In this document: positions 1 to 64,000 of the stretch, piece by piece
Numbering within the stretch: the first letter of the stretch is position 1
How the letters are laid out: every line of letters starts with the position of its first letter
Assembly (NCBI RefSeq): GCF_000607165.1
Contig: NZ_JFZG01000006.1
Location: 310,001-374,000 of the forward strand
DNA length: 64,000 bases
Direction: 5' to 3'
From: Ralstonia pickettii
Lineage (GTDB): Bacteria; Pseudomonadota; Gammaproteobacteria; Burkholderiales; Burkholderiaceae
Program-made: the position numbers and the translations under genes
The notes under the pieces: model-generated
Database searches by the model: none
What the model saw: only the letters and a program-made list of their open reading frames with translations
Told to the model about the DNA's origin: nothing

Positions 1-1
1 A

Positions 2-481
2 GTCGCCGCACCGCCGGATGTGATCGATGAACTCGCCGATCTCGCCAGCCAGGGACACATCCATTCGCAGTACCTAGTCGCCCTGCTACGCAGCTTCACG
101 GAGCGCAAGCTGACGCGGGAGAGCGTGAATCTATTGCTTGAAGCCCACGAAAACAAGCATCCGCAGGCGCTTGACGCCCTAGCCCGATATCTGCTCGTCG
201 GGCAGGACTATACGGCTGCCCTGCAGTGCGCACTGATCTCGCTGGAAGGACGGTACCCGCACGCAAAGTACACGATCCAACTGTTCGAGCGATCGGTGGC
301 AGGCAAGGTGATCGTGATGCCAAGGGGCGTGATACCGGCGCTCAAAGTCGTCCTCGAATCGGAGCTCGACGGCAAATTCCAGTCGCTCGCACGCAAGCAC
401 TGTCCAGAGTGGTTTCCTTCGGAAGAGGAACTGATGCGCAGTTTCTTCCAACGTCATCTCGGCGGTACCGACCATGTGTGA
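2..481 (+). CDS. Hypothetical helical protein (5' end outside window)
   Basis: The reading frame is open to the left edge, so the gene probably begins upstream; a GTG at 20 is the first possible start inside the window. About 159 residues are visible. They are rich in short amphipathic helices with repeated small and aromatic residues (for example DALARYLL and AALQCALI), a texture like TPR or Sel1 helical repeats, but I cannot assign a family. The 3' end overlaps the next gene by 8 nt (ATG at 474), which indicates translational coupling and a shared transcript with the Cys-rich protein that follows. Function unknown. Confidence 0.6.
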   Translation, partial: VAAPPDVIDELADLASQGHIHSQYLVALLRSFTERKLTRESVNLLLEAHENKHPQALDALARYLLVGQDYTAALQCALISLEGRYPHAKYTIQLFERSVAGKVIVMPRGVIPALKVVLESELDGKFQSLARKHCPEWFPSEEELMRSFFQRHLGGTDHV

Positions 482-740
482 GCGCCGAGACGATCTGAAT
501 GAGTGCGATACCGACGCACACTGCCTGGAATGCGGACGCGTGAGCGGTGCAAAGGACTACGAAGACGTCGATGACGAATTCGATCCAGATCATCCGATGT
601 GCCCCGATTGCCAGCTCGCAAAGAGACTCAGCAACGCCCGCTGCGAATATTGCGACGATCCGGCCGAATACGAAACCGAAGTCGGATACCTTTGCTGCGA
701 CCATCACTCGGACTACGTCGACGGTTTCATCCGGGAATGA
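474..740 (+). CDS. Small Cys-rich (zinc-ribbon-like) acidic protein
   Basis: This 88-residue protein carries three CxxC pairs (CLEC, CPDC, CEYC) followed by a CCDHH cluster, which suggests two bound zinc ions. It is strongly acidic (many Asp and Glu), so direct DNA binding by charge is unlikely and a protein-protein or metal role is more plausible. It overlaps the upstream gene by 8 nt and is followed within 10 nt by a GC-rich hairpin. No family recognised. The regular Cys spacing makes a real gene likely despite its size. Confidence 0.6.
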   Translation: MCERRDDLNECDTDAHCLECGRVSGAKDYEDVDDEFDPDHPMCPDCQLAKRLSNARCEYCDDPAEYETEVGYLCCDHHSDYVDGFIRE

Positions 741-746
741 TTGCAC

Positions 747-775
747 GGCAGGCTGCCTCCCAAGGGCAGCCTGCC
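747..775 (+). terminator. GC-rich hairpin behind the Cys-rich gene
   Basis: A perfect 11-bp inverted repeat, GGCAGGCTGCC and GGCAGCCTGCC, with a 7-nt loop. It begins 6 nt after the stop codon at 740. There is no T-tract, so it is an imperfect intrinsic terminator or an mRNA 3'-end stabiliser. Confidence 0.5.
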
Positions 776-856
776 GGCAAACGCCTTGACGTACCGTCCA
801 CCACGAACCGATTAGTCTTAGCCAAGGCCTCCGGTTTCTGCACGTATCAGTCCGTC

Positions 857-1519
857 TTACTCTTCTTCGATTCGCTTGATAGCCTGATGATGCTTCGCAA
901 TCGAAGTGCCGGTCGCTAACCCCACAAGCGAGGCGTATTTTTCGCCCGTTGCTGAATCAGACAGAATTTCAAGCAAATCGCTCTCTTTCAGCTCTAGTGT
1001 GCGTTCAGCCCATTTCGTCATCGCGTCGGGATAGCGACTTCCATACTGGAGTCCCTCACCTTGAACTTCTCGGGCAATTGACTGCAGCTTCTTGAACGAA
1101 CGCAGCCCAGCCTCTCGCTGCGATTCCAGCTCGGGGGAAACGTGCCTACTCCAGTCAAAGCTTTCGCGTACTGCAGGCGCGACGGTCTTCAAAGAAGCCT
1201 GGTAACTCTCATAATTTCGAATCACTGTACCTGCCGGCAATAGCCCTAAGACATACGCGTCCAATATCGCAGTAGCGTGTTTCGAAGCCGTTGCAGTTGC
1301 CTCGGCCTCCAGCAAGACGATTCGTTGTTGCTTGGCTGAATTGGCACCATCAACAGCGCCCCATAGAGCCAATACAACGAGCACGGCCTGACCCAAATGA
1401 TGAATGCGCAACGCGCGTTTCACCTCTGACGTCTTCGGCTCCAGCTTCCGATCCTTGTAGAGAGAAGCTGACAGCGCAAAAAGAGATGCTGTAGCAACTA
1501 TGTATGGAAGCAAAATCAT
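857..1519 (-). CDS. Hypothetical membrane-anchored protein
   Basis: 220 residues. The N-terminus (MILLPYIVATASLFALSAS) is a first hydrophobic segment, and a second one (GQAVLVVLALWGAVDGA) lies near residues 44-60. The rest is a soluble, charged, helix-rich domain. That layout suggests an inner-membrane protein with two N-terminal helices and a cytoplasmic or periplasmic C-terminal domain. No recognised family and no clear Shine-Dalgarno sequence. It stands alone on the minus strand between a plus-strand pair and an XRE regulator. Function unknown. Confidence 0.55.
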   Translation of the reverse strand: MILLPYIVATASLFALSASLYKDRKLEPKTSEVKRALRIHHLGQAVLVVLALWGAVDGANSAKQQRIVLLEAEATATASKHATAILDAYVLGLLPAGTVIRNYESYQASLKTVAPAVRESFDWSRHVSPELESQREAGLRSFKKLQSIAREVQGEGLQYGSRYPDAMTKWAERTLELKESDLLEILSDSATGEKYASLVGLATGTSIAKHHQAIKRIEEE

Positions 1520-1733
1520 CAGTCAGATTCGTCAGGTGAAAGACGACTAATCGGCAAAGAACCGCTGAGACCTTAGAGACAGCATCATTCGATGCAACGC
1601 AAACACGTCTCCATTCGAGCGTTCTTCGCTTCGCTGACAGCGGGTCTCTGAGGCTTGACGATCCACAGGAATATGCGTCGATGCTCTTTGAATTTTGATC
1701 AATTTGACACCTTGACCGCAGGCAGCCTGCCCG

Positions 1734-2078
1734 CTACTTCGAGAGCCCGCCGACGAGTTGCCGGATCACACCCATCAGCATCTCGCGCTTCTCGTCCGGC
1801 AAGCCTTCCAGCAATTCCAGGATCTTCCGGGCTTGGTCTACCTCCCGGTTTGAAGCATCAGTCAGCAGCTCTTCTATGCCGCAGCCGAAGATCTCGGCCA
1901 ACTCGGCGAGCCGGACGATGGACGGTACGGCAACGCCTGTCTCCATGCGGGAAACTGCCTCGCGACTAATACCAAGCACTTCGGCCACCTTCTCTTGAGA
2001 CAGTCCGGCCGCAGCGCGCCTTGCGGCAATCGCCTGCCCTACTGCCCTCACCAACGCCGTCTTCTTACGTTCGTCCAT
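1734..2078 (-). CDS. XRE-family transcriptional regulator
   Basis: A small DNA-binding protein with an N-terminal Cro/CI-type helix-turn-helix (residues about 12-66: LSQEKVAEVLGISREAVSRMETG) and a short helical C-terminal tail that probably dimerises. ATG 2078 is chosen because GAGG lies 6 nt upstream; an in-frame ATG at 2090 and a GTG at 2096 are alternatives. Two similar 15-bp motifs 20 bp apart (2143-2177) lie just upstream and are candidate autoregulatory operators. Such regulators commonly control element maintenance genes, but the targets here are unknown. Confidence 0.85.
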   Translation of the reverse strand: MDERKKTALVRAVGQAIAARRAAAGLSQEKVAEVLGISREAVSRMETGVAVPSIVRLAELAEIFGCGIEELLTDASNREVDQARKILELLEGLPDEKREMLMGVIRQLVGGLSK

Positions 2079-2142
2079 CTGTGACCTCATACGCACGGTC
2101 GTAATGGTCGACTCGGTGAGGCCAGAATCACATGAACTACAA

Positions 2143-2177
2143 AATCACGTTGTGACGTTAAAGATTACAATGTGACG
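2143..2177. promoter_or_regulatory. Tandem operator-like motifs upstream of the XRE gene
   Basis: AATCACGTTGTGACG (2143-2157) and GATTACAATGTGACG (2163-2177) match at 12 of 15 positions and are offset by 20 bp, two helical turns, so both would lie on the same DNA face. They sit about 65-100 bp upstream of the XRE start. This suggests regulator binding sites; no footprint data. Confidence 0.45.
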
Positions 2178-2330
2178 CCGATATATCTACAAGCCAGTAA
2201 CGAATGCATCGGCTCGGTGCAGGTAGCAGTCAGAACCCTGCGAGTCGGGTGGCGTAAACGAGTTCCCAGCGAAGCGCCATAACCATTTGATTCTTCGAGA
2301 AAAAGTGGTGTACGAGCCCCAAAACGCTGG

Positions 2331-2376
2331 ATAGTATTCAACTGTCGATTTGACAAACTTGATCGGAGAATACTAT
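2331..2376 (+). promoter_or_regulatory. Inverted repeat spanning a ribosome-binding site
   Basis: ATAGTATTC (2331-2339) is the exact reverse complement of GAATACTAT (2368-2376). The right arm overlaps the ribosome-binding site (GGAG, 2365-2368) and the first bases of the ATG at 2375. If both arms are transcribed they could pair and hide the start; alternatively this is a dyad protein-binding site. Confidence 0.4.
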
Positions 2377-2713
2377 GAGCACGAAGCCCGAAACGAAGCC
2401 GTCCACCACCCCGGCCAACGCACCGGAAGCCACCGAGAAGCCGAAGGCCAAGCCGGCCCGGAACAACGTCGCCAGCGAGCCGCCCGAGAAATTCCGCGCG
2501 ACCTTGCAGGAACTGGAAGCCGAACGCACCGCGTTGGCGAAGGCAGCTATCGAGAACATGAAGCCCGGCAAGCCGTTCGATCCGGCAGTGGTCCGGCAGA
2601 TCAACAAAGTCGAAACGCGCAAGAACCGGCTGATCGTCTCGCGCTTCGCATCCCTTCTGCGGAAAGGCTCGCCGGAAATCCAGACCATCGTTCACCAGCT
2701 TGTCGAACTCTGA
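2375..2713 (+). CDS. Small hypothetical protein with disordered Pro/Lys-rich N-terminus
   Basis: 112 residues. The first 35 or so are rich in Pro, Thr, Ala, Lys and Glu and look disordered. The remainder is charged and helical (about residues 38-112, coiled-coil-like around KFRATLQELEAERTALAKAA). A good ribosome-binding site (GGAG) precedes ATG 2375, inside an inverted repeat that may control initiation. No family recognised. It stands alone between a divergent XRE regulator and a lipoprotein gene. Confidence 0.65.
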   Translation: MSTKPETKPSTTPANAPEATEKPKAKPARNNVASEPPEKFRATLQELEAERTALAKAAIENMKPGKPFDPAVVRQINKVETRKNRLIVSRFASLLRKGSPEIQTIVHQLVEL

Positions 2714-2837
2714 GCGGCATGTCCTGGCTCCATTCGACTGATCACCGATTCGGCTTCGCTGTGCTCCGGCATGGCGAAGTGAATACCTAGATTGCGTCCA
2801 CGCAATTCCAACTAACAACAAGCCACAAGGGGTAGAG

Positions 2838-4184
2838 ATGAAATTGAAGTTGGCAGGAGCAATTGCCATTGGGATCAGCGCGCTTGTGCTATCGGCATGC
2901 GGTGGCGGCGGAGACAGCGGCACAACATCACCCGCACCGACTGTGACCATGTCCTTCGATCAGCCGAAGGTAACCGCCGGTCAGAGCGCGAAACTCACGT
3001 GGTCTGCGACAAACGCAACGTCATGCACGGCGTCTGGTGCGTGGTCCGGTACGCAACCGACTTCTGGCACTTCGACTCAGACTGCATCGACACCCGGTCA
3101 GTCCGTGTTCACACTGACATGCACCGGCCCTGGTGGCTCTGTCCAACAATCGGCCACGATGATGGTGCCGCTGCCGGTTCAGAAGACGTCATATCTGAAC
3201 AAGGTCACTGCCGCTGCCGCCATCGGTCCACAGTCTCTGCCCGCTGAAGTCATGTACGGCAATGCCGTCGCGTTCGCTGACTTCTTCCAAGAGGGCACAT
3301 ACTCGATGGTGACGCATTCGCTCGAATACAACTCCAGCGATCCGACGACGGCCAATAAATTCGGTCACATCCATTTCTGGAAGAGCGTCAACGGCCAATG
3401 GGTCGATCACACCGCCGACCTTCTCGCCAGCAACGCGGGTTGCCTGCATCCGCGCAAGGCAGTAGTGGCGGATTTCAATGGCGATGGCAAACCGGATGTC
3501 TTCTTCGCCTGCCACGGCTTCGATGCAAGCCCGTTCCCGGGTGAACAACCGCACTACCTGCTCAGTCAGGCTGACGGCACCTATAAGAACGTAATCGCAC
3601 CGACGACTTGCTTCTGCCACAGCGCGTCCGCTGCGGACTTCAGTGGCAATGGTTATGCCGATGTCGTTGTGGTGGACAACGTTGTCCACGGCAAGCCGTA
3701 CTTTCTCATCAACGACAAGAATGGCTCGTTCGCAGAAGACCTGACGCGCCTGCAGAACACGATTCCGTCCCACGCCCCAATCTTCACTGCCGAGTTCATC
3801 GACTTCGGCCGTGGTCAATACGACACGTTCCTGGGTGGTGACGAGCTATCCGGCGGCTGGATTCCGACCATCGTGCAGAACGATGGAACCGAGCACTTTG
3901 CCACGACCAAGACATTGGCTACCGATGCCAATTTCACGAACACGCTTGATGTCCTGTTCGTGAACGGTCAGGTGTACCTGAACCGTGTTCATGAGAACAG
4001 CACTGGCCCGCTGTATGGCTTCAGCGAGATCCAGAAGGTGGACTACAACACCAACGCCGCGAGCCAGATCTACACGAACACGACGTACTTCTCGAACGGC
4101 TCGTCCTGGCTGAACTGGATCATTCCATACCAAGGCAAGATCGATTCGCTCAACTCTGACTACGGCGTGTCTGTGCCGCAGTAA
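2838..4184 (+). CDS. Exported lipoprotein with Ig-like and FG-GAP/VCBS-like repeats
   Basis: 448 residues. A lipoprotein signal peptide ends in the lipobox LSAC (Cys about residue 21), followed by a Gly/Ser/Thr-rich linker. Residues about 35-105 resemble a bacterial Ig-like domain. The rest contains FG-GAP/VCBS-type calcium-loop motifs: DFNGDGKPDVFF and DFSGNGYADVVVVD. Such proteins sit in the outer membrane, fold as beta-propellers and often bind ligands or surfaces. AGGGGTAGAG precedes the ATG. A 54-bp palindromic repeat begins 12 nt after the stop. The domain reading is confident; the role in the island is unknown. Confidence 0.8.
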   Translation: MKLKLAGAIAIGISALVLSACGGGGDSGTTSPAPTVTMSFDQPKVTAGQSAKLTWSATNATSCTASGAWSGTQPTSGTSTQTASTPGQSVFTLTCTGPGGSVQQSATMMVPLPVQKTSYLNKVTAAAAIGPQSLPAEVMYGNAVAFADFFQEGTYSMVTHSLEYNSSDPTTANKFGHIHFWKSVNGQWVDHTADLLASNAGCLHPRKAVVADFNGDGKPDVFFACHGFDASPFPGEQPHYLLSQADGTYKNVIAPTTCFCHSASAADFSGNGYADVVVVDNVVHGKPYFLINDKNGSFAEDLTRLQNTIPSHAPIFTAEFIDFGRGQYDTFLGGDELSGGWIPTIVQNDGTEHFATTKTLATDANFTNTLDVLFVNGQVYLNRVHENSTGPLYGFSEIQKVDYNTNAASQIYTNTTYFSNGSSWLNWIIPYQGKIDSLNSDYGVSVPQ

Positions 4185-4196
4185 TCAACGCACGGC

Positions 4197-4250
4197 GGGA
4201 ACAACACACTGATTTCATCGCTATAGAGAGATGAAGAATGTGTTGTTCCC
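4197..4250 (+). repeat. 54-bp palindromic repeat, copy 1
   Basis: Arms GGGAACAACACA (4197-4208) and TGTGTTGTTCCC (4239-4250) are perfect inverses. CTATAG lies exactly in the centre (4221-4226). The core TCATCGCTATAGAGAGATG reads on the plus strand. It lies 12 nt after the lipoprotein stop. Confidence 0.9.
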
Positions 4251-4321
4251 GCTTGCATAGCCCAGCGAATCAGCCTGCAACGATATCCACCACGGCCTTG
4301 CGTCGAGGTTGACCGAAACCT

Positions 4322-4894
4322 ATGTCCAAAATCTTTCACCTGCTGTTCGCGCTCGTCATGAGCGGCTTCATCGTCGGCATGCTCAAGCCCGCATGGATCA
4401 TGCGCAAGAGCGCGACGCCGAGTCGCAAGAAGATCGCACAAATTGCTTTGCCTGTGCTCGTTGTGACGGCCATGCTCGCCAACGTCACCCGTACCCCCGA
4501 AGAAGTCGCCCATGATCAGCAGATTGCCGAGGAAAAGGCGGCTGCCAAGCGTGAGAAGAAGGCAGCAGAAAACATCAAGCCGCCATTTCCGAACGACGTT
4601 GCAAACAAGCTCTGTTCCACCGTCGCCACCTATGTTTCCGGCATTCTCGGCTCGCGGCTACACGGCGAATCGGTCGATGTCGAGAAGTACGCCGCCCGGA
4701 TTGTTTCGGAAGACCTCGCCGGATTGCCTGCGCAGTATCGGCCCTATCAGCAAAAGCTGTTGATCCACTTCGGCACTGGCATGGAACACGATCCGAACCC
4801 TGCCGAGACGATGCAGAAGTACACGGCCAATCCAACGGGATTTCTAGCAGCACTGATGAGCGCTTGCACAAGGCAGTTGAGCGGTGCTCAGTGA
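4322..4894 (+). CDS. Hypothetical membrane protein
   Basis: 190 residues. Two hydrophobic segments lie near the N-terminus (about 5-25, IFHLLFALVMSGFIVGML, and about 38-55, IAQIALPVLVVTAMLAN). A Lys/Glu/Ala-rich stretch at about 66-85 looks like a coiled coil, and a soluble domain with two Cys follows. No family recognised. It is followed after 24 nt by a LprI-like secreted protein gene on the same strand, so the two probably share a transcript starting between repeat copy 1 and 4322. Confidence 0.6.
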   Translation: MSKIFHLLFALVMSGFIVGMLKPAWIMRKSATPSRKKIAQIALPVLVVTAMLANVTRTPEEVAHDQQIAEEKAAAKREKKAAENIKPPFPNDVANKLCSTVATYVSGILGSRLHGESVDVEKYAARIVSEDLAGLPAQYRPYQQKLLIHFGTGMEHDPNPAETMQKYTANPTGFLAALMSACTRQLSGAQ

Positions 4895-4918
4895 ATATCA
4901 ACCCCATCCAACACGATC

Positions 4919-5629
4919 ATGAAAAGCAAGTACACCATCCTCTTCGGCACAGCACTGCTCATGCTTGGCGGTGCTGCCTTCGCCGCCCCCAGCTTCGATT
5001 GTTCGAAGGCGTCGTCCAAGGTCGAAAAACTGATCTGCTCCGATAAGAACCTATCGGACACGGACGCGATGCTTGCCGAAGACTACAAAGCATTGCTTGC
5101 CACCACGGATGACAAGGGCGTGAGGCAGCGTCAGCTCACGTGGCTGAAGACTGTCCGCAATGCATGTAACGACGTGGCCTGCCTTCAGAAGGCCTACGAC
5201 GCGCGCGGCGATGAATTGATGCGCGAACGAGCACGCTCGAAGGGCGACGAAAAAGCGTTGCTGGCAGAGGCCGATGCGAAGGCTGTGCCTATGTCGACGA
5301 AGAGTGCTGGTATCCCGTCGCAATTCCAAGGCACATGGGGTGACGATGCACGGGCATGCAGCCAACTCAAGGGTGGTCTGGACACCGACAAGCTCGTTCG
5401 CGTCAAGTCCAACGAGATCGTCGGCTATGGCTTCACCTGCAAACTGCAAACCGGAACGCTCAACGGCTCGGTCTTCGACGGCAAGTTCTCCTGCGGCGAT
5501 GAGGGCGGCAACTACAACGTCGGCTACATCCTCGGATCGTCTGGCCAACGGCAATTGCAGTTGAGTACCGTGAGCAAGGGAAAGAAGTCGCCTGCCACCA
5601 ACATGACGCTTTGCACGGCGAGCCGCTAA
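4919..5629 (+). CDS. Secreted protein with LprI-like (DUF1311) N-terminal domain
   Basis: 236 residues. A Sec signal peptide (TILFGTALLMLGGAAFAA, cleavage about residue 22) is followed by a Cys-containing helical domain of the lysozyme-inhibitor LprI/DUF1311 type (about residues 26-100: FDCSKASSKVEKLICSD, LSDTDAMLAEDYKALL, QLTWLKTVRNAC). A C-terminal beta-rich domain with four more Cys follows (about 130-236). The likely location is the periplasm. LprI-type domains can inhibit lysozyme, but that activity is not shown for this protein. It ends 8 nt before palindromic repeat copy 2. Confidence 0.75.
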   Translation: MKSKYTILFGTALLMLGGAAFAAPSFDCSKASSKVEKLICSDKNLSDTDAMLAEDYKALLATTDDKGVRQRQLTWLKTVRNACNDVACLQKAYDARGDELMRERARSKGDEKALLAEADAKAVPMSTKSAGIPSQFQGTWGDDARACSQLKGGLDTDKLVRVKSNEIVGYGFTCKLQTGTLNGSVFDGKFSCGDEGGNYNVGYILGSSGQRQLQLSTVSKGKKSPATNMTLCTASR

Positions 5630-5637
5630 CTGCCATC

Positions 5638-5691
5638 GGGAACAACACAATCTCTATCTCTTTATAGTGATGAGATCGGTGTGTTGTTCCC
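5638..5691 (-). repeat. 54-bp palindromic repeat, copy 2
   Basis: Perfect 12-bp arms (5638-5649 and 5680-5691). The core reads on the minus strand as CATCACTATAAAGAGATAG, with one change (TATAAA instead of TATAGA) from the other copies. It starts 8 nt after the LprI-like gene stop. Confidence 0.9.
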
Positions 5692-5708
5692 GTCATCGAA
5701 GACGAAAC

Positions 5709-6149
5709 ATGCCCGATGACCTGTTGTCGATCACGATTGATTCGCCCGACGGCGCTGATGGCATGTTGATCTTCGATGCCACACCTGTCCGGTCGCAAAA
5801 CCCATGGAAGCCTCGTGCCACGACCATGCTTGAAACGCTTCTGAGCATGTCCCACGATCTGGAGCACGGCGCTTACGTCATCACCGAGAACGAGGATGGA
5901 TGGTTTCAGCGTGCAGGCTTCCCCGCCGAACGTTTGATCTCCCGACAAGCCGCTAGCCGTTCGCTGCGTGGCACTCGCCTATCGAGCCGGCTTCCGCCAG
6001 CCAACAGCGATCCGATGGACATCCATATGAAACGACGACGATTGCGATTCGAAGCCTGGTGGCTTCAAGTCGAACGACCCGTCATTGTCGATCTGACCAC
6101 ACGGCACCGAGAACCAGGGCACCCCGCCCTGGTTTTTTTTCGTCCATAG
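5709..6149 (+). CDS. Hypothetical protein, C-terminus read through a terminator
   Basis: 146 residues from ATG 5709; a longer frame from 5667 would start inside the palindromic repeat and is rejected. The first 90 or so residues look like a normal soluble domain (DDLLSITIDSPDGADGMLIFDA). From about residue 95 the composition becomes Arg-rich, and the last residues (HPALVFFRP) are encoded by the stem and T-tract of an intrinsic terminator. This hints at a 3' frameshift, since a neighbouring frame stops before the terminator. The N-terminal part is probably genuine; the C-terminal end is uncertain. Confidence 0.5.
   Translation: MPDDLLSITIDSPDGADGMLIFDATPVRSQNPWKPRATTMLETLLSMSHDLEHGAYVITENEDGWFQRAGFPAERLISRQAASRSLRGTRLSSRLPPANSDPMDIHMKRRRLRFEAWWLQVERPVIVDLTTRHREPGHPALVFFRP
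6112..6140 (+). terminator. Intrinsic terminator
   Basis: AACCAGGGC (6112-6120) pairs with GCCCTGGTT (6126-6134) around a 5-nt loop, followed by a run of T to 6140. A textbook rho-independent terminator, overlapping the annotated 3' end of the 5709 gene. Confidence 0.85.
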
Positions 6150-6179
6150 AACACGCACCAATCCACTCTGGAAATCGCA

Positions 6180-6509
6180 ATGCCCACCAATGACAAAGAA
6201 CCGATGCAGACCGCCATCATCATTCCGATGAAGCCGAAGCCACCGCTGTTCCCGCTCGGACAGATCGTCGCAACGCGCGGCGTACTGACGCACCTCGAAC
6301 GCGAAGGCATTACGGCCGACGGCTACTTGAATCGTCATGTGCGAGGCGATTGGGGTGATGTGCCGCCGGAAGACACCGAAATGAACCGATACGCGATCCT
6401 AGTCGGCGCACGCATCATGTCTTCGTATCAGATTGCCGGCGAGCGCGTTTGGATCATCACGGAAGCAAATCGCAGCGTCACCACGTTGCTGTTTCCGAGT
6501 GAGTATTGA
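6180..6509 (+). CDS. Small hypothetical protein
   Basis: 109 residues starting at ATG 6180, 40 nt after the terminator. The protein has a Pro/Lys segment (IIPMKPKPPLFPLGQIVAT) and a conserved-looking C-terminal beta motif (ERVWIITEANRSVTTLLFPSEY). A diverged copy of the last third of this gene lies at 7237-7336, beyond the next gene, so two homologous genes once existed here. No functional family recognised; the layout suggests a single-domain element-borne accessory protein. Confidence 0.65.
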   Translation: MPTNDKEPMQTAIIIPMKPKPPLFPLGQIVATRGVLTHLEREGITADGYLNRHVRGDWGDVPPEDTEMNRYAILVGARIMSSYQIAGERVWIITEANRSVTTLLFPSEY

Positions 6510-6513
6510 TGCC

Positions 6514-7230
6514 ATGATGACGCCCACGAGAACGCCGGAACGAATTGCAGACCTTCTGCAACAGATCCAGCACGGCATTAGCACACGCGACAACATAGCG
6601 TCGGCTGCGTTACATCAATCCGTGTCCCTTCTGAAAGCCGCGCTCCCCTTCCAGTTGCCGATACCGATTCTCACAGGGCACGTGCCGCCTACGGCAATCG
6701 GGCTTGAAGATTCACATGAGCCGTATGCCGGGATCCTCGTGCGCTGGTATAGCGAACTCGCGTCGCGTCCTACCCACAGCATTAATGTCGTGGCCGATGT
6801 CATCGTCGTGATTCGCGGAGCCGTCGATGCTTGGCTCTGGAATCTTCCCGATGGAGAGCATTCAACCTCACAGCCGCTTCGAAAGCGAAAGCACGCCGTC
6901 TCCGATTTGACCGACGCCACCATGACCAACTGGTTGTCGGCAATCACGCTGGAGCAACTGTCTGCACTGGCAACTCGATGGGATAGCAGTGGTCGTGCGA
7001 ACAACAAACCCGGCGTTCTAGAAGAACTTGGCCTGACGGCGCGATCCATGCTGGACCTACCTGATGCAGAACTACGCAGGCTGAAGTTACTGGAACGATT
7101 CGAAGCGGAAGAGAGAGAACGTAGCGCCGAACTCTGGCGATTCCTACAGGCAGATGACATCGGCAGGAAAATTGAACGTCTCACCGCTGAAGCTGCCGCC
7201 GCGTTCGTTGCAACACACGGGAAACCGTAA
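6514..7230 (+). CDS. Hypothetical protein
   Basis: 238-239 residues from the ATG-ATG pair at 6514/6517, four nt behind the previous stop, so probably translated in coupling with it. The N-terminus is helical, the middle hydrophobic (INVVADVIVVIRGAVDAWLW, about 90-112), and the C-terminus a long charged helix (DAELRRLKLLERFEAEERERSAELWRF in part) likely to form a coiled coil. No recognised family. It lies between a gene and a diverged copy of that gene's 3' end, which suggests it was inserted by recombination between homologues. Confidence 0.6.
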   Translation: MMTPTRTPERIADLLQQIQHGISTRDNIASAALHQSVSLLKAALPFQLPIPILTGHVPPTAIGLEDSHEPYAGILVRWYSELASRPTHSINVVADVIVVIRGAVDAWLWNLPDGEHSTSQPLRKRKHAVSDLTDATMTNWLSAITLEQLSALATRWDSSGRANNKPGVLEELGLTARSMLDLPDAELRRLKLLERFEAEERERSAELWRFLQADDIGRKIERLTAEAAAAFVATHGKP

Positions 7231-7236
7231 CGGCAC

Positions 7237-7336
7237 GCGCATCCTCTCGTCGTATCAGATTGCCGGTGAACGTGTATGGATCATCACGGAAGCCGATCAA
7301 AGCGTCACGACGTTGCTGTTTACAAGCGAGTATTGA
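7237..7336 (+). pseudogene. 3' fragment of a paralogue of the 6180 gene
   Basis: This stretch encodes RILSSYQIAGERVWIITEAD and the ending SVTTLLFTSEY, then a stop, and aligns without gaps to the last 33 codons of the 6180-6509 gene. I count about 16 mismatches in 99 nt, most of them silent, so it is an older homologous allele, not a recent copy. It has no start of its own. Confidence 0.7.
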
Positions 7337-7375
7337 CCTGATCGCCGCGAAACCTAGTCCACGGGTCGGTCTGAC

Positions 7376-8283
7376 CTATCGGAGAATAGCCCCAAGATCT
7401 GGTACCCGGTCGCGACAACGCAAGAAGGCCAGAATCGAAGCCGGCGGACACCGCAATCCGCCCTGCATGTCTGCGGTGAAAATCAACGCTTCCCGAATCT
7501 GATTGCGGGCAAGATCCGCGTCACTGCAACATTCTCCATAAAGCCGAGATGTGCCGCAGCCGCAATATTCGCCTACACGCAATTCGAGAATCCGCTCGTA
7601 GGCATGACGTACTGCTTGATGCCCCGGCCATCGACCGAAAGCCCTTAGGTGAAGATGCCGGACCGCCCACAACGTGTATAAATCAAGCAACACAACAAGC
7701 GGGTCCGTGACAGCCCAGGTGCCGTCCGTTGGCTCAAATGCGCAGATTGACCCGTCAGGGAAATTGGTATGACGAGGGCCAATCCATTCGTACCCAATCG
7801 CCTGAGTCCCCAGAAACCCCAACCTCGAACCAAAGTGTCGGCGAACCGTATTGCCACGATGAAGACGGCTTTGTGAGAAAACCCCGGCAGCAGCGAACTC
7901 TCGACGATGAGCCACATGCCATCGTCATCGAGCCAGTGCCGCACACCGGGGTAAGCCTGCTGCACTGCCTTTAGCTCGTTCGCAAACTTGCTGCGAAGCT
8001 CTGAGACGACGAGCGATGTGGCGGGACGTGGCGCCCCGGATCCGGCGTATGACCATGCTCCGAATGATGGCCGTGGTCGGTCGGATGCCCATGCTTGTGG
8101 TCGTGATCGTGCTTCGGTTCTTGCTTTTCCTGGTTTGACATGATTCAACTCCGCGCCCAGGGTTCGAGGAGAAATGGCGGGATTGCTGGGCACTACAATC
8201 CCCCCATTTTTTACAACCGGGAACAGCGATGCATCCAACTGCTCACCGATTCGACGTAACTCAAACAGCACATCGTCCCGCAT
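7376..8283 (-). pseudogene. Frameshifted remnant of an E2-like/Cys-rich (ubiquitin-like pathway) gene
   Basis: ATG 8283 has a good GGAGAAA site. The frame runs through RSKFANELKAVQQAYPGVRHW and SHKAVFIVAIRFADT, then must shift by one base near a C4 tract (7817-7820, G4 in the coding strand) to continue as GFLGTQAIGYEWIGP, NFPDGSICAFEPTDGTW, LDLYTLWAVRHLHLRAFGRWPG and a Cys cluster CGCG...YGECC. That tail resembles Cys-rich proteins associated with prokaryotic E2-like ubiquitin systems. Another frame at about 8142-8010 reads a His-rich start (MSNQEKQEPKHDHDHKHGH), typical of multiubiquitin-type proteins, so two genes may have been fused by deletion. The family assignment is from memory and moderate. 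Confidence 0.5.
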
Positions 8284-8493
8284 AACGTTTCTCCTTGGCC
8301 GGAGGTCTGTAACCGCACCGGCATGGAGCGTCGCTGGCTCGACTCCAACTCCTACCGAATGACTGAGCAACTCGAAAGGGGCTCGCCCTCCCGAGTCCTT
8401 CGTGCTACACTGAACTTGTCGACTTCGGCAAGTTCGACTTTACTGTAGCGGCAGTTTCCGTTTGTGTCAACATAGACTTTACGTTTTCGACAA

Positions 8494-8841
8494 ATGCAAG
8501 ATTCCAGCCGCAAGCTGTTCGCACAGCGTTTGCGCCACGTGCGAGAAGATGTTCGCAAGCTCACCCAGGCAGACCTCGGCCGCTTGTGCAATTTGCCCGC
8601 AACTTCGATTTCCCATTTCGAGAAGGAAGATGGGACGCGGAAGCCCTCTTTCGACAACCTCCGAGCCTTGGCAAAGGCCCTCGATGTCACCACCGACTAC
8701 CTGCTAGGTAGAACCGATGACATGCTCGGGAACACGCTGCTTGACGAGAAGCTGTATCGTGACGTGAAATCTTTGAGTGAGGCCGACAGACAGATCGCTG
8801 AAAACCTCATCAAACAACTGGCAGCACTCAAACGCTCATAG
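8494..8841 (+). CDS. XRE-family regulator (ImmR-like)
   Basis: 115 residues. A Cro/CI helix-turn-helix lies at about residues 10-68 (LTQADLGRLCNLPATSISHFE, then LRALAKALDVTTDYLLGRTD). A short helical C-terminal segment, residues 85-115, probably mediates dimerisation. It is followed 8 nt later by an ImmA/IrrE-type metallopeptidase, the arrangement of repressor/antirepressor pairs in ICEBs1-like elements. The upstream region holds AACTTG...CAAGTT and repeated GACTTTAC motifs (about 8415-8485) that could be its operators. The role as element repressor is inferred from this pairing. Confidence 0.88.
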   Translation: MQDSSRKLFAQRLRHVREDVRKLTQADLGRLCNLPATSISHFEKEDGTRKPSFDNLRALAKALDVTTDYLLGRTDDMLGNTLLDEKLYRDVKSLSEADRQIAENLIKQLAALKRS

Positions 8842-8849
8842 GAGCCGAC

Positions 8850-9704
8850 GTGATTGAGCGAAAGCTACGGGATGCCGAGCAGGTTGCTGAAAAGATTGTG
8901 CGCGACGAAGGCCTTACTCTGCCGATCGATGTGCTATCACTTGCGGCGAGCAGAGGCATCCACGTAGTTGCCAAGCCTGCCAGTGCGCAAGGCGTGTCGG
9001 GCATGCTCATTCGATCTGGCGAGCAATTCGCTATCGCATATGCCACGCACATTAGGAGCGAGGGATTCCAGCGCTTTAGCATTGCACACGAGCTTGGTCA
9101 CTACTTCCTCGACGGACACCCCGAAGCCGTATTCCGGGGCGGCGATATCCATGAGTCTAGAGCCGGCTTTGACTCGCCCGACCAGTACGAGTTGGAGGCG
9201 GACCACTTTGCTGCGGGCCTCCTGATGCCGAGTCACCTTTTTGATGTCGCCGCAGGTCGATATTCCGATGGTCTGGAAGCGGTTAAAGGCCTAACAGGCG
9301 ACTGCAAGACTTCGTTGACCGCATCCGCCATCCGATACGCGCAACTGACCGAGGCCGCAGTTGCGATCATCGTAAGTCATGGGTCGACAGTCGACTACTG
9401 TTTTGCATCGGAATCCATGCGCCGGGTGAAGGGGTATCGCCACTTGAAAAAGGGTGCCGTCCTTCCTCGGCAATCGTTAACGCGCGAATTCAACCAAGAT
9501 CGTAAAAACATCGAATCCGCGAGCGAAAGCGACGACAGCACAGAATTGAATTTCTGGTTCCATACAGACGACGAAATTGATGCGTCAGAGGAAGTGATCG
9601 GGTTGGGGGATTACGGGAAGACGCTGACGGTCATAACAGCCGACGTCCCCGACAACGGGGAACATACTGAGCGCGACTGGCAAGCACCGCGTTTTAAGTA
9701 TTGA
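8850..9704 (+). CDS. ImmA/IrrE-type metallopeptidase
   Basis: 284 residues from GTG 8850 (AGGAG just upstream). The zinc-peptidase motif HELGH lies at residues 80-84, and a third ligand is offered by YELEADHFA (about 113-121), as in the ImmA/IrrE (COG2856) family. A C-terminal extension of about 130 residues is charged and unassigned. In known systems such enzymes cleave the neighbouring XRE repressor after DNA damage or other signals and so derepress the mobile element. Here it probably acts on the product of the 8494 gene, with which it is co-transcribed. Confidence 0.88.
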   Translation: MIERKLRDAEQVAEKIVRDEGLTLPIDVLSLAASRGIHVVAKPASAQGVSGMLIRSGEQFAIAYATHIRSEGFQRFSIAHELGHYFLDGHPEAVFRGGDIHESRAGFDSPDQYELEADHFAAGLLMPSHLFDVAAGRYSDGLEAVKGLTGDCKTSLTASAIRYAQLTEAAVAIIVSHGSTVDYCFASESMRRVKGYRHLKKGAVLPRQSLTREFNQDRKNIESASESDDSTELNFWFHTDDEIDASEEVIGLGDYGKTLTVITADVPDNGEHTERDWQAPRFKY

Positions 9705-9788
9705 AGTGTCCTGCGCCCCATAAAGAGCTAGACGTACCCGGCCACCACACCCGCACATACACCGATGGAACGATGGTTACAATATCTT

Positions 9789-9843
9789 CGATGAGGACTC
9801 ATCGTGTTCAGCTATGATCCGATCTTCAAAACACCGATGAGGA
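9789..9843 (+). promoter_or_regulatory. Candidate anti-Shine-Dalgarno switch in the H-NS-like gene leader
   Basis: CGATGAG (9789-9795), CTCATCG (9798-9804) and CGATGAG (9835-9841) occur in order. The middle segment is complementary to both outer ones, and the third contains the Shine-Dalgarno sequence of ATG 9850. The leader could therefore switch between a hairpin that leaves the site free and one that covers it. The first pair is also a perfect DNA palindrome that a protein might bind. Confidence 0.4.
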
Positions 9844-9849
9844 TTAGAC

Positions 9850-10137
9850 ATGGCGACGTACAAGGAACTGTTGGCTCAAAAGGCAAAGCTGGAAGAGCAA
9901 CTTGAAGGCGCTCGCGTCAAAGAGCTTGAAGCGGTGATCCAGCAGGTCCGTCAGATCGTTGAAGAGTACGGTCTGACCGCAGAAGACATCGGCTTCGCGT
10001 CGAAGCGTGGCAGTGCGAGCAAGAAGAAAACTGTCGCGCCGAAGTACCAAGACCCGAAAACCGGAGCCACCTGGACCGGTCGTGGTCGTGCTCCAGCATG
10101 GATCGGCAAGAACCGTGACAAGTTCTTGATTGCTTAG
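9850..10137 (+). CDS. H-NS-family nucleoid-associated protein
   Basis: 95 residues. An N-terminal coiled-coil oligomerisation region (about 1-45) is joined by a basic linker (SKKKTVAPK) to the H-NS DNA-binding motif KYQDPKTGATWTGRGRAPAW (about 62-81). Length and layout match the H-NS-like proteins common in Ralstonia and Burkholderia genomes and on their plasmids. It probably silences AT-rich island genes by binding in the minor groove through the GRGR loop. The leader contains a possible translation switch (9789-9843). Confidence 0.92.
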   Translation: MATYKELLAQKAKLEEQLEGARVKELEAVIQQVRQIVEEYGLTAEDIGFASKRGSASKKKTVAPKYQDPKTGATWTGRGRAPAWIGKNRDKFLIA

Positions 10138-10152
10138 TTTGCGGGGCTGTGT

Positions 10153-10185
10153 AGCATGGCCCACTGCCTCGGGCCAGGCCATGCT
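10153..10185. terminator. Hairpin behind the H-NS-like gene
   Basis: AGCATGGCC (10153-10161) and GGCCATGCT (10177-10185) are perfect 9-bp inverses around a 15-nt loop, 16 nt after the stop. No T-tract follows, so intrinsic termination is possible but not certain. Confidence 0.4.
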
Positions 10186-10300
10186 CGTAGTTACGATATG
10201 CGAGCCAAACATTGGTTCACAGAAGTAGTGCCCGAGAAACTGAAGGCGGACTCTCAGCAACGGAGTTAAGCATCGCCTATTTTAGGCCGCTGAACCTACT

Positions 10301-11374
10301 TCAGGCATCAAAAAATTCCTCCATAATCTGGAAGGAGAGTTGGACTTGGGTTTGCTCTGGGGCGAGCTGCGGTGCAATTTCTTCATCGAACAGCTTCTTC
10401 GTATTCTTCAACTCTCCATCAGTATAGATCAAGCACATAACGGAGTGTTCTTTGAAGTAAGCGCGATGCTTCTTCATCTCCTTCGCAAAGTTGTCCGCAG
10501 CCATCTCGTTAATTTTCTTCTGAGTCAGCCCTCCAATTTTTGAGAGGTACCCATGCGTAGACCATGGCGACAGCTCGAATCCAATCTTATCTAGCGTGTA
10601 AGGATTGACAACGAGAAAATCCAGGCGGTAGACATGCTTCTTCTCAAGTCCAGCGTATCTGAATTCTGGAATCAAGAGTGGAACCGAGCTTGGATCAGCT
10701 TGCTTTCGCACGTAGTCGCAGTAGTGATCGGCGATTTCATACTCATACTTGGACCCCGAATTTCTGACCAAAGTGTCTTGAAAGAATAGTAGATATTGAT
10801 CAACATCACTAAACTTGAAGATTTTATCCTTACCTGGTATTACAAGGCCTGTCGTCATTACATGACCGATCGTCCAGTACGCTTTTTTGAATGACCTTAT
10901 TTCGCTCTTATCGTTCTCCCATCGACCGTTTTTGAATCGCGGACTTACAAGAAGACCATAGTTCGCGTTCTCTTGTCCGATCCACAACTCCGCCTCTTCC
11001 ACTTCTGGACGACTCTTCGATAGCTCATCGAAGTGCTTGAGATAAGATCGCTTCAAAAACAGTACCGTGTACTCCCGAAATTTCTTGAATTTCTTGAGGC
11101 GCTTCCAGATCCAAAGATGCGCATCAACTCCATCTTCGAGCGCACTGCGCTTCAGGCCATCCAGCCACCGAGAAACGAATTCCTCCTGGCTATGTATTAC
11201 GTCATTTTTTAGATCAAAGAACTCATCGTTCTTGCTTCCGATAGTCGCATTCAACGACTGCTCGCCTTCAAGGCCGATCTCGTCGAGAACGTCCGGAAGC
11301 AGATCCCGCAGCTTCAGTTTGATTGAAGCAATCATCCTGTTTCGTGCCGTCTTGTTGGGGTCTCGCTTGGCCAA
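10301..11374 (-). CDS. Hypothetical protein, possible nuclease-like C-terminal domain
   Basis: 357 residues from TTG 11374, chosen because AAAGGAG lies 5 nt upstream; the longer frame to 11497 has no such site. The protein is charged and aromatic. The C-terminal part contains YRLDFLVVNPYTLDKIGFELSPW and later MCLIYTDGELKNTKKLFDEE. The D...E pattern on adjacent strands is compatible with a PD-(D/E)XK-type fold, but no canonical motif is complete. Codon use is clearly more AT-rich than the chromosomal right half, which suggests separate acquisition. A stand-alone defence effector is a guess. Confidence 0.6.
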   Translation of the reverse strand: MAKRDPNKTARNRMIASIKLKLRDLLPDVLDEIGLEGEQSLNATIGSKNDEFFDLKNDVIHSQEEFVSRWLDGLKRSALEDGVDAHLWIWKRLKKFKKFREYTVLFLKRSYLKHFDELSKSRPEVEEAELWIGQENANYGLLVSPRFKNGRWENDKSEIRSFKKAYWTIGHVMTTGLVIPGKDKIFKFSDVDQYLLFFQDTLVRNSGSKYEYEIADHYCDYVRKQADPSSVPLLIPEFRYAGLEKKHVYRLDFLVVNPYTLDKIGFELSPWSTHGYLSKIGGLTQKKINEMAADNFAKEMKKHRAYFKEHSVMCLIYTDGELKNTKKLFDEEIAPQLAPEQTQVQLSFQIMEEFFDA

Positions 11375-11626
11375 GGTATCTCCTTTGAGGCTAACGCCGA
11401 AAATGTGCCGGTGACTGGTGAAAGGCGAAGCCGTGGAGCGCCGCGGGGTGCCCAGGGCGGTCGGCCTACTAGACTGCATTTGCATTATGAGGCCCATTTT
11501 CCGCCCTGGGAGTAACGAACCTCGACCATCAACGCGCCAACTGTCCGCACGAACACCCGCACCGTGCGGGGCAGACAGCCAGCCTCCACCTGTTCATCAA
11601 CACAGAACTAACCCGGATATAGACAT

Positions 11627-12220
11627 TCATAGCAAGTCAGCACTGATCAGCTTCAATCGCACCGGATTGTCTTCGACATACTGCGCCGTCATGGCAATCG
11701 ACGCATGGCCCATCAGAGTCGACACCGCCTTAATGTCTACACCCTTTTCGATCAGCGTAGTGGCAAACGTGCGCCGGCCCGAATGACTCGACGCACCGTG
11801 AAATCGTGCTTGCGCATACAGCCGATGGAAGAGCTGTTGCATCGTGTTCGGTGAGAACGCATCACCCTTCTGAGAACGGAACAGCGGCGCATCGTAGTTG
11901 AACAGGATTCCATCCTGTTCCTGCCGCTCATCGAGATAGTCGCGGATAGCATCGGCAACGCGTTGATTCGTCAAGAACACATGTCGTTGCTTCCGGCCCT
12001 TGGTCATCGAACCGTCGAGGTTGATCTCTTCCAGCAGTGAGCCATCCGATCCAAGCACATGCTTGATCGTGAGCGCTGACATCTCTTTCGCACGCAGGCC
12101 GAGGCCAAACGAACAGTAGAGCAGCGCGACATTGCGCTTCGCGTGCGCGTATTTCTTCGCAGTGTTGATGGTACGCTTGAACTCGGCTTCGGATAAAACC
12201 TTCGCCTTCCCTTCCCTCAT
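11627..12220 (-). CDS. Short tyrosine recombinase (catalytic domain only)
   Basis: 197 residues. The full catalytic set is visible: Arg43 (GLRAKE), Lys74 (TKGRK), His146 and Arg149 (HSGRR), His172 (LMGH) and Tyr181 (TAQY). The usual N-terminal core-binding domain of about 100 residues is absent, so the protein is far shorter than phage or integron integrases and might bind DNA differently or need a partner. GAGGT lies just before ATG 12220. The upstream 130 bp carry AT-rich repeated GAATGTTTA motifs and a 22-bp palindrome, good candidates for its own binding or crossover site. Confidence 0.88.
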   Translation of the reverse strand: MREGKAKVLSEAEFKRTINTAKKYAHAKRNVALLYCSFGLGLRAKEMSALTIKHVLGSDGSLLEEINLDGSMTKGRKQRHVFLTNQRVADAIRDYLDERQEQDGILFNYDAPLFRSQKGDAFSPNTMQQLFHRLYAQARFHGASSHSGRRTFATTLIEKGVDIKAVSTLMGHASIAMTAQYVEDNPVRLKLISADLL

Positions 12221-12230
12221 CCGGCACCTC

Positions 12231-12350
12231 GGAATGTTTATAAATTGTTCGCCTGCAGAACTTTCTAAACATTCTATCCAGCCCGTTGGGCTTCGGACAC
12301 TGCCGGGATGGCTCAGGGTATCGAAATGTTTACTAAATGTATTTAGTAAA
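12231..12350. promoter_or_regulatory. GAATGTTTA motif cluster and 22-bp palindrome upstream of the integrase
   Basis: GGAATGTTTATAAATTG (12231-12247), its reverse-oriented relative CTTTCTAAACATTC (12261-12274), and the palindrome TTTACTAAAT-GT-ATTTAGTAAA (12329-12350), whose flanks again read GAAATGTTTA and TGTTCC. These AT-rich sites stand out in GC-rich surroundings. They are candidate recombinase core/arm sites or operators. The remaining part of the 12,221-12,582 gap holds a weak partial copy of the 75-bp repeat at about 12,403-12,436 and nothing else that I can identify. Confidence 0.5.
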
Positions 12351-12582
12351 TGTTCCGTGGGCGGTCAGGTGGGATTGGGGACAGGTCAGAAGGCCAGCCG
12401 CCCAGGACGCCGCCAGGGCATTCATCCCGCCTCGGTCGATATGTCACCAGCCACCGCGAACACCCACGCCCTGGCGACGCCGGAGGAAGAATGCTCGTCG
12501 AAGCCGAAGACCTTTGTATCAGGAGCCCTCGGACACCTTCCGCAACGATTGCCCGAAAGGTGTGACGATGCTATGGCTAAGG

Positions 12583-14322
12583 TTACTCGACACAATCCAC
12601 CCAAGACGCCATCGGGCTACGCCAGTCGGGTGGATGGATTGAATATGATGGCGTATAGATCGCATCGTTATGCGAATTTCCGTTTTCTTCCTTCAATGCG
12701 GCGGTAATGTTCTGGGCCAACTCAACACGGTGATGCTCCATCAACCAAGCACTCAAGCGGCCGAGAGAATCAGTATCATCCATCACCAATACCCGCGCCG
12801 CCTCAAATAGTGAATTCTGCAGGCGCTTACCACTGCAGCCACCGGGACCATTCAGCTTGAGTTTGTAGTTAGTTTCAATTGCATTGACAAAATGGTCCAA
12901 CCTGATCAAATCCTTGTCCCGCGAGGATTCATTGCGATATTGATCAACACTATGCTCATAGTAGAATGCTTCTCTTCTGCGCCTGCCGCCCTTCTCGGTG
13001 AGGTCGAGCAGTCGATCCAAGGCCACATGCCAAACAGCGCAATTCGCGTTTTCCACACGGACGCCACCATCCCCAAGATACTCGTGAACTTCGCGAAGAC
13101 TTCGCCCACGTGTTGCAGCGTATCCGTTACCTAAAAATTTGTAGTTTCGCAGCGGAATTGAAACATCCGGGTTGAATCTGTGAGGGTGATCTTCTGCGAT
13201 TTGAATACCTAACCTTTCTAGTTGATCATCTCGCCTTCGATCCAGAAGCAAATCAAATGCACGCGACAATGATGGGCTAACAATATAGTCCATCAACCCG
13301 TCCCTGTTGTCTGCCTTACTGCCTCGCGAGTCGCCTTGATCGGCTACGTGGGCGTCCACCAAAATCAGTAGGCAAGACATGGATTGACTCCCCATTACCG
13401 CTTCAGAGTATGCGCGAACCAAGGCATCCACCCCAAGATTGTCTGATGCACCACCATCAGAAACATGCAGAAATTCCGAGCCTGGCAGTTTATATACCGT
13501 CTTGCCTGCGTTGAAGTTCTTCAATGCTAGTGGCTCAAAAAGCCCCGGATATGCGCCAGATGCCGCCACGGCGTCAGCGATGCGCAACCGACTTAGGTCT
13601 GACCCCATTTCACGGAACGCTCTCTCTGTAAATGTAAATCCTTGCAGATTATCATTTGGCGAGTTAAGCCCACGCGTTGTCAGTTCCTGACTACTGGAGA
13701 CACGGTTTGTCAGCGAACCATTGATATACAGGAACGGCCGTCCGGGCCCAATCTTCCCCAGATCTCCATAGGTTGCGCCGTGAAAGATTTCCTCATCGAA
13801 GACATCTGCCAGAGTTCTAGTGGCGTTTCGACTAGTTGCAACACTAGATATAAGATTCACCGGATATAGCGAGTGAATCATCCATGACGACAAGAAATCA
13901 GTCCTGAAATGATCGGCCAGCGAATTGAATTCCTCGTTATTCTCCGGTGGCTTCATACTGATCGCAGCAGCGGCAAGCGATCCACCCGAGACCGAAGATA
14001 TCGCCGTTACTCTGTCGTAGATTCCAAGATTCATCAGCTGCGCAGCAACACCCAGACCGAAATTCGCAGCGCGTGCGCCGCCACCTGAAATTGCCACTCC
14101 GATAAACATCGGATGAAAACATGGGTCATCCTTCAGAGCAATTACACAAGCTTGCATAGAAGGAAACCGCGCACGAGGCACAGGCACCGCTTCATCATTA
14201 ACTTGCGAGTTAATATGAGCATTTCCTTCGTAACGAGGAAGAATTCCACACGCGGAGAGGATCACTATCCACGACAAGACGAATACACGAATCAAATTTT
14301 CAATGATTGACTTATGCTGCAT
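12583..14322 (-). CDS. Patatin-like phospholipase lipoprotein
   Basis: 579 residues. The signal peptide ends in a lipobox LSAC (about residue 25). The patatin catalytic dyad is complete: oxyanion loop SGGGARAANFG (about residues 78-88), nucleophile SVSGGS (about 109-114) and DGGASDN (about 290-296). The C-terminal 200 residues are helical and unassigned. The predicted location is the outer membrane or periplasmic face, with acyl-hydrolase activity on lipids. Base composition is more AT-rich than the core genome, consistent with transfer. It stands alone; about 400 nt of sequence without a gene lies upstream before palindromic repeat copy 3. Confidence 0.88.
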   Translation of the reverse strand: MQHKSIIENLIRVFVLSWIVILSACGILPRYEGNAHINSQVNDEAVPVPRARFPSMQACVIALKDDPCFHPMFIGVAISGGGARAANFGLGVAAQLMNLGIYDRVTAISSVSGGSLAAAAISMKPPENNEEFNSLADHFRTDFLSSWMIHSLYPVNLISSVATSRNATRTLADVFDEEIFHGATYGDLGKIGPGRPFLYINGSLTNRVSSSQELTTRGLNSPNDNLQGFTFTERAFREMGSDLSRLRIADAVAASGAYPGLFEPLALKNFNAGKTVYKLPGSEFLHVSDGGASDNLGVDALVRAYSEAVMGSQSMSCLLILVDAHVADQGDSRGSKADNRDGLMDYIVSPSLSRAFDLLLDRRRDDQLERLGIQIAEDHPHRFNPDVSIPLRNYKFLGNGYAATRGRSLREVHEYLGDGGVRVENANCAVWHVALDRLLDLTEKGGRRRREAFYYEHSVDQYRNESSRDKDLIRLDHFVNAIETNYKLKLNGPGGCSGKRLQNSLFEAARVLVMDDTDSLGRLSAWLMEHHRVELAQNITAALKEENGNSHNDAIYTPSYSIHPPDWRSPMASWVDCVE

Positions 14323-14822
14323 TCTCGTTGCAACTCTATCTTTAGAGTACGTACCTAGTTCTTCGGGTAAATTTTCTACGCGAACACATTGCTGCTCGGA
14401 AGAGTTTTCTTTCGCAAGCCCACGCGAGCATCAATCGCTTAATCTGTTTGATTTCAAGTCAGCTGCGCGAACGGATAACCACTACAAACGGCACTTACCA
14501 AAGAACGTTTACCCCTCGTTGGTTGGGAGCAGCGGCAAGTGTTCTGGCATCGTCCACACGCATAGCACTTCTAGATCATGCCTTCCAACAATTCGCTAGC
14601 TTGCAGAAAATGCGACGTAGCATTTCTTAACATCCTCGGCTTTACTGTTCTTGAATAGGGCTTTGGCCCGACTGACAGGTGACTATAGCCGCCAACCCAG
14701 GCCGCCCCTACCGGACCTGACGGGAACACTACCACTCCATCTCTCTATAGTGATGAGGTCGATGTGCTGTTCCCGCTGGCGTCGCCAATCGTCCTCGCGC
14801 GCCAACGTTAGAAGCTCCGTTA
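14323..14822. other. 500-bp intergenic stretch
   Basis: No convincing gene on either strand. It contains the divergent upstream region of the patatin lipoprotein gene and, at 14722-14774, palindromic repeat copy 3. The AT content is highest near 14,323-14,420, probably the promoter region for the minus-strand lipase gene. Confidence 0.5.
14722..14774 (-). repeat. 54-bp palindromic repeat family, copy 3 (53 bp, degenerate arm)
   Basis: The core reads CTCATCACTATAGAGAGATGG on the minus strand, identical to copy 4, but the arms are decayed (GGGAACACTACC and GTGCTGTTCCC) and one base is missing. This is the only copy with poor arms, yet its core is intact. Confidence 0.8.
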
Positions 14823-15863
14823 CTACGAACTCGGCGTGTGTCGCAGCGCGAGAAGCGCGTTACCGCGAATTCTCTTAAGCCGAGCATGCACCAGCTCTTG
14901 AGCACTCTCCCTGGAAGGCGCGCGCTCCCCTTCAGCGCTTGCTCTGACGAACTCGACAACAAGGGAAATCAACCGTGCTGCAAGCAATTCAGCTTGCAGT
15001 ACCTTTTCATTACCAAGACCAGCGATCAGTGCCGTTCCAACAGCCACCGGCATGAGATCGAAACCGCAAGACCATTTCTTCAGTCTCGGCTGGTCGATTG
15101 TAGGTTTCGATACATCCGCCGCCAGGAACTGGGCAAGCTCGAAGAAGTTGCTCACTCCACGAGACGACATGACTCTCCCGAGCCAATGTCCGATTGGGTG
15201 CTTCGACGGCACTGCTAGATCAATGATTCGGTCTAGAGCGCCCTCATGATCCAGCTTGCACAGAAGGAAGTACAGACTAGCGCAAACCAACAGCACCGAC
15301 AGCAGGCGCTCGGCAAATTCATACTCGGGCTTCTGCATGCGAAGCGATGCTTTAGAGGACCACCAAACATCCACGTCCGCTATCAAGTTCGCGCCGCAAC
15401 CCTTGCAGGCAACAACACGGGAAACGATTAGCGCGTGAATAACGAATGGCAAGCTCTCGACGAGTTCAAATGGGGCAAGAAGGTCAGGCAGCAATGGGCC
15501 ACTCTCGTTCCCGTGCGCCAGACTGACAAGCTGATCGGCGCTAAGACCAAGCGCCTGCGCGAGAACATTGACCGTAGTCGGTGAAGGCGTGTGCTTCCGC
15601 CGCACAAGGTTCTCTAGATTCTTGAACTGCGATCCGACCTGGGCACGAAGCATAGCCAGATGGGTGGGATAGTCAGTCGAGACTCGCACCAAGAAGTCAG
15701 AACGCGGAACCCCTGGCACGTTGGGCTCAAGGCCCAATGCCGTCGGGAACAACTGCATCTTCCGTCTAAGCGTTAACGGCCAGAACGGCACCCGCAGCTC
15801 GTTGAAAGTAAGTTCGCCAAGCTTGCGATTGAGTATCGACGTAGGCAGCTTCAGGTTTTCCAT
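14823..15863 (-). CDS. Hypothetical protein with HTH-like segment and Cys pair
   Basis: 346 residues. Residues about 80-115 (PSPTTVNVLAQALGLSADQLVSLAHG) resemble the second half of an XRE-type helix-turn-helix. A CKGCG motif near residue 153 could be part of a zinc site but lacks an obvious partner pair. The rest is hydrophobic and helical (LLSVLLVCASLYFLLCKL) and may be a buried core or one membrane segment. No family recognised. It lies alone on the minus strand between two palindromic repeats (copies 3 and 4), together with the small plus-strand 15958 gene. Confidence 0.6.
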   Translation of the reverse strand: MENLKLPTSILNRKLGELTFNELRVPFWPLTLRRKMQLFPTALGLEPNVPGVPRSDFLVRVSTDYPTHLAMLRAQVGSQFKNLENLVRRKHTPSPTTVNVLAQALGLSADQLVSLAHGNESGPLLPDLLAPFELVESLPFVIHALIVSRVVACKGCGANLIADVDVWWSSKASLRMQKPEYEFAERLLSVLLVCASLYFLLCKLDHEGALDRIIDLAVPSKHPIGHWLGRVMSSRGVSNFFELAQFLAADVSKPTIDQPRLKKWSCGFDLMPVAVGTALIAGLGNEKVLQAELLAARLISLVVEFVRASAEGERAPSRESAQELVHARLKRIRGNALLALRHTPSS

Positions 15864-15957
15864 GTTACGGAACTCGCCACATCCCCATCTGGAGCAAGAT
15901 TCTCATGTGGAGCGAGGCTTCGCGCAACCACTTCCAACCTTAAAGGAGAACATCGAA

Positions 15958-16059
15958 ATGAGCGCAAATACGCAACAGCAAGGCGGCGGCTGGCCGAGCA
16001 AGCAAACCAACATGCCGTCTGGCGGTGATCGCTGGAACAATCCGCCCAAGAGCAAATAG
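15958..16059 (+). CDS. 33-residue Gly/Asn/Pro-rich small protein
   Basis: The sequence begins MSANTQQQGGGWPS, continues with NMPSGGDRWNNPPKSK and ends at 16059. A strong AAAGGAG site precedes the ATG, and the 20-nt leader CCAACCTTAAAGGAGAACAT closely resembles the leader of the 18081 gene. The low-complexity, Gly/Asn/Pro composition with Trp suggests an unstructured peptide. I recall similar short proteins in Burkholderiaceae but no function. It is shorter than most gene-calling limits. Confidence 0.55.
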   Translation: MSANTQQQGGGWPSKQTNMPSGGDRWNNPPKSK

Positions 16060-16152
16060 TCTGGACCGCCCAGGCTGCCGTTAGGGACAAAATTCGAAGC
16101 CTGCCGATATGTAGCTATTGCCCTCGGACCAGGCTATCTCTGGTGGCTCGAT

Positions 16153-16206
16153 GGGAACAACACCCACTCCATCTCTCTATAGTGATGAGGTCGGCGTGTT
16201 GTTCCC
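16153..16206 (-). repeat. 54-bp palindromic repeat, copy 4
   Basis: Arms GGGAACAACAC and GTGTTGTTCCC are perfect over 11 bp. The core reads CTCATCACTATAGAGAGATGG on the minus strand. It starts 93 nt after the 33-residue protein stop and 121 nt before the next start, so it is the copy farthest from a gene end apart from copy 3. Confidence 0.9.
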
Positions 16207-16327
16207 GCTCCTCGTTGATCATCTCCACACCCCACCTCAGAAGGCCGCGGGCCACGCGAGCCAATAGAATACCGGGGCCGCTGCGTTGCCATTGTCAGCA
16301 CGCAGCCATCTGAAACCCACCGGACCC

Positions 16328-17134
16328 ATGACCTCGCCCACCGCTACGCCAGACGACTCGGACAGCAAGTTTGATCTCTCCACCCTGCCTGACGAAGTGA
16401 TACACATGCTTCTCGTCACGGAATGGCTCAAATGCTTTCGGACGAATCCTGACTTCAAGGCATATTGTGAGGCGAAGCGGACAGCCGATGCGGGAACGTG
16501 TGCCGCATTGGAGGCAACCCACGCACGAATCGCGGAACTCTACGAAGACTGGGGCGACATCCATGTCCTGTCCTCGTTGCAAGAGGAAGGCGTCTTCATG
16601 GACTGGTTTGCAGAGAAGCAGCATCTGTTCACCTTGCCGAAAGCAACAGTAGCCGATCCTATCGAATGGCTGGCGGAGCCGGAAGGCACTACATTGGTTG
16701 TCATCCCGAACGGACTCAGGAAGGAACAGCTTCTGCAAGTGCTCACCGACTTCGTGTCAAACCACCCCGAGTTACTTGGTGATGGCCCGAAGTACGAAAT
16801 CACACCGGTCAAGGGTGAACGCCAAGTAGACACGCTGAAAAGACTCCATCGAGCACGCACGGTGTATCTCGCGCTGGCCATCGGGAAACTAGGCGCTGTC
16901 AAAAATGCATCAGCCCAGGCGGCCAAGTCCATCCTCAGAACCGAGGGAGCGAACCGAGTATTGCGCTTCAACTGGTTCGTCCACGGAGAGGTGAATAAGA
17001 AGCTGCTTGAACAAGACAAGCTGCCCGCCGATGAACTGAAGGACTACACACGCACCATCGGCAATCTCGACAAGTTCTATCGGGCGTGCATTGACAGCAC
17101 GATTCGCGGCGTCTTCCCTGCCACGACGAAGTAG
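16328..17134 (+). CDS. Hypothetical soluble protein
   Basis: 268 residues from ATG 16328; an in-frame TTG at 16286 would add 14 residues, and neither start has a strong ribosome site. The protein is helical and charged, with several conserved-looking Trp/Phe positions (GDIHVLSSLQEEGVFMDWF, ANRVLRFNWFVHGEVNKKLLE). No membrane segment, no recognised family. It ends with an intrinsic terminator 24 nt downstream, so it is a separate transcription unit from the H-NS-like gene that follows. Confidence 0.65.
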   Translation: MTSPTATPDDSDSKFDLSTLPDEVIHMLLVTEWLKCFRTNPDFKAYCEAKRTADAGTCAALEATHARIAELYEDWGDIHVLSSLQEEGVFMDWFAEKQHLFTLPKATVADPIEWLAEPEGTTLVVIPNGLRKEQLLQVLTDFVSNHPELLGDGPKYEITPVKGERQVDTLKRLHRARTVYLALAIGKLGAVKNASAQAAKSILRTEGANRVLRFNWFVHGEVNKKLLEQDKLPADELKDYTRTIGNLDKFYRACIDSTIRGVFPATTK

Positions 17135-17157
17135 CAAGCCCACCTGCCATAGACAAG

Positions 17158-17190
17158 AGCCCAGAGATCGAAAGGTCTCTGGGCTTTTCC
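17158..17190 (+). terminator. Intrinsic terminator
   Basis: AGCCCAGAGA (17158-17167) pairs with TCTCTGGGCT (17176-17185) around an 8-nt loop, followed by TTTTCCTTTT. It terminates the 16328 gene. Confidence 0.85.
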
Positions 17191-17318
17191 TTTTCTACGG
17201 CTACCACAAGACCCTCACTTCCGCAAGTGAAGGGCACTGATCCCTGCTCTTCGCCATCTGTTCGGCCTCGCGGAATCAGTATTCGTCCTGCCGATTCACT
17301 AACACACAGGAGGACGAA

Positions 17319-17945
17319 ATGGCACTGAATGAAATCACCCAAGAATTCGATGAGATCGCCCAGAAGCGCGCCGCGCTGGAAGCGGAACTGAACAGCCTGA
17401 CGAAGCATGAGGAAGAAGCCAAGGCACACATGCATGCCAATGTGGTTTCGCAAGTGCAGGGGTTGGTCGACTACTTCCAGATCGCCCGTGACGAACTGAC
17501 TTTCACTGCGCCGCTCAAGCTTGTTCCCCGCTTCCTCAACCCCGAGACCGCCGACACATGGCATGGCTTCGGCAAGCGTCCTGACTGGATCAACGACGAC
17601 AACATCGACGAGTACCGCATCAAGCCGCAGAAGAAGGGCAAGAAGACCAGCACGAAATCGAGCACTAAGAAGGCCCAGCAAGCGAAGTCGAAGACGACGC
17701 AGCCTGTGACCGAACAGGTCGAGGCCGACAACGCGGCGGCAACCGGGGCGGACATCAGCACCAACGCACCATCGGAAGCCACATCGCCTACCGCAATCAT
17801 CGCCGCGCCGGAAAGCACTGCCGCTGTCAGCGAACTCACCCAGCGCCCCGTCGGCACGACGGCTGCCCAACCCACCGTCGCTCACGGCTTCTCCCTGATG
17901 GCCGGTGGCGTCCAGAGCTATCTGGCAGCAGTGAAGGCCAGCTAA
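17319..17945 (+). CDS. H-NS-like protein with Lys/Ala-rich C-terminal extension
   Basis: 208 residues behind an AGGAGG site. An N-terminal coiled coil (about 5-50) is followed by RFLNPETADTWHGFGKRPDWI (about 70-90), a divergent version of the H-NS DNA-binding motif in which the usual GRGR loop is GFGKR. A long low-complexity tail follows, first Lys/Thr/Ser-rich (about 100-125), then Ala/Thr/Pro-rich. This resembles H-NS-like silencers extended by a basic tail that binds DNA without sequence preference. Probably an island-encoded chromatin protein. It ends 22 nt before repeat copy 5. Confidence 0.75.
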   Translation: MALNEITQEFDEIAQKRAALEAELNSLTKHEEEAKAHMHANVVSQVQGLVDYFQIARDELTFTAPLKLVPRFLNPETADTWHGFGKRPDWINDDNIDEYRIKPQKKGKKTSTKSSTKKAQQAKSKTTQPVTEQVEADNAAATGADISTNAPSEATSPTAIIAAPESTAAVSELTQRPVGTTAAQPTVAHGFSLMAGGVQSYLAAVKAS

Positions 17946-17967
17946 CGCAGCGAATCGCTCCCCGCAC

Positions 17968-18021
17968 GGGAACAACACGTTGATCTCAACACTATAGAGA
18001 GAAAGAAAGTGTGTTGTTCCC
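17968..18021 (+). repeat. 54-bp palindromic repeat, copy 5
   Basis: Arms GGGAACAACAC and GTGTTGTTCCC are perfect over 11 bp. The core CTCAACACTATAGAGAGAAAG reads on the plus strand; ACACTATAGA matches the SP6 promoter core. It starts 22 nt after the H-NS-like gene stop. Confidence 0.9.
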
Positions 18022-18080
18022 GTCCGCGACGAATGAAGCAGGAAGCCTTACCCAAAACCAACCTTTAAAGGAGAAAGATC

Positions 18081-19319
18081 ATGACGATCAATACGACAAA
18101 CATTGCACAAGATCTGGCAGACCGCGATGCATTCGCACAGAATTTCATCAAAGTTGCGCAGCAGAACGGCATTGACCATTCGCTGACCTACGACAAAGAC
18201 AAGTTCGCCATCGATGTGGGCGTTTCGTCCGGGCACCTGACGCAGAATCTGTGGAACGTCTACACGGAATACCGCGCCTCTCGTGGCAGCAATCGCAAGC
18301 GCATCCTGACCAACTATGTTCTCGGCCTCAAGGGAACACTGAAAATTCAGGAGTTGCCGAACCTGCCGTTCAGTGACGTTCGCAAAGCGTTGCGCCCGCA
18401 GGTTCGCTCCAAGAGCCTCACGGACAACGAACGCTACGAATTCAAGGGCGAAGACCTCAGCCAATTCGAGCCGACGCCTCGCCAGCCGTTCAGCACCGAC
18501 GCGAATATCCTGCTTGCCTACGATGAGGGCGGAACCATCATGCATGTCGGGCAATCGATGCTGGACTCGTGGGGCGTTTCCTTCTCCGAAGCACTCGACA
18601 TCGCGTTGAAGAATCTGGCCGCCATCTCTCGCCCGCGATTCAAGGAGATCAAGTCGGGGCTCTTCACTGGCGAATGGAACGACTACTACGACGATTCGCG
18701 CTTGCTTCTGCCCAAGCTGTTTTCCGAGTACCGTCACTTTGACGATCCGGTGATCATGATTCCCACGAGCGGACGCATCTTCATCGCGGACAAGGCAAAG
18801 CGCCGCGCCCAGCTTGACATGCTCTACTTCGTTGGCAAGGAGTTTGAGACCTCCATGAAGGTCGTCTCGACCCAGATGTATCACTTCGTTGATGGCAAGC
18901 CGACCGAGTACGCGCCGGAGGATGACCAAGTCTTGCGCAAGCTGAATGAAATCCGCAAGCCGCTGCTTCAAAAGTACGCCCAGCAGCAGAAAAAGGTTGT
19001 CGAAAAGCATCTCATCGGGACAGACAACCGGGCCTACTTCTATTCCCTCCAACTTGCTCGCAAGGAAGACCGCCCGACCGCAAGCGTGAGCATCTGGTCC
19101 GCCGATATGGAATGCATCTTCCCAGAGGCCGACTTCATCGTCGTATCCAAGGCGACGAAAACCGACGACGGTTATCTCGTGCACCACGACCCGGTCCTGC
19201 CTTGGAACGATGTGATCGAGAAGTACGGGCATCTGCTGCAAAAGCTTGATGGTTTCCCGAACCTCTATCGGGCCGCACCTTTCGTGGATGCCAACACGGT
19301 GTTAGCCGAGGCTGCCTAA
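18081..19319 (+). CDS. Hypothetical protein, weakly DUF1444 (YtpQ)-like
   Basis: 412 residues, with a strong leader CCAACCTTTAAAGGAGAAAG before ATG 18081. The N-terminal 90 residues are helical. The central part (LLAYDEGGTIMHVGQSMLDSWGVSFSEALDIALKNL, about 142-178, cited in pieces) has the pattern of DUF1444/YtpQ proteins, but the match is from memory and weak. No membrane segment or catalytic motif is evident. The gene lies alone between palindromic repeats 5 and 6, one of three single-gene units between consecutive repeats in this stretch. Confidence 0.65.
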   Translation: MTINTTNIAQDLADRDAFAQNFIKVAQQNGIDHSLTYDKDKFAIDVGVSSGHLTQNLWNVYTEYRASRGSNRKRILTNYVLGLKGTLKIQELPNLPFSDVRKALRPQVRSKSLTDNERYEFKGEDLSQFEPTPRQPFSTDANILLAYDEGGTIMHVGQSMLDSWGVSFSEALDIALKNLAAISRPRFKEIKSGLFTGEWNDYYDDSRLLLPKLFSEYRHFDDPVIMIPTSGRIFIADKAKRRAQLDMLYFVGKEFETSMKVVSTQMYHFVDGKPTEYAPEDDQVLRKLNEIRKPLLQKYAQQQKKVVEKHLIGTDNRAYFYSLQLARKEDRPTASVSIWSADMECIFPEADFIVVSKATKTDDGYLVHHDPVLPWNDVIEKYGHLLQKLDGFPNLYRAAPFVDANTVLAEAA

Positions 19320-19334
19320 CCGCAGGGGACAGGC

Positions 19335-19388
19335 GGGAACAACACACCAATCTCAACACTATAGAGAGATAGGAATTGTGTTGTTCCC
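19335..19388 (+). repeat. 54-bp palindromic repeat, copy 6
   Basis: GGGAACAACACA at the left; the right arm TTGTGTTGTTCCC matches over 11 bp. The core CTCAACACTATAGAGAGATAG reads on the plus strand. It starts 15 nt after the stop of the 18081 gene. Confidence 0.9.
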
Positions 19389-19456
19389 GTTCGCCGGGGC
19401 AAAGCCATTAGGCAGGAAGTTGCCACATCAAATTTCGAAATCAATAAGGAAGAATC

Positions 19457-20104
19457 ATGGAATGCACGAACACTGAAGTGCAGGCAAATCAATGTGCTGA
19501 GGCTATTGATGCCTCTGACACATCGGCCACCACTCCCCTCACCACAGACAGTCTGCACACTCCCATGGCGGCGGGCGGTGATGATGAACCTGACCCGTGC
19601 CCTGCCTGCGGCGCGCGGGTCATGCATCAGAGCCATGAACAAAGGATGGACGACTGGCTCGGCATCGGCGAGACGGAGCACTGCTCCTTGTGTGGAGCGG
19701 ACTACGAGCACTCAGCACCTTCGTGCAAAAAGCCTTTGTCCGAATGGACAATTCCAAGGCTGCTGGAGACTGCGCGCACGGTCGATCGTGCCTATGACGT
19801 ATCTATCGGCAAGCGGATGACGCAGGAGCAGGTGGACCAAAACCGAGAATACTTCAAACGTCTGGTTACGGCCCTCGCTGCGGCGAACCCCCATCACATC
19901 GAGCACCGCGTGGAGAAATTCGCGGCCAAGGAGCGCTGGCTCGCATTGCGTATCGAGGCCGCGGGGTTGTACGACGAACTGCGCGGAACGCCGGGCGCTG
20001 GCCGGATGTTCCTCAAGTACGTTTCGGGTGACTACAGCGCGGATGAGCTTGCCGAGGTGATCGCCGACCTCAAACAAGAACTTGCGGAGGCCAAAGCTGC
20101 ATAG
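19457..20104 (+). CDS. Zinc-ribbon-type hypothetical protein
   Basis: 215 residues. The first 45 are low-complexity Thr/Ala/Asp. A four-Cys zinc ribbon follows (CPACG at about 48-52 and CSLCG at about 77-81), then a helical C-terminal half with a charged end (ELAEVIADLKQELAEAKAA). The ribosome site AAGGAAGA precedes ATG 19457. It is alone between repeats 6 and 7 and directly upstream of the replication protein unit. It could be a DNA- or RNA-binding accessory protein of the element, but this rests only on the zinc ribbon and its location. Confidence 0.65.
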   Translation: MECTNTEVQANQCAEAIDASDTSATTPLTTDSLHTPMAAGGDDEPDPCPACGARVMHQSHEQRMDDWLGIGETEHCSLCGADYEHSAPSCKKPLSEWTIPRLLETARTVDRAYDVSIGKRMTQEQVDQNREYFKRLVTALAAANPHHIEHRVEKFAAKERWLALRIEAAGLYDELRGTPGAGRMFLKYVSGDYSADELAEVIADLKQELAEAKAA

Positions 20105-20114
20105 CGCATGCCCC

Positions 20115-20168
20115 GGGAACAACACCCAACCTACATCACTATAGAGAGATGGAGATTGTGTTGTTCCC
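20115..20168 (+). repeat. 54-bp palindromic repeat, copy 7
   Basis: Arms match over 11 bp. The core ACATCACTATAGAGAGATGG on the plus strand is the closest of all copies to a T7 promoter core (TCACTATAGGGAGA): 13 of 14 positions. It starts 10 nt after the stop of the 19457 gene and lies 190 nt before the replication gene start. Confidence 0.9.
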
Positions 20169-20358
20169 GTTGCCCGAAGACCGATAAATACCCTTAAACG
20201 CAAGAGCAACCTGCCCAGCATCACCGCTTCGCGTCGTTACCTCCTACATCAATGATGCCGTGGGTTGCACCTTGCTTCAGTCGTCTTGGTAACACGACTC
20301 AAACAGCGAAGCGGAATCCACCCCAGAGATTCCGCGCACATAACAAAAAAGGAATCTC

Positions 20359-23256
20359 ATGCAACTCAAACGACCAATTGCCGTCAATCGGCATTTCATC
20401 GACAAGCTCGACAACAACGACTCGGAACAGAAGCGCATTCTCACTCACGAGTTTGAGAACCTAGAGCTGACGCCTGACGAACTGGTTGCCTTCATCAATG
20501 ATGGCTATCCCTTCTGCGCTCAGCATAAAGGTGGAAGGAAAGAACCGAACTTCATCTGCTCCGGCTATCTGGCCGTTGACATCGACGATGGCGTGACTGT
20601 CAGCGAGGCATTGGACAATCCATATGTCCGGCAATACGCATCCTTCCTCTACACCACACCGTCTCACACGCCGGAGAAGCATCGTTTCCGGCTCGGCTTT
20701 CAACTGGAACACCCCATCACCGATGCTCAGAAGATGCGAGCGGCATATATTGGAGCCATTCGTCTCTTTGGTGGCGATGGCTCCTGTAAAGACGCATGCC
20801 GTCTCTTCTTCGGTAGCAAGGGGAGCAATCCCATCGTCCTCGGCAACATCCTGCCAACTGCCGAACTCGACAAGCTGATCATGTTAGGCAGCGAAGTCCG
20901 CGTGAACGATTCCAATGGTGACCCCGAGGGCAAGACGACATGGGCGCCTGTTGGCAATCGCTCCAAAATCTCCCTCGATAGAGATCAGCTCGTCCGGCTG
21001 AAGAATGGCGGCATGGCTGCACTGCAAGAGCTGAATGCGCGCACTCCGATTCACTGCCCTGTTCACTTGGATCGCAATCCCAGTGCCATGGTGACCATCA
21101 ACAGGGACGGCAAGCGTGGTGTGTTTTGCAGCAGGTGCGTGAACACTTTCTGGCCAGAAGACCCGGCCCGTGCACGGCATTCCCATCATGACTTCAATCG
21201 GATCGCTGACGCGGTGCGTCAACTGGCACATGAGGAATTCCCGTACCACCACGATGACCTGTACAACGTCGATGACGCGGACAACCTGATCGAGCCGACG
21301 CCGGAAGATATCTCTGACTGGCAAAGCCTGCTTGCCGGCCGCGTTCACGTCGTGCATCACGACAAGTTCCTGCCGGACCGGTCACTTCAACCCGGCGTGG
21401 CCTTCGTCCGCAGCCGGAAAGGGTCCGGCAAGAGCGAGCAACTGAAGCTCATTAGCCGCCAGTGTAAAGAACGCGGTCAATCCATGGTGCTGTTCGGGCA
21501 CCGGCAATTGTTGCTTCTCGACTTGGCCAATCGCCTTGACCTGACTCCGTACATCAAATCCGAGGACGGCAAGGTGAAGAACAATCACCCCACTGACCGC
21601 TACGCCATCTGCGTGGACAGCATGTGGAAGCTTCTGAAACCCCATATTCACAAGTACGACGTAGTGATCGTCGATGAGGCCGAACAGGTATTCAGTCACA
21701 TCGCGGCGGCTGACACGCTTGGTCCGAAGCGCCGTCACTGTTACGAACTGCTCTGCTATTACTTGCGCTATGCCAAATCAGTCGTCCTGTGTGACGCCGA
21801 TCTCGGCACGATCACCGTGGAAGCCATGAAGCAAGTCATCGAGGATGAGACGTCCTATCGCTTCTACCTCAACGACTATCGCCCGACAGAGAAGCAATAT
21901 GACCTCTACGCGGACGAAAACCATCTGGTCACTGACATGCTGACGGCAATCGGCAACGGTGGGCGGCACTACGTGGCGACAAATTCGAAGCGCAAGGCGG
22001 AGAAGCTTCATGCCGCGATCACCTCTACATACCCCGACAAGAAGGCCATGCTGGTCACGGCTCAACGCGACCCCGAGGCGTCCATACAATACTTCGTCGA
22101 CAACATCAAGACGGAAATCCTGAACTACGACGTGGTCATTGCTTCGCCGACCCTGGGCACTGGCATCGACATTACCTTCGACAACGAGACGCAGGAGATC
22201 GATACCGTGTTCGGCTTCTTCGTGTCGCGGGTCAACACGCACTTCGACATGGACCAGCAGTTGGCTCGTGTCCGCCACCCCAAGGCCGTGAAGGTCTGGG
22301 TGACACCCGAACGGTTCAATTTCGAAACCGATCCGTCTGCCATCGAAGCCGAACTGATCCTGTGTCGCAACCTGAATGACATGATCACGGGTTACAAGCG
22401 CGACGGCACCCCCGAGCTCGATGAGTTCTTCCTGAAGGTCTATTCGCACGTGGCTGCAACTCAGCGCGCTTCGAAGAACGCCTTGCGCCATCACTTCATA
22501 CAGTTGCGCAAGCAAAATGGCTGGACGACAAATGTGATCGAGCGCTCGATTGATGCATCGAAGGAAGGTGCGACACAGATGAAAGAAGCAACGGCGCTGA
22601 TCGAAGGCAACCGGATCGACGGCATTTGCAACGCGACGCCCGTCAGTGCTGAGGAATATCGAGAACTGGCCAACTTCGAGAAGATAAAGTCCATCGCGCC
22701 TGTCGATGCTCACTCTATGCGGCACTACGAGTTGACATCGTTCTACTGCAAGCCAGTGGATGCCGATCTGGTCAAGCTGGATGACCATGGGAAGTTTCGT
22801 GATCGCATCCGGCTGGCCGAGGTGTATTTCTCTCCGATGTGGTCAGCCGTCAGCCGCAGCCGCCGCTTCGATGACGAGAGTGTTCTCGCTCCCGACGCAG
22901 CGATGCTGCCCCTGAAACGCGACTTGCTGCAAAGGCTTCTCACCTCGGCAGGATTGGCCGACAAAACCAACGCAATCAAATGCGATGTTTCTCTCAAACA
23001 GGCGGACCTGAAGCGCTTCGCAGAGGCCTACCGAAACAATGCAACGACCATGGAGCAGATGTTTGGGTTGGCACCTCGTGGTGACTTGGATCGGAACCCG
23101 ATGCAGAGTTTGACACCAGTTCTCAAGCTGATCGGTTTGTCGACGAAGAAATCGGCGAACTACAAAGTCGAGAAAGGCCGTGTGCGTGAATATCAGGTCG
23201 ATCCGGCCTCCGTGGCGCTCGTCAAGGAGATCATCGAACGCCGGGCCTCCCGCTGA
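20359..23256 (+). CDS. Primase-helicase replication protein (AEP primase plus SF2 helicase)
   Basis: 965 residues. The N-terminal domain (about 1-165) looks like an archaeo-eukaryotic-type primase: DID in YLAVDIDDG (Asp74, Asp76), SHTPEKHRFRLGF (about 102-114) and CKDACRLFFGSKG (about 143-155). A Cys/His zinc site follows (HCPVH at about 232 and CSRC at about 257). The C-terminal half is a superfamily 2 helicase: Walker A GSGKS (about 355), DEAE box VIVDEAEQ (about 436-443), and QQLARVRH as motif VI. The helicase resembles herpesvirus-type origin-binding proteins and the CyRepA1-like plasmid replication proteins. It probably opens and primes the element's origin. The gene is alone between repeats 7 and 8. 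Start ATG 20359 follows AAGGAATCTC. Confidence 0.82.
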   Translation: MQLKRPIAVNRHFIDKLDNNDSEQKRILTHEFENLELTPDELVAFINDGYPFCAQHKGGRKEPNFICSGYLAVDIDDGVTVSEALDNPYVRQYASFLYTTPSHTPEKHRFRLGFQLEHPITDAQKMRAAYIGAIRLFGGDGSCKDACRLFFGSKGSNPIVLGNILPTAELDKLIMLGSEVRVNDSNGDPEGKTTWAPVGNRSKISLDRDQLVRLKNGGMAALQELNARTPIHCPVHLDRNPSAMVTINRDGKRGVFCSRCVNTFWPEDPARARHSHHDFNRIADAVRQLAHEEFPYHHDDLYNVDDADNLIEPTPEDISDWQSLLAGRVHVVHHDKFLPDRSLQPGVAFVRSRKGSGKSEQLKLISRQCKERGQSMVLFGHRQLLLLDLANRLDLTPYIKSEDGKVKNNHPTDRYAICVDSMWKLLKPHIHKYDVVIVDEAEQVFSHIAAADTLGPKRRHCYELLCYYLRYAKSVVLCDADLGTITVEAMKQVIEDETSYRFYLNDYRPTEKQYDLYADENHLVTDMLTAIGNGGRHYVATNSKRKAEKLHAAITSTYPDKKAMLVTAQRDPEASIQYFVDNIKTEILNYDVVIASPTLGTGIDITFDNETQEIDTVFGFFVSRVNTHFDMDQQLARVRHPKAVKVWVTPERFNFETDPSAIEAELILCRNLNDMITGYKRDGTPELDEFFLKVYSHVAATQRASKNALRHHFIQLRKQNGWTTNVIERSIDASKEGATQMKEATALIEGNRIDGICNATPVSAEEYRELANFEKIKSIAPVDAHSMRHYELTSFYCKPVDADLVKLDDHGKFRDRIRLAEVYFSPMWSAVSRSRRFDDESVLAPDAAMLPLKRDLLQRLLTSAGLADKTNAIKCDVSLKQADLKRFAEAYRNNATTMEQMFGLAPRGDLDRNPMQSLTPVLKLIGLSTKKSANYKVEKGRVREYQVDPASVALVKEIIERRASR

Positions 23257-23263
23257 GACCGAT

Positions 23264-23317
23264 GGGAACAACACACCTCTCTTCTCTCTATAGTGACGAG
23301 ATCAGTGTGTTGTTCCT
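23264..23317 (-). repeat. 54-bp palindromic repeat, copy 8
   Basis: GGGAACAACACA at the left and TGTGTTGTTCCT at the right, one mismatch at the last base. The core reads CTCGTCACTATAGAGAGAAG on the minus strand. It starts 7 nt after the replication gene stop, the tightest spacing of all copies. Confidence 0.9.
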
Positions 23318-23328
23318 GCCACGACTCC

Positions 23329-23898
23329 TTAGCGAAGCTTTTGGAAGACTGAACCACCTTCAGTGTGGGTAGATTCAACCTTCCAGCCATTCGATAGCCG
23401 AAAGTCCGGGACGACCAGACATGAACTCTTCATGAGAAATGATTCGCCCCAACTCTCTTGGTCCTTGTAGCTGAACCGAAAGCCGAGTTTTTCGTAGAAG
23501 CTATTTCTTATCCTTCGAGCTTCATCCGTTTTCGCATCATCTGCCGCGAGATTAATTGGCGCCACGTCCACGACGTGCTCTCTGCCCTTGATCCAGTGGA
23601 TAAGAGGTTGCATAAGCAGCGAGCCGAGGCCAATACCCCGCATCTCTGGGATCTGCAAGTCAATGCGCCCGTCTCCAAGCCAGGCCATGCCCGCCCCAAC
23701 GCCGATGGGGGACTCATAGGAGGCCGACCACTGAGCTAGTACAGTCGGTACAGCGCATAACGGCCCTTCCTGGTACTGCACTATTACTTCCGCTCTCTCG
23801 CACCCGCCGATAAAAGCGACACAGATGGTGTGAGCCGTTCCATCGGGAGCCGTCACGCAAAGCACTTCTATCGAAGGAATTGTGTTGGCATCACTCAT
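23329..23898 (-). CDS. GNAT-family N-acetyltransferase
   Basis: 189 residues. The acetyl-CoA pyrophosphate loop is visible as MRGIGLGSLLMQ (about 86-97), and a typical GNAT C-terminal element as RRIRNSFYEKLGFRFS (about 129-144). Such enzymes transfer an acetyl group to an amine on a small molecule, antibiotic or protein; the substrate here cannot be inferred. It runs toward repeat copy 8 and the replication gene, tail to tail. Low sequence similarity outside the core suggests a specialised member. The start ATG 23898 lacks a strong ribosome site. Confidence 0.82.
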   Translation of the reverse strand: MSDANTIPSIEVLCVTAPDGTAHTICVAFIGGCERAEVIVQYQEGPLCAVPTVLAQWSASYESPIGVGAGMAWLGDGRIDLQIPEMRGIGLGSLLMQPLIHWIKGREHVVDVAPINLAADDAKTDEARRIRNSFYEKLGFRFSYKDQESWGESFLMKSSCLVVPDFRLSNGWKVESTHTEGGSVFQKLR

Positions 23899-24015
23899 TT
23901 GCTTTCATCCTGAGTTCTTTGAAGTGGACAACGTGGGCGATGTTTGTACAGGCAGCGGAACACCAGAGAAGCTATCCACTAACAGAGTGCAGGAAAACGC
24001 CGACGCCGATGAGGG

Positions 24016-24210
24016 TCAGCGAAACAACCGTCCTACCTGATTGCCGCTGCCGACGCGGCGACCGTTCCATTCGAAGGTGTACCGCGCCGACGCATCGTAG
24101 TAACCCAGCGGTTTGCCTTGGGCGTTGTACGCGACGATATTGCCGTTGGCCCGATCCTCAGTGAAGCCGATCCTGCGGCCCGTTCCATCGAACAGAGGTG
24201 TGTTTGCCAT
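24016..24210 (-). CDS. 64-residue hypothetical protein
   Basis: Starts at ATG 24210 behind AGGAAGGA; the longer frame from 24243 lacks such a site. The sequence is a series of short beta strands with Gly/Asn turns (MANTPLFDGTGRRIGFTED, AYNAQGKPLGYYDA, YTFEWNGRRVGSG), reminiscent of RHS/YD-type turns but too short for that family. No signal or membrane segment. It stands alone on the minus strand. Probably a genuine small accessory gene, function unknown. Confidence 0.6.
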   Translation of the reverse strand: MANTPLFDGTGRRIGFTEDRANGNIVAYNAQGKPLGYYDASARYTFEWNGRRVGSGNQVGRLFR

Positions 24211-24296
24211 CGCTTTCCTTCCTGTGAATGACCGTGAAGTCATTCTATCCAGCCTGCAGGGAAAGGGAGCGGAAGGTGCGGCGACTAAGACATCGC

Positions 24297-25124
24297 TTAA
24301 ACTGTCCCTTGGAATTCGGAGCGCAACTTGGAAAAGTCGTCATCAGATACTTCCCTTGAATCATAGTCACTAGTGTCTTCGATCCTCCAAGGGAATACAC
24401 TCACCACCTTGTGCTTATATCCAACATGCAAGGCGTTTGGCACGTACACAAGCCGAATGAACGGATGATCTTCCCAATCCCGCCGCAAGTAGATCTCGCC
24501 TGGAGGCGTGAATAGCCAAGGGAGCTGACCGAAGGCTGAAAACTGTGTTTCGATGATACTGCCGAAAGTTAGCAGCGCGCGAAGGGCTTCATCCCTGGTG
24601 TTTACTTCAGTTTCTGTATTGAAGTGAATAGCATTATTCCTTCGCTGCGACAGCTCACGGAAACCCTGTTCTGCTTGCGGCGTTAGAACATTCCAATCCC
24701 TCAGGGCGTCGATTGCAACTTCCCAGTTATCAAAGGAATTTTTTCTGTAAACTCTCTTGTAATGAGACGAGTTTTTGTAGTTATCTCGCAAGCCGAGCAC
24801 CAAATGGTTGAGGACTCGTTCGCCAAGCGCACAAATTCCCGTCAGTGCCGGATAGTACTGACAATGCACGAAGGCCGAACGTGCTTGCGTGTAAAACTGA
24901 TTGTGGAAGGCAACAACAGAGAATGGCTTAGCGCCGAGATCAATGAAATTTCTGAGCTTTTCGTCGAATCCTTGGGCTCCGAACTCTTGCTGTAAATGCG
25001 CGATCGTACTATCTCGATTTTGTCGGTGAATAGCCTTCACCTTCTCATCCCAGTCTTCATTAATGGGGTCAAACGAGCGAACTCGACTATCGAAGTCGAA
25101 GCTTAGGATTCGATAGCGCTTCAT
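24297..25124 (-). CDS. HEPN-motif protein (defence-like)
   Basis: 275 residues from ATG 25124; the longer frame to 25223 begins inside the 75-bp intergenic repeat and is rejected. Near residue 182, QRRNNAIHF fits the RX4H motif of HEPN ribonucleases, preceded by the helical ELS. HEPN proteins are frequent toxins or effectors of abortive infection and toxin-antitoxin systems. An HEPN role is inferred from the motif and the neighbours only. No nucleotidyltransferase (MNT) partner lies adjacent. A copy of the 75-bp repeat is directly upstream, suggesting its own promoter. Confidence 0.6.
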   Translation of the reverse strand: MKRYRILSFDFDSRVRSFDPINEDWDEKVKAIHRQNRDSTIAHLQQEFGAQGFDEKLRNFIDLGAKPFSVVAFHNQFYTQARSAFVHCQYYPALTGICALGERVLNHLVLGLRDNYKNSSHYKRVYRKNSFDNWEVAIDALRDWNVLTPQAEQGFRELSQRRNNAIHFNTETEVNTRDEALRALLTFGSIIETQFSAFGQLPWLFTPPGEIYLRRDWEDHPFIRLVYVPNALHVGYKHKVVSVFPWRIEDTSDYDSREVSDDDFSKLRSEFQGTV

Positions 25125-25175
25125 GTATGCCTGCACCTTTGTGACTGTATCGATTATCCACTGCCATGACGTGCG

Positions 25176-25250
25176 GGACGCCGCCAGGAACATCTTCCGG
25201 CCTCGGCCAGTAGTTCTGCACATGCCGACCTAGTTGGCCTGACGCATACC
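25176..25250 (-). repeat. 75-bp intergenic repeat, copy A
   Basis: Shares GCCAGGAACATC, TCCGGCCT and GGCCAG followed by CTGACGC with copies B (28983) and C (32424). It lies 51 nt upstream of ATG 25124 on the minus strand. Confidence 0.7.
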
Positions 25251-25292
25251 GTAGACACTGACACTCTCTGGAGATGGCTTTCGCGTCCTATC

Positions 25293-25907
25293 CTAACTTT
25301 TCGGCCAGACGTTCGTGAAGTCCATCTTTACTCGGATCTGCCCCTCGAAGTCCATGATCTTTCTGGCGCAATCAGCTTTGCCCCACCAACGATCCACGAC
25401 GTACGTATTGATCGGATCTCGGTAGTGATACTGGTTGGTCCCGATCTTCTGGTCGGCGTTTGACGGAGCCAGGACACACGCCAAACCTAAAGCGTAGATG
25501 GCGCTCTGAGGCAAGGTCATCGCCTGCTTCTGTATGTCAACAAGGAACTGTTGGTGACCCGCCGCAATTTGCACGGAAACACCAAACCCATCAGGTAACT
25601 CGTCACCATGGGCCAAACTACAACGGAACTTCTCGTAGACGATGTCAGCAAAGCCGATTCCGATCTTTCCCTTGGCATCCTTGAAAGGGAAGACCGTCTC
25701 TTCCAGGTTCAGTCCTCCGAACATTAGTTCAATGATGTCCAAATTTTCGTCGATGAACTTCCGAAATCGCTCCCCCACTCTTGTGATGTTGGGGTACATT
25801 TTTTTGGAAGTGCCATCGACCGCTAGGCACACAAACAACATAGCCTGATCAAGCTCGCTCCTGTCACAGGCATCAAGAGAATGTTTGATGTGGTCGGAAA
25901 TCTTCAT
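25293..25907 (-). CDS. HEPN-like hypothetical protein
   Basis: 204 residues. The central FRCSLAHGDELP (about residues 93-104) carries an RX4H motif with the AHG(D/S)EL extension typical of HEPN-like proteins found near abortive-infection genes. The first half is helical, as expected for the fold (SELDQAMLFVCLAVDGTSKK). The C-terminal part has aromatic, basic stretches (YHYRDPINTYVVDRWWGK). It is the last gene of a likely five-gene minus-strand unit starting at 28944. The nuclease role is inferred from the motif. Confidence 0.6.
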   Translation of the reverse strand: MKISDHIKHSLDACDRSELDQAMLFVCLAVDGTSKKMYPNITRVGERFRKFIDENLDIIELMFGGLNLEETVFPFKDAKGKIGIGFADIVYEKFRCSLAHGDELPDGFGVSVQIAAGHQQFLVDIQKQAMTLPQSAIYALGLACVLAPSNADQKIGTNQYHYRDPINTYVVDRWWGKADCARKIMDFEGQIRVKMDFTNVWPKS

Positions 25908-25928
25908 ATTAGCTATCTGCTCCGCTAA

Positions 25929-26465
25929 TCATTTGGTGACTTCCTCTTCCCACTGCCCGGTTTTCTCGTTCCGATGCAGATGTAGCTCCGTCGGATAGTC
26001 GCGACCGACGGTTCGAAAGGCGGAGAGAATGATGTCGAGCCCAACGAAATAGAGTTTTTCGCCCCTTGCCCTGTCCGACGCCACATACACGCCGAAAAAC
26101 GCTCCGCGTTCGTCGATCAGAGGTATGAAGACGTAGCTATGAACAAACTGATTGCAAAGGAATAGGAGATCTCGCTGCTCGGTATGCTGAGTTTCCAAAT
26201 CGAATTTTTCCTCGATTCGGTGAGCGCTCATGTAGTCAACAGGTTCGAGGCATGGCGACCATGACATCGAGAACGTTGTCTTGCGCGTACTCGTCGATAC
26301 CTTGAACGTGTCGAGTAGCTTACGAATTGCGTAGAAGCCGACAAATAGTTCTCGCTCGATGCGGACCAGATCGCGTTCCTCGTGTGCTTCCTGAACACGC
26401 AAACGCTCCAGCCATGTAGCTGCACGTAACAGTGGTCTTTTCCAGTAACGGGACTCGTATATCAT
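25929..26465 (-). CDS. Hypothetical protein in defence-like unit
   Basis: 178 residues, no recognised family. It is aromatic and charged, with a middle region of alternating hydrophobic residues (DLLFLCNQFVHSYVFIPLID, GAFFGVYVASD) that suggests a compact alpha/beta domain. It lies 21 nt upstream of the HEPN-like gene at 25907 and 22 nt downstream of the next one, so it is co-transcribed with both. It could be an antitoxin or partner of one of the flanking HEPN proteins, but nothing in the sequence shows this directly. Confidence 0.55.
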   Translation of the reverse strand: MIYESRYWKRPLLRAATWLERLRVQEAHEERDLVRIERELFVGFYAIRKLLDTFKVSTSTRKTTFSMSWSPCLEPVDYMSAHRIEEKFDLETQHTEQRDLLFLCNQFVHSYVFIPLIDERGAFFGVYVASDRARGEKLYFVGLDIILSAFRTVGRDYPTELHLHRNEKTGQWEEEVTK

Positions 26466-26487
26466 CGTCAGTCTGTCTAGATAACGG

Positions 26488-27255
26488 TCAAGGCGTGGTC
26501 TCAGCTTGGGCCTTCATCTCGGTGATCGGCGTGAACAGTTGGTTGACTAGTTCGCAGACCACTCCAAATGTATTCAAGACTGTGGGATGAAGAAGCTCCG
26601 AACCGTGAGCGTAGGCATTGCGAATCTTTGGCAGGCTGTCGATGAAGGAGCCTATCCAATCATGGTTTAAATCTTCCGCTGATGGCTGCACATTTGAGTA
26701 GTCGACACGCATCGCCGTCAACCCAAGACGTTGCATTTCTAGTATCTGCTCGACTGGGGCCCTGCTCTTCGCTCGTTGAAGAGCCCACTCAGCTCGCCAA
26801 GAGATGCGATTGTTCGATATCGCACCTCGTTCCAAAGCCACCTCCAGCCACTTCTGCAAACCTCTCGGGAGTTGAGTTCGTTTCGGAGAGGCTTGCTTGA
26901 GCTCTTCCGCGAGCCGAGCACGTAACGCAAACTCCAGGGATGTGAGTGCGTGCTGCTCCGCTACAGCGTGGAAACGATAAACAAACCACGCATATGCATA
27001 CAGGTTCTTGGCCGTTTCGAAATGCACTCTGACTGGCTCTGGCACCTCATCGCGAAGTGTGAACTGTGCAATATCGCCAAGCTGATCGGCCGCCGTGATC
27101 GGCCGGAAGCCCCCAGCGCTGTCGTCGAAGCGCAGGAAATCCAAGTTCCGGGGATCAGCCTCACACAGGGAATCGGCCGTCCTTAGTGACTCACTTGGGT
27201 GCAGGCCATCAGCTCTTCCTTCCGACAATTCGCCTCTCCTTGATGACAGTCGCAC
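26488..27255 (-). CDS. HEPN-motif protein (defence-like)
   Basis: 255 residues. Near residue 213, KIRNAYAHGSELLHP is a clear HEPN-type RX4H motif with the AHG(S)EL extension also seen in the 25293 product. The region before it is strongly helical (ALTSLEFALRARLAEELKQ), in line with the fold. The first 60 or so residues look disordered, so the true start may be further in. It sits between the FRG-domain gene and an unrecognised gene in the same minus-strand unit. A role in phage exclusion is inferred from family and context. Confidence 0.65.
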   Translation of the reverse strand: MRLSSRRGELSEGRADGLHPSESLRTADSLCEADPRNLDFLRFDDSAGGFRPITAADQLGDIAQFTLRDEVPEPVRVHFETAKNLYAYAWFVYRFHAVAEQHALTSLEFALRARLAEELKQASPKRTQLPRGLQKWLEVALERGAISNNRISWRAEWALQRAKSRAPVEQILEMQRLGLTAMRVDYSNVQPSAEDLNHDWIGSFIDSLPKIRNAYAHGSELLHPTVLNTFGVVCELVNQLFTPITEMKAQAETTP

Positions 27256-27327
27256 ACAATTTTGCGTAGTGTTGCGTTGCTTGCGGCAGGCGTTTCCACA
27301 TACTCGCCTTCCGCCCGATGGCCAGCG

Positions 27328-28386
27328 CTAAGCAACGGGGTCGGCGTCGGCAGCGGCGTCCGGCCTAGGATCTGTTTCTGCTTGTGGAACTGTCACACGC
27401 CGAACCGCAACCGCTCTCGCCTTCATAGTGCCGAGCATCTTCTTGCTCCAATCTTCGTCATTCAGAAGTGACTGAATAGCTTGGTCTGTCAGCAACCTTC
27501 TATCACTACTCACCTGAGTCGCCAGCGTGGAGATTTCCTTGCGCAAAGCAGGCAAATCTTTGGAAAGAATCCCATAGGGATCGGACGCGAACGAATCGAG
27601 AGCCGCCTCGACTAGATCAATCGGGATTTCGCCACAAGCAAGAATCTCCGCAGCAACCTCGGCAAGTGGATCGGGTGGAAACAATAGCTCTCCACCGGCA
27701 TACATTTCGAGAAAGTGTTGCCCGACATGCCGATCATGTTGGAACTGCAACATCTCAACGCCCGGCTGCACCTCGAACGACGGATAAAAGGAGAGTTCGG
27801 TGACCCAAGCGCTCTGCTCACTAGGCCGGGGCAGTTGCTGTGGCCCAAGCGGTATGTAGCTATCGAAGGGAGCATCAAGCTTGTCGAGGTGGACTCGGTA
27901 GACTATGCCCTCGCCTGCATCAACAGGCGCCCAGCCATTCTCGGTTTCGCGGCAAGTTGCAAAGAAAGCGGCAACATTGAAGTCATCCGTGAGATCGAGG
28001 TATCCCGTCGGAATGCCGTAGTGTTGGGCGAGAGCAATTTCGTCCAGATCCAGGCGCAGATTCGCTGCATGAACAGCAATCGGGTGACGACGTAACTCGC
28101 GGGAGAACCGCCATGCTTGAGCTAGCCGGAAAACGATCTTGGCCTGATCTGCGATTGGGCTTCGAAACATCTCCCCGATATCGTTCGACTGCAAACCTCT
28201 AGCAATGGACGTTAGCAAAGGCGTATAGCGAGTGTGCTGGCCCCTGTACAAGGTGGAGATGGTGAACGGGAGCGCCCCTACCGTTTCTCCCTCCTTATAC
28301 CAATACCAGCTGTCTTCGCGGCGCGCTCGATGATCGGCATAGTTCTTCGATATTTCGAGGAGAACCGTGGCAGGGACAGTTCGCAT
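27328..28386 (-). CDS. FRG-domain protein
   Basis: 352 residues from ATG 28386, with AGGAG 7 nt upstream; a TTG two codons earlier is less likely. The FRG domain is recognisable by its signatures LYRGQHTRYTPLLTSIAR (about 46-63) and LAQHYGIPTGYLDLTDDFNVA (about 120-140). FRG proteins are common in defence islands and mobile elements; their biochemical activity is poorly known and proposed to be a toxin or ADP-ribosyltransferase-like function. The C-terminal 150 residues are helical and unassigned. It lies 12-18 nt downstream of the 28405 nuclease-like gene. Confidence 0.82.
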   Translation of the reverse strand: MRTVPATVLLEISKNYADHRARREDSWYWYKEGETVGALPFTISTLYRGQHTRYTPLLTSIARGLQSNDIGEMFRSPIADQAKIVFRLAQAWRFSRELRRHPIAVHAANLRLDLDEIALAQHYGIPTGYLDLTDDFNVAAFFATCRETENGWAPVDAGEGIVYRVHLDKLDAPFDSYIPLGPQQLPRPSEQSAWVTELSFYPSFEVQPGVEMLQFQHDRHVGQHFLEMYAGGELLFPPDPLAEVAAEILACGEIPIDLVEAALDSFASDPYGILSKDLPALRKEISTLATQVSSDRRLLTDQAIQSLLNDEDWSKKMLGTMKARAVAVRRVTVPQAETDPRPDAAADADPVA

Positions 28387-28404
28387 TGCCAAACTCCTAT
28401 GACT

Positions 28405-28944
28405 CTATCTGAGCAGAACCTTCGCGACCATGATCGCAGGATCGTTTTCGTAGTCTCGATCCGCAAGCGCAATGACCTTTTGTCTTATGTCTTCCGGCGA
28501 CCAGAAGAACATTTCCCGTGAGCGCATGAACTCTCGAACTTGTTCTGTTCGCTTCTGGTAAATTCTGCCAACTGCAAGCCCGAGAACCACTCTCGTCTGT
28601 TCGTTCGCCATTCCGCTATCGATCAGATCCTGCTTGAGCCGTGCGAGGACGATGGTTCTGTATCGCTCGGTGGTGAATAGCTTGTAGCGCCCCTCTGGTA
28701 CATCATGCTCGGCCTGGAGCTCCTCGAACACCAAGCCCGGCGAATCCAAGAACGACTTGACCTCCACGGCGACCACCGTGTTCTCGCTGAAACGAAAGGC
28801 GAGAATGTCGATCTCCGGACGAGGTATCGAGTGCTTGCCGATAGCTCGCTTCTCTTCCTTGCTGACGTTGACCTTGAATGATCGCCGCAACCAATAGCCC
28901 TCAGCCTCAAGCAGCGTACAAATCAAACCTTCGAAGTGGTCCAT
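28405..28944 (-). CDS. Restriction-endonuclease-like (PD-(D/E)XK) protein
   Basis: 179 residues. PEIDILAFRFSENTVVAVEVKSF (about 44-66, cited in part) gives the D...ExK core of the PD-(D/E)XK nuclease fold. GGAG lies 5 nt before ATG 28944. There is no methyltransferase or specificity gene nearby, so it is not a classical restriction-modification system; stand-alone enzymes of this type can be phage-defence effectors or repair nucleases. It is the first gene of the multi-gene minus-strand unit and follows repeat copy B, the likely promoter region. Confidence 0.75.
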   Translation of the reverse strand: MDHFEGLICTLLEAEGYWLRRSFKVNVSKEEKRAIGKHSIPRPEIDILAFRFSENTVVAVEVKSFLDSPGLVFEELQAEHDVPEGRYKLFTTERYRTIVLARLKQDLIDSGMANEQTRVVLGLAVGRIYQKRTEQVREFMRSREMFFWSPEDIRQKVIALADRDYENDPAIMVAKVLLR

Positions 28945-28982
28945 ACCGGCTCCGATTGATAGACACCCCTTTGGCCTCCCCA

Positions 28983-29060
28983 GGACGACGCCAGGAACAT
29001 CCTCCGGCCTGGGCCAGCAATTCCATACTGCCCGACCGCCCTGGATGCCCTGACGCTGCC
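28983..29060 (-). repeat. 75-bp intergenic repeat, copy B
   Basis: About 80% identical by eye to copies A and C (GGCCAGCA.TTCCATAC, CCCTGGATGCCCTGACGC). It lies 38 nt upstream of ATG 28944 on the minus strand. Confidence 0.7.
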
Positions 29061-29121
29061 CGAAACCACCTACCTATCACTCTCGGAAGGCTCCAGGGCA
29101 AGTCATCGATTTGACCTATCG

Positions 29122-29760
29122 CTACGAGCCGTCAACGGACTCCGCCGACGTGATCTTCCCCTTGGTTATCAGCCGCACAAGTGGTTGCTGCTCGCGAATC
29201 ACCAAAGCCACAATCTGACGCATTTCACCCTGTGAGTAGCCAAGTTCCTTTGCAAAACTGACAAACTCCTTGGCGATCGCAACCTGCAACTGCTGATTTT
29301 CCAACTCGCGGCGTTCGTTCTCCAAACTGCGCTGTCGCCGGGTTGACCAGAGATCGATGAGATGAAGCAGAAGGTCCTTTACGTGGCCGATGATCTCACC
29401 AATTCCTGCCAAGTCCTTGATCCCTGGGGAGGCATAGGATATTCGGCGCACAACTAAGCGCTCATCAGGCTCTAACAGTTCAGATATGGCTGAAATCCGT
29501 GCAGCTGAAACCAATGGCGCACGGTCGGGGTGAAGGAGAGACGACCGAGCGGCCACCGCCCATCGCCGCATGTATCTCATCGATGATGGGAAAGGAGTAT
29601 CGAAATAGAACCTGCGTAGTTCGCGGAGTTCTTCATATTCCATCTCTAGTCCCAGCCTGAACGTATACAGCCGATCAAGCGCCGAAAACGATGCCGCAAA
29701 TTCACTTGCTTCCCACCGGCCATCGATATTGATCCGAAGTACCTGCCTCTCTGTATCCAT
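29122..29760 (-). CDS. Hypothetical protein of defence-like region
   Basis: 212 residues from ATG 29760 (GGAGG 10 nt upstream); a GTG at 29769 is an alternative. The protein is helical, with a probable coiled coil (about 150-175, RRQRSLENERRELENQQLQVA). A Gly-rich turn (SPGIKDLAGIGEIIGHVKD) lies before it. No family recognised. It lies 68 nt from the DUF2726-like gene on the same strand, so the two may share a transcript. Association with HEPN, FRG and nuclease genes suggests but does not show a defence role. Confidence 0.55.
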   Translation of the reverse strand: MDTERQVLRINIDGRWEASEFAASFSALDRLYTFRLGLEMEYEELRELRRFYFDTPFPSSMRYMRRWAVAARSSLLHPDRAPLVSAARISAISELLEPDERLVVRRISYASPGIKDLAGIGEIIGHVKDLLLHLIDLWSTRRQRSLENERRELENQQLQVAIAKEFVSFAKELGYSQGEMRQIVALVIREQQPLVRLITKGKITSAESVDGS

Positions 29761-29828
29761 ACGTTGCACGCCTCCAGTGATTCATGTGGCCACTACTATT
29801 GGGCCTTCCGACTCCGACGAGAGCTCGC

Positions 29829-30377
29829 TCAGCCAACACTGCTCGGTGCCGCCTGATTGTTTGTATCCGGCGCATCGACAGTAGTGGGTCGAACAGGGCC
29901 TACGATCTCAAGATGATCACGAAGGATGATTGTGAAATCGACCTTCGATGACGTATAGCGCCTAATCGGAATGCCTGCGGACGCAAGCAATGCGTCGCGT
30001 TTCGCATCCCTCTGTTTCGCCGATGCGGAGCCATGAGAGCGGCCATCAAGCTCGATCACATACAGAGGCTTGAGCGTACCGCGTTCGCAAACCAGGAAAT
30101 CGACGTATTTCTGCGCGAATGCATTACGCCCACCGTTGCGCCTCTTTGCCTCCTTGAGGAAAGCAGACATCGCAACCTGCGGGAAAACATGGGAGGCTTT
30201 CAATGCGACTACGAGACGCTCGTAAAGCTCTGCCTCCCACTTGTCCATCAGAGCCGGTTTTGACACCAGCGAGACGGCAGAAGCTTGTGCACCGCCTGCA
30301 CCGCGTTTGCCTTTCGTCGCGGCAGCCAGCACAGCCAAGCCGATCATCACGGCTAGTAGAACGAAGAACAGCTTCAC
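29829..30377 (-). CDS. DUF2726-like membrane-anchored nuclease-fold protein
   Basis: 182 residues from GTG 30377, chosen for the GGGAGGGG site and because the protein then begins with its hydrophobic anchor (VKLFFVLLAVMIGLAVLAAA); ATG 30401 is an alternative. The DUF2726 core is visible: VDFLVCERGT, then YVIELDGRSH (about 125-134) and QRDAKRDALLASAGIPIRRY. This fold is related to PD-(D/E)XK nucleases. The single N-terminal membrane helix puts the domain in the cytoplasm. The catalytic state is unproven. Confidence 0.75.
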   Translation of the reverse strand: MKLFFVLLAVMIGLAVLAAATKGKRGAGGAQASAVSLVSKPALMDKWEAELYERLVVALKASHVFPQVAMSAFLKEAKRRNGGRNAFAQKYVDFLVCERGTLKPLYVIELDGRSHGSASAKQRDAKRDALLASAGIPIRRYTSSKVDFTIILRDHLEIVGPVRPTTVDAPDTNNQAAPSSVG

Positions 30378-30455
30378 ACTCCCCTCCCAAGCTATGACCA
30401 TCGACCCAATGACAACTCGCGTCCTACCGCAGTTAAAGGAGAATTGAAGGAGTCG

Positions 30456-32207
30456 TCACCGGTAGCCAGTAGGGGTAATGAGCTTCTTGGCTTCTTGAAT
30501 GTCGATCCGAGCCCTATGCCCATGCTTTTCGAGCAAGCTTAGCAAGTTGCCACCATTGAGCAATGTTAGTGGCTTACCCTGTGCGAAGTCGTATGATTCA
30601 GATCCGTAGTCCGAGGTCGTGACCAGCACGCCCTTCGTCGCACCTTCTGCCATGACAGTGCCATACAGATCACGAACTGCTGCGACGCCGACAGTATTCG
30701 TCCAGCGTTTGGCCTGAATCACGATCTTTCCGCCTCGGATTGGGTCCGGATCAAATGCCACAGCATCCACGCCGCCATCCCGACTCGCCTGCGTTACCCT
30801 TACCTCACCGCCCGAGGACGTGAACTCCTTCTCAAATAGTTCACGGATCAGGTGTTCAAAGTCCTCCCAATCCATTGCGGCGAGATTGACACTGTCATCA
30901 AGAGTTCCAACCACCGCATAGCTTGCGATAAAGCGTTTGTCTTCGCGCGACCACTGCATGACGGGAGGAACAGCCGTCAGACCACTCAGTCTTGCACTTC
31001 CCACACCTTTGAGCGACTTGAAACACTCTTTCGGATCAACTTGTGCGAGGTTAATGTTCATGAACTCTGACTTATTGGCGCGAACGGAAAGTACGCAGGC
31101 CGACACGTCCAACCCGGTTTTCGGACTGATTGAGTTCACTATGCCATTCAAAACAATCGAGTCGATTGCATCGATTTCATCGCTTACAAAAATCTCGTAG
31201 AGAGATCTCAATGTGATCTGGTAAAGAACAGAATCGTATAGCCGAAGACGCTCCGCTTCAGATATGTGCGTCTCATCCAATTCATTCCTAACCGCAACGA
31301 ATTTTACAGATTTCAGCGTCGGTAAATCACTCGGCGCCGGCAATTGCGCTTCGACTAGGAGCGTGCGCGAGGCAGCGTCGTAGTCCATCTCACTGGAAAG
31401 GTTAACGTAATCAGGATATGGCGAATCGCTGAGTACGTAACTGCAGTAGTTAACCACCGCTTGAGGTTCTCTTGCTAGGTAGGCTTTGTGCAGAATATCG
31501 ACGGACCGGTGCTGCTCAGTCTGCCGCTCCTGCCAAGCAGTCCGCTCCGATTCCCACGCGCTGTGCAAGACCTTGTGAGCATGTTCGGCCTGACGTACAG
31601 ATGAGTTATACGTCTCCAAAGCGGCCGTGTAGCCGGCCTGAATTCGTGCGTCTTCCTTATTCCAATAGAAGAGATCGGCTTGGTATTGCGCCTCCGCCTC
31701 GGAAAGACGTTTCTGCCGGCGACTAGGAATGAGCTTGTCCAGCAACCCGAGAGAGGGCTGATATCGCGGGTCACCACGCTCTGGTTTGTCTACTACGAAA
31801 CCCCTCTTGGGTGGATGAGGCTGAGCCGGCATAGCCGGCTCAGATTCCGGGAACGGTGCCCGGTCCTTCATCGACTCCCAATCGATTCGGATACCTTCAG
31901 CAACACGGGCCGAGAGCAAGGTTCGCAGCAGCTCCAATTCCGCCACCGCATCTTCCGTAAGCGCCGCCGCCACCTCCTTGCTCTTGTCGAGGATGCGCTT
32001 GTCTACTGCTCGCTGTGAGAGAGCCGCCCATCTCTTATCCCACTCCTCAGCGAGAAGACGAGCTTTTGTTTCTACAATCTGCGAAGTCTCGCCCTTGATG
32101 ACACGATGTTTCGCAAGCCCTTCGTGCCAGGCTTCGACCTGATACCCTAACACTGAGCCGCTTCTGCTCCATCTAACGGCAATCCCTCCAAATCTAGTGG
32201 CATGCAT
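30456..32207 (-). CDS. Mrr-like restriction endonuclease domain protein
   Basis: 583 residues. The C-terminal 120 form an Mrr-type PD-(D/E)XK domain: WEDFEHLIRELFEKEF, SRDGGVDAVAFD, IVIQAKRW and GVLVTTSDY in order. A long middle segment (about 60-270) is rich in Glu, Gln and Ala and is probably coiled coil. The N-terminus (MHATRFGGIAVRW) is unassigned. Mrr enzymes usually cut modified foreign DNA, and that is the likely role. No methyltransferase accompanies it. It is transcribed alone from behind repeat copy C, with a 405-bp upstream gap. Confidence 0.82.
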   Translation of the reverse strand: MHATRFGGIAVRWSRSGSVLGYQVEAWHEGLAKHRVIKGETSQIVETKARLLAEEWDKRWAALSQRAVDKRILDKSKEVAAALTEDAVAELELLRTLLSARVAEGIRIDWESMKDRAPFPESEPAMPAQPHPPKRGFVVDKPERGDPRYQPSLGLLDKLIPSRRQKRLSEAEAQYQADLFYWNKEDARIQAGYTAALETYNSSVRQAEHAHKVLHSAWESERTAWQERQTEQHRSVDILHKAYLAREPQAVVNYCSYVLSDSPYPDYVNLSSEMDYDAASRTLLVEAQLPAPSDLPTLKSVKFVAVRNELDETHISEAERLRLYDSVLYQITLRSLYEIFVSDEIDAIDSIVLNGIVNSISPKTGLDVSACVLSVRANKSEFMNINLAQVDPKECFKSLKGVGSARLSGLTAVPPVMQWSREDKRFIASYAVVGTLDDSVNLAAMDWEDFEHLIRELFEKEFTSSGGEVRVTQASRDGGVDAVAFDPDPIRGGKIVIQAKRWTNTVGVAAVRDLYGTVMAEGATKGVLVTTSDYGSESYDFAQGKPLTLLNGGNLLSLLEKHGHRARIDIQEAKKLITPTGYR

Positions 32208-32612
32208 TATCGCCCCCGTTTCTTGGTGTGCAGATTATTTTGGTGTCGTGGCCGTATTATGCATGGTCATTCGTGGCTCACAACAACCCGGTAACGGGGC
32301 GGATATCAGCAGTAATACAGCCCAGTGTTCCCGGCAATGTGAGAATCGAGCTTCATTCCCCCCCTTGCCATCTGTATAGCCGACCACTGCTACCAACCCT
32401 TGCCAAGCATGTCAGGCCATTCAGAACGCCGCCCAGGCCATCTTCCAGACTCGGCCAGCAGTTCCATACATGCCGATCACCCTGGATGCCCTGACGCCGC
32501 AGATCGCGGACAGTCCTGGGCATGGTCAACTAGCACCGGGCCGATGCCAATAGGCGACATGTAGCGCTTACCTACAATCGACAGGTATTGGCACTGCGAG
32601 CGTCAACAGCCG
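32208..32612. other. 405-bp intergenic gap
   Basis: No gene on either strand. It contains repeat copy C at 32424-32500. The part nearer 32208 is AT-richer and probably carries the promoter of the Mrr-like gene. Nothing else recognised. Confidence 0.5.
32424..32500 (-). repeat. 75-bp intergenic repeat, copy C
   Basis: Closest to copy B in its right half (CCCTGGATGCCCTGACGC) and to copy A in its TCGGCCAG. It lies 216 nt upstream of ATG 32207. Confidence 0.7.
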
Positions 32613-33116
32613 TCAATCAGAATCGCCCAGCCATACCCGCAGCTCCCGCCAAGCACGCAGCTTTTCCGAATACGGCACTGTATGTGCGGGACTACTAGAA
32701 GGAAGCCGCAGGACGTGATGCTGATCGCCATATCGTCCGAGAGCCTTCAAACCAATGCGTTCAGCAGTCCCACCATTGAACGCAATCACAGCCAGTTTCG
32801 GCAGCGATTCGACTAAGCCCACCAGATCATTGCCGGCATGGCCGCGAATCTTGCTGTCCAGACTGCCCTCTCGCATCGCTTCGGCCACTACATCCCACAG
32901 GCCAACGCGATGCGCTAGAAGCGTCTGCAACCGAGTCGCGTATTCCATGTGAACCAAGTCTTCACCGAGGAGATCGCCAACCAACCGCCAAAAGTGATTC
33001 TGCCGGTTCGCATAGTATTGCCCTTCTGCAAGCGACACTTCCCCAGGTAGGCTACCGAGAATCAGAATCCGAGTGTTGGCATCGACTACTGGTGGGAAGC
33101 AGCGCTTAAGCGTCAT
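32613..33116 (-). CDS. DNA-deoxyinosine/uracil-DNA-glycosylase-type protein (element copy)
   Basis: 167 residues. UDG-superfamily signatures are visible: ILGSLPGEVSL (about 18-28), QYYANRQNHFW (about 32-42) and LPSSSPAHT near the C-terminus. These enzymes remove deaminated or mismatched bases. The start ATG 33116 overlaps the serine recombinase end by 11 nt, so the gene is translationally coupled to it. A broken homologue (first 45 codons) lies at 34920-35057 beside htpG. The element therefore carries a full replacement of the gene it disrupts. Confidence 0.85.
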   Translation of the reverse strand: MTLKRCFPPVVDANTRILILGSLPGEVSLAEGQYYANRQNHFWRLVGDLLGEDLVHMEYATRLQTLLAHRVGLWDVVAEAMREGSLDSKIRGHAGNDLVGLVESLPKLAVIAFNGGTAERIGLKALGRYGDQHHVLRLPSSSPAHTVPYSEKLRAWRELRVWLGDSD

Positions 33117-34872
33117 CAGCCGTCTCTACCGCTACCGCACCTTCTATTGCAGCAGCGATCCTTTGTGAACGCATGGGGTCCATCTCCAAGACCTGTCCCT
33201 GTCGAACCGTGCGGCTGACCCCGTTCCGCAGATGCGCGATGAAGTAGCGTGCATTTCGATCTGGTTTGACGGGTAGCTGCGAAAAGTAGTCCTCTATGCG
33301 GACTTCATCAAACCCGTCATCCTTCAACTGGCTACGCAACGCTTCGATTTCATCCGATGCAAGCATGGGACCACCAGGGAATAGATCGATTCGCCGCACA
33401 ACTTTCTGCACCTCGCTCAGCATTCGGAAACGCAAACGCAGCTTTTCATCGAGGTCGATTTCCTTGGACTCAAGCTGCCCCATCAGTTGGCTCAGCATTT
33501 CGAGCGATGCCTCTTCGTCCCGTGTGGTATTCGACAAAATCTGGACTTCGCTTTGTAGAGCAAGTCGCTGCTTCTTCAAGTCGTTCAGCTGAGACTGCAC
33601 ATCCCGCAGCCGTTGAACAAGGATCGGCATGTCGCCACCAGCTTCGATGGCCGCCACCAGATTCTTCTGTTTTGTCTCGGTTTCTTCCACCATGGCGCTA
33701 CAGGCAGCCAAGCTGGCACGCTTTGCCGTCACCCCATTGTCAGCAGATACCTCACCAAGGACGCGATGCAGATCTAGCTCTCTCGTGAACGTAATGAACT
33801 CGGATTCCAGGTTCCTGATGTTGTACGAAACACTGACACAGCCTCCGCCCTGCAACGACTTTGAGCAGTAAAGAAATCCAGTGTTGATTCCAGGCTTGCG
33901 CCGGATGTGCATCGGACTGCCGCAGTAACCGCATTTGGCAGTGCCCTGGAAGATGTTGTAGCACTGACCTTTTCGGCCAGCGTTCATTGTTCCCTTGTTC
34001 CGGTCCCGGGCCTTACGCATCGCCTGCACTTCATAGAAGAGCGTCTTGTCGATGATTGGCGGGTAGTAGTCTTCGACAAAGGTATTGGTCGTTGTGCGCC
34101 CGTTGTTGTCTTGATCCATCTGCAAGACACCGATCACAGCGATGTTGTTGATATTGAACCCGACCGTACTGTTCTGCCAATGCTTCGAGTGCTGAGCCGT
34201 CGGGGTGCCACGGGCATTCAGCTCCTTCGCAATCAGCACGTTGCCCATCCCATCTTTCGCGAGATCGAATATCAATCGGATCGTCGCAGCACTCTCCTCA
34301 ATGACTTCATACCTCGTCTTGTCATCGGAGATCTTGAGCCACCACGGGCAACGCCCGATCTTCACTTCCTTGTTGGCGATGACTCGCTTTCTTCTTGCGT
34401 CATACGCTGCCTTGATCCGCCTCGACTTCACGGCCGATTCTTCGTGCGCACGGGACATGCTCACCAATGCGATGAGCAATGGCGTCCAGTCGTTTCGCAG
34501 CCGATCCTTGCTATAGATGGCTCCGTCAACGAGCGTGACGATGGTGATACCGCGATTGATGATGGACTGAAAGACGGCTAGCGCTTCTGTCACAGGGAGA
34601 CGTGACAGGCGATCCAGTGATTCGACGAGCAAATACGAATCGGGCTGAACACGCCCTTCGTCGATTGCCGCTACGAATTGACCGAGTGCGCCCCGTTCGA
34701 TGTTCAATCCCGTGAATGCGGAGACACCAAGGTCCCGCACATTCAGCGACTGATCCAACGTCAGGCCGTGGTCAGCGGCATATTTTGCTGAGGCTTCAAG
34801 TTGGCGGCGGAGGGAGTCGCCCCGGATCTGCTCAGGGGTGGAGAACCGGATGTAGGAGTACGCGACGGGCAT
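33106..34872 (-). CDS. Large serine recombinase (element integrase)
   Basis: 588 residues. The N-terminal catalytic domain has the active-site serine in YSYIRFSTPEQ (about Ser11) and LDRLSRL (about 86-92). The recombinase domain follows, then a zinc ribbon CGYCG...CSKSLQGGGC (about 310-345) and a coiled coil (about 380-470), the standard order of large serine integrases. Such enzymes join attP and attB without host factors. It sits at the right edge of the island and reads inward. A TATAAT box lies 29 nt upstream of ATG 34872, next to the disrupted glycosylase fragment. Confidence 0.93.
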   Translation of the reverse strand: MPVAYSYIRFSTPEQIRGDSLRRQLEASAKYAADHGLTLDQSLNVRDLGVSAFTGLNIERGALGQFVAAIDEGRVQPDSYLLVESLDRLSRLPVTEALAVFQSIINRGITIVTLVDGAIYSKDRLRNDWTPLLIALVSMSRAHEESAVKSRRIKAAYDARRKRVIANKEVKIGRCPWWLKISDDKTRYEVIEESAATIRLIFDLAKDGMGNVLIAKELNARGTPTAQHSKHWQNSTVGFNINNIAVIGVLQMDQDNNGRTTTNTFVEDYYPPIIDKTLFYEVQAMRKARDRNKGTMNAGRKGQCYNIFQGTAKCGYCGSPMHIRRKPGINTGFLYCSKSLQGGGCVSVSYNIRNLESEFITFTRELDLHRVLGEVSADNGVTAKRASLAACSAMVEETETKQKNLVAAIEAGGDMPILVQRLRDVQSQLNDLKKQRLALQSEVQILSNTTRDEEASLEMLSQLMGQLESKEIDLDEKLRLRFRMLSEVQKVVRRIDLFPGGPMLASDEIEALRSQLKDDGFDEVRIEDYFSQLPVKPDRNARYFIAHLRNGVSRTVRQGQVLEMDPMRSQRIAAAIEGAVAVETADDA

Positions 34873-34901
34873 GAAATCGGCGGGCGGGCAGGCTCCCGCC
34901 G

Positions 34902-34932
34902 ATTATATCTAGCCAGGTGTCAAATTGACCAA
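34902..34932 (-). promoter_or_regulatory. Putative promoter of the serine recombinase
   Basis: TATAAT reads on the minus strand at 34907-34902. The TTGACA at 34923-34918 is only 10 nt away, too close, so TTGGTC at 34932-34927 (19-nt spacer) is a possible but weak -35. The -35 region lies at the island/host boundary. Confidence 0.45.
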
Positions 34933-35057
34933 AGGTCTTTGTGCTTGTAAGCGTAGTACTGCGATTGCGCAAGCGATGCTTCGCCGGGAAGGCTGCCCAG
35001 GATCAGCACGCGCGTGTGCGCGTCGACCACGGGCGGAAAGCATCGCTTGAGCGTCAC
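34920..35057 (-). pseudogene. 5' fragment of the host DNA-glycosylase gene
   Basis: Starts at GTG 35057, 8 nt from the htpG stop, and reads VTLKRCFPPVVDAHTRVLIL, GSLPGEASLAQSQYYAYKH, then KDLWSI and a stop at 34920. It matches the N-terminus of the 32613 gene until the Tyr-Ala pair and then departs, which marks the insertion point near 34,940-34,950. The 3' part must lie beyond the island's left end, outside the window. Confidence 0.85.
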
Positions 35058-35065
35058 GCTTGTCG

Positions 35066-36988
35066 TCAGGCCAGCAGGCGGTTCACGCGTTGCACGTAGG
35101 CTGCCGGGTCGGCCAATGCGCCACCCTCGGCCAACAGTGCCTGATCGAACAGCACATGCAGGCGATCTTCAAACGCGGCGCGATCGGCGTCGTTGCCGGT
35201 TACCGTTTCGAGCAGCGCGAGCTTGCGCACGAGCGGGTGCGTCGGGTTCAGTTCCAGCACCGGCTTGCTGTCGGGCGCTTGTTGGCCGGCCTGCTTGAGC
35301 AGACGCGCCAGCGTGCCGCTGATGTCGCCTTCATCGGCCACGAGGCACGACGGCGAATCGGTCAGGCGATGCGTGATCCGCACGTCCTTGGCCTTGTCGC
35401 CCAGCACCGCCTTGGCACGCTCAACCAGCGCCTTGAACTCGCCCTCCACCTTGGCGTGCTCGGCCTTCTCGGCCTCGTCTTCCATCGCACCCAGGTCGAG
35501 ATCGCCACGCGCCACAGACACCAGTTCCTTCTCTTCGAAGTCGTGCAGGAACGAGAGCATCCACTCGTCCACGCGGTCGGTCAGCAGCAGCACTTCCACG
35601 CCCTTCTTGCGGAAGATTTCCAGATGCGGGCTCGACTTGGCAGCCGTCCAGCTTTCGGCCGTCACGTAGTAGATCTTGTCTTGGCCTTCCTTCATGCGGC
35701 CGATGTAATCCGCCAGCGAGACGGTCTGGGCGCTGTCTTCGTTGTGCGTGGAAGCAAAGCGCAGCAGCTTGGCAATGCGGTCCTTGTTGGCGTGGTCTTC
35801 GCCGATGCCTTCCTTGAGCACCTGGCCGAAGTTCTGCCAGAACGTGGCGTACTTTTCCTTCTCGGCCGCGTCATCCGACTCCGCCATCGATTCGAGCATG
35901 CCCAGCACGCGCTTGGTGGAGCCTTCCCGGATGGCCTTCACATCGCGGCTTTCCTGCAGGATTTCGCGCGAGACGTTCAGCGGCAAATCGGCCGAATCGA
36001 TCACGCCCTTCACGAAGCGCTGATAGGCCGGCAGCAGTTGCTCGGCGTCGTCCATGATGAAGACACGCTTGACATACAGCTTCAGGCCGCTGCGGCGCTC
36101 GCGGTCCCACAGGTCGAACGGCGCGTTGGTCGGGATGTACAGCAGTTGCGTGTATTCGCTGCGGCCTTCCACACGGTTGTGCGTCCATGCCAGCGGCTTG
36201 CCGTTTTCGTGGGCGATGTGCTGATAGAAGGCGATGTACTGATCGTCCGTCACATCAGCGCGCGGGCGTGCCCACAGTGCGCTGCCCTGGTTGATGGTTT
36301 CCCATTCGTCCTGGGCCACCATCGTTTTCTTCTCTTCGTCCCACGCCTCCTTGCGCATCTGGATCGGCAGGGAGATGTGGTCCGAATACTTCTGCACGAC
36401 CGACTTCACGCGCCAGGCGGAGAGGAAATCGTCCTCGCCCTCGCGCAGGTGCAGCGTGATGGTGGTACCGCGCTCTGCGCGTTCAATGGTGTCGACGGTG
36501 AATTCGCCGTCGCCGGTGCTTTCCCAGCGCACGCCTTCATTGACGGCCACGCCGGCGCGGCGCGATTCCACCGTCACGCGGTCGGCCACGATAAACGCCG
36601 AGTAGAAGCCCACGCCAAACTGGCCGATAAGCGCGGCATCCTTCTGCTGGTCGCCCGACAGTTGGCTGAAGAACTCGCGCGTGCCCGAGCGGGCGATGGT
36701 GCCAAGGTTGCGGATGGCCTCATCGCGGCTCATGCCGATACCGTTGTCGGCAATCGTGATGGTGCGCGCGGCGGCATCAAAACCGATGCGGATGCCAAGC
36801 TCACCACCGCCTTCCAGCAGCGACGGGTTGGCGATGCCCTCAAAGCGCAGCTTGTCCACCGCATCTGACGCATTGGAAACCAGCTCCCGCAGGAAGATTT
36901 CCTTGTTGCTGTACAGCGAGTGGATCATCAGATGCAGAAGCTGCTTCACTTCTGCCTGGAAAGCCATCTTCTCGTGCGGTGCGCTCAT
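35066..36988 (-). CDS. htpG: HSP90-family molecular chaperone HtpG
   Basis: 640 residues from ATG 36988 ([14 protein letters not shown]); upstream ATGs at 36997 and 37054 are in frame but give atypical N-termini. GHKL ATPase motifs are clear: [17 protein letters not shown] (about 30-46), TIADNGIGM (about 80-88) and [11 protein letters not shown] (about 125-135), followed by the middle and dimerisation domains at normal length. It folds client proteins in the cytosol. It lies immediately upstream of the disrupted glycosylase gene, with an 8-nt gap, so both were probably one transcript. Confidence 0.95.
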
Positions 36989-37091
36989 GGTGTGCATAAA
37001 AAGTCTGGAAAGTGGAAAGAGAAGCGGGCTACACCTTTGCGCGTGCGCCCGCATGAATTTGTGAGGCTAGATGTGGTGTGGCGCCCGGTTT

Positions 37092-38570
37092 TCAAGCCCC
37101 GCGTTCGAGCTGTTCCGCCAGGAACCGGAGCAAGTCCGGGTCCGCGCTGGTCGCAATGTTGAAGCGCATCCACGTCGACGGCATCTGCGACGGCGAAAAC
37201 AGGCTCCCCGGCGCAAACACATAGCCGTGCTCATGCCCGGCGCGCGCGATGGCATTGGTGTCCTGCCCCGTATCGGCCCAAAGGAACATGCCGGCGCCCT
37301 GCTGCGCAAACAGCTTCAGGCCCAAGCGTTCGAGGCTGCGTTGCACGCCGTCACGGGCGCGATCCAGACGGGCGCGTATGCGCTCCACGTGCTTGCGGTA
37401 GTGGCCTTCGGTGAGGATCTTGTAGAGCACGCGTTCGTTGATCTCTGGCGTGACCAGACCGGTCAGCAGTTTGCCGTCGACCAGGTTCTTGGCCAGCTCG
37501 GGGTGGCAGGCGATGAACCCCACCCGCAGGTTGGCTGCCAGCGTCTTGGAGAAACTGCTCAGGTAGATCACGCGTCGCAGCTGGTCCAGGCTTGCCAGCC
37601 GGGTGCCGGGGTGGCCGGGCGGCGCGAGGTCGCCGTAGATATCGTCTTCGACGATCAGGAAACCGTACTGCTCAGCCAGCCGCAGCAACTGAAACGCCTT
37701 GGCAGCCGACAATGAGGTGCCCGTCGGGTTATGCAGGATCGAATTGATGATCAGCAGCTTGGGCCGACGCACCTGCACCAGCCCTTCCAGAGCAACCAGG
37801 TCCGGGCCCTCGGTGGTGTACGGCACACCGATCACCTGTGCGCCTTGCGCGGCAAAGCGGCCGAACATCAGGAACCACGCCGGATCGCCCACCAGCACCG
37901 TATCGCCAGGCTGCACATACTGGCGCGCGATCAGGTCCAGCGACGAGGTGATGCCCGACGTCATGACGATCTGGTCCGGCCGGGCGCCGATCTCCAGTTC
38001 CGCCAATCGCGTCTGCAACTGCTGACGCAGCGGCAAAAAACCCTGCGGCGATCCCCACGCGAGAAACTGGTTGCCGTTCTGCCGGCCAAGGGTGCGCAGC
38101 GCGTTGGCGATCAATTCACCATCGAGCCAGCCGTTGGGCAGAAAGCCGATGCCCGGCGCCTTGCGGGGCTCGGCAGAATGGAACATGTTCCGCAGCAGCC
38201 AGGTCACGTCGATCTTGCGTGCGGCGGTGGGCGGCGGTGCGACCGGCTCCTCGGGCAGCGGCGTGTGGCGCTCCTTCACATAGAAGCCCGAGCCCCGGCG
38301 CGATTCCAGATACCCCTGCGCCACCAGGCGCTCGTATGCCTCCACCACAGTGAACCGCGAAATGCTCTTTTCCTGCGCCAATTGCCGGATCGATGGCATG
38401 CGCATGCCCGCGCGAAACACCCGCTCATCAATGCGCATGCGCGCCCATTCGGTGAGCTGATCCACCAGCGTCATCTGCGCAGACGGAATCGGGTCAGGCA
38501 ACTGCTCCGCCGCCGGGCGGGCGGCCGCGCGACGGGCGTCCAGGCTGATGATGTGGGAGGTGGAATTCAT
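37092..38570 (-). CDS. MocR-type regulator (GntR HTH fused to aminotransferase)
   Basis: 492 residues from ATG 38570; the frame stays open far upstream (to 39680) but that part is the shadow of the divergent genes. A winged-helix GntR domain (about 30-100, MRMPSIRQLAQEKSISRFTVVEAYERLVAQGY in part) is fused to a fold-type I aminotransferase domain with the PLP lysine in SSFSKTLAANLRVGF. MocR proteins sense PLP or amino compounds and control a divergent gene. TGTACAG palindromes in the shared upstream region are likely its sites. The targets are presumably alaX and the DMT exporter. Confidence 0.9.
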   Translation of the reverse strand: MNSTSHIISLDARRAAARPAAEQLPDPIPSAQMTLVDQLTEWARMRIDERVFRAGMRMPSIRQLAQEKSISRFTVVEAYERLVAQGYLESRRGSGFYVKERHTPLPEEPVAPPPTAARKIDVTWLLRNMFHSAEPRKAPGIGFLPNGWLDGELIANALRTLGRQNGNQFLAWGSPQGFLPLRQQLQTRLAELEIGARPDQIVMTSGITSSLDLIARQYVQPGDTVLVGDPAWFLMFGRFAAQGAQVIGVPYTTEGPDLVALEGLVQVRRPKLLIINSILHNPTGTSLSAAKAFQLLRLAEQYGFLIVEDDIYGDLAPPGHPGTRLASLDQLRRVIYLSSFSKTLAANLRVGFIACHPELAKNLVDGKLLTGLVTPEINERVLYKILTEGHYRKHVERIRARLDRARDGVQRSLERLGLKLFAQQGAGMFLWADTGQDTNAIARAGHEHGYVFAPGSLFSPSQMPSTWMRFNIATSADPDLLRFLAEQLERGA

Positions 38571-38599
38571 GACGAGGAAGGCTGAAGCGGGGCCGAAAA

Positions 38600-38641
38600 C
38601 TGTACAGAAAGCGCCACGACAAAGTGTACAGGTACTGTACA
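38600..38641. promoter_or_regulatory. MocR operator candidates
   Basis: CTGTACAG (38600-38607) and the palindrome TGTACAG-GTA-CTGTACA (38625-38641) lie between the divergent MocR and AlaX genes. Repeated TGTACAG half-sites are typical of GntR/MocR binding. Confidence 0.7.
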
Positions 38642-38699
38642 GACACAGTTCGGTAGGATCAAGGTCAGAATTCCGCCCACACCGAACCGGAGACATCAC

Positions 38700-39419
38700 A
38701 TGCCCACGTTGAAACGCTTTGACGAAGACGCGTACCGCGCCACTTGCGACGCCACGGTCGTCGCCGTGCATCCGGAAGGCATTGAGCTGGACGCGACGGT
38801 GTTCTACGCGCGCAGCGGTGGCCAGGCTGGCGACACCGGCACGCTCACCCTGGCCGATGGGCAAACCATCGCGATTGCCGACACCGTCTACAGCCCCGAT
38901 CGCCAAACCGTTCTGCATGTGCCTGCCGACCACGCTGGCCTCACGCTGCTCGCGCCCGGCACGCCCGTCACGGCCGCCATCGACTGGGACCGCCGCCATC
39001 GGCTGATGCGGCTGCATACGTGCCTGCACCTGCTGGGCTCGCTGATTCCCGTGCCGGTCACGGGCTGCGGCATCTCGCCGGACGCCGGTCGCGTCGATTT
39101 CGACTTGCCTGAATCTACGCTCGACCGCGACACCCTCACCACGCAACTGAATGAACTCATCGGCCGCAACACGCCGGTGCGCATCGATCTGATCACACCG
39201 GAGGAACTGGCCGCGCAGCCCGAACTGGTGCGCACCATCGGCGCGGCACCGCCGGCGGGCGCATCGGCCATCCGCATCATCCACATCGACGGCATCGACC
39301 GCCAGCCGTGCGGTGGCACCCACGTGCGCGCCACCGGAGAAATCGGCCGCGTGGTCGTCACCAAGATTGAAAAGAAGAGCCGCCAGAACCGACGCGTGGC
39401 CGTGGCGTTTGCAGATTGA
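38700..39419 (+). CDS. alaX: Alanyl-tRNA editing protein (AlaX-like)
   Basis: 239 residues. The zinc and editing-site residues of the AlaX/AlaRS editing domain are present: HTCLH (about 112-116) and QPCGGTHV (about 201-208). The enzyme hydrolyses Ser- or Gly-mischarged tRNA-Ala. It is divergent from the MocR regulator and 9 nt upstream of a DMT-family exporter in the same direction. That pairing suggests a response to a misactivated amino acid: one protein repairs mischarged tRNA while the other exports the compound. Start ATG 38700 follows GGAGACATCAC. Confidence 0.9.
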   Translation: MPTLKRFDEDAYRATCDATVVAVHPEGIELDATVFYARSGGQAGDTGTLTLADGQTIAIADTVYSPDRQTVLHVPADHAGLTLLAPGTPVTAAIDWDRRHRLMRLHTCLHLLGSLIPVPVTGCGISPDAGRVDFDLPESTLDRDTLTTQLNELIGRNTPVRIDLITPEELAAQPELVRTIGAAPPAGASAIRIIHIDGIDRQPCGGTHVRATGEIGRVVVTKIEKKSRQNRRVAVAFAD

Positions 39420-39428
39420 GCGGCCGCC

Positions 39429-40367
39429 ATGAACAAGTCCGCCGCCCTGCCCATGCAACATGTTGACCACGCTGAACGCCGCGGCCTGCTGCTCGGCTTC
39501 ATCGGTGTGGCCATCTTCAGCCAGACACTGCCGTTCACGCGCATGGCCGTCGCCGAGCTGGATGCCACCTTCGTGGCGCTGGCGCGCGCGGTGCTGGCAA
39601 GCATCCTGGCGCTGGGCCTGCTTGCGGCAACCGGCGCGTTTTCTGCGGCCAAACGCCCGCGCGGCAAGCAGTGGTGGCAACTTGCAGTGACGGCGATGGG
39701 CGTGGTGGTGGGTTTTCCGCTGTTTTCATCGCTGGCCATGCGCGATGTACCAGCCGCCCATGGCGCCATCATCACCGGCCTGCTGCCGCTTGCAACCGCC
39801 ATCTTTGCCGCCTGGTTCGGGCGCGAGCGGCCGTCCGCAGGGTTCTGGCTCTGCGCAATGGTGGGCAGTGTGCTCGTCGTTTCATTTGCCCTGCTGCAAG
39901 GAGCGGGCGCCCTGCACCGCGCCGATTGGCTGCTCTTCGCCGCCATGGTGACCGGTGCCCTCGGCTATGCCACCGGCGGCAAGCTCGCGCGCGAACTGGG
40001 CGGCAAGCAGACGATTGCCTGGGCGCTGGTCGTCTCGCTGCCCGTGCTGCTGCCGCTGGTGGGCGCGCTTGCGTGGCTGCCGTCGACACATCAGGCCGAA
40101 GCGCTGGCGCATGCGTCGTCCCGCGCCTGGATCGGGCTGGCCTACGTGTCGGCCTTCTCTATGTTCATCGGCTTTCTGTTCTGGTACTCCGGCCTGGCGG
40201 CAGGCGGTGTTGCGCGGGTCGGCCAGATACAATTGCTGCAACCTTTCATGACGTTGATCGGCGGCTGGCTGCTGCTGGGCGAATCGCTCGACGCGCCTAC
40301 CGTGCTGTTTGCGTTGGCTGTGATTGCCGTGGTCGGCATCGGCCGGCGAACGTCGGTACGCCGATAG
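39429..40367 (+). CDS. DMT-family (EamA) transporter
   Basis: 312 residues with ten hydrophobic segments arranged as two EamA repeats (for example GLLLGFIGVAIFSQTLPF, then later AFSMFIGFLFWYSGLAAGG and GGWLLLGESLDAPT, a typical EamA ending). Such proteins export amino acids or other small metabolites across the inner membrane. It is 9 nt behind alaX and probably under the same MocR control. Substrate unknown. Start ATG 39429. Confidence 0.88.
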   Translation: MNKSAALPMQHVDHAERRGLLLGFIGVAIFSQTLPFTRMAVAELDATFVALARAVLASILALGLLAATGAFSAAKRPRGKQWWQLAVTAMGVVVGFPLFSSLAMRDVPAAHGAIITGLLPLATAIFAAWFGRERPSAGFWLCAMVGSVLVVSFALLQGAGALHRADWLLFAAMVTGALGYATGGKLARELGGKQTIAWALVVSLPVLLPLVGALAWLPSTHQAEALAHASSRAWIGLAYVSAFSMFIGFLFWYSGLAAGGVARVGQIQLLQPFMTLIGGWLLLGESLDAPTVLFALAVIAVVGIGRRTSVRR

Positions 40368-40411
40368 CAACGTCTTCCCCTTTTGTTTACCGCACTCACC
40401 AAGGAGTCTTC

Positions 40412-40882
40412 ATGACCGCCTCGCACGACGCACAGGCCAAGCTCAAGCAACTCGGCATCGAACTGCCCGCCGCCGGCGCCCCCGCTGCCGCCTACGTCAT
40501 GGCCGCGCAAACCGGCAATCAGGTCTTCCTGTCCGGCCACATCGCCAAGAAAGACGGCAAGCCGTGGGTTGGCAAGCTGGGCGCCGACATGACCACCGAG
40601 CAAGGCAAGGCCGCGGCACGGGCCATCGCCATCGACCTGATCGCCACGTTGAACACGCACCTGGGCGGTGACCTCAGCCGCGTCAAGCGCATCGTCAAGG
40701 TGATGAGCCTGGTCAATTCCACGCAGGAGTTCACCGAGCAGCACCTGGTGACCAACGGCGCATCGGAACTGTTCGCCGACGTGTTTGGCGACGCCGGCAA
40801 GCACGCCCGCAGCGCCTTTGGCGTCGCGCAGATTCCGTTTGGCGCGTGCGTCGAGATCGAGCTGATTGCCGAAGTCGCCTGA
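40412..40882 (+). CDS. RidA-family protein
   Basis: 156 residues, AAGGAG before ATG 40412. The Rid fold signatures are visible: GNQVFLSGHIAK (about 36-47), LNTHLGGDLSRVKRIVKVMS (about 83-102) and HARSAFGVAQIPFGACVEIE near the end. Several Rid subgroups hydrolyse reactive enamine/imine intermediates from PLP enzymes, protecting other PLP proteins. That matches its position between a transporter and two aminotransferase-type genes, but the exact subgroup is not clear. It is about 130 nt upstream of the 41014 aminotransferase and probably separately promoted. Confidence 0.88.
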   Translation: MTASHDAQAKLKQLGIELPAAGAPAAAYVMAAQTGNQVFLSGHIAKKDGKPWVGKLGADMTTEQGKAAARAIAIDLIATLNTHLGGDLSRVKRIVKVMSLVNSTQEFTEQHLVTNGASELFADVFGDAGKHARSAFGVAQIPFGACVEIELIAEVA

Positions 40883-41013
40883 GCGACGCTTTTTCCCGCA
40901 GTCTCTAAGGTGACGGCCCAACGTTGGATGGGCCGGTTGCCTGCTATTCTTTTCGCTTTGCCCACCCACGGCGCCTGCTCACGAGGTGGGCGCCGCAACA
41001 CTAGGACCACACC

Positions 41014-42204
41014 ATGGACCACACCGCCTGCACCTTCTCCAGCCGCGCTCAGAAACTGACCAGCTCGGCGATCCGGGAAATCCTCAAGATCACCGAACGT
41101 CCTGAGGTCATTTCGTTTGCCGGTGGCCTGCCCGCCCCCGCCACCTTCCCGGTCGAAGCGATTCAGGCGGCGTGCGCCCGCATGTTTGCCGACAACCCGC
41201 AGGCCTCGCTGCAATACACCCCGACCGAAGGCCTGTCGGTGCTGCGTGAGTGGATCGCCCAGCGTCATGGCACCACCGCTTCGCGCGTGCTGATCACCAC
41301 GGGCTCGCAGCAAGGACTGGACCTGCTGGGCAAGATTTTCATCGACCCGCAAAGCAAGGTGCTGGTCGAAACGCCGACGTACCTGGGCGCACTGCAGGCG
41401 TTCTCGCTGTTCGAGCCGACTTATACGTCCATCGCCACCGATGACAAAGGCCTGCTGCCGGACGCGCTCACGCCAGAGCTGGCTGCCGGCGCGCGCTTCT
41501 TCTACACGATCCCGAACTTCCAGAACCCGACCGGCCGCCGCCTGCCGCTGGACCGCCGCCAGGCCCTGGTAGCCCGCGCGAAGGAACTCGGCGTGCTGCT
41601 CGTGGAAGACGACCCGTACGGCGAACTGAGCTACACCGGCGACGCCCTGCCGTCGCTGCGCTCGCTCAATCCGGACGGCGTGATCTACATGGGCTCGTTC
41701 TCGAAGATCCTGGCGCCGGGCATGCGCCTGGGTTACATCATCGCGCCCGAACACATCCACTTCAAACTCGTGCAGGCCAAGCAGGCATCGGATCTGCACA
41801 CGCCCAGCTTCACGCAGCGCGTGGCGTACGAGGTACTGAAGACCGGTCTGCTCGATACGCACATCCCGAGCATTCGAAACCTCTATGGCAAGCAGTGCGA
41901 GGCGATGCTCGACTCGCTCACGCGCCATATGCCGGCCGGTGTGCACTGGAACCGACCGGAAGGCGGCATGTTCATCTGGGTGGAAGTGCCGGAAGGCATC
42001 GATACGATGGCGCTGCTGGAAAAGGCCGTCGCGCGCAACGTAGCCTTCGTGCCGGGCGCACCGTTCTATGCCAACGCGCCGCGTCGCAATACGCTGCGCC
42101 TGGCGTTCGTGACGGTGGCACCGGAGCGCATCGAGCAAGGCATTGCCGTGCTGGGCGAATTGATCCGCACGGAAATCGCAGCGCTCACGCCCAAGGCCGC
42201 CTAA
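41014..42204 (+). CDS. PLP-dependent aminotransferase (class I/II, LysN/2-aminoadipate type)
   Basis: 396 residues. Fold-type I features in order: YTPTEGLSVLREWIA (about 69-83), NFQNPTGRRLPLDRR (about 169-183), DDPYGELSY, and the PLP lysine in MGSFSKILAPGMRLGY (about 228-243). The sequence is close in character to 2-aminoadipate/lysine-N aminotransferases and MocR-related enzymes lacking the HTH. It probably acts in the cytosol on a branched or dibasic amino acid. It precedes the GST gene by 47 nt and probably shares its transcript. Gene symbol withheld because the substrate is uncertain. Confidence 0.9.
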   Translation: MDHTACTFSSRAQKLTSSAIREILKITERPEVISFAGGLPAPATFPVEAIQAACARMFADNPQASLQYTPTEGLSVLREWIAQRHGTTASRVLITTGSQQGLDLLGKIFIDPQSKVLVETPTYLGALQAFSLFEPTYTSIATDDKGLLPDALTPELAAGARFFYTIPNFQNPTGRRLPLDRRQALVARAKELGVLLVEDDPYGELSYTGDALPSLRSLNPDGVIYMGSFSKILAPGMRLGYIIAPEHIHFKLVQAKQASDLHTPSFTQRVAYEVLKTGLLDTHIPSIRNLYGKQCEAMLDSLTRHMPAGVHWNRPEGGMFIWVEVPEGIDTMALLEKAVARNVAFVPGAPFYANAPRRNTLRLAFVTVAPERIEQGIAVLGELIRTEIAALTPKAA

Positions 42205-42251
42205 ATTACATAACAATCCATTCCATCCATTCAAGAAAGGAGCCGTCGTCG

Positions 42252-42893
42252 ATGCTGCGGATCTGGGGAAGACTCTCTTCGGTCAACGTTCAGAAGGTCG
42301 TCTGGTGCGCGCATGAGCTGTCGCTGGACCATGAGCGCATCGACGTCGGCGGCGCCTTTGGCGGTGTCGACACGCCGGAATTCAAGGCGATGAACCCGAA
42401 CGGCATGATCCCCGTCATCGAGGACGGCCTGAACGATTCCGGCGACACGCGTTTCGTGCTGTGGGAATCCAACGCCATCGTGCGCTATCTCTCGGCACGC
42501 TACGGCCCGGGCAACCTGTATCCGCTCGAACTTCACGAGCGCGCCGATGCCGACCGCTGGATGGATTGGCAGACCACGTCATACAGTCCGTCGATGGTGG
42601 ATGCGTTCCTCCAGCTCGTGCGCACGCCGGAAGACCAGCGCGACGCCGCGCGCATTGAACGCTCGCGCCAGGCCTCCGAGCGCAGCACGGCCATTCTCGA
42701 AGCCGTGCTGGCCAAGCAGCCCTACGTGGCCGGCCAGCGTTTCACCATGGCCGACATCGTGTGCGGTTGTGCTACGCACCGCTGGCTCGGCTTGCCGATG
42801 GAGCGCCCCGCCCGACCCAACCTTGAGCGTTGGATGACGGAGTTGCGCGATCGGCGCGCTGCTCGCGAAGTGCTGGCGCTGCCTGTCGTATAA
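42252..42893 (+). CDS. Glutathione S-transferase family protein
   Basis: 213 residues. The thioredoxin-fold N-terminal domain (MLRIWGRLSSVNVQKVVWCAHEL) carries the catalytic-region Ser/Asn and the ESNAIVRYLSARYG glutathione-binding motif (about 74-87). The helical C-terminal domain has AGQRFTMADIVCG (about 163-175), the GST N-capping/hydrophobic staple region. Cytosolic; conjugates or reduces electrophiles with glutathione. AAAGGAGCC precedes the ATG at 42252. The intrinsic terminator at 42927 ends the unit. Confidence 0.92.
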   Translation: MLRIWGRLSSVNVQKVVWCAHELSLDHERIDVGGAFGGVDTPEFKAMNPNGMIPVIEDGLNDSGDTRFVLWESNAIVRYLSARYGPGNLYPLELHERADADRWMDWQTTSYSPSMVDAFLQLVRTPEDQRDAARIERSRQASERSTAILEAVLAKQPYVAGQRFTMADIVCGCATHRWLGLPMERPARPNLERWMTELRDRRAAREVLALPVV

Positions 42894-42926
42894 GCCATCA
42901 GCAAAACCGATTGCGGTAGCATCACC

Positions 42927-42962
42927 AACCGCGCACGGCACCTACGCCGGCGCGGTTTTTTG
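42927..42962 (+). terminator. Intrinsic terminator behind GST gene
   Basis: AACCGCGC (42927-42934) pairs with GCGCGGTT (42950-42957), followed by a T-rich run. Confidence 0.85.
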
Positions 42963-42983
42963 TTTTCACCGAGGGAAACCCGG

Positions 42984-44270
42984 ATGCCATTGAACCGACC
43001 TTCCACCACCGTCGCCACGATCCTGTGGGGCGCGCTTTACCTGGTTGCCGCCATCGTGTCGCACCGGCTGAACGGGCCGGTCGACATGACGGGCTACATC
43101 TGGTTGCCGGCGGGCGTGACCATGGCCGCGTTCATGCTGCGGCCGTACCGCGAATGGCCGGGGCTGGGGGCAGCGTTTGCCGTGGCGCAACTGGCGCTGG
43201 CGGCCATTGAACACACCAACCCGGCCCACGCGATGCTCTTCGTGCTCGACGAGGCGGGCAGCGCGGCGCTGGCCGTGGCGCTGGTGCGGCTGGCGCGCGT
43301 GCCGCTTGAAGGGCTCTACTTCGTACGCGCGATGCTGGTGGCGGGCGCGGTCAGTGCGCTGCTGGGGGCGCTGTTCGGGGCGGCATGGTTTGCGTGGTCG
43401 CAAGGCGGCTCGTTCGGTCACGTGCTGCGCATCTGGGCGGCGTCGGATTTCCTGGGCGTGCTGATCGTCACGCCGGTGCTGGCGGCATGGTCGCGCTTTC
43501 GCGCATTCCGCTCGGGCGGTACGGACCGTACGGATTTCGTGCTCGGTCTGGCGGCCGTCGTTGCGCTGGCGCTGTCGGCGTACGTCATCTTCGATGGCAA
43601 CAGCGATGCCAAATTTGGCGACGGAATCGGCTTTGCGCTGACGTACGTCCCGCTGTTCTTTGCCGTGGTGGTGGCCCTTCTGTGGGGCGGACGCGGTGGC
43701 TCGATGGCGGTGCTGCTGCTCACGCTGGTGGCGCTCACGCAAACCGCTGAGGGCGACGGCCCCTTCGCCGTGCTGGATCATCACTATGGCCAGTCGCTGC
43801 TCGAAGCGCAGCTGTACCTGGGCATTGCCGCGCTGCTGGTACTGCTGGTGAGCGCGCTCAAGACCACGCGCGAGCAACTGCACGAGCAAAGCGCGCAGTG
43901 GCAGAACCGCGTGGAACTGGCGTTGGCGGCGTCGGGCCAGCTCGTCTACACCATCGACCCCGCCAGCGGCCGCATCGACTGGGGCGGCGACGTCGCCCTC
44001 GTGTTCGGACACGAACCGGCAAGCATGGCGTCGATCTCGACCGTGCTGCAACTGGTGCATCCGGATGACCGCGATGCGCTGCGCGCGCGTTGGCTCGGGA
44101 CAGGCGCACCGGAAGACGAGATCGTAACGCCCACACGCCGCCAGACACTGCGCATCACCGCGCGCGACGGCACGCTGCACACCGTGGTGGATACCGGTGG
44201 CCCACTGACGGACGCCGTTGGCAATACCGCGCTCGTAACCGGTACCTGGTCGGTCGAGACCGCACTGTGA
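42984..44270 (+). CDS. MASE1-PAS membrane sensor without an output domain
   Basis: 428 residues from ATG 42984; ATG 42960 lies in the terminator T-tract and is unlikely. The first 300 residues have about eight hydrophobic segments of MASE1 type, starting ILWGALYLVAAIVSHRLNG with a GYIWLPAGVTMAAF signature. A short coiled coil (TTREQLHEQSAQWQNRVELA) leads to a PAS domain (GQLVYTIDPASGRIDWGGDV, VFGHEPASMASISTVLQLVHPDDR). It then stops: no GGDEF, EAL or histidine-kinase output follows. It ends within the start of the next gene (overlap GTGA), so it may signal through its partner. Confidence 0.85.
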   Translation: MPLNRPSTTVATILWGALYLVAAIVSHRLNGPVDMTGYIWLPAGVTMAAFMLRPYREWPGLGAAFAVAQLALAAIEHTNPAHAMLFVLDEAGSAALAVALVRLARVPLEGLYFVRAMLVAGAVSALLGALFGAAWFAWSQGGSFGHVLRIWAASDFLGVLIVTPVLAAWSRFRAFRSGGTDRTDFVLGLAAVVALALSAYVIFDGNSDAKFGDGIGFALTYVPLFFAVVVALLWGGRGGSMAVLLLTLVALTQTAEGDGPFAVLDHHYGQSLLEAQLYLGIAALLVLLVSALKTTREQLHEQSAQWQNRVELALAASGQLVYTIDPASGRIDWGGDVALVFGHEPASMASISTVLQLVHPDDRDALRARWLGTGAPEDEIVTPTRRQTLRITARDGTLHTVVDTGGPLTDAVGNTALVTGTWSVETAL

Positions 44271-45091
44271 CCCCATCGGCATCCGGCAGCACGGCTGTGC
44301 TGCTGATCCATGGCCTGGGCGGCACAGCCTACGACCTGGGCGTGCTGCAGAAAGCGCTGCGCAGCGCCGGCGCCGTCACGCACGTGCCGACCTTGCCCGG
44401 CCACGGCACGCGGCCCGAAGACCTGATCCACATGCGCGCCGAAGCGTGGCTTGAAACGCTCACGCAAACCTATGAGCGGCTCGCCGCAGAGCATGACACC
44501 GTGCATATCGCAGGGATGTGCATGGGCGCACTGCTGGCGCTGGTGCTGGCGCATCGCGTTCGGCATGGCATTGTGCGCGCGCAAGACAGGCTGGCGCTGC
44601 TCGCCACGCCCATCCATATCGATGGCTGGTCGACGCCGTGGTATCGAGATCTGCGCTACGCGGTGTATCGCATCCCGGGCATGGCTGCGCGCATGCGCGT
44701 GGAAGAGGACGAGCCATTCGGCATCAAGAACCCGCTGTTGCGGCGGGTCATCAAAGCCAAGCTCGCACGCGGCGACAGCTTCCACTACCCCTGGGTGCCA
44801 CTGGCGTGCATTCGGCAGGTGGATCGGCTGCGACGCTGGGCGCTGGCCGGGGCGCCCGATACGCAGTGCCAGACGCTGGTGATCCATTCGCGCGAAGACG
44901 AACTCACCAGCCTGCGCTCCGCCGAAACGCTGCAGGCCACCCTCCCCCATGCGCGCAGCGTGGTGCTGGAAAACAGCTACCACATGATCTGCGTGGACAA
45001 CGACCGCGACCAGGTTGCCGCAGAGGTCCTCGGCTTCTTCGGTTTCGACCCAGCGGTAGCCAGGCGCAAGAGCCCAGCCACCGCGGAGTGA
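44267..45091 (+). CDS. Alpha/beta hydrolase with Cys nucleophile
   Basis: 274 residues from GTG 44267, overlapping the sensor gene by 4 nt. HGLGG (oxyanion region, about 15-19) is followed by the nucleophile elbow AGMCMGALL, in which Cys takes the place of the usual Ser. The acid is probably in HSREDEL, and the His in NSYHMICVDND. Fold and length match carboxylesterase/lipase-type hydrolases, with the Cys nucleophile as in dienelactone hydrolase-like enzymes. It might also have lost esterase activity. Probably co-translated with the MASE1-PAS protein. Confidence 0.85.
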   Translation: MTPSASGSTAVLLIHGLGGTAYDLGVLQKALRSAGAVTHVPTLPGHGTRPEDLIHMRAEAWLETLTQTYERLAAEHDTVHIAGMCMGALLALVLAHRVRHGIVRAQDRLALLATPIHIDGWSTPWYRDLRYAVYRIPGMAARMRVEEDEPFGIKNPLLRRVIKAKLARGDSFHYPWVPLACIRQVDRLRRWALAGAPDTQCQTLVIHSREDELTSLRSAETLQATLPHARSVVLENSYHMICVDNDRDQVAAEVLGFFGFDPAVARRKSPATAE

Positions 45092-45100
45092 TCGCGCCAA

Positions 45101-48100
45101 TCAGGCGGCCGGCCCCACACTTTCGTGCTCGTGCGCCGCGTCCAGCCTGCGCTGCCGTTCGCTGCCCTTGAACACGCCCCGCACCACCACAAAGAACACC
45201 GGCACCAAAAACACCGCCAGCACCGTCGCCGTGATGATCCCGCCCAGCACGCCCGTACCGATGGCGCGCTGGCTGGCCGATGCCGCACCGCTCGCAATCG
45301 CCAGCGGCACGACACCAAACGCAAACGCCAGCGACGTCATCACGATCGGCCGGAAGCGCAGGCGCGCTGCCTCCAGCGTGGCTTCGATCAAGCCCATACC
45401 CTGCGCCACCAAATCCTTGGCAACTTCGATGATCAGAATTGCGTTCTTGGCCGACAGGCCGATGGTGGCAATGAGCCCGACCTTGAAGTAGATGTCGTTG
45501 GGCAGGAAGCGCAGCGTGGCGCCCAACAGCGCGCCCAACACGCCCAGCGGCACCACCAGCATGACGGCCAACGGAATCGACCAGCTCTCGTACAGCGCGG
45601 CCAGACACAAAAACACGACGAGGATCGACAACGCAAACAGCGCCGGCGCCTGCGCACCCGACAGACGCTCCTCGAACGACTGGCCTGTCCACTCGTAGCC
45701 AAAGCCCTCAGGCAGGCTGCGCGCAATCGACTCCATCGCCGCCATGGCCTCGCCGGAGCTGTGACCGGGTGCAGGCGAGCCGGTGATCGTCATGGCCGGA
45801 AAGCCGTTGTAGCGATCCAGCTTAAGCGGCCCGACCATCCACTTCGTGGTGGTGAATGCGGATAGCGGCACCATGGCCCCCGTCGCGTTGCGCACGTGCA
45901 TGCGGCCAAGCTGCTCGACCGAGACGCGCTGCTTGCCGTCTGCCTGGACGATCACGCGGCGAACCTGGTTGCGGTAGACGAAATCGCCCGCGTAGTCGGA
46001 GCCGAACATCACGGCCAGCGTGCGGTTGATGTCTTCGATCGACACGCCCATCGACAGGGCTTTCTTGCGGTCCACATCGATCAGGACCTGCGGCGCATCG
46101 CCCTGGCCCGCGAACGTGACTTCCGATAGCGCAGGATGCTTGGCCGCCTCGGCCAGCATGTGGTCGCGCGCCTGCGCCAGGCGCTCGTAGCCGGCACCGC
46201 TTCGGTCTTGCAAGCGCAGGTCAAACCCGGGCTTGCTGCCCAGTTCCGGCAGCGCGGGAGAGTTCATCGCCATGACCATCGCGCCCTTGATCTTGCCGAA
46301 CGCCGCGTTGGCGCGTTCGACCACGGCATCGACATGCTGGTCATCGCCCTTGCGCTGCTTCCAGTCCTTGAGCGTCAGGAACAGCATTGCCGCGTTCTGG
46401 CCGTTGCCGTACAGGCTGAACCCCGTGATGGCCAGCGTGGACGCAACGGCCGCCTCCTGCGTCATGAAGTGCTGCTCTGCCTGCCGCACGACGTCGAGCG
46501 TCTGCGCCTGCGTAGCGCCAGTCGGCAACGTGACGACGGTCATGAATTCGCCGGTATCTTCTTCCGGCAGAAAGGCCGTCGGCAATTGCATAAACAGCAA
46601 CACCACCGCGCCGATGATCGCGCCATACGCCACCAGTGCGCGGCCCGTGCGGTTGAGCAGCCGCGCGACACCGTTCTGGTAGCGCGACGTCAACCGCGCA
46701 AAGCCCCGGTTGAATGCACCGAAGAAGCCCTTGCGCTCGGCACCATGACCGGCCTGCACCGGCTTGAGCAGCGTCGCGCAAAGCGCCGGCGTGAGCGTCA
46801 GCGCCAGGAATGCCGAGAAGACCATCGACACCGCCAGCGACAGCGAAAACTGCCGGTAGATATTCCCCACCGCGCCGCCAAAGAACGCCATCGGCACGAA
46901 CACCGCCGTCAGCACCAGCGAGATGCCGACGATGGCCCCACTGATCTGGCGCATCGCCTTGGCCGTCGCCTCGCGCGGCGAGAGCCCTTCTTCGTGCATC
47001 ACGCGTTCAACGTTTTCCACCACCACGATGGCATCGTCGACAAGGATGCCGATGGCGAGCACCAGGCCGAACAGCGTCAGTACGTTGATGGAAAAGCCCA
47101 TCGGCAGCATCACCGCAAACGTACCCAGCAGCGCGATCGGCACGACCAGCGTCGGGATGAGCGTCGCGCGCAGGTTCTGCATGAACAGCATCATCACCAG
47201 GAACACCAGCACCACGGCTTCGAGCAGCGTCTTGACGACCTGCTCGATGGCAATGCCGACAAAGCGCGAGCTGTCGTACGCCACTTCGTAGCGCACGCCT
47301 GGCGGGAAATGCGCCTGCGCTTCGTCCAGCACCGCTCGCACGCGCTTGGCCACACCCACGGCGTTGGCGCCCGGCGCGAGCTTGATGCCGATGGTCGTGG
47401 CCGGCTTGCCGTTCATGCGCGAGAGGTACAGGTAATCGCTGCCACCCAGTTCCACGCGGGCCACATCGCGCAACAGCACCATGCGGCCCCGCGTGTCCGC
47501 ACGCAGGGGAATCTGGCCGAATGCGTCCGGCGTGGTGAGCCCATCGTCACCGGTCACGCTCGCGTTGATGGGCGCGCTGCCCGGCACGGCTGCGCTGCCG
47601 ATCTCACCCACGGTGATGCGCGCGTTGTAGCGGCGCACGGCATCGCTCAAATCACCCGCGGTGAGGCCCAATGCGGTGAGCTTGTCGGCATCGGGCCAGA
47701 TGCGCATGGCGTATTCCGCGTCGAACAACTGCGCGGTGCCGACGCCCGGCACGCGGCGCAGCTGCGGGATCAGATCAGACGAGGCGAGGTCGCCCAGGTC
47801 GATGCCGTCAAAGCGGCCGCGCTCGGCTGCCAGCGACAGATACATCATGTAATTCTCGGCCGCCTTCTCGATGCGGATGCCGTTGCGGCGCACGACCTCA
47901 GGCAGGCGCTCCTCGACGATCTTCAGCCGGTTCTGCACCTCCACCGCCGCAAGATCGGGGCTCGTGCCCTGCGTGAACGACAGGTTGATCGACACGTTGC
48001 CCGCCGCGTCGGACGAAGACGACATGTACAGCAGCCCCGGCGCGCCGTTCATCTCGCGCTCGATGATGGCGGTGACGGCGCTCTCCACCGTGCGCGCGGA

Positions 48101-48256
48101 CGCGCCCGGGTAGTTGGCGGAGATGCTGACGTTGGGCGGCGCGATGTTCGGATACTGCGCCACCGGCAGCTTGGGCAACGCGAGCACACCGGCCAGGATG
48201 ATGGCCAGCGCAATCACCCAGGCAAAGACCGGGCGGTCGATAAAGAAGCGTGCCAT
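45101..48256 (-). CDS. RND multidrug efflux permease (HAE1 type)
   Basis: 1051 residues from ATG 48256; a longer frame upstream is shadow of the MFP gene. The protein begins MARFFIDRPVFAWVIALAII, typical of AcrB/MexB-like pumps, and carries two large periplasmic loops, each after the first helix of a half. The proton-relay Asp pair in transmembrane helix 4 is seen in GLVLAIGILVDDAIVVVENV. It acts as a trimer in the inner membrane with the adjacent MFP. No outer-membrane channel gene is present in this cluster; the pump may borrow one. It ends 9 nt from the convergent hydrolase gene. Confidence 0.93.
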   Translation of the reverse strand: MARFFIDRPVFAWVIALAIILAGVLALPKLPVAQYPNIAPPNVSISANYPGASARTVESAVTAIIEREMNGAPGLLYMSSSSDAAGNVSINLSFTQGTSPDLAAVEVQNRLKIVEERLPEVVRRNGIRIEKAAENYMMYLSLAAERGRFDGIDLGDLASSDLIPQLRRVPGVGTAQLFDAEYAMRIWPDADKLTALGLTAGDLSDAVRRYNARITVGEIGSAAVPGSAPINASVTGDDGLTTPDAFGQIPLRADTRGRMVLLRDVARVELGGSDYLYLSRMNGKPATTIGIKLAPGANAVGVAKRVRAVLDEAQAHFPPGVRYEVAYDSSRFVGIAIEQVVKTLLEAVVLVFLVMMLFMQNLRATLIPTLVVPIALLGTFAVMLPMGFSINVLTLFGLVLAIGILVDDAIVVVENVERVMHEEGLSPREATAKAMRQISGAIVGISLVLTAVFVPMAFFGGAVGNIYRQFSLSLAVSMVFSAFLALTLTPALCATLLKPVQAGHGAERKGFFGAFNRGFARLTSRYQNGVARLLNRTGRALVAYGAIIGAVVLLFMQLPTAFLPEEDTGEFMTVVTLPTGATQAQTLDVVRQAEQHFMTQEAAVASTLAITGFSLYGNGQNAAMLFLTLKDWKQRKGDDQHVDAVVERANAAFGKIKGAMVMAMNSPALPELGSKPGFDLRLQDRSGAGYERLAQARDHMLAEAAKHPALSEVTFAGQGDAPQVLIDVDRKKALSMGVSIEDINRTLAVMFGSDYAGDFVYRNQVRRVIVQADGKQRVSVEQLGRMHVRNATGAMVPLSAFTTTKWMVGPLKLDRYNGFPAMTITGSPAPGHSSGEAMAAMESIARSLPEGFGYEWTGQSFEERLSGAQAPALFALSILVVFLCLAALYESWSIPLAVMLVVPLGVLGALLGATLRFLPNDIYFKVGLIATIGLSAKNAILIIEVAKDLVAQGMGLIEATLEAARLRFRPIVMTSLAFAFGVVPLAIASGAASASQRAIGTGVLGGIITATVLAVFLVPVFFVVVRGVFKGSERQRRLDAAHEHESVGPAA

Positions 48257-48258
48257 GG

Positions 48259-49440
48259 TCAGCCCTTCTTCGGCTTCGTGTCGGCGCGCGGTGCCGCAGG
48301 AACCGGCTTGACCGCCATGCCTGCTGCCAGCGTCTGCATGCCGGGAATGGCAATGCGCTCGCCGCCGGACAGGCCGCTCGTCACCAGCCATTGATCGCCA
48401 GCCAACGTTTGCGCAGCCACGGGCTGCGCCGCCAGCGTGTTGTCTGCCTGCACCACAAACACCGTCGCCCCATGGCGGTCGCGCTGCAACGCGCCCTTCG
48501 GAATCGTCACCGCGCCTTGCCGCACAGCGTGCGAGAGCTTCACGCGCACGTACATGCCGGGCAGCAGCAAGCCATCGGGGTTGGGCAGCACGGCGCGCAT
48601 CGAGACGTTGTCGGTCGCGCGGTCCACCGCCAGATCTGAGAACAGCAGCTTGCCCGGGCGCTCGTACGCCACGCCATCGCTCAGGATGACCTGCACGCCG
48701 ATGTCCTGGCCGCTCAATGCAGCGGCTTGGCCCTTTTTGAGCGCGCGCTGCAAGGCGAGCACCTCGGCGGCGGGCTGGGCAAAGTCGACATACATCGGGT
48801 CGATCTGCTCGACGGTGGTGAGCGGCGTGGCAGCGTCTTCCTTGACCAACGCGCCTTCGGTCACCTGCGCGCGGCGCGAGCGGCCGGCAATCGGGGCTGT
48901 AACGGTGGCATAGCCCAGGCGCAGCTGCGCGGTTTGCAGCGCAGCGCGGCTGGACACCACGTCCGCTGCAGCCTGACGTTCGGCGGCTTGCGCTTCAGCG
49001 TATTCCAGCTCGCTCACGGCGCGCGTGGCAGCCAACCCCTTGTAACGCACAGCCTTGTCGCGTGCGATGGCGAGCTGAGCCTGCGCGCGGGCAAGCGCAC
49101 CTTGCGCGGCGTCCACCTGTGCCTTGAGCGGCGCGGGGTCGATGCGGAACAGCACCTGGCCGGCCTTGACCAACTGGCCTTCGTCGTAGGCGCGCTTAAG
49201 GACGATGCCGTCGACGCGCGCACGCACTTGCGCCGTGCGATACGGCTCCAGGCGGCCGGGCAGTTCGGTCACCAGCGGCGCATCCGAACGTTGCGCAACG
49301 GCAAACTCGACCTCCGGCGGGCCGGCCGGCTTGGCGGTCTCATCCGCACGCTTGCCGCACGCCTGCAACACAGCCAACGCGCACGCGCTCAGCAACCACC
49401 GGGACGAACGGGAACGACGGAACAACACGGAGAACATCAT
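48259..49440 (-). CDS. RND efflux periplasmic adaptor (membrane fusion protein)
   Basis: 393 residues from ATG 49440 (an adjacent ATG at 49437 is possible). A lipoprotein signal ends at LQAC (about residue 28). The HlyD/MFP features are complete: ELPGRLEPYRTAQVRARVDGI (about 59-79) for the barrel-sandwich, a helical hairpin (ALARAQAQLAIARDKAVRYKG, with RAALQTAQLRLG), and the C-terminal beta domain (GMYVRVKLSH, IPKGALQRD). It links the RND pump to an outer-membrane channel. It lies 2 nt upstream of the pump, so the two are co-transcribed. A dyad-symmetric site is about 80 nt upstream. Confidence 0.92.
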   Translation of the reverse strand: MMFSVLFRRSRSSRWLLSACALAVLQACGKRADETAKPAGPPEVEFAVAQRSDAPLVTELPGRLEPYRTAQVRARVDGIVLKRAYDEGQLVKAGQVLFRIDPAPLKAQVDAAQGALARAQAQLAIARDKAVRYKGLAATRAVSELEYAEAQAAERQAAADVVSSRAALQTAQLRLGYATVTAPIAGRSRRAQVTEGALVKEDAATPLTTVEQIDPMYVDFAQPAAEVLALQRALKKGQAAALSGQDIGVQVILSDGVAYERPGKLLFSDLAVDRATDNVSMRAVLPNPDGLLLPGMYVRVKLSHAVRQGAVTIPKGALQRDRHGATVFVVQADNTLAAQPVAAQTLAGDQWLVTSGLSGGERIAIPGMQTLAAGMAVKPVPAAPRADTKPKKG

Positions 49441-49519
49441 GAGAAGGGGGCTGGGCGCGACCGCGCCCGAGGTCTTGAAAAAGCGAAGCGGAAGGCTAGC
49501 ACGCACATCCGCCGCAAGC

Positions 49520-49546
49520 TGATCGATTGATTTTTCAATCTGATCA
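49520..49546. promoter_or_regulatory. Dyad-symmetric site upstream of the RND operon
   Basis: TGATCGATTGA...TCAATCTGATCA is an inverted repeat of about 11 bp per arm around a short T-run. It lies about 80 nt upstream of the MFP start, in the position of a regulator operator, though no regulator gene is adjacent. Confidence 0.45.
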
Positions 49547-49608
49547 AGACCTTACGAAGCAAGCAGTGCCAGCGCGTGCAGGCAGGTGCGCTCCCGTTTG
49601 ATGCTGTT

Positions 49609-51972
49609 TCAGAAGACGCGGCCGAGCTGCAGGTACACGTTCCACACGCCCTGCGGCGCCACCGCAAAACCGAAATACAGCGGCCCGATCGGGCTGTTGC
49701 CGCCAACGAATACGCTGCCGCTCTTCAGGTAAGGGCCCCGCCCGAAGTTGTTGCGCAGTTGCCAGACGTTGCCGGCCTCACCGCTAGCGCCGAACACGGG
49801 CGTGCGCAGGCCGAGCAGATCGTCGATACGAAGGTCGTACAGATACGTGAGCCGGCCGTAGAGGAGGTACTGGCCGTTGAACTGATCCTGCGCGTAGGCC
49901 GAGAGATGCTGGAAGCCGCCGAGGTAGAAGCCTTCGTTGGCGCCACTGCCACTATTGCCGCCGTTGTCGCGCGTGGGGCTGTTGGCGCCGAACTGCCCGG
50001 CACCTTCCAACGCCATGTTGAACGTATGGCGCCCGTAGCTCGTGGCCCACAAACCCTTGGCCTGGGCGGTGTTGTACTTCTTGTCGAGCGAACCGAAACC
50101 GGCTTCCATGCTACCAAACAGGTAGTAGCCGCTGCGGGGAAACAGCGGATCGTCGAGCTGGTCCAGCGTGAGCTGGGCACGAAAGGCCGGCTGCTGAGCG
50201 CGCAAGGTATCCAAGGTCGTCGCATCCACGATATTCCCGGACTCGTCCGCGATCAGTGCCAGATAATTGAACGTCGCCGTCTTCCTGACGTAGTTCACGC
50301 CTAGGCGCAGTTCACCCTTGCGGCCCAACGGGATGCCCAGGTCAACGCCGGCGCGCGCTGTCTCGATTGTCAGGTTGTTGAACGGCTTGGCGTCCCGGGT
50401 TGGCGGCAGATCGTCAAAGTAGAGATCCGATCTGCGGCGCGAATACTCCGCATACGGCGCGATGTAGAAGCCGCGCGCCTGCCACAGCGGCTGCCGCAGC
50501 TCGGTGTGGATGCCCGCCCGGTTGCTGCCGAGCACGATGTCATTGCGCCACTCCAGCCCGCTCTGCGTGAGCCACGGATACCGATGGCCGAGGTTGACGT
50601 TGAATGCGCCGCGCCCGTCGAAGTTGGTCGACATGCCCAGCCCGAACAGGAAGAACTGGTTGCCCCACGACTTTTCGTGCGCGTCGATCTTGAGCGTGTG
50701 CACGCCGTTCTCTTCCACGAGTTGCTGTGTGACGGTTTCGAAGTCGCCCGTGGTGGCCAGCGCCGACAGCTCGCGGTTGAGCGTTTCGGCGTCATACGCA
50801 TCGCCTTCGCGCACCTTGATCAACTGGCGCACACGCGCGGGCGGCACGCGGCCGCTGGTCGTCACGTCAATGGCGTCAATGCGTGCGCCCGCCACCAGCA
50901 CGCCCTGCGGCTCATGGGCCGCGCGGTACACGGCATACGCCTGCGGCGACAGCGACAACGCCGCAAGCTTCGCTTCAGCGCCCTGGGCGGCACGCTCACC
51001 CTGCCGCACGCCCTGCGGGCCCTTGGCGAAATCGGTAAACGAGAGCTCCGAGAGCTGCGGCTCGATCAGCACATCCTTGCCGCGCAGCAGCGCCTTTTGC
51101 GCGCGCACGTTCTGGCCAACGAGGATGGTGATCATCTGCTGCGTCACCGCCGCCGGCGAGGCCAGGTCTTCCGGCCGCTGCAAGTCCGACCCGATGTTGA
51201 CGGCGATGATGATGTCTGCCCCCATGTCGCGTGCAAGCTGCACGGGCAGGTTGCTCACCAGGCCGCCATCCACCAGCGTGCGTCCGCCCACTTCGATGGG
51301 CGCGAACAGCCCGGGCACCGCCATGCTGGCCCGCATTGCCAGCGGCAGCGAGCCGTGGTCGAGAATCACCCCGTCGCCAGTGGCCAGATCCGTCGCCATG
51401 GCCTTGAACGGAATCGGCAGGCGCGAAAACTCGATGTTGTCGGGCCACTGCGCCGTCCAGTTCTTGAGCAGCGCAAGCAGGCGGTTGCCCTGCACCAGGC
51501 CGGTGGGCAGCTTGAGCTTGCCGTCGCCATAGCCGGCGGACAGGCCGATCGGATACTGGAAATCATCCTCGCGCAGCGATTGCGGCAGCTTGGCGCGATC
51601 ATTGCGGTCGAAGGCGATGTCGCTCAGGTCGACCTGCGAGAGCTTCTGCTCCAGCGCATCCGCACGCATGCCGCTGGCGTACAGCCCGCCCACCACGGCG
51701 CCCATGCTGGTAGCGGCAATCACATCCACGGGAATGCGCATGCGCTCCAGCATCTTGAGCACGCCAATATGCGCATAGCCGCGCGCCCCGCCGCCCGAAA
51801 GCACCAGACCGATACGTGGCCGCGTCGATTCGGTGTTCGCCTGGGCGGGCGCTGCCGCTGTCTGGCCATGCACGGCGGGGGACAGCGTCGCCAGTGACAC
51901 AAATGCGGCGAGCACGGCGGCAGCCCATCGGGAGCCGCGTCGGCGAATCGGAAAGGCCGTCAGAGAAGCCAT
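49609..51972 (-). CDS. Patatin-like type Vd autotransporter (PlpD-like)
   Basis: 787 residues from ATG 51972 (signal peptide RRGSRWAAAVLAAFVSLATL, cleaved after HGQ). The patatin domain is complete: SGGGARG (about 61-67), nucleophile ATSMG (about 90-94) and DGGLVSN. A POTRA-like domain (about 370-440) follows, then a beta-barrel ending in an aromatic residue (LQLGRVF), as in PlpD-type passenger-POTRA-barrel proteins. It is predicted to export and perhaps release a phospholipase. The gene is transcribed toward the RND adaptor with the operator-like dyad between them. Confidence 0.9.
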   Translation of the reverse strand: MASLTAFPIRRRGSRWAAAVLAAFVSLATLSPAVHGQTAAAPAQANTESTRPRIGLVLSGGGARGYAHIGVLKMLERMRIPVDVIAATSMGAVVGGLYASGMRADALEQKLSQVDLSDIAFDRNDRAKLPQSLREDDFQYPIGLSAGYGDGKLKLPTGLVQGNRLLALLKNWTAQWPDNIEFSRLPIPFKAMATDLATGDGVILDHGSLPLAMRASMAVPGLFAPIEVGGRTLVDGGLVSNLPVQLARDMGADIIIAVNIGSDLQRPEDLASPAAVTQQMITILVGQNVRAQKALLRGKDVLIEPQLSELSFTDFAKGPQGVRQGERAAQGAEAKLAALSLSPQAYAVYRAAHEPQGVLVAGARIDAIDVTTSGRVPPARVRQLIKVREGDAYDAETLNRELSALATTGDFETVTQQLVEENGVHTLKIDAHEKSWGNQFFLFGLGMSTNFDGRGAFNVNLGHRYPWLTQSGLEWRNDIVLGSNRAGIHTELRQPLWQARGFYIAPYAEYSRRRSDLYFDDLPPTRDAKPFNNLTIETARAGVDLGIPLGRKGELRLGVNYVRKTATFNYLALIADESGNIVDATTLDTLRAQQPAFRAQLTLDQLDDPLFPRSGYYLFGSMEAGFGSLDKKYNTAQAKGLWATSYGRHTFNMALEGAGQFGANSPTRDNGGNSGSGANEGFYLGGFQHLSAYAQDQFNGQYLLYGRLTYLYDLRIDDLLGLRTPVFGASGEAGNVWQLRNNFGRGPYLKSGSVFVGGNSPIGPLYFGFAVAPQGVWNVYLQLGRVF

Positions 51973-52232
51973 GGATAGGGGGCGAAATGGGATGGTGGTC
52001 TGCGCTGCAGGCGCAATGATTCCACAACCCGGATTTACCCGGTGCAATTGCTTGAGCCGCGCCATACCACGCGCTGGCGCCGATGAATACTTTTCAGGGC
52101 GAAAGTGACAGAATATTGCCGTTACCCGGACACGCTTGTTCCTACAATCCGCGTTTGCCCCTGCGAAAAAGGGGCAGCAGAAGACGTTCGGTATCGAGAA
52201 GAACCGAAACGCCCAAACAGGAGGAGATCAAG

Positions 52233-53912
52233 ATGTGGAATCAAGTCTATGACCCGCTCGGCAGCGCCGTGTGGTCAACCTTAGCGGCCGGGATACCGGT
52301 TGCCGTGCTGCTGTGCTCGCTGGCGTTCTTCCATATGCAGGCCCATCTGGCGGCCGGGTTGGCGCTGATTGTCGGGGTGGGGATCGCCTCGTTCGTGTTC
52401 GGCATGCCGACCGCAATGGCCGGCAAGGCGGCAGGCCTCGGCATCATTTCGGGCCTGTTCCCGATTGGCTGGATCGTCCTGAACATCATCTTCCTGCACC
52501 GGCTCACCACCTTGAACGGGTCGTTCAAGGTCTTACAGAGCTCGATTTCCGGCATTACCGAAGACCGCCGCCTGCAACTGCTGCTGGTGGCATTCAGCTT
52601 TGGTGCCTTCTTTGAAGGCGCAGCGGGCTTCGGCACGCCGGTGGCTGTCACGGGCGCCATCCTGATCGGCCTGGGCTTCTCGCCGCTGGCCGCCTCTGGC
52701 TTGGCCCTGATCGCCAACACCGCCCCGGTGGCCTACGGCGCACTGGGCGCGCCGCTCATCGGGCTGGCCTCGGTCACGGGGCTGGACTTGCTGAAGCTGT
52801 CGGCCATGGTTGGCCGCCAGTTGCCGTTCTTCTCGGTGCTGGTGCCGTTCTGGCTGATCTGGGCGTTCGCGGGCTTCCGCGGCATGCTGCAGATCTGGCC
52901 GGCGATTCTGGTGGCGGGCGTGTCGTTCGCCATTCCGCAGTTCCTGGTGTCGAACTTCCACGGCCCGTGGCTGGTGGACGTAATTGCCGCACTGGTGTCG
53001 ATGGGCTCGCTCACACTGTTCCTGAAGGTGTGGAAGCCCAAGACGATCTGGACCTCGACCGCCCTGCGCAACCGCGAGGATAACTCCCGCGTCGACCCCG
53101 AAGCCGCTGCCGAAGCGCGTGCCGCTACCAGCGCTGATGCCAATACCAAGATCACGCGCGTGCAGGCTTGGCTGCCGTGGGTGATCCTGACCGTGTTCGT
53201 GTTCATCTGGGGCATTCCGCAGTTCAAGGCGTTCGCAGACGGTCTGTGGCAATTCAAGTTCCCGATCCCCGGTCTGGACAAGATGGTGCTCAAGGGCCCG
53301 CCGGTGGTCGCGAAGGAGACCGCCGAAGGCGCGGTGTTCCTCTTCAATGTGCTGTCGATGGCGGGCACGGGCATCCTGGTCTCGGCCATCGTGGGCGGCC
53401 TGCTGATGGGCTACTCGGTGCCGCGCATGGTCAAGGAATACTGGAACACCATCAAGCTCACGCGCTATTCGCTGCTGACCATCTGCGCGATGTTCGGCAT
53501 CGGCTATCTCACCCGCTATTCGGGCCTGGACGCAACGCTGGGCCTGGCCTTCGCCCACACCGGCGTGCTGTACCCGCTGTTCGGCACGATGCTGGGCTGG
53601 CTGGGCGTGGCGCTCACGGGGTCGGATACGGCCTCGAACGTGCTGTTTGGCGGCCTGCAGAAGACCACGGCCACGCAACTCGGCTTGTCGCCAATCCTCA
53701 TGTCGGCAGCCAACAGCTCGGGCGGCGTGATGGGCAAGATGATCGATGCACAGTCCATCGTCGTGGCCTCCACCGCCACCAAGTGGTACGGCCACGAGGG
53801 CGACATCCTGCGCTACGTGTTCTTCCACTCGCTGGCGCTGGCCTTCCTGGTGGGCCTGATGATCACCCTGCAGGCTTACGTGGAGCCGTTCACGCGGATT
53901 GTGGTGCACTAA
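52233..53912 (+). CDS. lldP: L-lactate permease (LldP family)
   Basis: 559 residues from ATG 52233, with AGGAGGAGA upstream. The membrane protein has 13-14 hydrophobic segments. Family features: ALGAPLIGLAS (about 172-182), FEGAAGFGTPVAVTGA (about 124-139) and SGGVMGKMIDAQSIVVAS (about 498-515). It imports L-lactate (also glycolate in some homologues) with protons. It is a single gene with its own terminator, divergently placed from the PlpD-like gene (260-bp gap without other genes). Confidence 0.93.
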   Translation: MWNQVYDPLGSAVWSTLAAGIPVAVLLCSLAFFHMQAHLAAGLALIVGVGIASFVFGMPTAMAGKAAGLGIISGLFPIGWIVLNIIFLHRLTTLNGSFKVLQSSISGITEDRRLQLLLVAFSFGAFFEGAAGFGTPVAVTGAILIGLGFSPLAASGLALIANTAPVAYGALGAPLIGLASVTGLDLLKLSAMVGRQLPFFSVLVPFWLIWAFAGFRGMLQIWPAILVAGVSFAIPQFLVSNFHGPWLVDVIAALVSMGSLTLFLKVWKPKTIWTSTALRNREDNSRVDPEAAAEARAATSADANTKITRVQAWLPWVILTVFVFIWGIPQFKAFADGLWQFKFPIPGLDKMVLKGPPVVAKETAEGAVFLFNVLSMAGTGILVSAIVGGLLMGYSVPRMVKEYWNTIKLTRYSLLTICAMFGIGYLTRYSGLDATLGLAFAHTGVLYPLFGTMLGWLGVALTGSDTASNVLFGGLQKTTATQLGLSPILMSAANSSGGVMGKMIDAQSIVVASTATKWYGHEGDILRYVFFHSLALAFLVGLMITLQAYVEPFTRIVVH

Positions 53913-53936
53913 GCGCCGCCTCCCGGATGAACAAGA

Positions 53937-53962
53937 AAGCCGCTCAACCGAGCGGCTTTTTT
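53937..53962 (+). terminator. Intrinsic terminator behind lldP
   Basis: AAGCCGCTC (53937-53945) pairs with GAGCGGCTT (53950-53958), followed by TTTT. Confidence 0.9.
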
Positions 53963-54078
53963 CATGGCGCGATGCGTCTCAAGAGCCGCCAGCAAGGGCA
54001 CTTTCACGCGCGTATCATGGGCAGCTCTTCCGCGCACGTCCCGCCCTGGGGCGTCGGTCTCTTCTCCCCCGACCCGAC

Positions 54079-55911
54079 ATGCTGCTGCGCCGCCTGGAAA
54101 AGCTCATCGATCCGTTCCGTCCCCTGCCCGACACGCAGCCTCCGGCCAATGTCTGGCGCTTCTACGCGTACTTCCTGCGCGAAGTGCGCGGCGTCTTCGC
54201 ATTCCTGCTGCTCGTTGGGTTGCTGGGCGCGCTGATCGAAGTCGCGCTGTTCGACTTCCTCGGCCGTATCGTCGACATGATCCAGGCGACACCCGGCTCA
54301 GCGTTCTTCGGCCGTCACCGCAACGAATTGCAGTGGATGGCCTTTGTGGCGCTGATCGCACGGCCGGTCATCTTCGGCCTGCACGACGTGCTTGTGCACC
54401 AGGTCATCAACCCGAACCTGTCGAACCTGATCCGCTGGCAGAACCACCGTTACGTGCTCAAGCAGAGCCTGACGTTCTTCCAGAACGACTTTGCGGGCCG
54501 CATTGCCCAGCGCATCATGCAGACCGGTTTCTCGCTGCGCGATTCCGCCGTGCAGTCGGTGGATGCGCTCTGGCATGTCGTGATTTACGCGATCAGCGCG
54601 CTGGTGCTGTTCGCCAAGGCCGACTGGTGGCTCGTGGTGCCGCTGCTGGTGTGGATTGGCTGCTACATCGCGGCCCTGAGCTACTTCGTGCCGCGTGTGA
54701 AGGCGCGTTCAGTTATCGCCACGGAATCGCGCTCCAAGCTGATGGGCCGCATCGTGGATGGCTACACCAACATCACCACGCTCAAGCTGTTCGCCCATAC
54801 GCAGCATGAAGAAAGCTATGCGCGCGACGCCATGGCGGAGCAGACCGACAAGACGCGCCTGTCCGGCCGCATGATCAGCGGCATGGATTTCACCATTACG
54901 GCCATGAACGGCCTGCTGATCGTCGGCACGTCGGCGCTCGCGCTCTGGCTGTGGAGCCAGGGCCGCGTGAGCGCCGGCACCATTGCGCTGACCACGGGGC
55001 TGGTGATCCGCATCAACAACATGTCGGGCTGGATCATGTGGGTGGTCAACGGCATCTTTGAAAACGTCGGGCAGGTGCAGGACGGCATGCAGACCATCGC
55101 GCTGCCGCGCGCCGTGATCGACCAGCCCGGCGCCAAGCCGCTGCAGGTGACGCGGGGCGAAGTGCGCTTCGAGCACGTGGGCTTTCACTATGGCAAGGGC
55201 AGCGGCGTGATCGAAGGGCTGGACCTCGTGGTGCACCCCGGTGAACGTATCGGCCTGGTCGGCCCGTCGGGCGCGGGCAAGTCGACGCTCGTGAACCTGC
55301 TGCTCCGGCTGTACGACGTGGAGCGCGGCCGGATTCTGGTGGACGGCCAGGACATTGCCGCCGTGACGCAGGAAAGCCTGCGCGAGCAGATCGGCATGGT
55401 CACGCAGGACACATCGCTGCTGCACCGCTCCATTCGCGACAACCTGCGCTACGGCAAACCCGACAGCACCGAGGCAGAGTTGTTGCAAGCGGTACGCCGT
55501 GCGCGTGCCGACGAATTCATCCCGCAGCTATCCGACGTGCAAGGGCGACGCGGCTTTGACGCGCTGGTGGGTGAACGTGGCGTGAAGCTCTCGGGCGGCC
55601 AACGCCAGCGCATTGCGATTGCGCGTGTGCTGCTCAAGGACGCGCCGATCCTGATCCTGGACGAAGCCACGTCAGCGCTGGATTCGGAAGTGGAAGCGGC
55701 CATCCAGGAAAGCCTGGAAACGCTGATGCAGGGCAAGACCGTGATTGCCATTGCGCACCGGCTCTCAACCATCGCGCGCATGGACCGGCTGGTGGTGCTC
55801 GACGGCGGCCGCATTGTCGAGAGCGGCGCGCACGCCGAGTTGCTCGAACACGGCGGCCTGTATGCGCGGCTGTGGGCACACCAGACCGGCGGTTTCGTCG
55901 GGGTGGACTGA
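54079..55911 (+). CDS. ABC-type exporter (fused membrane and ATPase domains)
   Basis: 610 residues from ATG 54079. The N-terminal half has six membrane helices (FAFLLLVGLLGALIEVALFDF onward), the C-terminal half an ATPase with Walker A GPSGAGKS (about 395-402), Q-loop VTQDTSLL, signature LSGGQRQR (about 503-510), Walker B LILDEATSALD (about 522-532) and the His of IAHRLST. Layout and sequence fit MsbA/lipid- or multidrug-type half exporters that dimerise. Substrate unknown. It is about 115 nt behind the lldP terminator and ends 3 nt from the convergent MFS gene. Confidence 0.93.
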   Translation: MLLRRLEKLIDPFRPLPDTQPPANVWRFYAYFLREVRGVFAFLLLVGLLGALIEVALFDFLGRIVDMIQATPGSAFFGRHRNELQWMAFVALIARPVIFGLHDVLVHQVINPNLSNLIRWQNHRYVLKQSLTFFQNDFAGRIAQRIMQTGFSLRDSAVQSVDALWHVVIYAISALVLFAKADWWLVVPLLVWIGCYIAALSYFVPRVKARSVIATESRSKLMGRIVDGYTNITTLKLFAHTQHEESYARDAMAEQTDKTRLSGRMISGMDFTITAMNGLLIVGTSALALWLWSQGRVSAGTIALTTGLVIRINNMSGWIMWVVNGIFENVGQVQDGMQTIALPRAVIDQPGAKPLQVTRGEVRFEHVGFHYGKGSGVIEGLDLVVHPGERIGLVGPSGAGKSTLVNLLLRLYDVERGRILVDGQDIAAVTQESLREQIGMVTQDTSLLHRSIRDNLRYGKPDSTEAELLQAVRRARADEFIPQLSDVQGRRGFDALVGERGVKLSGGQRQRIAIARVLLKDAPILILDEATSALDSEVEAAIQESLETLMQGKTVIAIAHRLSTIARMDRLVVLDGGRIVESGAHAELLEHGGLYARLWAHQTGGFVGVD

Positions 55912-55914
55912 GCG

Positions 55915-57234
55915 TTACGAGAGGCGCCGGCCGAGGGTCTCGGGCACCATCGCCAGGCCGATCAGCGAGACCAGCCCGCAACCGATCACGTAGAAGGCCG
56001 GCGCGTTTGCGTTGCCCGTGAGTTGGATCAGCTCGGTCGAGAAGAACTGGGCAAAGCCACCGAAGATGGCAATGGCAACGCAGTAGGCGATCGACAGCCC
56101 CGTGGCGCGCAGCCGCTGCGGCAGCACCTCGCTCACGAGCACCATCGACGCCGGCGAGGTCATCGACATCGGCACCGACAGGCAGCCGACCACGATCAGC
56201 AACCGGGCAAGCGATGGCTCAGCGTTGATGAGCGCGAAGGCCGGATAGATCATCGCCAGCAGCGCAACGCGCGACCACAGCACGACCTTGCGGCGCCCGA
56301 TGCGGTCTGCCAGCCGGCCCGCAAACGGTGAGAGCACCACCTGCACCAGCGCCGCAATGCACGCCGCCCAGATACCCAGCGACAGCGGCATGTGCAACAC
56401 GCTCACGGCGTAATTGCTGAGGTAGTAGACGATGATGTACGTGGACGAAGCCACGCCGATCATCAGCAGAATGCTCGCCACCAGCGTGCGGCGGTGTTCG
56501 CGCAGCAGCGGCAGCGTTGCGTCGGCTTCGCGCGTGCTGTGCGGCGCGGCGGTTTCTTCGAGGCGCCGGCGGATAACCAGGCCGACCGGGATCACGAGAA
56601 TGCCGATTACGAACGCGAGCCGCCAACCCCACGACTCCAGCGCCGCGGGCGCCAGCAGGTTGCTCAGCAGCAAGCCGGCCAGCGCGCCGAACAGCGCTGC
56701 CAGCCCTTGGCTGAACGGCTGCCAGCTCGTATAGAAACCGCGTGAGCGGTCGTCGGCGTACTCCAGCAGCAGCGCGGTCGAAGCGCCCATCTCACCGCCG
56801 ATGGCAAAACCCTGCACGAGCCGTGCAAGCACGACGAACATGGGCGCGAGGATGCCAATCTGGGCGTAGGTCGGCGTGACAACGAAGATCAGCGACGACA
56901 GGCCCATCAGCCACAGCGTGAGGGCCACGGCGGGCTTGCGGCCTGCGCGGTCAGCGTACATGCCGATCAGCAGGCCGCCAAGCGGACGCATCAGGAAGCC
57001 GACGCCGAACGTGGCGAACGACATCAGCAACTGGCCGGTGGCGTTGCCGACCGGGAAATACAGCCGGCCGATCAGCGTGGCAAAGAAGCTGTAGACCACG
57101 AAGTCATAGAACTCCAAGCCGTTGCCGATGGTGATGGCGGCAATGGCGCGCGTGCGCGACAGCGGTTGCGCCGGTACTGCCGCATGCGCGCCGTCGCGGC
57201 CAGCGTACGACGGCGCGGTGGTGTGGTTCGACAT
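55915..57234 (-). CDS. MFS transporter, metabolite:H+ symporter (MHS) type
   Basis: 439 residues from ATG 57234; the ORF extends to 57276 but the upstream part overlaps the APC gene end. Twelve membrane helices. The MHS features GNGLEFYDFVVYSFFATLIG (about 37-56) and loop motif GMYADRAGRKPAV (between TM2 and TM3) are clear. Typical substrates of this subfamily are organic acids, proline or betaine. It is 38 nt downstream of the amino-acid permease on the same strand, so the two are probably co-transcribed and may serve one catabolic pathway. Confidence 0.9.
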   Translation of the reverse strand: MSNHTTAPSYAGRDGAHAAVPAQPLSRTRAIAAITIGNGLEFYDFVVYSFFATLIGRLYFPVGNATGQLLMSFATFGVGFLMRPLGGLLIGMYADRAGRKPAVALTLWLMGLSSLIFVVTPTYAQIGILAPMFVVLARLVQGFAIGGEMGASTALLLEYADDRSRGFYTSWQPFSQGLAALFGALAGLLLSNLLAPAALESWGWRLAFVIGILVIPVGLVIRRRLEETAAPHSTREADATLPLLREHRRTLVASILLMIGVASSTYIIVYYLSNYAVSVLHMPLSLGIWAACIAALVQVVLSPFAGRLADRIGRRKVVLWSRVALLAMIYPAFALINAEPSLARLLIVVGCLSVPMSMTSPASMVLVSEVLPQRLRATGLSIAYCVAIAIFGGFAQFFSTELIQLTGNANAPAFYVIGCGLVSLIGLAMVPETLGRRLS

Positions 57235-57272
57235 GGGTTGTCTCCGAAACTCGCTTTCTTGGGCGGCCGGGC

Positions 57273-58655
57273 TCACGCCCCGCTTGCCTCTTCAGCCAAC
57301 ACGGCTGCGGCGTTGGGCTTGACGCGCACATACCACGCGGCCGACATGAGCAGCACCCAGCCTGCGCCGACGTACAGCGCCACGCGGGTGTCTTCCATGT
57401 AGCCCAGCACGCCGATCACGAACAGCATGAACGCGATGGCAAGCGCCGGCCCGACAGGCCACAGCGGCACCTTGAACTTGAGCGCACGCACTTCTTCGGC
57501 TGACAGACGCCGGCGCATGGCCACCTGCGAGAGCAGGATCATCAGCCAGACCCAGACGGTGGCGAACGTGGCGATCGACGCGATGATCACGAAGACGTTC
57601 TCGGGAATCAGGTAGTTCAGCACCACGCCGCCCAGCAGCGCACCGGCCATGAACAGCACCGTCACCCAGGGCACGCCGTGGCGGGAGGTGGCCGCAAAGA
57701 TGCGCGGCGCCTGGCCCTGCTCGGCCATGCCGTACATCATCCGGCCCGCGCCGAAGATGTTGCTGTTGATGGCCGAAATGGCCGCCGAGATGACGATGAG
57801 GTTCAGGATCGCCGCCGCAGACTGGATGCCCAGCCCCGAGAAGATCTGCACGAACGGGCTGCCCTGGCCGTCGATGCCCGTCCACGGGAAGATCGCCATC
57901 AGCACACACATGGTCAGCACGTAGAACAGCAGGATGCGCGCCGGCACAGCGTTGATGGCCTTCGGGATGACCTTGTCGGGGTTCTGCGCTTCACCGCCGG
58001 TAATGCCGATGATCTCGACGCCGCCGTACGCAAACATCACCACGGCAAACGACGCAATGAGTCCGCCCACGCCATGCGGCAGGAAGCCGCCATGCGACCA
58101 GAGATTGCTGAGGCCGGACGCATGCTCGCCGTTCATCTTCACGCCGAGGAACAGGATGACGGTGCCGCCGACGATCATGGCGCCGATCGCCACGATCTTG
58201 ATGAGCGCGAGCCAGAATTCCATCTCGCCGAACACCTTGACGTTGCACAGGTTCAGGCCGCAGATGAGCATGACGATGCCGAGCACCCAGATCCATTGCG
58301 GCACCTCGGGAAACCAGAAACCCATGTAGATGCCGAACGCCGTGACGTCAGCCAGGCAGACGATCACCATCTCGAGGATGTACGTCCACCCGGTCAGAAA
58401 GCCGGCGAGTGGACCGAGGTTGTCGCGCGCATAACGGCCGAAAGAACCGGAGACCGGCTGGCGCACCGCCATCTCGCCGAGCGCGCGCATGACCATGTAG
58501 ACGGCCGCACCGCCGATGATGTACGCGAGGATCACGGCCGGCCCGGCCAACTGGATGGCCGAAGCGGACCCGTAGAAAAGGCCCGTACCGATGGCCGAAC
58601 CGAGCGCCAGAAAACGGATATGCCGCGCGCGCAGGTTGCGTTGAAGGTGTTCCAA
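57273..58655 (-). CDS. Amino-acid permease (APC family, HutT/ProY-like)
   Basis: 460 residues. Twelve hydrophobic segments. The signatures [20 protein letters not shown] (about 15-34) and [19 protein letters not shown] (about 208-226) are typical of the APC superfamily, close to the proline/histidine permease branch. A HutC-like palindrome (TGTATATACA) lies just upstream, which hints at histidine or urocanate use; no hut genes are in view, so the substrate is unproven. It is followed by an MFS transporter as a probable operon. Confidence 0.88.
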
Positions 58656-58735
58656 ACTGTCTCCTCTTTATGTCGGCGAGGTTGCCCGCGGGGCCCGTAC
58701 AGACTTGACGCGCAGGTCGAGCGGATGCGAATTGA

Positions 58736-58779
58736 TATACAGACAACATCGCGTAGATATATATGTTGTTGTATATACA
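58736..58779. promoter_or_regulatory. Palindromic operator candidate upstream of the amino-acid permease
   Basis: TATACAGACAACAT (58736-58749) and ATGTTGTTGTATA (58763-58775) are inverted repeats with one mismatch. Inside, TGTATATACA (58770-58779) matches the GntR/HutC-type consensus as I recall it. Position fits control of the permease gene. Confidence 0.55.
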
Positions 58780-58847
58780 TCATCAACGGCATTGGGGTAT
58801 TCCCGAAGGGAAGCGGGGCCGGTATCTACGGCAAGCGCGCAAAGAAA

Positions 58848-58869
58848 AAGGCGGACTTTCGTCCGCCTT
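58848..58869 (-). terminator. Terminator of the chromate-transporter unit
   Basis: AAGGCGGAC-TTTC-GTCCGCCTT is a perfect hairpin. Read on the minus strand it is followed by TTTTTCTTT, an intrinsic terminator for the minus-strand chr genes. Confidence 0.8.
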
Positions 58870-58915
58870 GGATTCGCTTGCGGTGAACGCCGCGCAGCCG
58901 GTGCGACTGAGGGCG

Positions 58916-59446
58916 CTACACCCAGCCCATGCCGCCAACTAACGCCCCCAGCCCTACCAGCACCAGCGGGTGGACGCGGGTGAAGGTGCAGGCCACGACC
59001 GTTGCGACGGTCAGCGCGACGGTGCTGAAGCTGCTGTCTGCTCCTCGGGCAAGCACCCAGCCGGTGGAGAACAACAGACCGATCGTCAGCGGTGCAAGGC
59101 CACGGCGGACCAACGCGATCCAGCGCGCGTCGGGCTTGCGGTTCATGACGCGCGCGATGACGGCGGCGATCACGCACGACGGCCCGCAGATGCCAACCAG
59201 CGATGCGACTGCACCGCCCAGACCCGCCGCCTGCCAGCCGAACAGTTCCACAAACAACACGTTGGGCCCGGGTGCCGCCTGCGAGATGGCATACATGGCG
59301 CTCAACTGTTCGCTCGTCATGTAGTGGCGCGTGTCGACCAGAAAACGATGCATGTCTGGCAGCGTCGAACTGGCCCCGCCGATGGCGAGAAACGACAGCA
59401 CCAGAAAGTGCCAGAACAGATCGAAGACGGTGGTGAGGTAGCTCAT
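58916..59446 (-). CDS. Chromate transporter subunit (short-chain, second gene)
   Basis: 176 residues, six membrane segments, with the ChrA-type signature GGASSTLPDMHRFLVDTRHYMTSEQLSAMYAISQAAPGPN (quoted in parts). Short-chain chromate transporters work as a heterodimer of two half-size proteins. The gene overlaps the first one by 4 nt (ATGA at 59443-59446), so translation is coupled. It exports chromate, giving resistance, or may carry related oxyanions. The intrinsic terminator at 58848 follows. Confidence 0.9.
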   Translation of the reverse strand: MSYLTTVFDLFWHFLVLSFLAIGGASSTLPDMHRFLVDTRHYMTSEQLSAMYAISQAAPGPNVLFVELFGWQAAGLGGAVASLVGICGPSCVIAAVIARVMNRKPDARWIALVRRGLAPLTIGLLFSTGWVLARGADSSFSTVALTVATVVACTFTRVHPLVLVGLGALVGGMGWV

Positions 59447-60021
59447 CGCATCGCCCTCCATTCGAGCAGGAGGGCAAGCGGGATCAGCACCAGCATCACG
59501 GGAAGCAGCGGCCACTGCAGCACGCCGATGGTGAGGACGACCGCCAGACCGATGCAGACGGCACGCCAGGTGCGCGACTGGCCCTGCGCCAGCTTGACGG
59601 CGGTTGAAAGCACCAGCCCCGCCGCCACCGCTGCCATGCCCTTGAGCAGGTTCTGCACCAAAGGCAGCGCGCTGAATTGGTCGTACAGCATGACGATCAA
59701 CAGCAGCAGCACGGCAGGCGTGAGCACAAGGCCGCCCATTGCGGCCGCGGCGCCACGCACGCCGTGGTACCGATAGCCGAGCATCACCGACAGGTTGACG
59801 ACATTCGGACCGGGCAACACCTGCCCGAGACTCAGCAGCTCGGCGAACTCGGTGTTGGATAGCCAGCGGTTGCGATCCACAATGCCGGCACGCGCGAACG
59901 GCAGCACGCCGCCAAAGCCCGACAGCCCCATGCGCGCAAACTCGGTGAAGAGTTTGCGGCACGAGGGAACGTTTGCGTCTGTCGCCGAAGCCGCATCAGG
60001 CGGGGCGTGCGGATCGCTCAT
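59443..60021 (-). CDS. Chromate transporter subunit (short-chain, first gene)
   Basis: 192 residues. The ChrA signature reads GLSGFGGVLPFARAGIVDR (about 33-51) and LGQVLPGPNVVNLSVMLGYR (about 65-84); membrane segments follow in the usual N-terminal-half order. Pairs of half-length ChrA proteins are widespread in proteobacteria including Burkholderiaceae. The start ATG 60021 lies 4 nt from the parC stop (60026), so transcription probably continues from parC or a promoter within its end. Coupled by a 4-nt overlap to the second subunit. Confidence 0.9.
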   Translation of the reverse strand: MSDPHAPPDAASATDANVPSCRKLFTEFARMGLSGFGGVLPFARAGIVDRNRWLSNTEFAELLSLGQVLPGPNVVNLSVMLGYRYHGVRGAAAAMGGLVLTPAVLLLLIVMLYDQFSALPLVQNLLKGMAAVAAGLVLSTAVKLAQGQSRTWRAVCIGLAVVLTIGVLQWPLLPVMLVLIPLALLLEWRAMR

Positions 60022-60025
60022 CAGA

Positions 60026-62368
60026 TCAGGCAGCTGCCGGTGCCGGTTTCGACAGGGAGAGCTTCGGATCGCGCAGTTTGGGCTCCAGCGTCTTGCCCTT
60101 GCGTGCGCGCTTGCCTGCGTACGGCTCTTGCGCGCGGGTCGTCAGGCTCTGTTCGACGGCCTTGCCGCCGCGTGGGCCAGTGCCCGAGAGCACGAAGCCC
60201 GCCGCACCGAAGGCCAGCGCCTGGAGCAGCGTTTCGTTCTTCTCCAGCTCCATCAGGATCACGCCACGGCCACCGCTGGCGAGCGTCTTCAACTCGCTGA
60301 TCTGGAACAGCAGCATGCGGCCGCCTTCCGACAGGCACGCCACGCCATAAGCGTCAGCCGGCACCGGCGCCGGCTTATTGGGCTGGTCGCCCTCGTCCAG
60401 CGTCAGGAACGCCTTGCCGGCCTTCTGGCGGCCGACCATGTCGCCCACCTTGGCGAGGAAGCCGTTGCCGCCGCGCGTGGAAATCACCAGATTCTGTTCG
60501 GCGTGGCCCGCGAACGTGTGGGCGATATGCGTGCCCGGCGTGAGTTCGATCAGCGTCGTCAGCGGCACACCATCGCCACGGCCGCCCGGCAGGTTGGCCA
60601 CCGCTACGGAATAGACGCGACCCGTGCCCTTGTCGTCGCGCGTGCCGAAGATCAGCAGCGCGTCGGTAGTACGGCATTCAAACGTGTCGTACAGCGTGTC
60701 GCCTGCCTTGAAGCCGAATTGCGTGGCGTCGTGGCCGTGGCCCTGGCGCGTGCGCACCCAGCCCTTCTGCGAGACGATCACCGTGACGGGTTCATCGACG
60801 ATCTTCACTTCGGCGGCGGCACGGCGCTCTTCCTGAATGAAGGTGCGGCGGTCGTCGCCATATTGCTTCGCGTCGGTCTCGATCTCCTTGATGATGCGAC
60901 GGCGCATCATGGTCTCGGACTTCAGCAGCACGTCCAGCTCGCCCTGTTCTTCGCGCAGGTTCTTCAATTCCTGCTCGATCTTGATGGCTTCCAGGCGTGC
61001 GAGCTGGCGCAGGCGGATTTCCAGGATGTCTTCGGCCTGACGGTCGCTCAGGTTGAAAACCTGGATCAGCGCGGCCTTGGGGTCTTCGCTCTCGCGGATG
61101 ATGCGGATCACATCCTCGATGCGCAGCAGCACCAGCTGCCGCCCCTCGAGGATGTGGATGCGGTCTTCCACCTTGCCCAGACGATGGCGCGTGCGGCGCG
61201 TGACCGTGGCAAAGCGGTAGGCGATCCACTCGCGCAGGATCTCCGCCAGCCCCTTCTGGCGCGGGCGGCCATCCGTGCCGATCATCACGAGGTTGATGGC
61301 CGCGCCCGACTCCAGCGACGTATGTGCCAGCAGCGTGTTGGCAAATTCCTGCTGGTCGATGTTCTTGCTCTTGGGCTCGAACACGAGGCGCACCGGTGCG
61401 TCCTTGCCCGACTCATCGCGCACCGCGTCGAGCAGACCCAGCATGGTCTGCTTCATGGTGAGCTGATCCGGCGACAGCGACTTCTTGCCCGTGCGCACCT
61501 TCGGATTCGTCAGCTCTTCAATCTCTTCCAGCACCTTCTGCGACGAGGTGTTGGGCGGCAATTCGTTCACCACGAGTTGCCACTGGCCGCGCGCGAGTTC
61601 TTCGATCTTCCAGCGCGCGCGCACCTTCAGGCTGCCGCGACCGCTCTCATACACCTGCGCAATGTCGGCTGCAGACGAGATGATCTGACCGCCACCCGGG
61701 AAGTCCGGCCCAGGCATGTACTGCATCAGATCGGAGCTGGTGAGCTTGTCGTCGCGAATGAGCGCCACGGTGGCGTTCGCCACTTCGCGCAGGTTGTGCG
61801 ACGGGATCTCCGTGGCCATCCCCACCGCAATGCCCGATGCGCCGTTAAGCAGCACGAACGGCAGGCGCGCCGGCAGCAGCTTCGGCTCGTCCATCGAACC
61901 GTCGTAGTTGGGGATGAAGTCGACCGTGCCCTGGTCCAGCTCTTCGAGCAGCAGACGCGAGATGGGCGTGAGGCGCGCTTCGGTGTAGCGCATCGCCGCC
62001 GCACCGTCGCCATCGCGCGAGCCGAAGTTGCCCTGCCCGTCGATCAGCGGGTAACGCAGCGAGAAATCCTGCGCCAGGCGCACCAGCGCGTCGTAGGCGG
62101 ATTGATCGCCGTGCGGGTGGTATTTACCGAGCACGTCGCCCACCACGCGCGCCGATTTGACTGGCTTGGCATCGGAGCGCAGGCCCATCTCGTGCATCGC
62201 AAACAGGATGCGGCGCTGCACCGGCTTCTGGCCATCGGCCACCTCGGGCAGCGCGCGGCCCTTGACCACGCTGATGGCGTAGTCGAGATAGGCGCGCTCG
62301 GCGTAGGCGCCAAGCGTGAGCGCTTCGGCCGGCTCGCTGGGGTCGAAGAGGATGTCTTGTTGTTCCAT
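60026..62368 (-). CDS. parC: DNA topoisomerase IV subunit A
   Basis: 780 residues. The catalytic Tyr lies in AAMRYTEAR (about 127) and the DNA-gate region reads [21 protein letters not shown]. After HPHGD the residues are QSAYD, where E. coli ParC has SACYE, a group-typical difference and not by itself a resistance mutation. The C-terminal beta-pinwheel is basic and shorter than in GyrA. It decatenates sister chromosomes with ParE, whose gene is further along on the same strand. A lytic transglycosylase gene lies between the two. Confidence 0.95.
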
Positions 62369-62417
62369 GGAGGCTCAAGCGAAAGCGGCGCGCTTCAACG
62401 TTGCGGCGCCGCCGGGA

Positions 62418-63314
62418 TCAATGTTGGGGGATGTTCGTGGCCACGCCGGTGGCCGGGTCCAATACGAGTTCGATGCGTGCGGGCCGGCCCGTACGGCCTG
62501 GCTTGCGCGTGGCGATGACGCCGTTGGCGCTCACATTCATCAACCCGGGCACGGCGGCGACCGGGTTGTAGTAACGATAGAACTGCAGCACCGTCTTCAC
62601 GTAGTTCTGGGTCTCGGCGTAGGGCGGAATGTCGTTGCCGTGCTTCTGCACCGCGCCTTCGCCGGCGTTGTAGGCGGCCAGTACGAGTTCAAGGTTGCCC
62701 GAGAACATGCGCAGCAGATCGCTCAGGTAACGCACGCCGGTGGTGATATTCGTTTTCGGGTCGGCCAGCTTCTGTGCGGCCGTGCGGCGGGCGTCGCCGG
62801 TCACGCCGTAGCGCGCGCCGGTATCCGGAATCACCTGCATGAGCCCGATTGCGCCCTTGGGCGACACGGCCTGCGGGTTGAAACCGGATTCGGCGGCAAT
62901 CACGGCCTTCACCAGCGCGGGGTCGATACCGTGCTTGCTGGCGGCCTGACGGATCAGCGGCTCCACCGTCGGCACGTTCGGATGCTGCAACACCGCGCGC
63001 ACCAGACGCTGGCGCATGCCGCCGGCGTTGTCGAGTGCATCGCGCTTGCTGGCGTTGAGGTAGGCATTGGCATCAGGCAGCTCGGTTGCCGGCAGGGCGA
63101 TGGCGCTGTCGTCCTTGTTGCCGTCCTTATCGTCGCCCTTGCTCGCCACTGCGGCGCCCTTCATGAAGAGCACGTAGCGATCGTCCAGGCGTTCCGCAGA
63201 GAAGTGCGCGAGGCCGTTTTCATCGATGTAGCCGTAGACGTCCGCGCGCACCGGCTGGCTGGCCAGGAGGGCCAGCGCCGTCAATGCGAATGCGAAACGT
63301 GCGAAAAGCTTCAT
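62418..63314 (-). CDS. Lytic transglycosylase (SLT) with DUF4124 domain
   Basis: 298 residues. A signal peptide (MKLFARFAFALTALALLAS) is followed by a short DUF4124 domain (DVYGYIDENGLAHFSAERLDD) and an SLT domain with the catalytic Glu in AVIAAESGFNP (about 138-148), GAIGLMQVIPDTG (about 154-166) and YNAGEGAVQKHG. It cuts peptidoglycan in the periplasm, producing anhydromuramic acid, and may help wall remodelling. It sits between parC and parE with 16-50 nt gaps and is probably in the same transcript. Confidence 0.92.
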   Translation of the reverse strand: MKLFARFAFALTALALLASQPVRADVYGYIDENGLAHFSAERLDDRYVLFMKGAAVASKGDDKDGNKDDSAIALPATELPDANAYLNASKRDALDNAGGMRQRLVRAVLQHPNVPTVEPLIRQAASKHGIDPALVKAVIAAESGFNPQAVSPKGAIGLMQVIPDTGARYGVTGDARRTAAQKLADPKTNITTGVRYLSDLLRMFSGNLELVLAAYNAGEGAVQKHGNDIPPYAETQNYVKTVLQFYRYYNPVAAVPGLMNVSANGVIATRKPGRTGRPARIELVLDPATGVATNIPQH

Positions 63315-63330
63315 CGTTGTCGGTCAGCGG

Positions 63331-64000
<670 letters not shown>

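Follow-up and report, generated by a model that had tools for sequence, protein, structure and literature searches.

The eight 54-bp dyads of a Ralstonia pickettii genomic island are probably (at roughly 0.6) origin-type recognition sites for the island's own predicted CyRepA1-type initiator, Rep, and have been multiplied to eight copies in this element. Because related rep genes elsewhere often carry a comparable adjoining site, we consider the dyads most likely to be docking sites for Rep. Coordinates are given in Table 1 for the window, i.e., the whole stretch of 64,000 nucleotides that was analysed; the island is an integrated, plasmid-like element of about 36 kb, integrated by a large serine recombinase (LSR).

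Table 1. Island, dyads and genes discussed in the text, in window coordinates.
Feature	Position	Strand	Remarks
Island (part within window)	1..34945		extends ~0.9 kb beyond the window on the left, up to the point where the host UDG-like gene picks up again; right boundary approximate
HTH repressor, 120 aa	1734-2096		candidate dyad-binding protein in a rival reading
Dyad copy 1	4197..4250	+	54 bp; 12 nt past stop of ORF 2838-4184
Dyad copy 2	5638..5691	-	54 bp; TTATAG centre (+ strand); 8 nt past stop of ORF 4919-5629
Tyrosine recombinase, 197 aa	11627..12220	-	identity of 79-82% to its counterparts in five other elements; not the protein proposed to read the dyads
41-bp dyad AATGTTTATAAA..TTTCTAAACATT	12233..12273		ahead of the tyrosine recombinase gene; in 6/6 elements with that recombinase
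Dyad copy 3	14722..14774	-	53 bp; one arm degenerate; 48 nt past minus-strand stop at 14823
Dyad copy 4	16153..16206	-	54 bp; P. lycopersici counterpart on same strand, ahead of 282-aa gene
282-aa protein, unknown family	16286..17134	+	has homologues in four related elements; second-ranked candidate for reading the dyads
Dyad copy 5	17968..18021	+	54 bp; P. lycopersici counterpart ahead of 412-aa gene
Dyad copy 6	19335..19388	+	54 bp; P. lycopersici counterpart 3' of 412-aa gene
Dyad copy 7	20115..20168	+	54 bp; without counterpart in P. lycopersici element, like 215-aa gene 19457-20104
rep, 965-aa CyRepA1-family protein	20359..23256	+	proposed dyad reader; NF042913 348.7 bits (curated cut-off 200)
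Dyad copy 8	23264..23317	-	54 bp; 7 nt past rep stop; same position filled in many CyRepA1 loci
LSR, 588 aa	33106..34872	-	integrase, island right end

The eight copies are real, at the positions and on the strands (four each) that a sequence-only reading had assigned to them. Each consists of two inverted half-sites (GGGAACAAC in the window; GG(T/G)(G/A)NNAAC in relatives) around a core of roughly 30 bp with lower G+C (0.40 against 0.55 for the island, thus merely mildly AT-rich), the centre of which is asymmetric and not fully palindromic. CTATAG had been described as standing exactly at the centre, as it does in seven copies but not in that at 5638, and the asymmetric core is less than invariant, the 18-mer CATCACTATAGAGAGATG being exact in just three of the eight. 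Within 35 kb, GGAACAACAC was observed 14 times on both strands against 0.08 expected, so a chance origin of the family is negligible. Six copies follow a stop codon by the 7-22 nt originally noted (12, 8, 22, 15, 10 and 7 nt), and the copy at 16153 sits between two gene starts. Random intergenic placements in positions 1-24000 fall at most 22 nt past a stop in 5.9% of cases, a background that depends on the gene set we chose, giving a binomial P of about 1e-6 for the dyads.

A covariance model built from the eight window copies (R1) and run over the 5.75-Mb genome (150 of 363 candidates scored) returned the same eight and one weak place (E 0.036), in agreement with the claim that the copies are confined to the island. 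Wide occurrence in core genomes, which the sequence-only reading had named as evidence against itself, did not appear among the genomes searched. It is most improbable that the dyads are a mobile palindromic repeat of MITE or REP type that occurs in these elements by chance: copy number does range from one to eight, and one of the four P. lycopersici copies is inverted at the place equivalent to that in the window, but those four are confined to the syntenic element, the dispersal outside the element expected of such a family was seen neither in the R. pickettii genome nor in P. lycopersici, and the dyad sequence changes with the Rep clade.

The NF042913 score of Rep exceeds the curated cut-off, and a profile of eight Reps matches structures of the herpes origin-binding protein UL9 (E 2.6e-15 to 1.1e-14, positions 335-505); to judge from these matches, the protein is a CyRepA1-type initiator with helicase motifs like those of UL9. 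Matches to the family came from 435 plasmid and 61 phage records, and when 30 window ORFs were compared with 11 other regions, rep alone was matched in all 11.

CyRepA1 rep genes are adjoined by homologous or analogous dyads in Paraburkholderia and further members of its family as well as in Legionella and Bradyrhizobium, which supports the suspected link to the primase-helicase gene. Past the rep stop, the dyad follows after 7 nt in the window, 11 in P. lycopersici, 10 in G775, 14 in G317 and 28 in both G629 and G010; inspection of 20 rep loci showed a dyad at most 65 nt past the stop in 12 (L. fallonii was left out of the count, its Rep sharing 93% identity with the L. antarctica Rep). A mechanical test of arm matches gave the same association: at least nine matches were found at 10 of 20 rep loci versus 44 of 352 other ORFs (P 1.1e-4), at least ten at 6 of 20 versus 21 of 352, and at least eleven at 6 of 20 versus 13 of 352 (P 1.9e-4); other ORFs in four site-rich element regions yielded 27, 19 and 14 of 183 at these thresholds. 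One of the ten mechanical positives, from Legionella, is a dyad other than the Legionella GGGAACA site. Three rep loci were found after the pattern had been formulated, with dyads 39, 61 and 3 nt past rep, the third counting as positive only with the span limit widened from 61 to 65. Adjacency to rep, as expected of a Rep-linked origin element of the pRN1 or OriS type, is therefore an observation that extends across relatives.

Eight of the 20 loci have no such site within 65 nt past rep: in six (G1157, G520, Legionella, Bradyrhizobium, G524 and G631) the dyad lies farther off or upstream, G1154 has a single such site 3' of its integrase gene and repeats of a different kind 3' of its rep, and at the G816 rep locus a dyad was looked for and none was seen. 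In Bradyrhizobium, G520 and G599 the dyad precedes rep. A single GGGAACA dyad with the core TATATAGAGATC follows rep after 176 nt in each of two Legionella plasmids that have CyRepA1 (their Reps are 93% identical and hence count as one lineage); the GGGAACA-type arm pattern was absent from three other Legionella plasmids, in which no CyRepA1 gene was detected (one covered over 40 of 65 kb). The arm pattern was also absent from two CyRepA1-bearing plasmid records, of Bradyrhizobium and Nostoc.

The arms and core of the dyads vary in step with the Rep clade. Between loci that share a site type, the Reps are 63% (window and P. lycopersici), 48% (G775 and G1157), 76% (G520 and G599), 73% (G629 and G010) and 90% (G524 and G631) identical. 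The dyads of G524, G631, G520, G599, G028, G938, G1152 and G1203 have the same layout as the window type and are at most putative homologues of it. R2, a model of 19 sites trained on elements with the tyrosine recombinase, was run over 557 kb of other loci, where its top match was a dyad absent from its training set, 69 nt upstream of the Bradyrhizobium rep (E 0.0027). At E values up to 5 it failed to pick up the dyads beside rep in Legionella, G317, G629, G010, G520 and G599, so that their relationship to the window type is judged from visual alignment and location.

Of 144 Paraburkholderia genomes, those with CyRepA1 had R2 sites in 3 of 8 cases and those without it in 2 of 136; for presence and absence of the tyrosine recombinase the counts were 4 of 5 and 1 of 139 (P 1.4e-6, for a model trained on those very elements); within this one genus, the distribution of sites thus matches tyrosine-recombinase elements more tightly than CyRepA1. 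Single sites occur in two genomes without detected CyRepA1, of which G1231 has the tyrosine recombinase and G634 had neither detected. The idea that copies track recombinase genes holds by genome for the tyrosine recombinase, but the recombinases are not supported as the enzymes that act on the dyads: the tyrosine recombinase gene is fronted by a different conserved dyad of 41 bp, likely that enzyme's own site or operator, and the LSR is only 37% identical between the window and P. lycopersici, two elements with almost identical arms, although an LSR attachment site should diverge with its recombinase.

This bears on an early idea of ours, that the dyads are integron-like recombination sites forming gene cassettes moved by the tyrosine or the serine recombinase. 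Besides the match by genome, the dyads bound gene-sized units, one of which (19389-20168, including the 215-aa gene) lies between two conserved positions and has no counterpart in P. lycopersici. We abandoned the cassette reading, which we now hold to be unlikely, because the tyrosine recombinase gene is accompanied by another conserved dyad and the sites vary with Rep. The tyrosine recombinase also remains 79-82% identical where the 54-bp sites differ greatly, and by arm pattern each of the two Legionella plasmids has just one site. Integron attC sites have the outer boxes RYYYAAC and GTTRRRY, and their cassettes keep one orientation relative to genes; the dyad arms are GGGAACAAC and GTTGTTCCC, and the copies run in both directions.

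Lying past stop codons, the dyads could also mark the ends of transcripts or form hairpins in 3' RNA. Alignment A2 has the nine arm pairs formed in 95.3% of its cells, both sides have changed in four of the nine, and covariation is greater than in all 500 shuffles. An intrinsic terminator, however, has a GC stem followed by a T-tract, and the 15 nt adjoining the arms of the eight dyads contain no T-tract; a terminator scan (loops of 3-8 only) calls none of them, the core is kept as sequence with four copies on each strand, and Bradyrhizobium, G520 and G599 have copies upstream of rep. We regard this explanation as very unlikely, and the original preference for protein recognition over a terminator is supported. 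Hairpin priming of the ssi type was considered but is not preferred: arm positions 5-6 are unpaired in three of five G775/G1157 copies, the five being those found without a pairing criterion (later copies, whose detection presupposed symmetry or half-sites, were excluded). Recognition of half-sites is preferred because pairing is lost at positions 5-6 while both halves keep GGTGNNAAC, which is modest evidence. The ssiA and ssiB sites of RSF1010 are likewise hairpin sites read by a plasmid primase but, as described in the cited part of that work, occur as one 40-nt site per strand, act as primer-start signals and are not dispersed (PMC4434180).

If the dyads are protein-binding sites, a protein other than Rep might read them, as operators, stoperators or centromeres: the 120-aa HTH repressor, the 282-aa protein or an unseen partition protein, with sites scattered as they are in phage silencing or for centromeres of the dispersed type. 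A scatter of copies past stop codons fits silencing or partition. The 282-aa protein, encoded in the window, P. lycopersici, G775, G1157 and G1154, shows the same ranking of divergence as the dyads do (59, 46 and 31-32%), and ParA/ParB-type genes adjoin rep in the Legionella loci. Dispersed centromeres of the N15 type have ParA and ParB encoded alongside, but no ParA/ParB Pfam domain was found in the 30 island ORFs scanned. Moreover, comparable dyads adjoin rep in Legionella, Bradyrhizobium, G317, G629 and G010, yet the G317, G629 and G010 regions yielded no homologue of the 282-aa protein, and for Bradyrhizobium and Legionella the check by plasmid search alone gave no match. We consider such a reader doubtful. 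A protelomerase target calls for a protelomerase gene and a fully palindromic centre; the dyad centre is asymmetric, and the protelomerase family was absent among the island ORFs scanned.

Returning to Rep as the reader, we infer that it would bind the two boxes, open the core and prime there. The likely ancestral dyad is the copy directly 3' of the rep stop, which would act as an origin-type site; the seven others would be extra Rep sites at harmless places, mostly 3' of genes, and may serve as further origins or for priming, or may titrate or couple Rep.

Several known systems resemble this arrangement in part. Phage P4 has iterons as origin repeats rather than single 54-bp dyads, a second repeat region (crr) and a Toprim-type primase, and HSV OriS has a spacer shorter than the dyad core, other boxes, two copies (plus one OriL) against the eight dispersed in the window, and a reader, UL9, without a primase part. 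The likenesses are that the P4 alpha protein alone binds repeats, unwinds and primes (PMC4234260), and that in OriS inverted boxes flank a spacer and are bound by UL9, an SF2 helicase with motifs matching those of the window Rep, although the OriS spacer is described as AT-rich (PMC12543377) and the window core is only mildly so. The Sulfolobus plasmid pRN1 likewise pairs a primase-helicase initiator, orf904, with a required stem-loop directly downstream of its gene, which still worked when moved elsewhere; in the cited part of that study, the stem-loop is about 100 nt long, conserved in structure but not in sequence, and single, the initiator has an SF3 helicase, and specific binding by that initiator was not found (PMC4234260). 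The Synechocystis plasmid pSYSA has a Rep of the same family (NF042913) but, in the cited portions of its literature, the region upstream of rep, with an RNA pair, is implicated and no dyad 3' of rep is described (PMC9978351, PMC10899382, PMC10079941). As far as these sources go, the CyRepA1 literature places an origin only in the rep region of this one cyanobacterial plasmid (PMC9978351, PMC10899382, PMC10079941), and the rep-adjacent dyads in many proteobacterial CyRepA1 loci offer a concrete candidate origin for the Rep family. Eight copies dispersed between the genes of an integrated element form an arrangement for which we found no match in the literature. A broader and rather improbable proposal is that UL9-like bacterial Reps read OriS-like origins, with inverted boxes and a melting spacer, and that some integrated elements carry up to eight of them between genes, from which replication could be initiated or primed at numerous points; if true, the OriS-like architecture would point to common ancestry of UL9-like origin recognition in bacterial plasmids and herpesviruses.

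Wider searches added little to the family. R1 gave no match in 22 other loci, nor in 100 relatives at E 0.01 with stricter filters; no useful match was obtained with the 54-mer in plasmids and phages, with a near-DNA search for the dyad in plasmids, or in viral contigs with the arm pattern, rep, the recombinase and the 412-aa protein, and the 282-aa protein had no match in plasmids. Self-comparison of 18 regions for dyads was noisy and served merely to choose candidates. Of four loci from an arm-pattern search, the core is present in L025 alone; the other three are without it by eye and score 22-26 bits with R1. Two loose patterns marked 119 and at least 120 stretches in viral contigs, and R2, applied to 80 + 80 listed loci, gave one match (E 0.18).

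The eight 54-bp dyads lie where the sequence-only reading had placed them, and six begin 7-22 nt 3' of a stop codon, as it had also stated; among random intergenic placements, using our own gene set, 5.9% were comparable. Its claim of an invariant centre stands in part: the central CTATAG is exact in seven of the eight copies, and the 18-base core said to be common to them is exact in three only. Within one element, this core is near-uniform, with few changes (CACTATAGAGAGATG in the window, CAGTATAGAGATG in Paraburkholderia lycopersici). A covariance model of the eight copies (R1), run over the whole 5.75-Mb genome, returned those eight and one weak place (E 0.036), in agreement with their proposed confinement to the island, and among 100 relatives it had no hits at E 0.01. 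We consider the dyads to be real, element-specific, and, with a probability of roughly 0.6, best explained as putative origin-type sites linked to Rep, the island's CyRepA1-family protein; in the portion of the CyRepA1 literature that our search covered, such dyads were not found described. A second model built from 19 sites (R2) has a weak match (E 0.03) adjoining the stop of an Mrr-like gene, which is either chance or a decayed ninth copy.

The copy-bearing segment has a G+C content of 0.548 versus 0.651, and its cargo includes Mrr-like and FRG-domain proteins. A UDG-like gene of the host is interrupted: its start codes within the window and the rest lies about 0.9 kb (about 890-1280 bases) before it, from which we infer the insertion of a roughly 36-kb element at this place. 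Another partial UDG 3' piece, located 3.8-3.9 kb ahead of the window, hints at an older or tandem insertion. The 282-aa protein had no Pfam matches.

Features of the island, in window positions
Feature	Position	Remark
54-bp dyads	4197, 5638, 14722, 16153, 17968, 19335, 20115, 23264 (starts)	
Tyrosine recombinase, 197 aa	11627-12220	
41-bp dyad	12233-12273	directly 5' of tyrosine recombinase gene
282-aa protein	16286-17134	kept in four related elements
CyRepA1 protein (Rep), 965 aa	20359-23256	above CyRepA1 cut-off
Weak R2 match	30408-30460	
Complete UDG-like gene, the element's own	32613-33116	overlaps serine recombinase gene
Large serine recombinase	33106-34872	element's right end
First codons of split host UDG-like gene	35057-34923	

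An arm-pattern scan of a collection holding one genome per species yielded four loci, including one in P. lycopersici with a dyad 3' of a homologue of the 965-aa gene; R1 finds four copies in that genome, every one inside a syntenic element. Identity to the window is 63% for Rep, 82% for the tyrosine recombinase and 37% for the serine recombinase. Sites 16153, 17968, 19335 and 23264 have counterparts there, the last in reversed orientation, and the unit formed by a 215-aa gene and site 20115 is absent. The P. lycopersici element (locus L037, right flank in L036) seemingly lies inside a comM-like gene, the flank being judged by eye.

A test of whether the copies track with primase-helicase or recombinase genes had been proposed; by genome they follow both, the tyrosine recombinase more tightly. 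At E 0.01, R2 found sites in five of 144 Paraburkholderia genomes: of the eight genomes with CyRepA1, three have such sites, as do two without it, G1231 and G634 (P 0.001). Sorted by tyrosine recombinase, sites occur in 4/5 genomes with the gene versus 1/139 without (P 1.4e-6), a comparison tilted towards the recombinase by design because R2 was trained on those elements. This split counts against a strict link to Rep. Genome G634, where searches detected no CyRepA1 and no tyrosine recombinase of this type, has a lone site (locus L357, 1501-1553) with perfect 10-bp arms, GGTGACAACT.

That a recombinase reads the sites is nonetheless unlikely: the serine recombinase has diverged where the arms are constant, and the tyrosine recombinase is constant where the sites differ and has its own 41-bp dyad (AATGTTTATAAA..AAACATT), kept before its gene in all six elements found with that recombinase. 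Rep clade and site type go together, and rep alone among 30 window ORFs has a match in each of the 11 other regions compared. Arm pairing holds in 95.3% of cells, and four of nine pairs show changes on both sides, a covariation as compatible with symmetric binding by a protein as with a paired hairpin. Because the five copies from genomes G775 and G1157 that were found without a pairing criterion retain GGTGNNAAC in both halves and pairing at positions 5-6 in two only, their sequence leans towards half-site recognition over pairing.

The N-terminal domain of Rep bears a VDID and SH..RFR motif pair, and the protein also has a C..H..C..C cluster and an SF2-type helicase. By motif we take the N-terminal domain to be archaeo-eukaryotic primase-like; its profile gave no convincing structure match. 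The helicase motifs match those of HSV UL9 (E 2.6e-15 to 1.1e-14), which binds inverted boxes flanking an AT-rich spacer (PMC12543377). Plasmid pRN1 requires a stem-loop immediately downstream of the gene for its primase-helicase (PMC4234260), and dyad 23264 likewise lies behind rep. By analogy with these two systems, the rep-adjacent dyad may be read as an origin-type Rep site; the remaining copies would be additional Rep sites, which might provide more start or priming points, titrate Rep, or couple copies.

When 398 of the family's genomes were searched with Rep, 11 had matches, the window's own genome counted. R1 had no matches in 22 of the loci retrieved. Dyads are present in G775 (Rep identity 42-44%; three, differing in sequence from the window type, the first 10 nt behind rep), G1157 (four), and G1231 and G1154 (one each). 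Homologous or analogous dyads adjoin CyRepA1 genes in G317, Bradyrhizobium and two Legionella plasmids, and lie 28 nt behind rep in G629 and G010. Run on 557 kb of other loci at E up to 5, R2 returned four places: the Bradyrhizobium dyad (E 0.0027), a 23-base hairpin in G520 (E 0.0039), the G1154 site (E 0.03) and a dyad behind rep in G938 (E 0.2); it missed the dyads beside rep in Legionella, G317, G629, G010, G520 and G599.

Adjacency to rep was assessed mechanically, as a dyad at most 65 nt behind the stop, for 20 rep loci versus 352 other ORFs outside four site-rich elements. When 9 or more arm positions had to match, 10/20 rep loci were positive versus 44/352 other ORFs (P 1.1e-4); for 10 or more, 6/20 versus 21/352; and for 11 or more, 6/20 versus 13/352 (P 1.9e-4). 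Other ORFs in the regions of the site-rich elements gave 27, 19 and 14 of 183 at these thresholds. The Legionella positive is a dyad other than its GGGAACA site, and G775, G629 and G010 have sites yet fail the test. By inspection, 12 of the 20 rep loci have a dyad within 65 nt of the stop; the last three (G1152 twice, G1203; 39, 61 and 3 nt behind rep) were found after the pattern was formulated, and the G1203 dyad surfaced only with the span limit raised from 61 to 65. As a negative control, R2 was run on the 160 listed viral-contig loci that loose motif patterns had picked out, with a single match, at E 0.18.

In G1154 (L106, L107), CyRepA1 is seemingly split into a primase-like gene and a helicase gene. 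Direct repeats of 89 bp, different in kind from the dyads, occur there too, the nearer one 6 nt behind the stop. G524 (L077) and G631 (L075) each have a pair of inverted dyads upstream of rep, spaced about 210-230 bp and 95-98% identical inside each element, with arms AAAAGGCAGA and core TATATAGAA.
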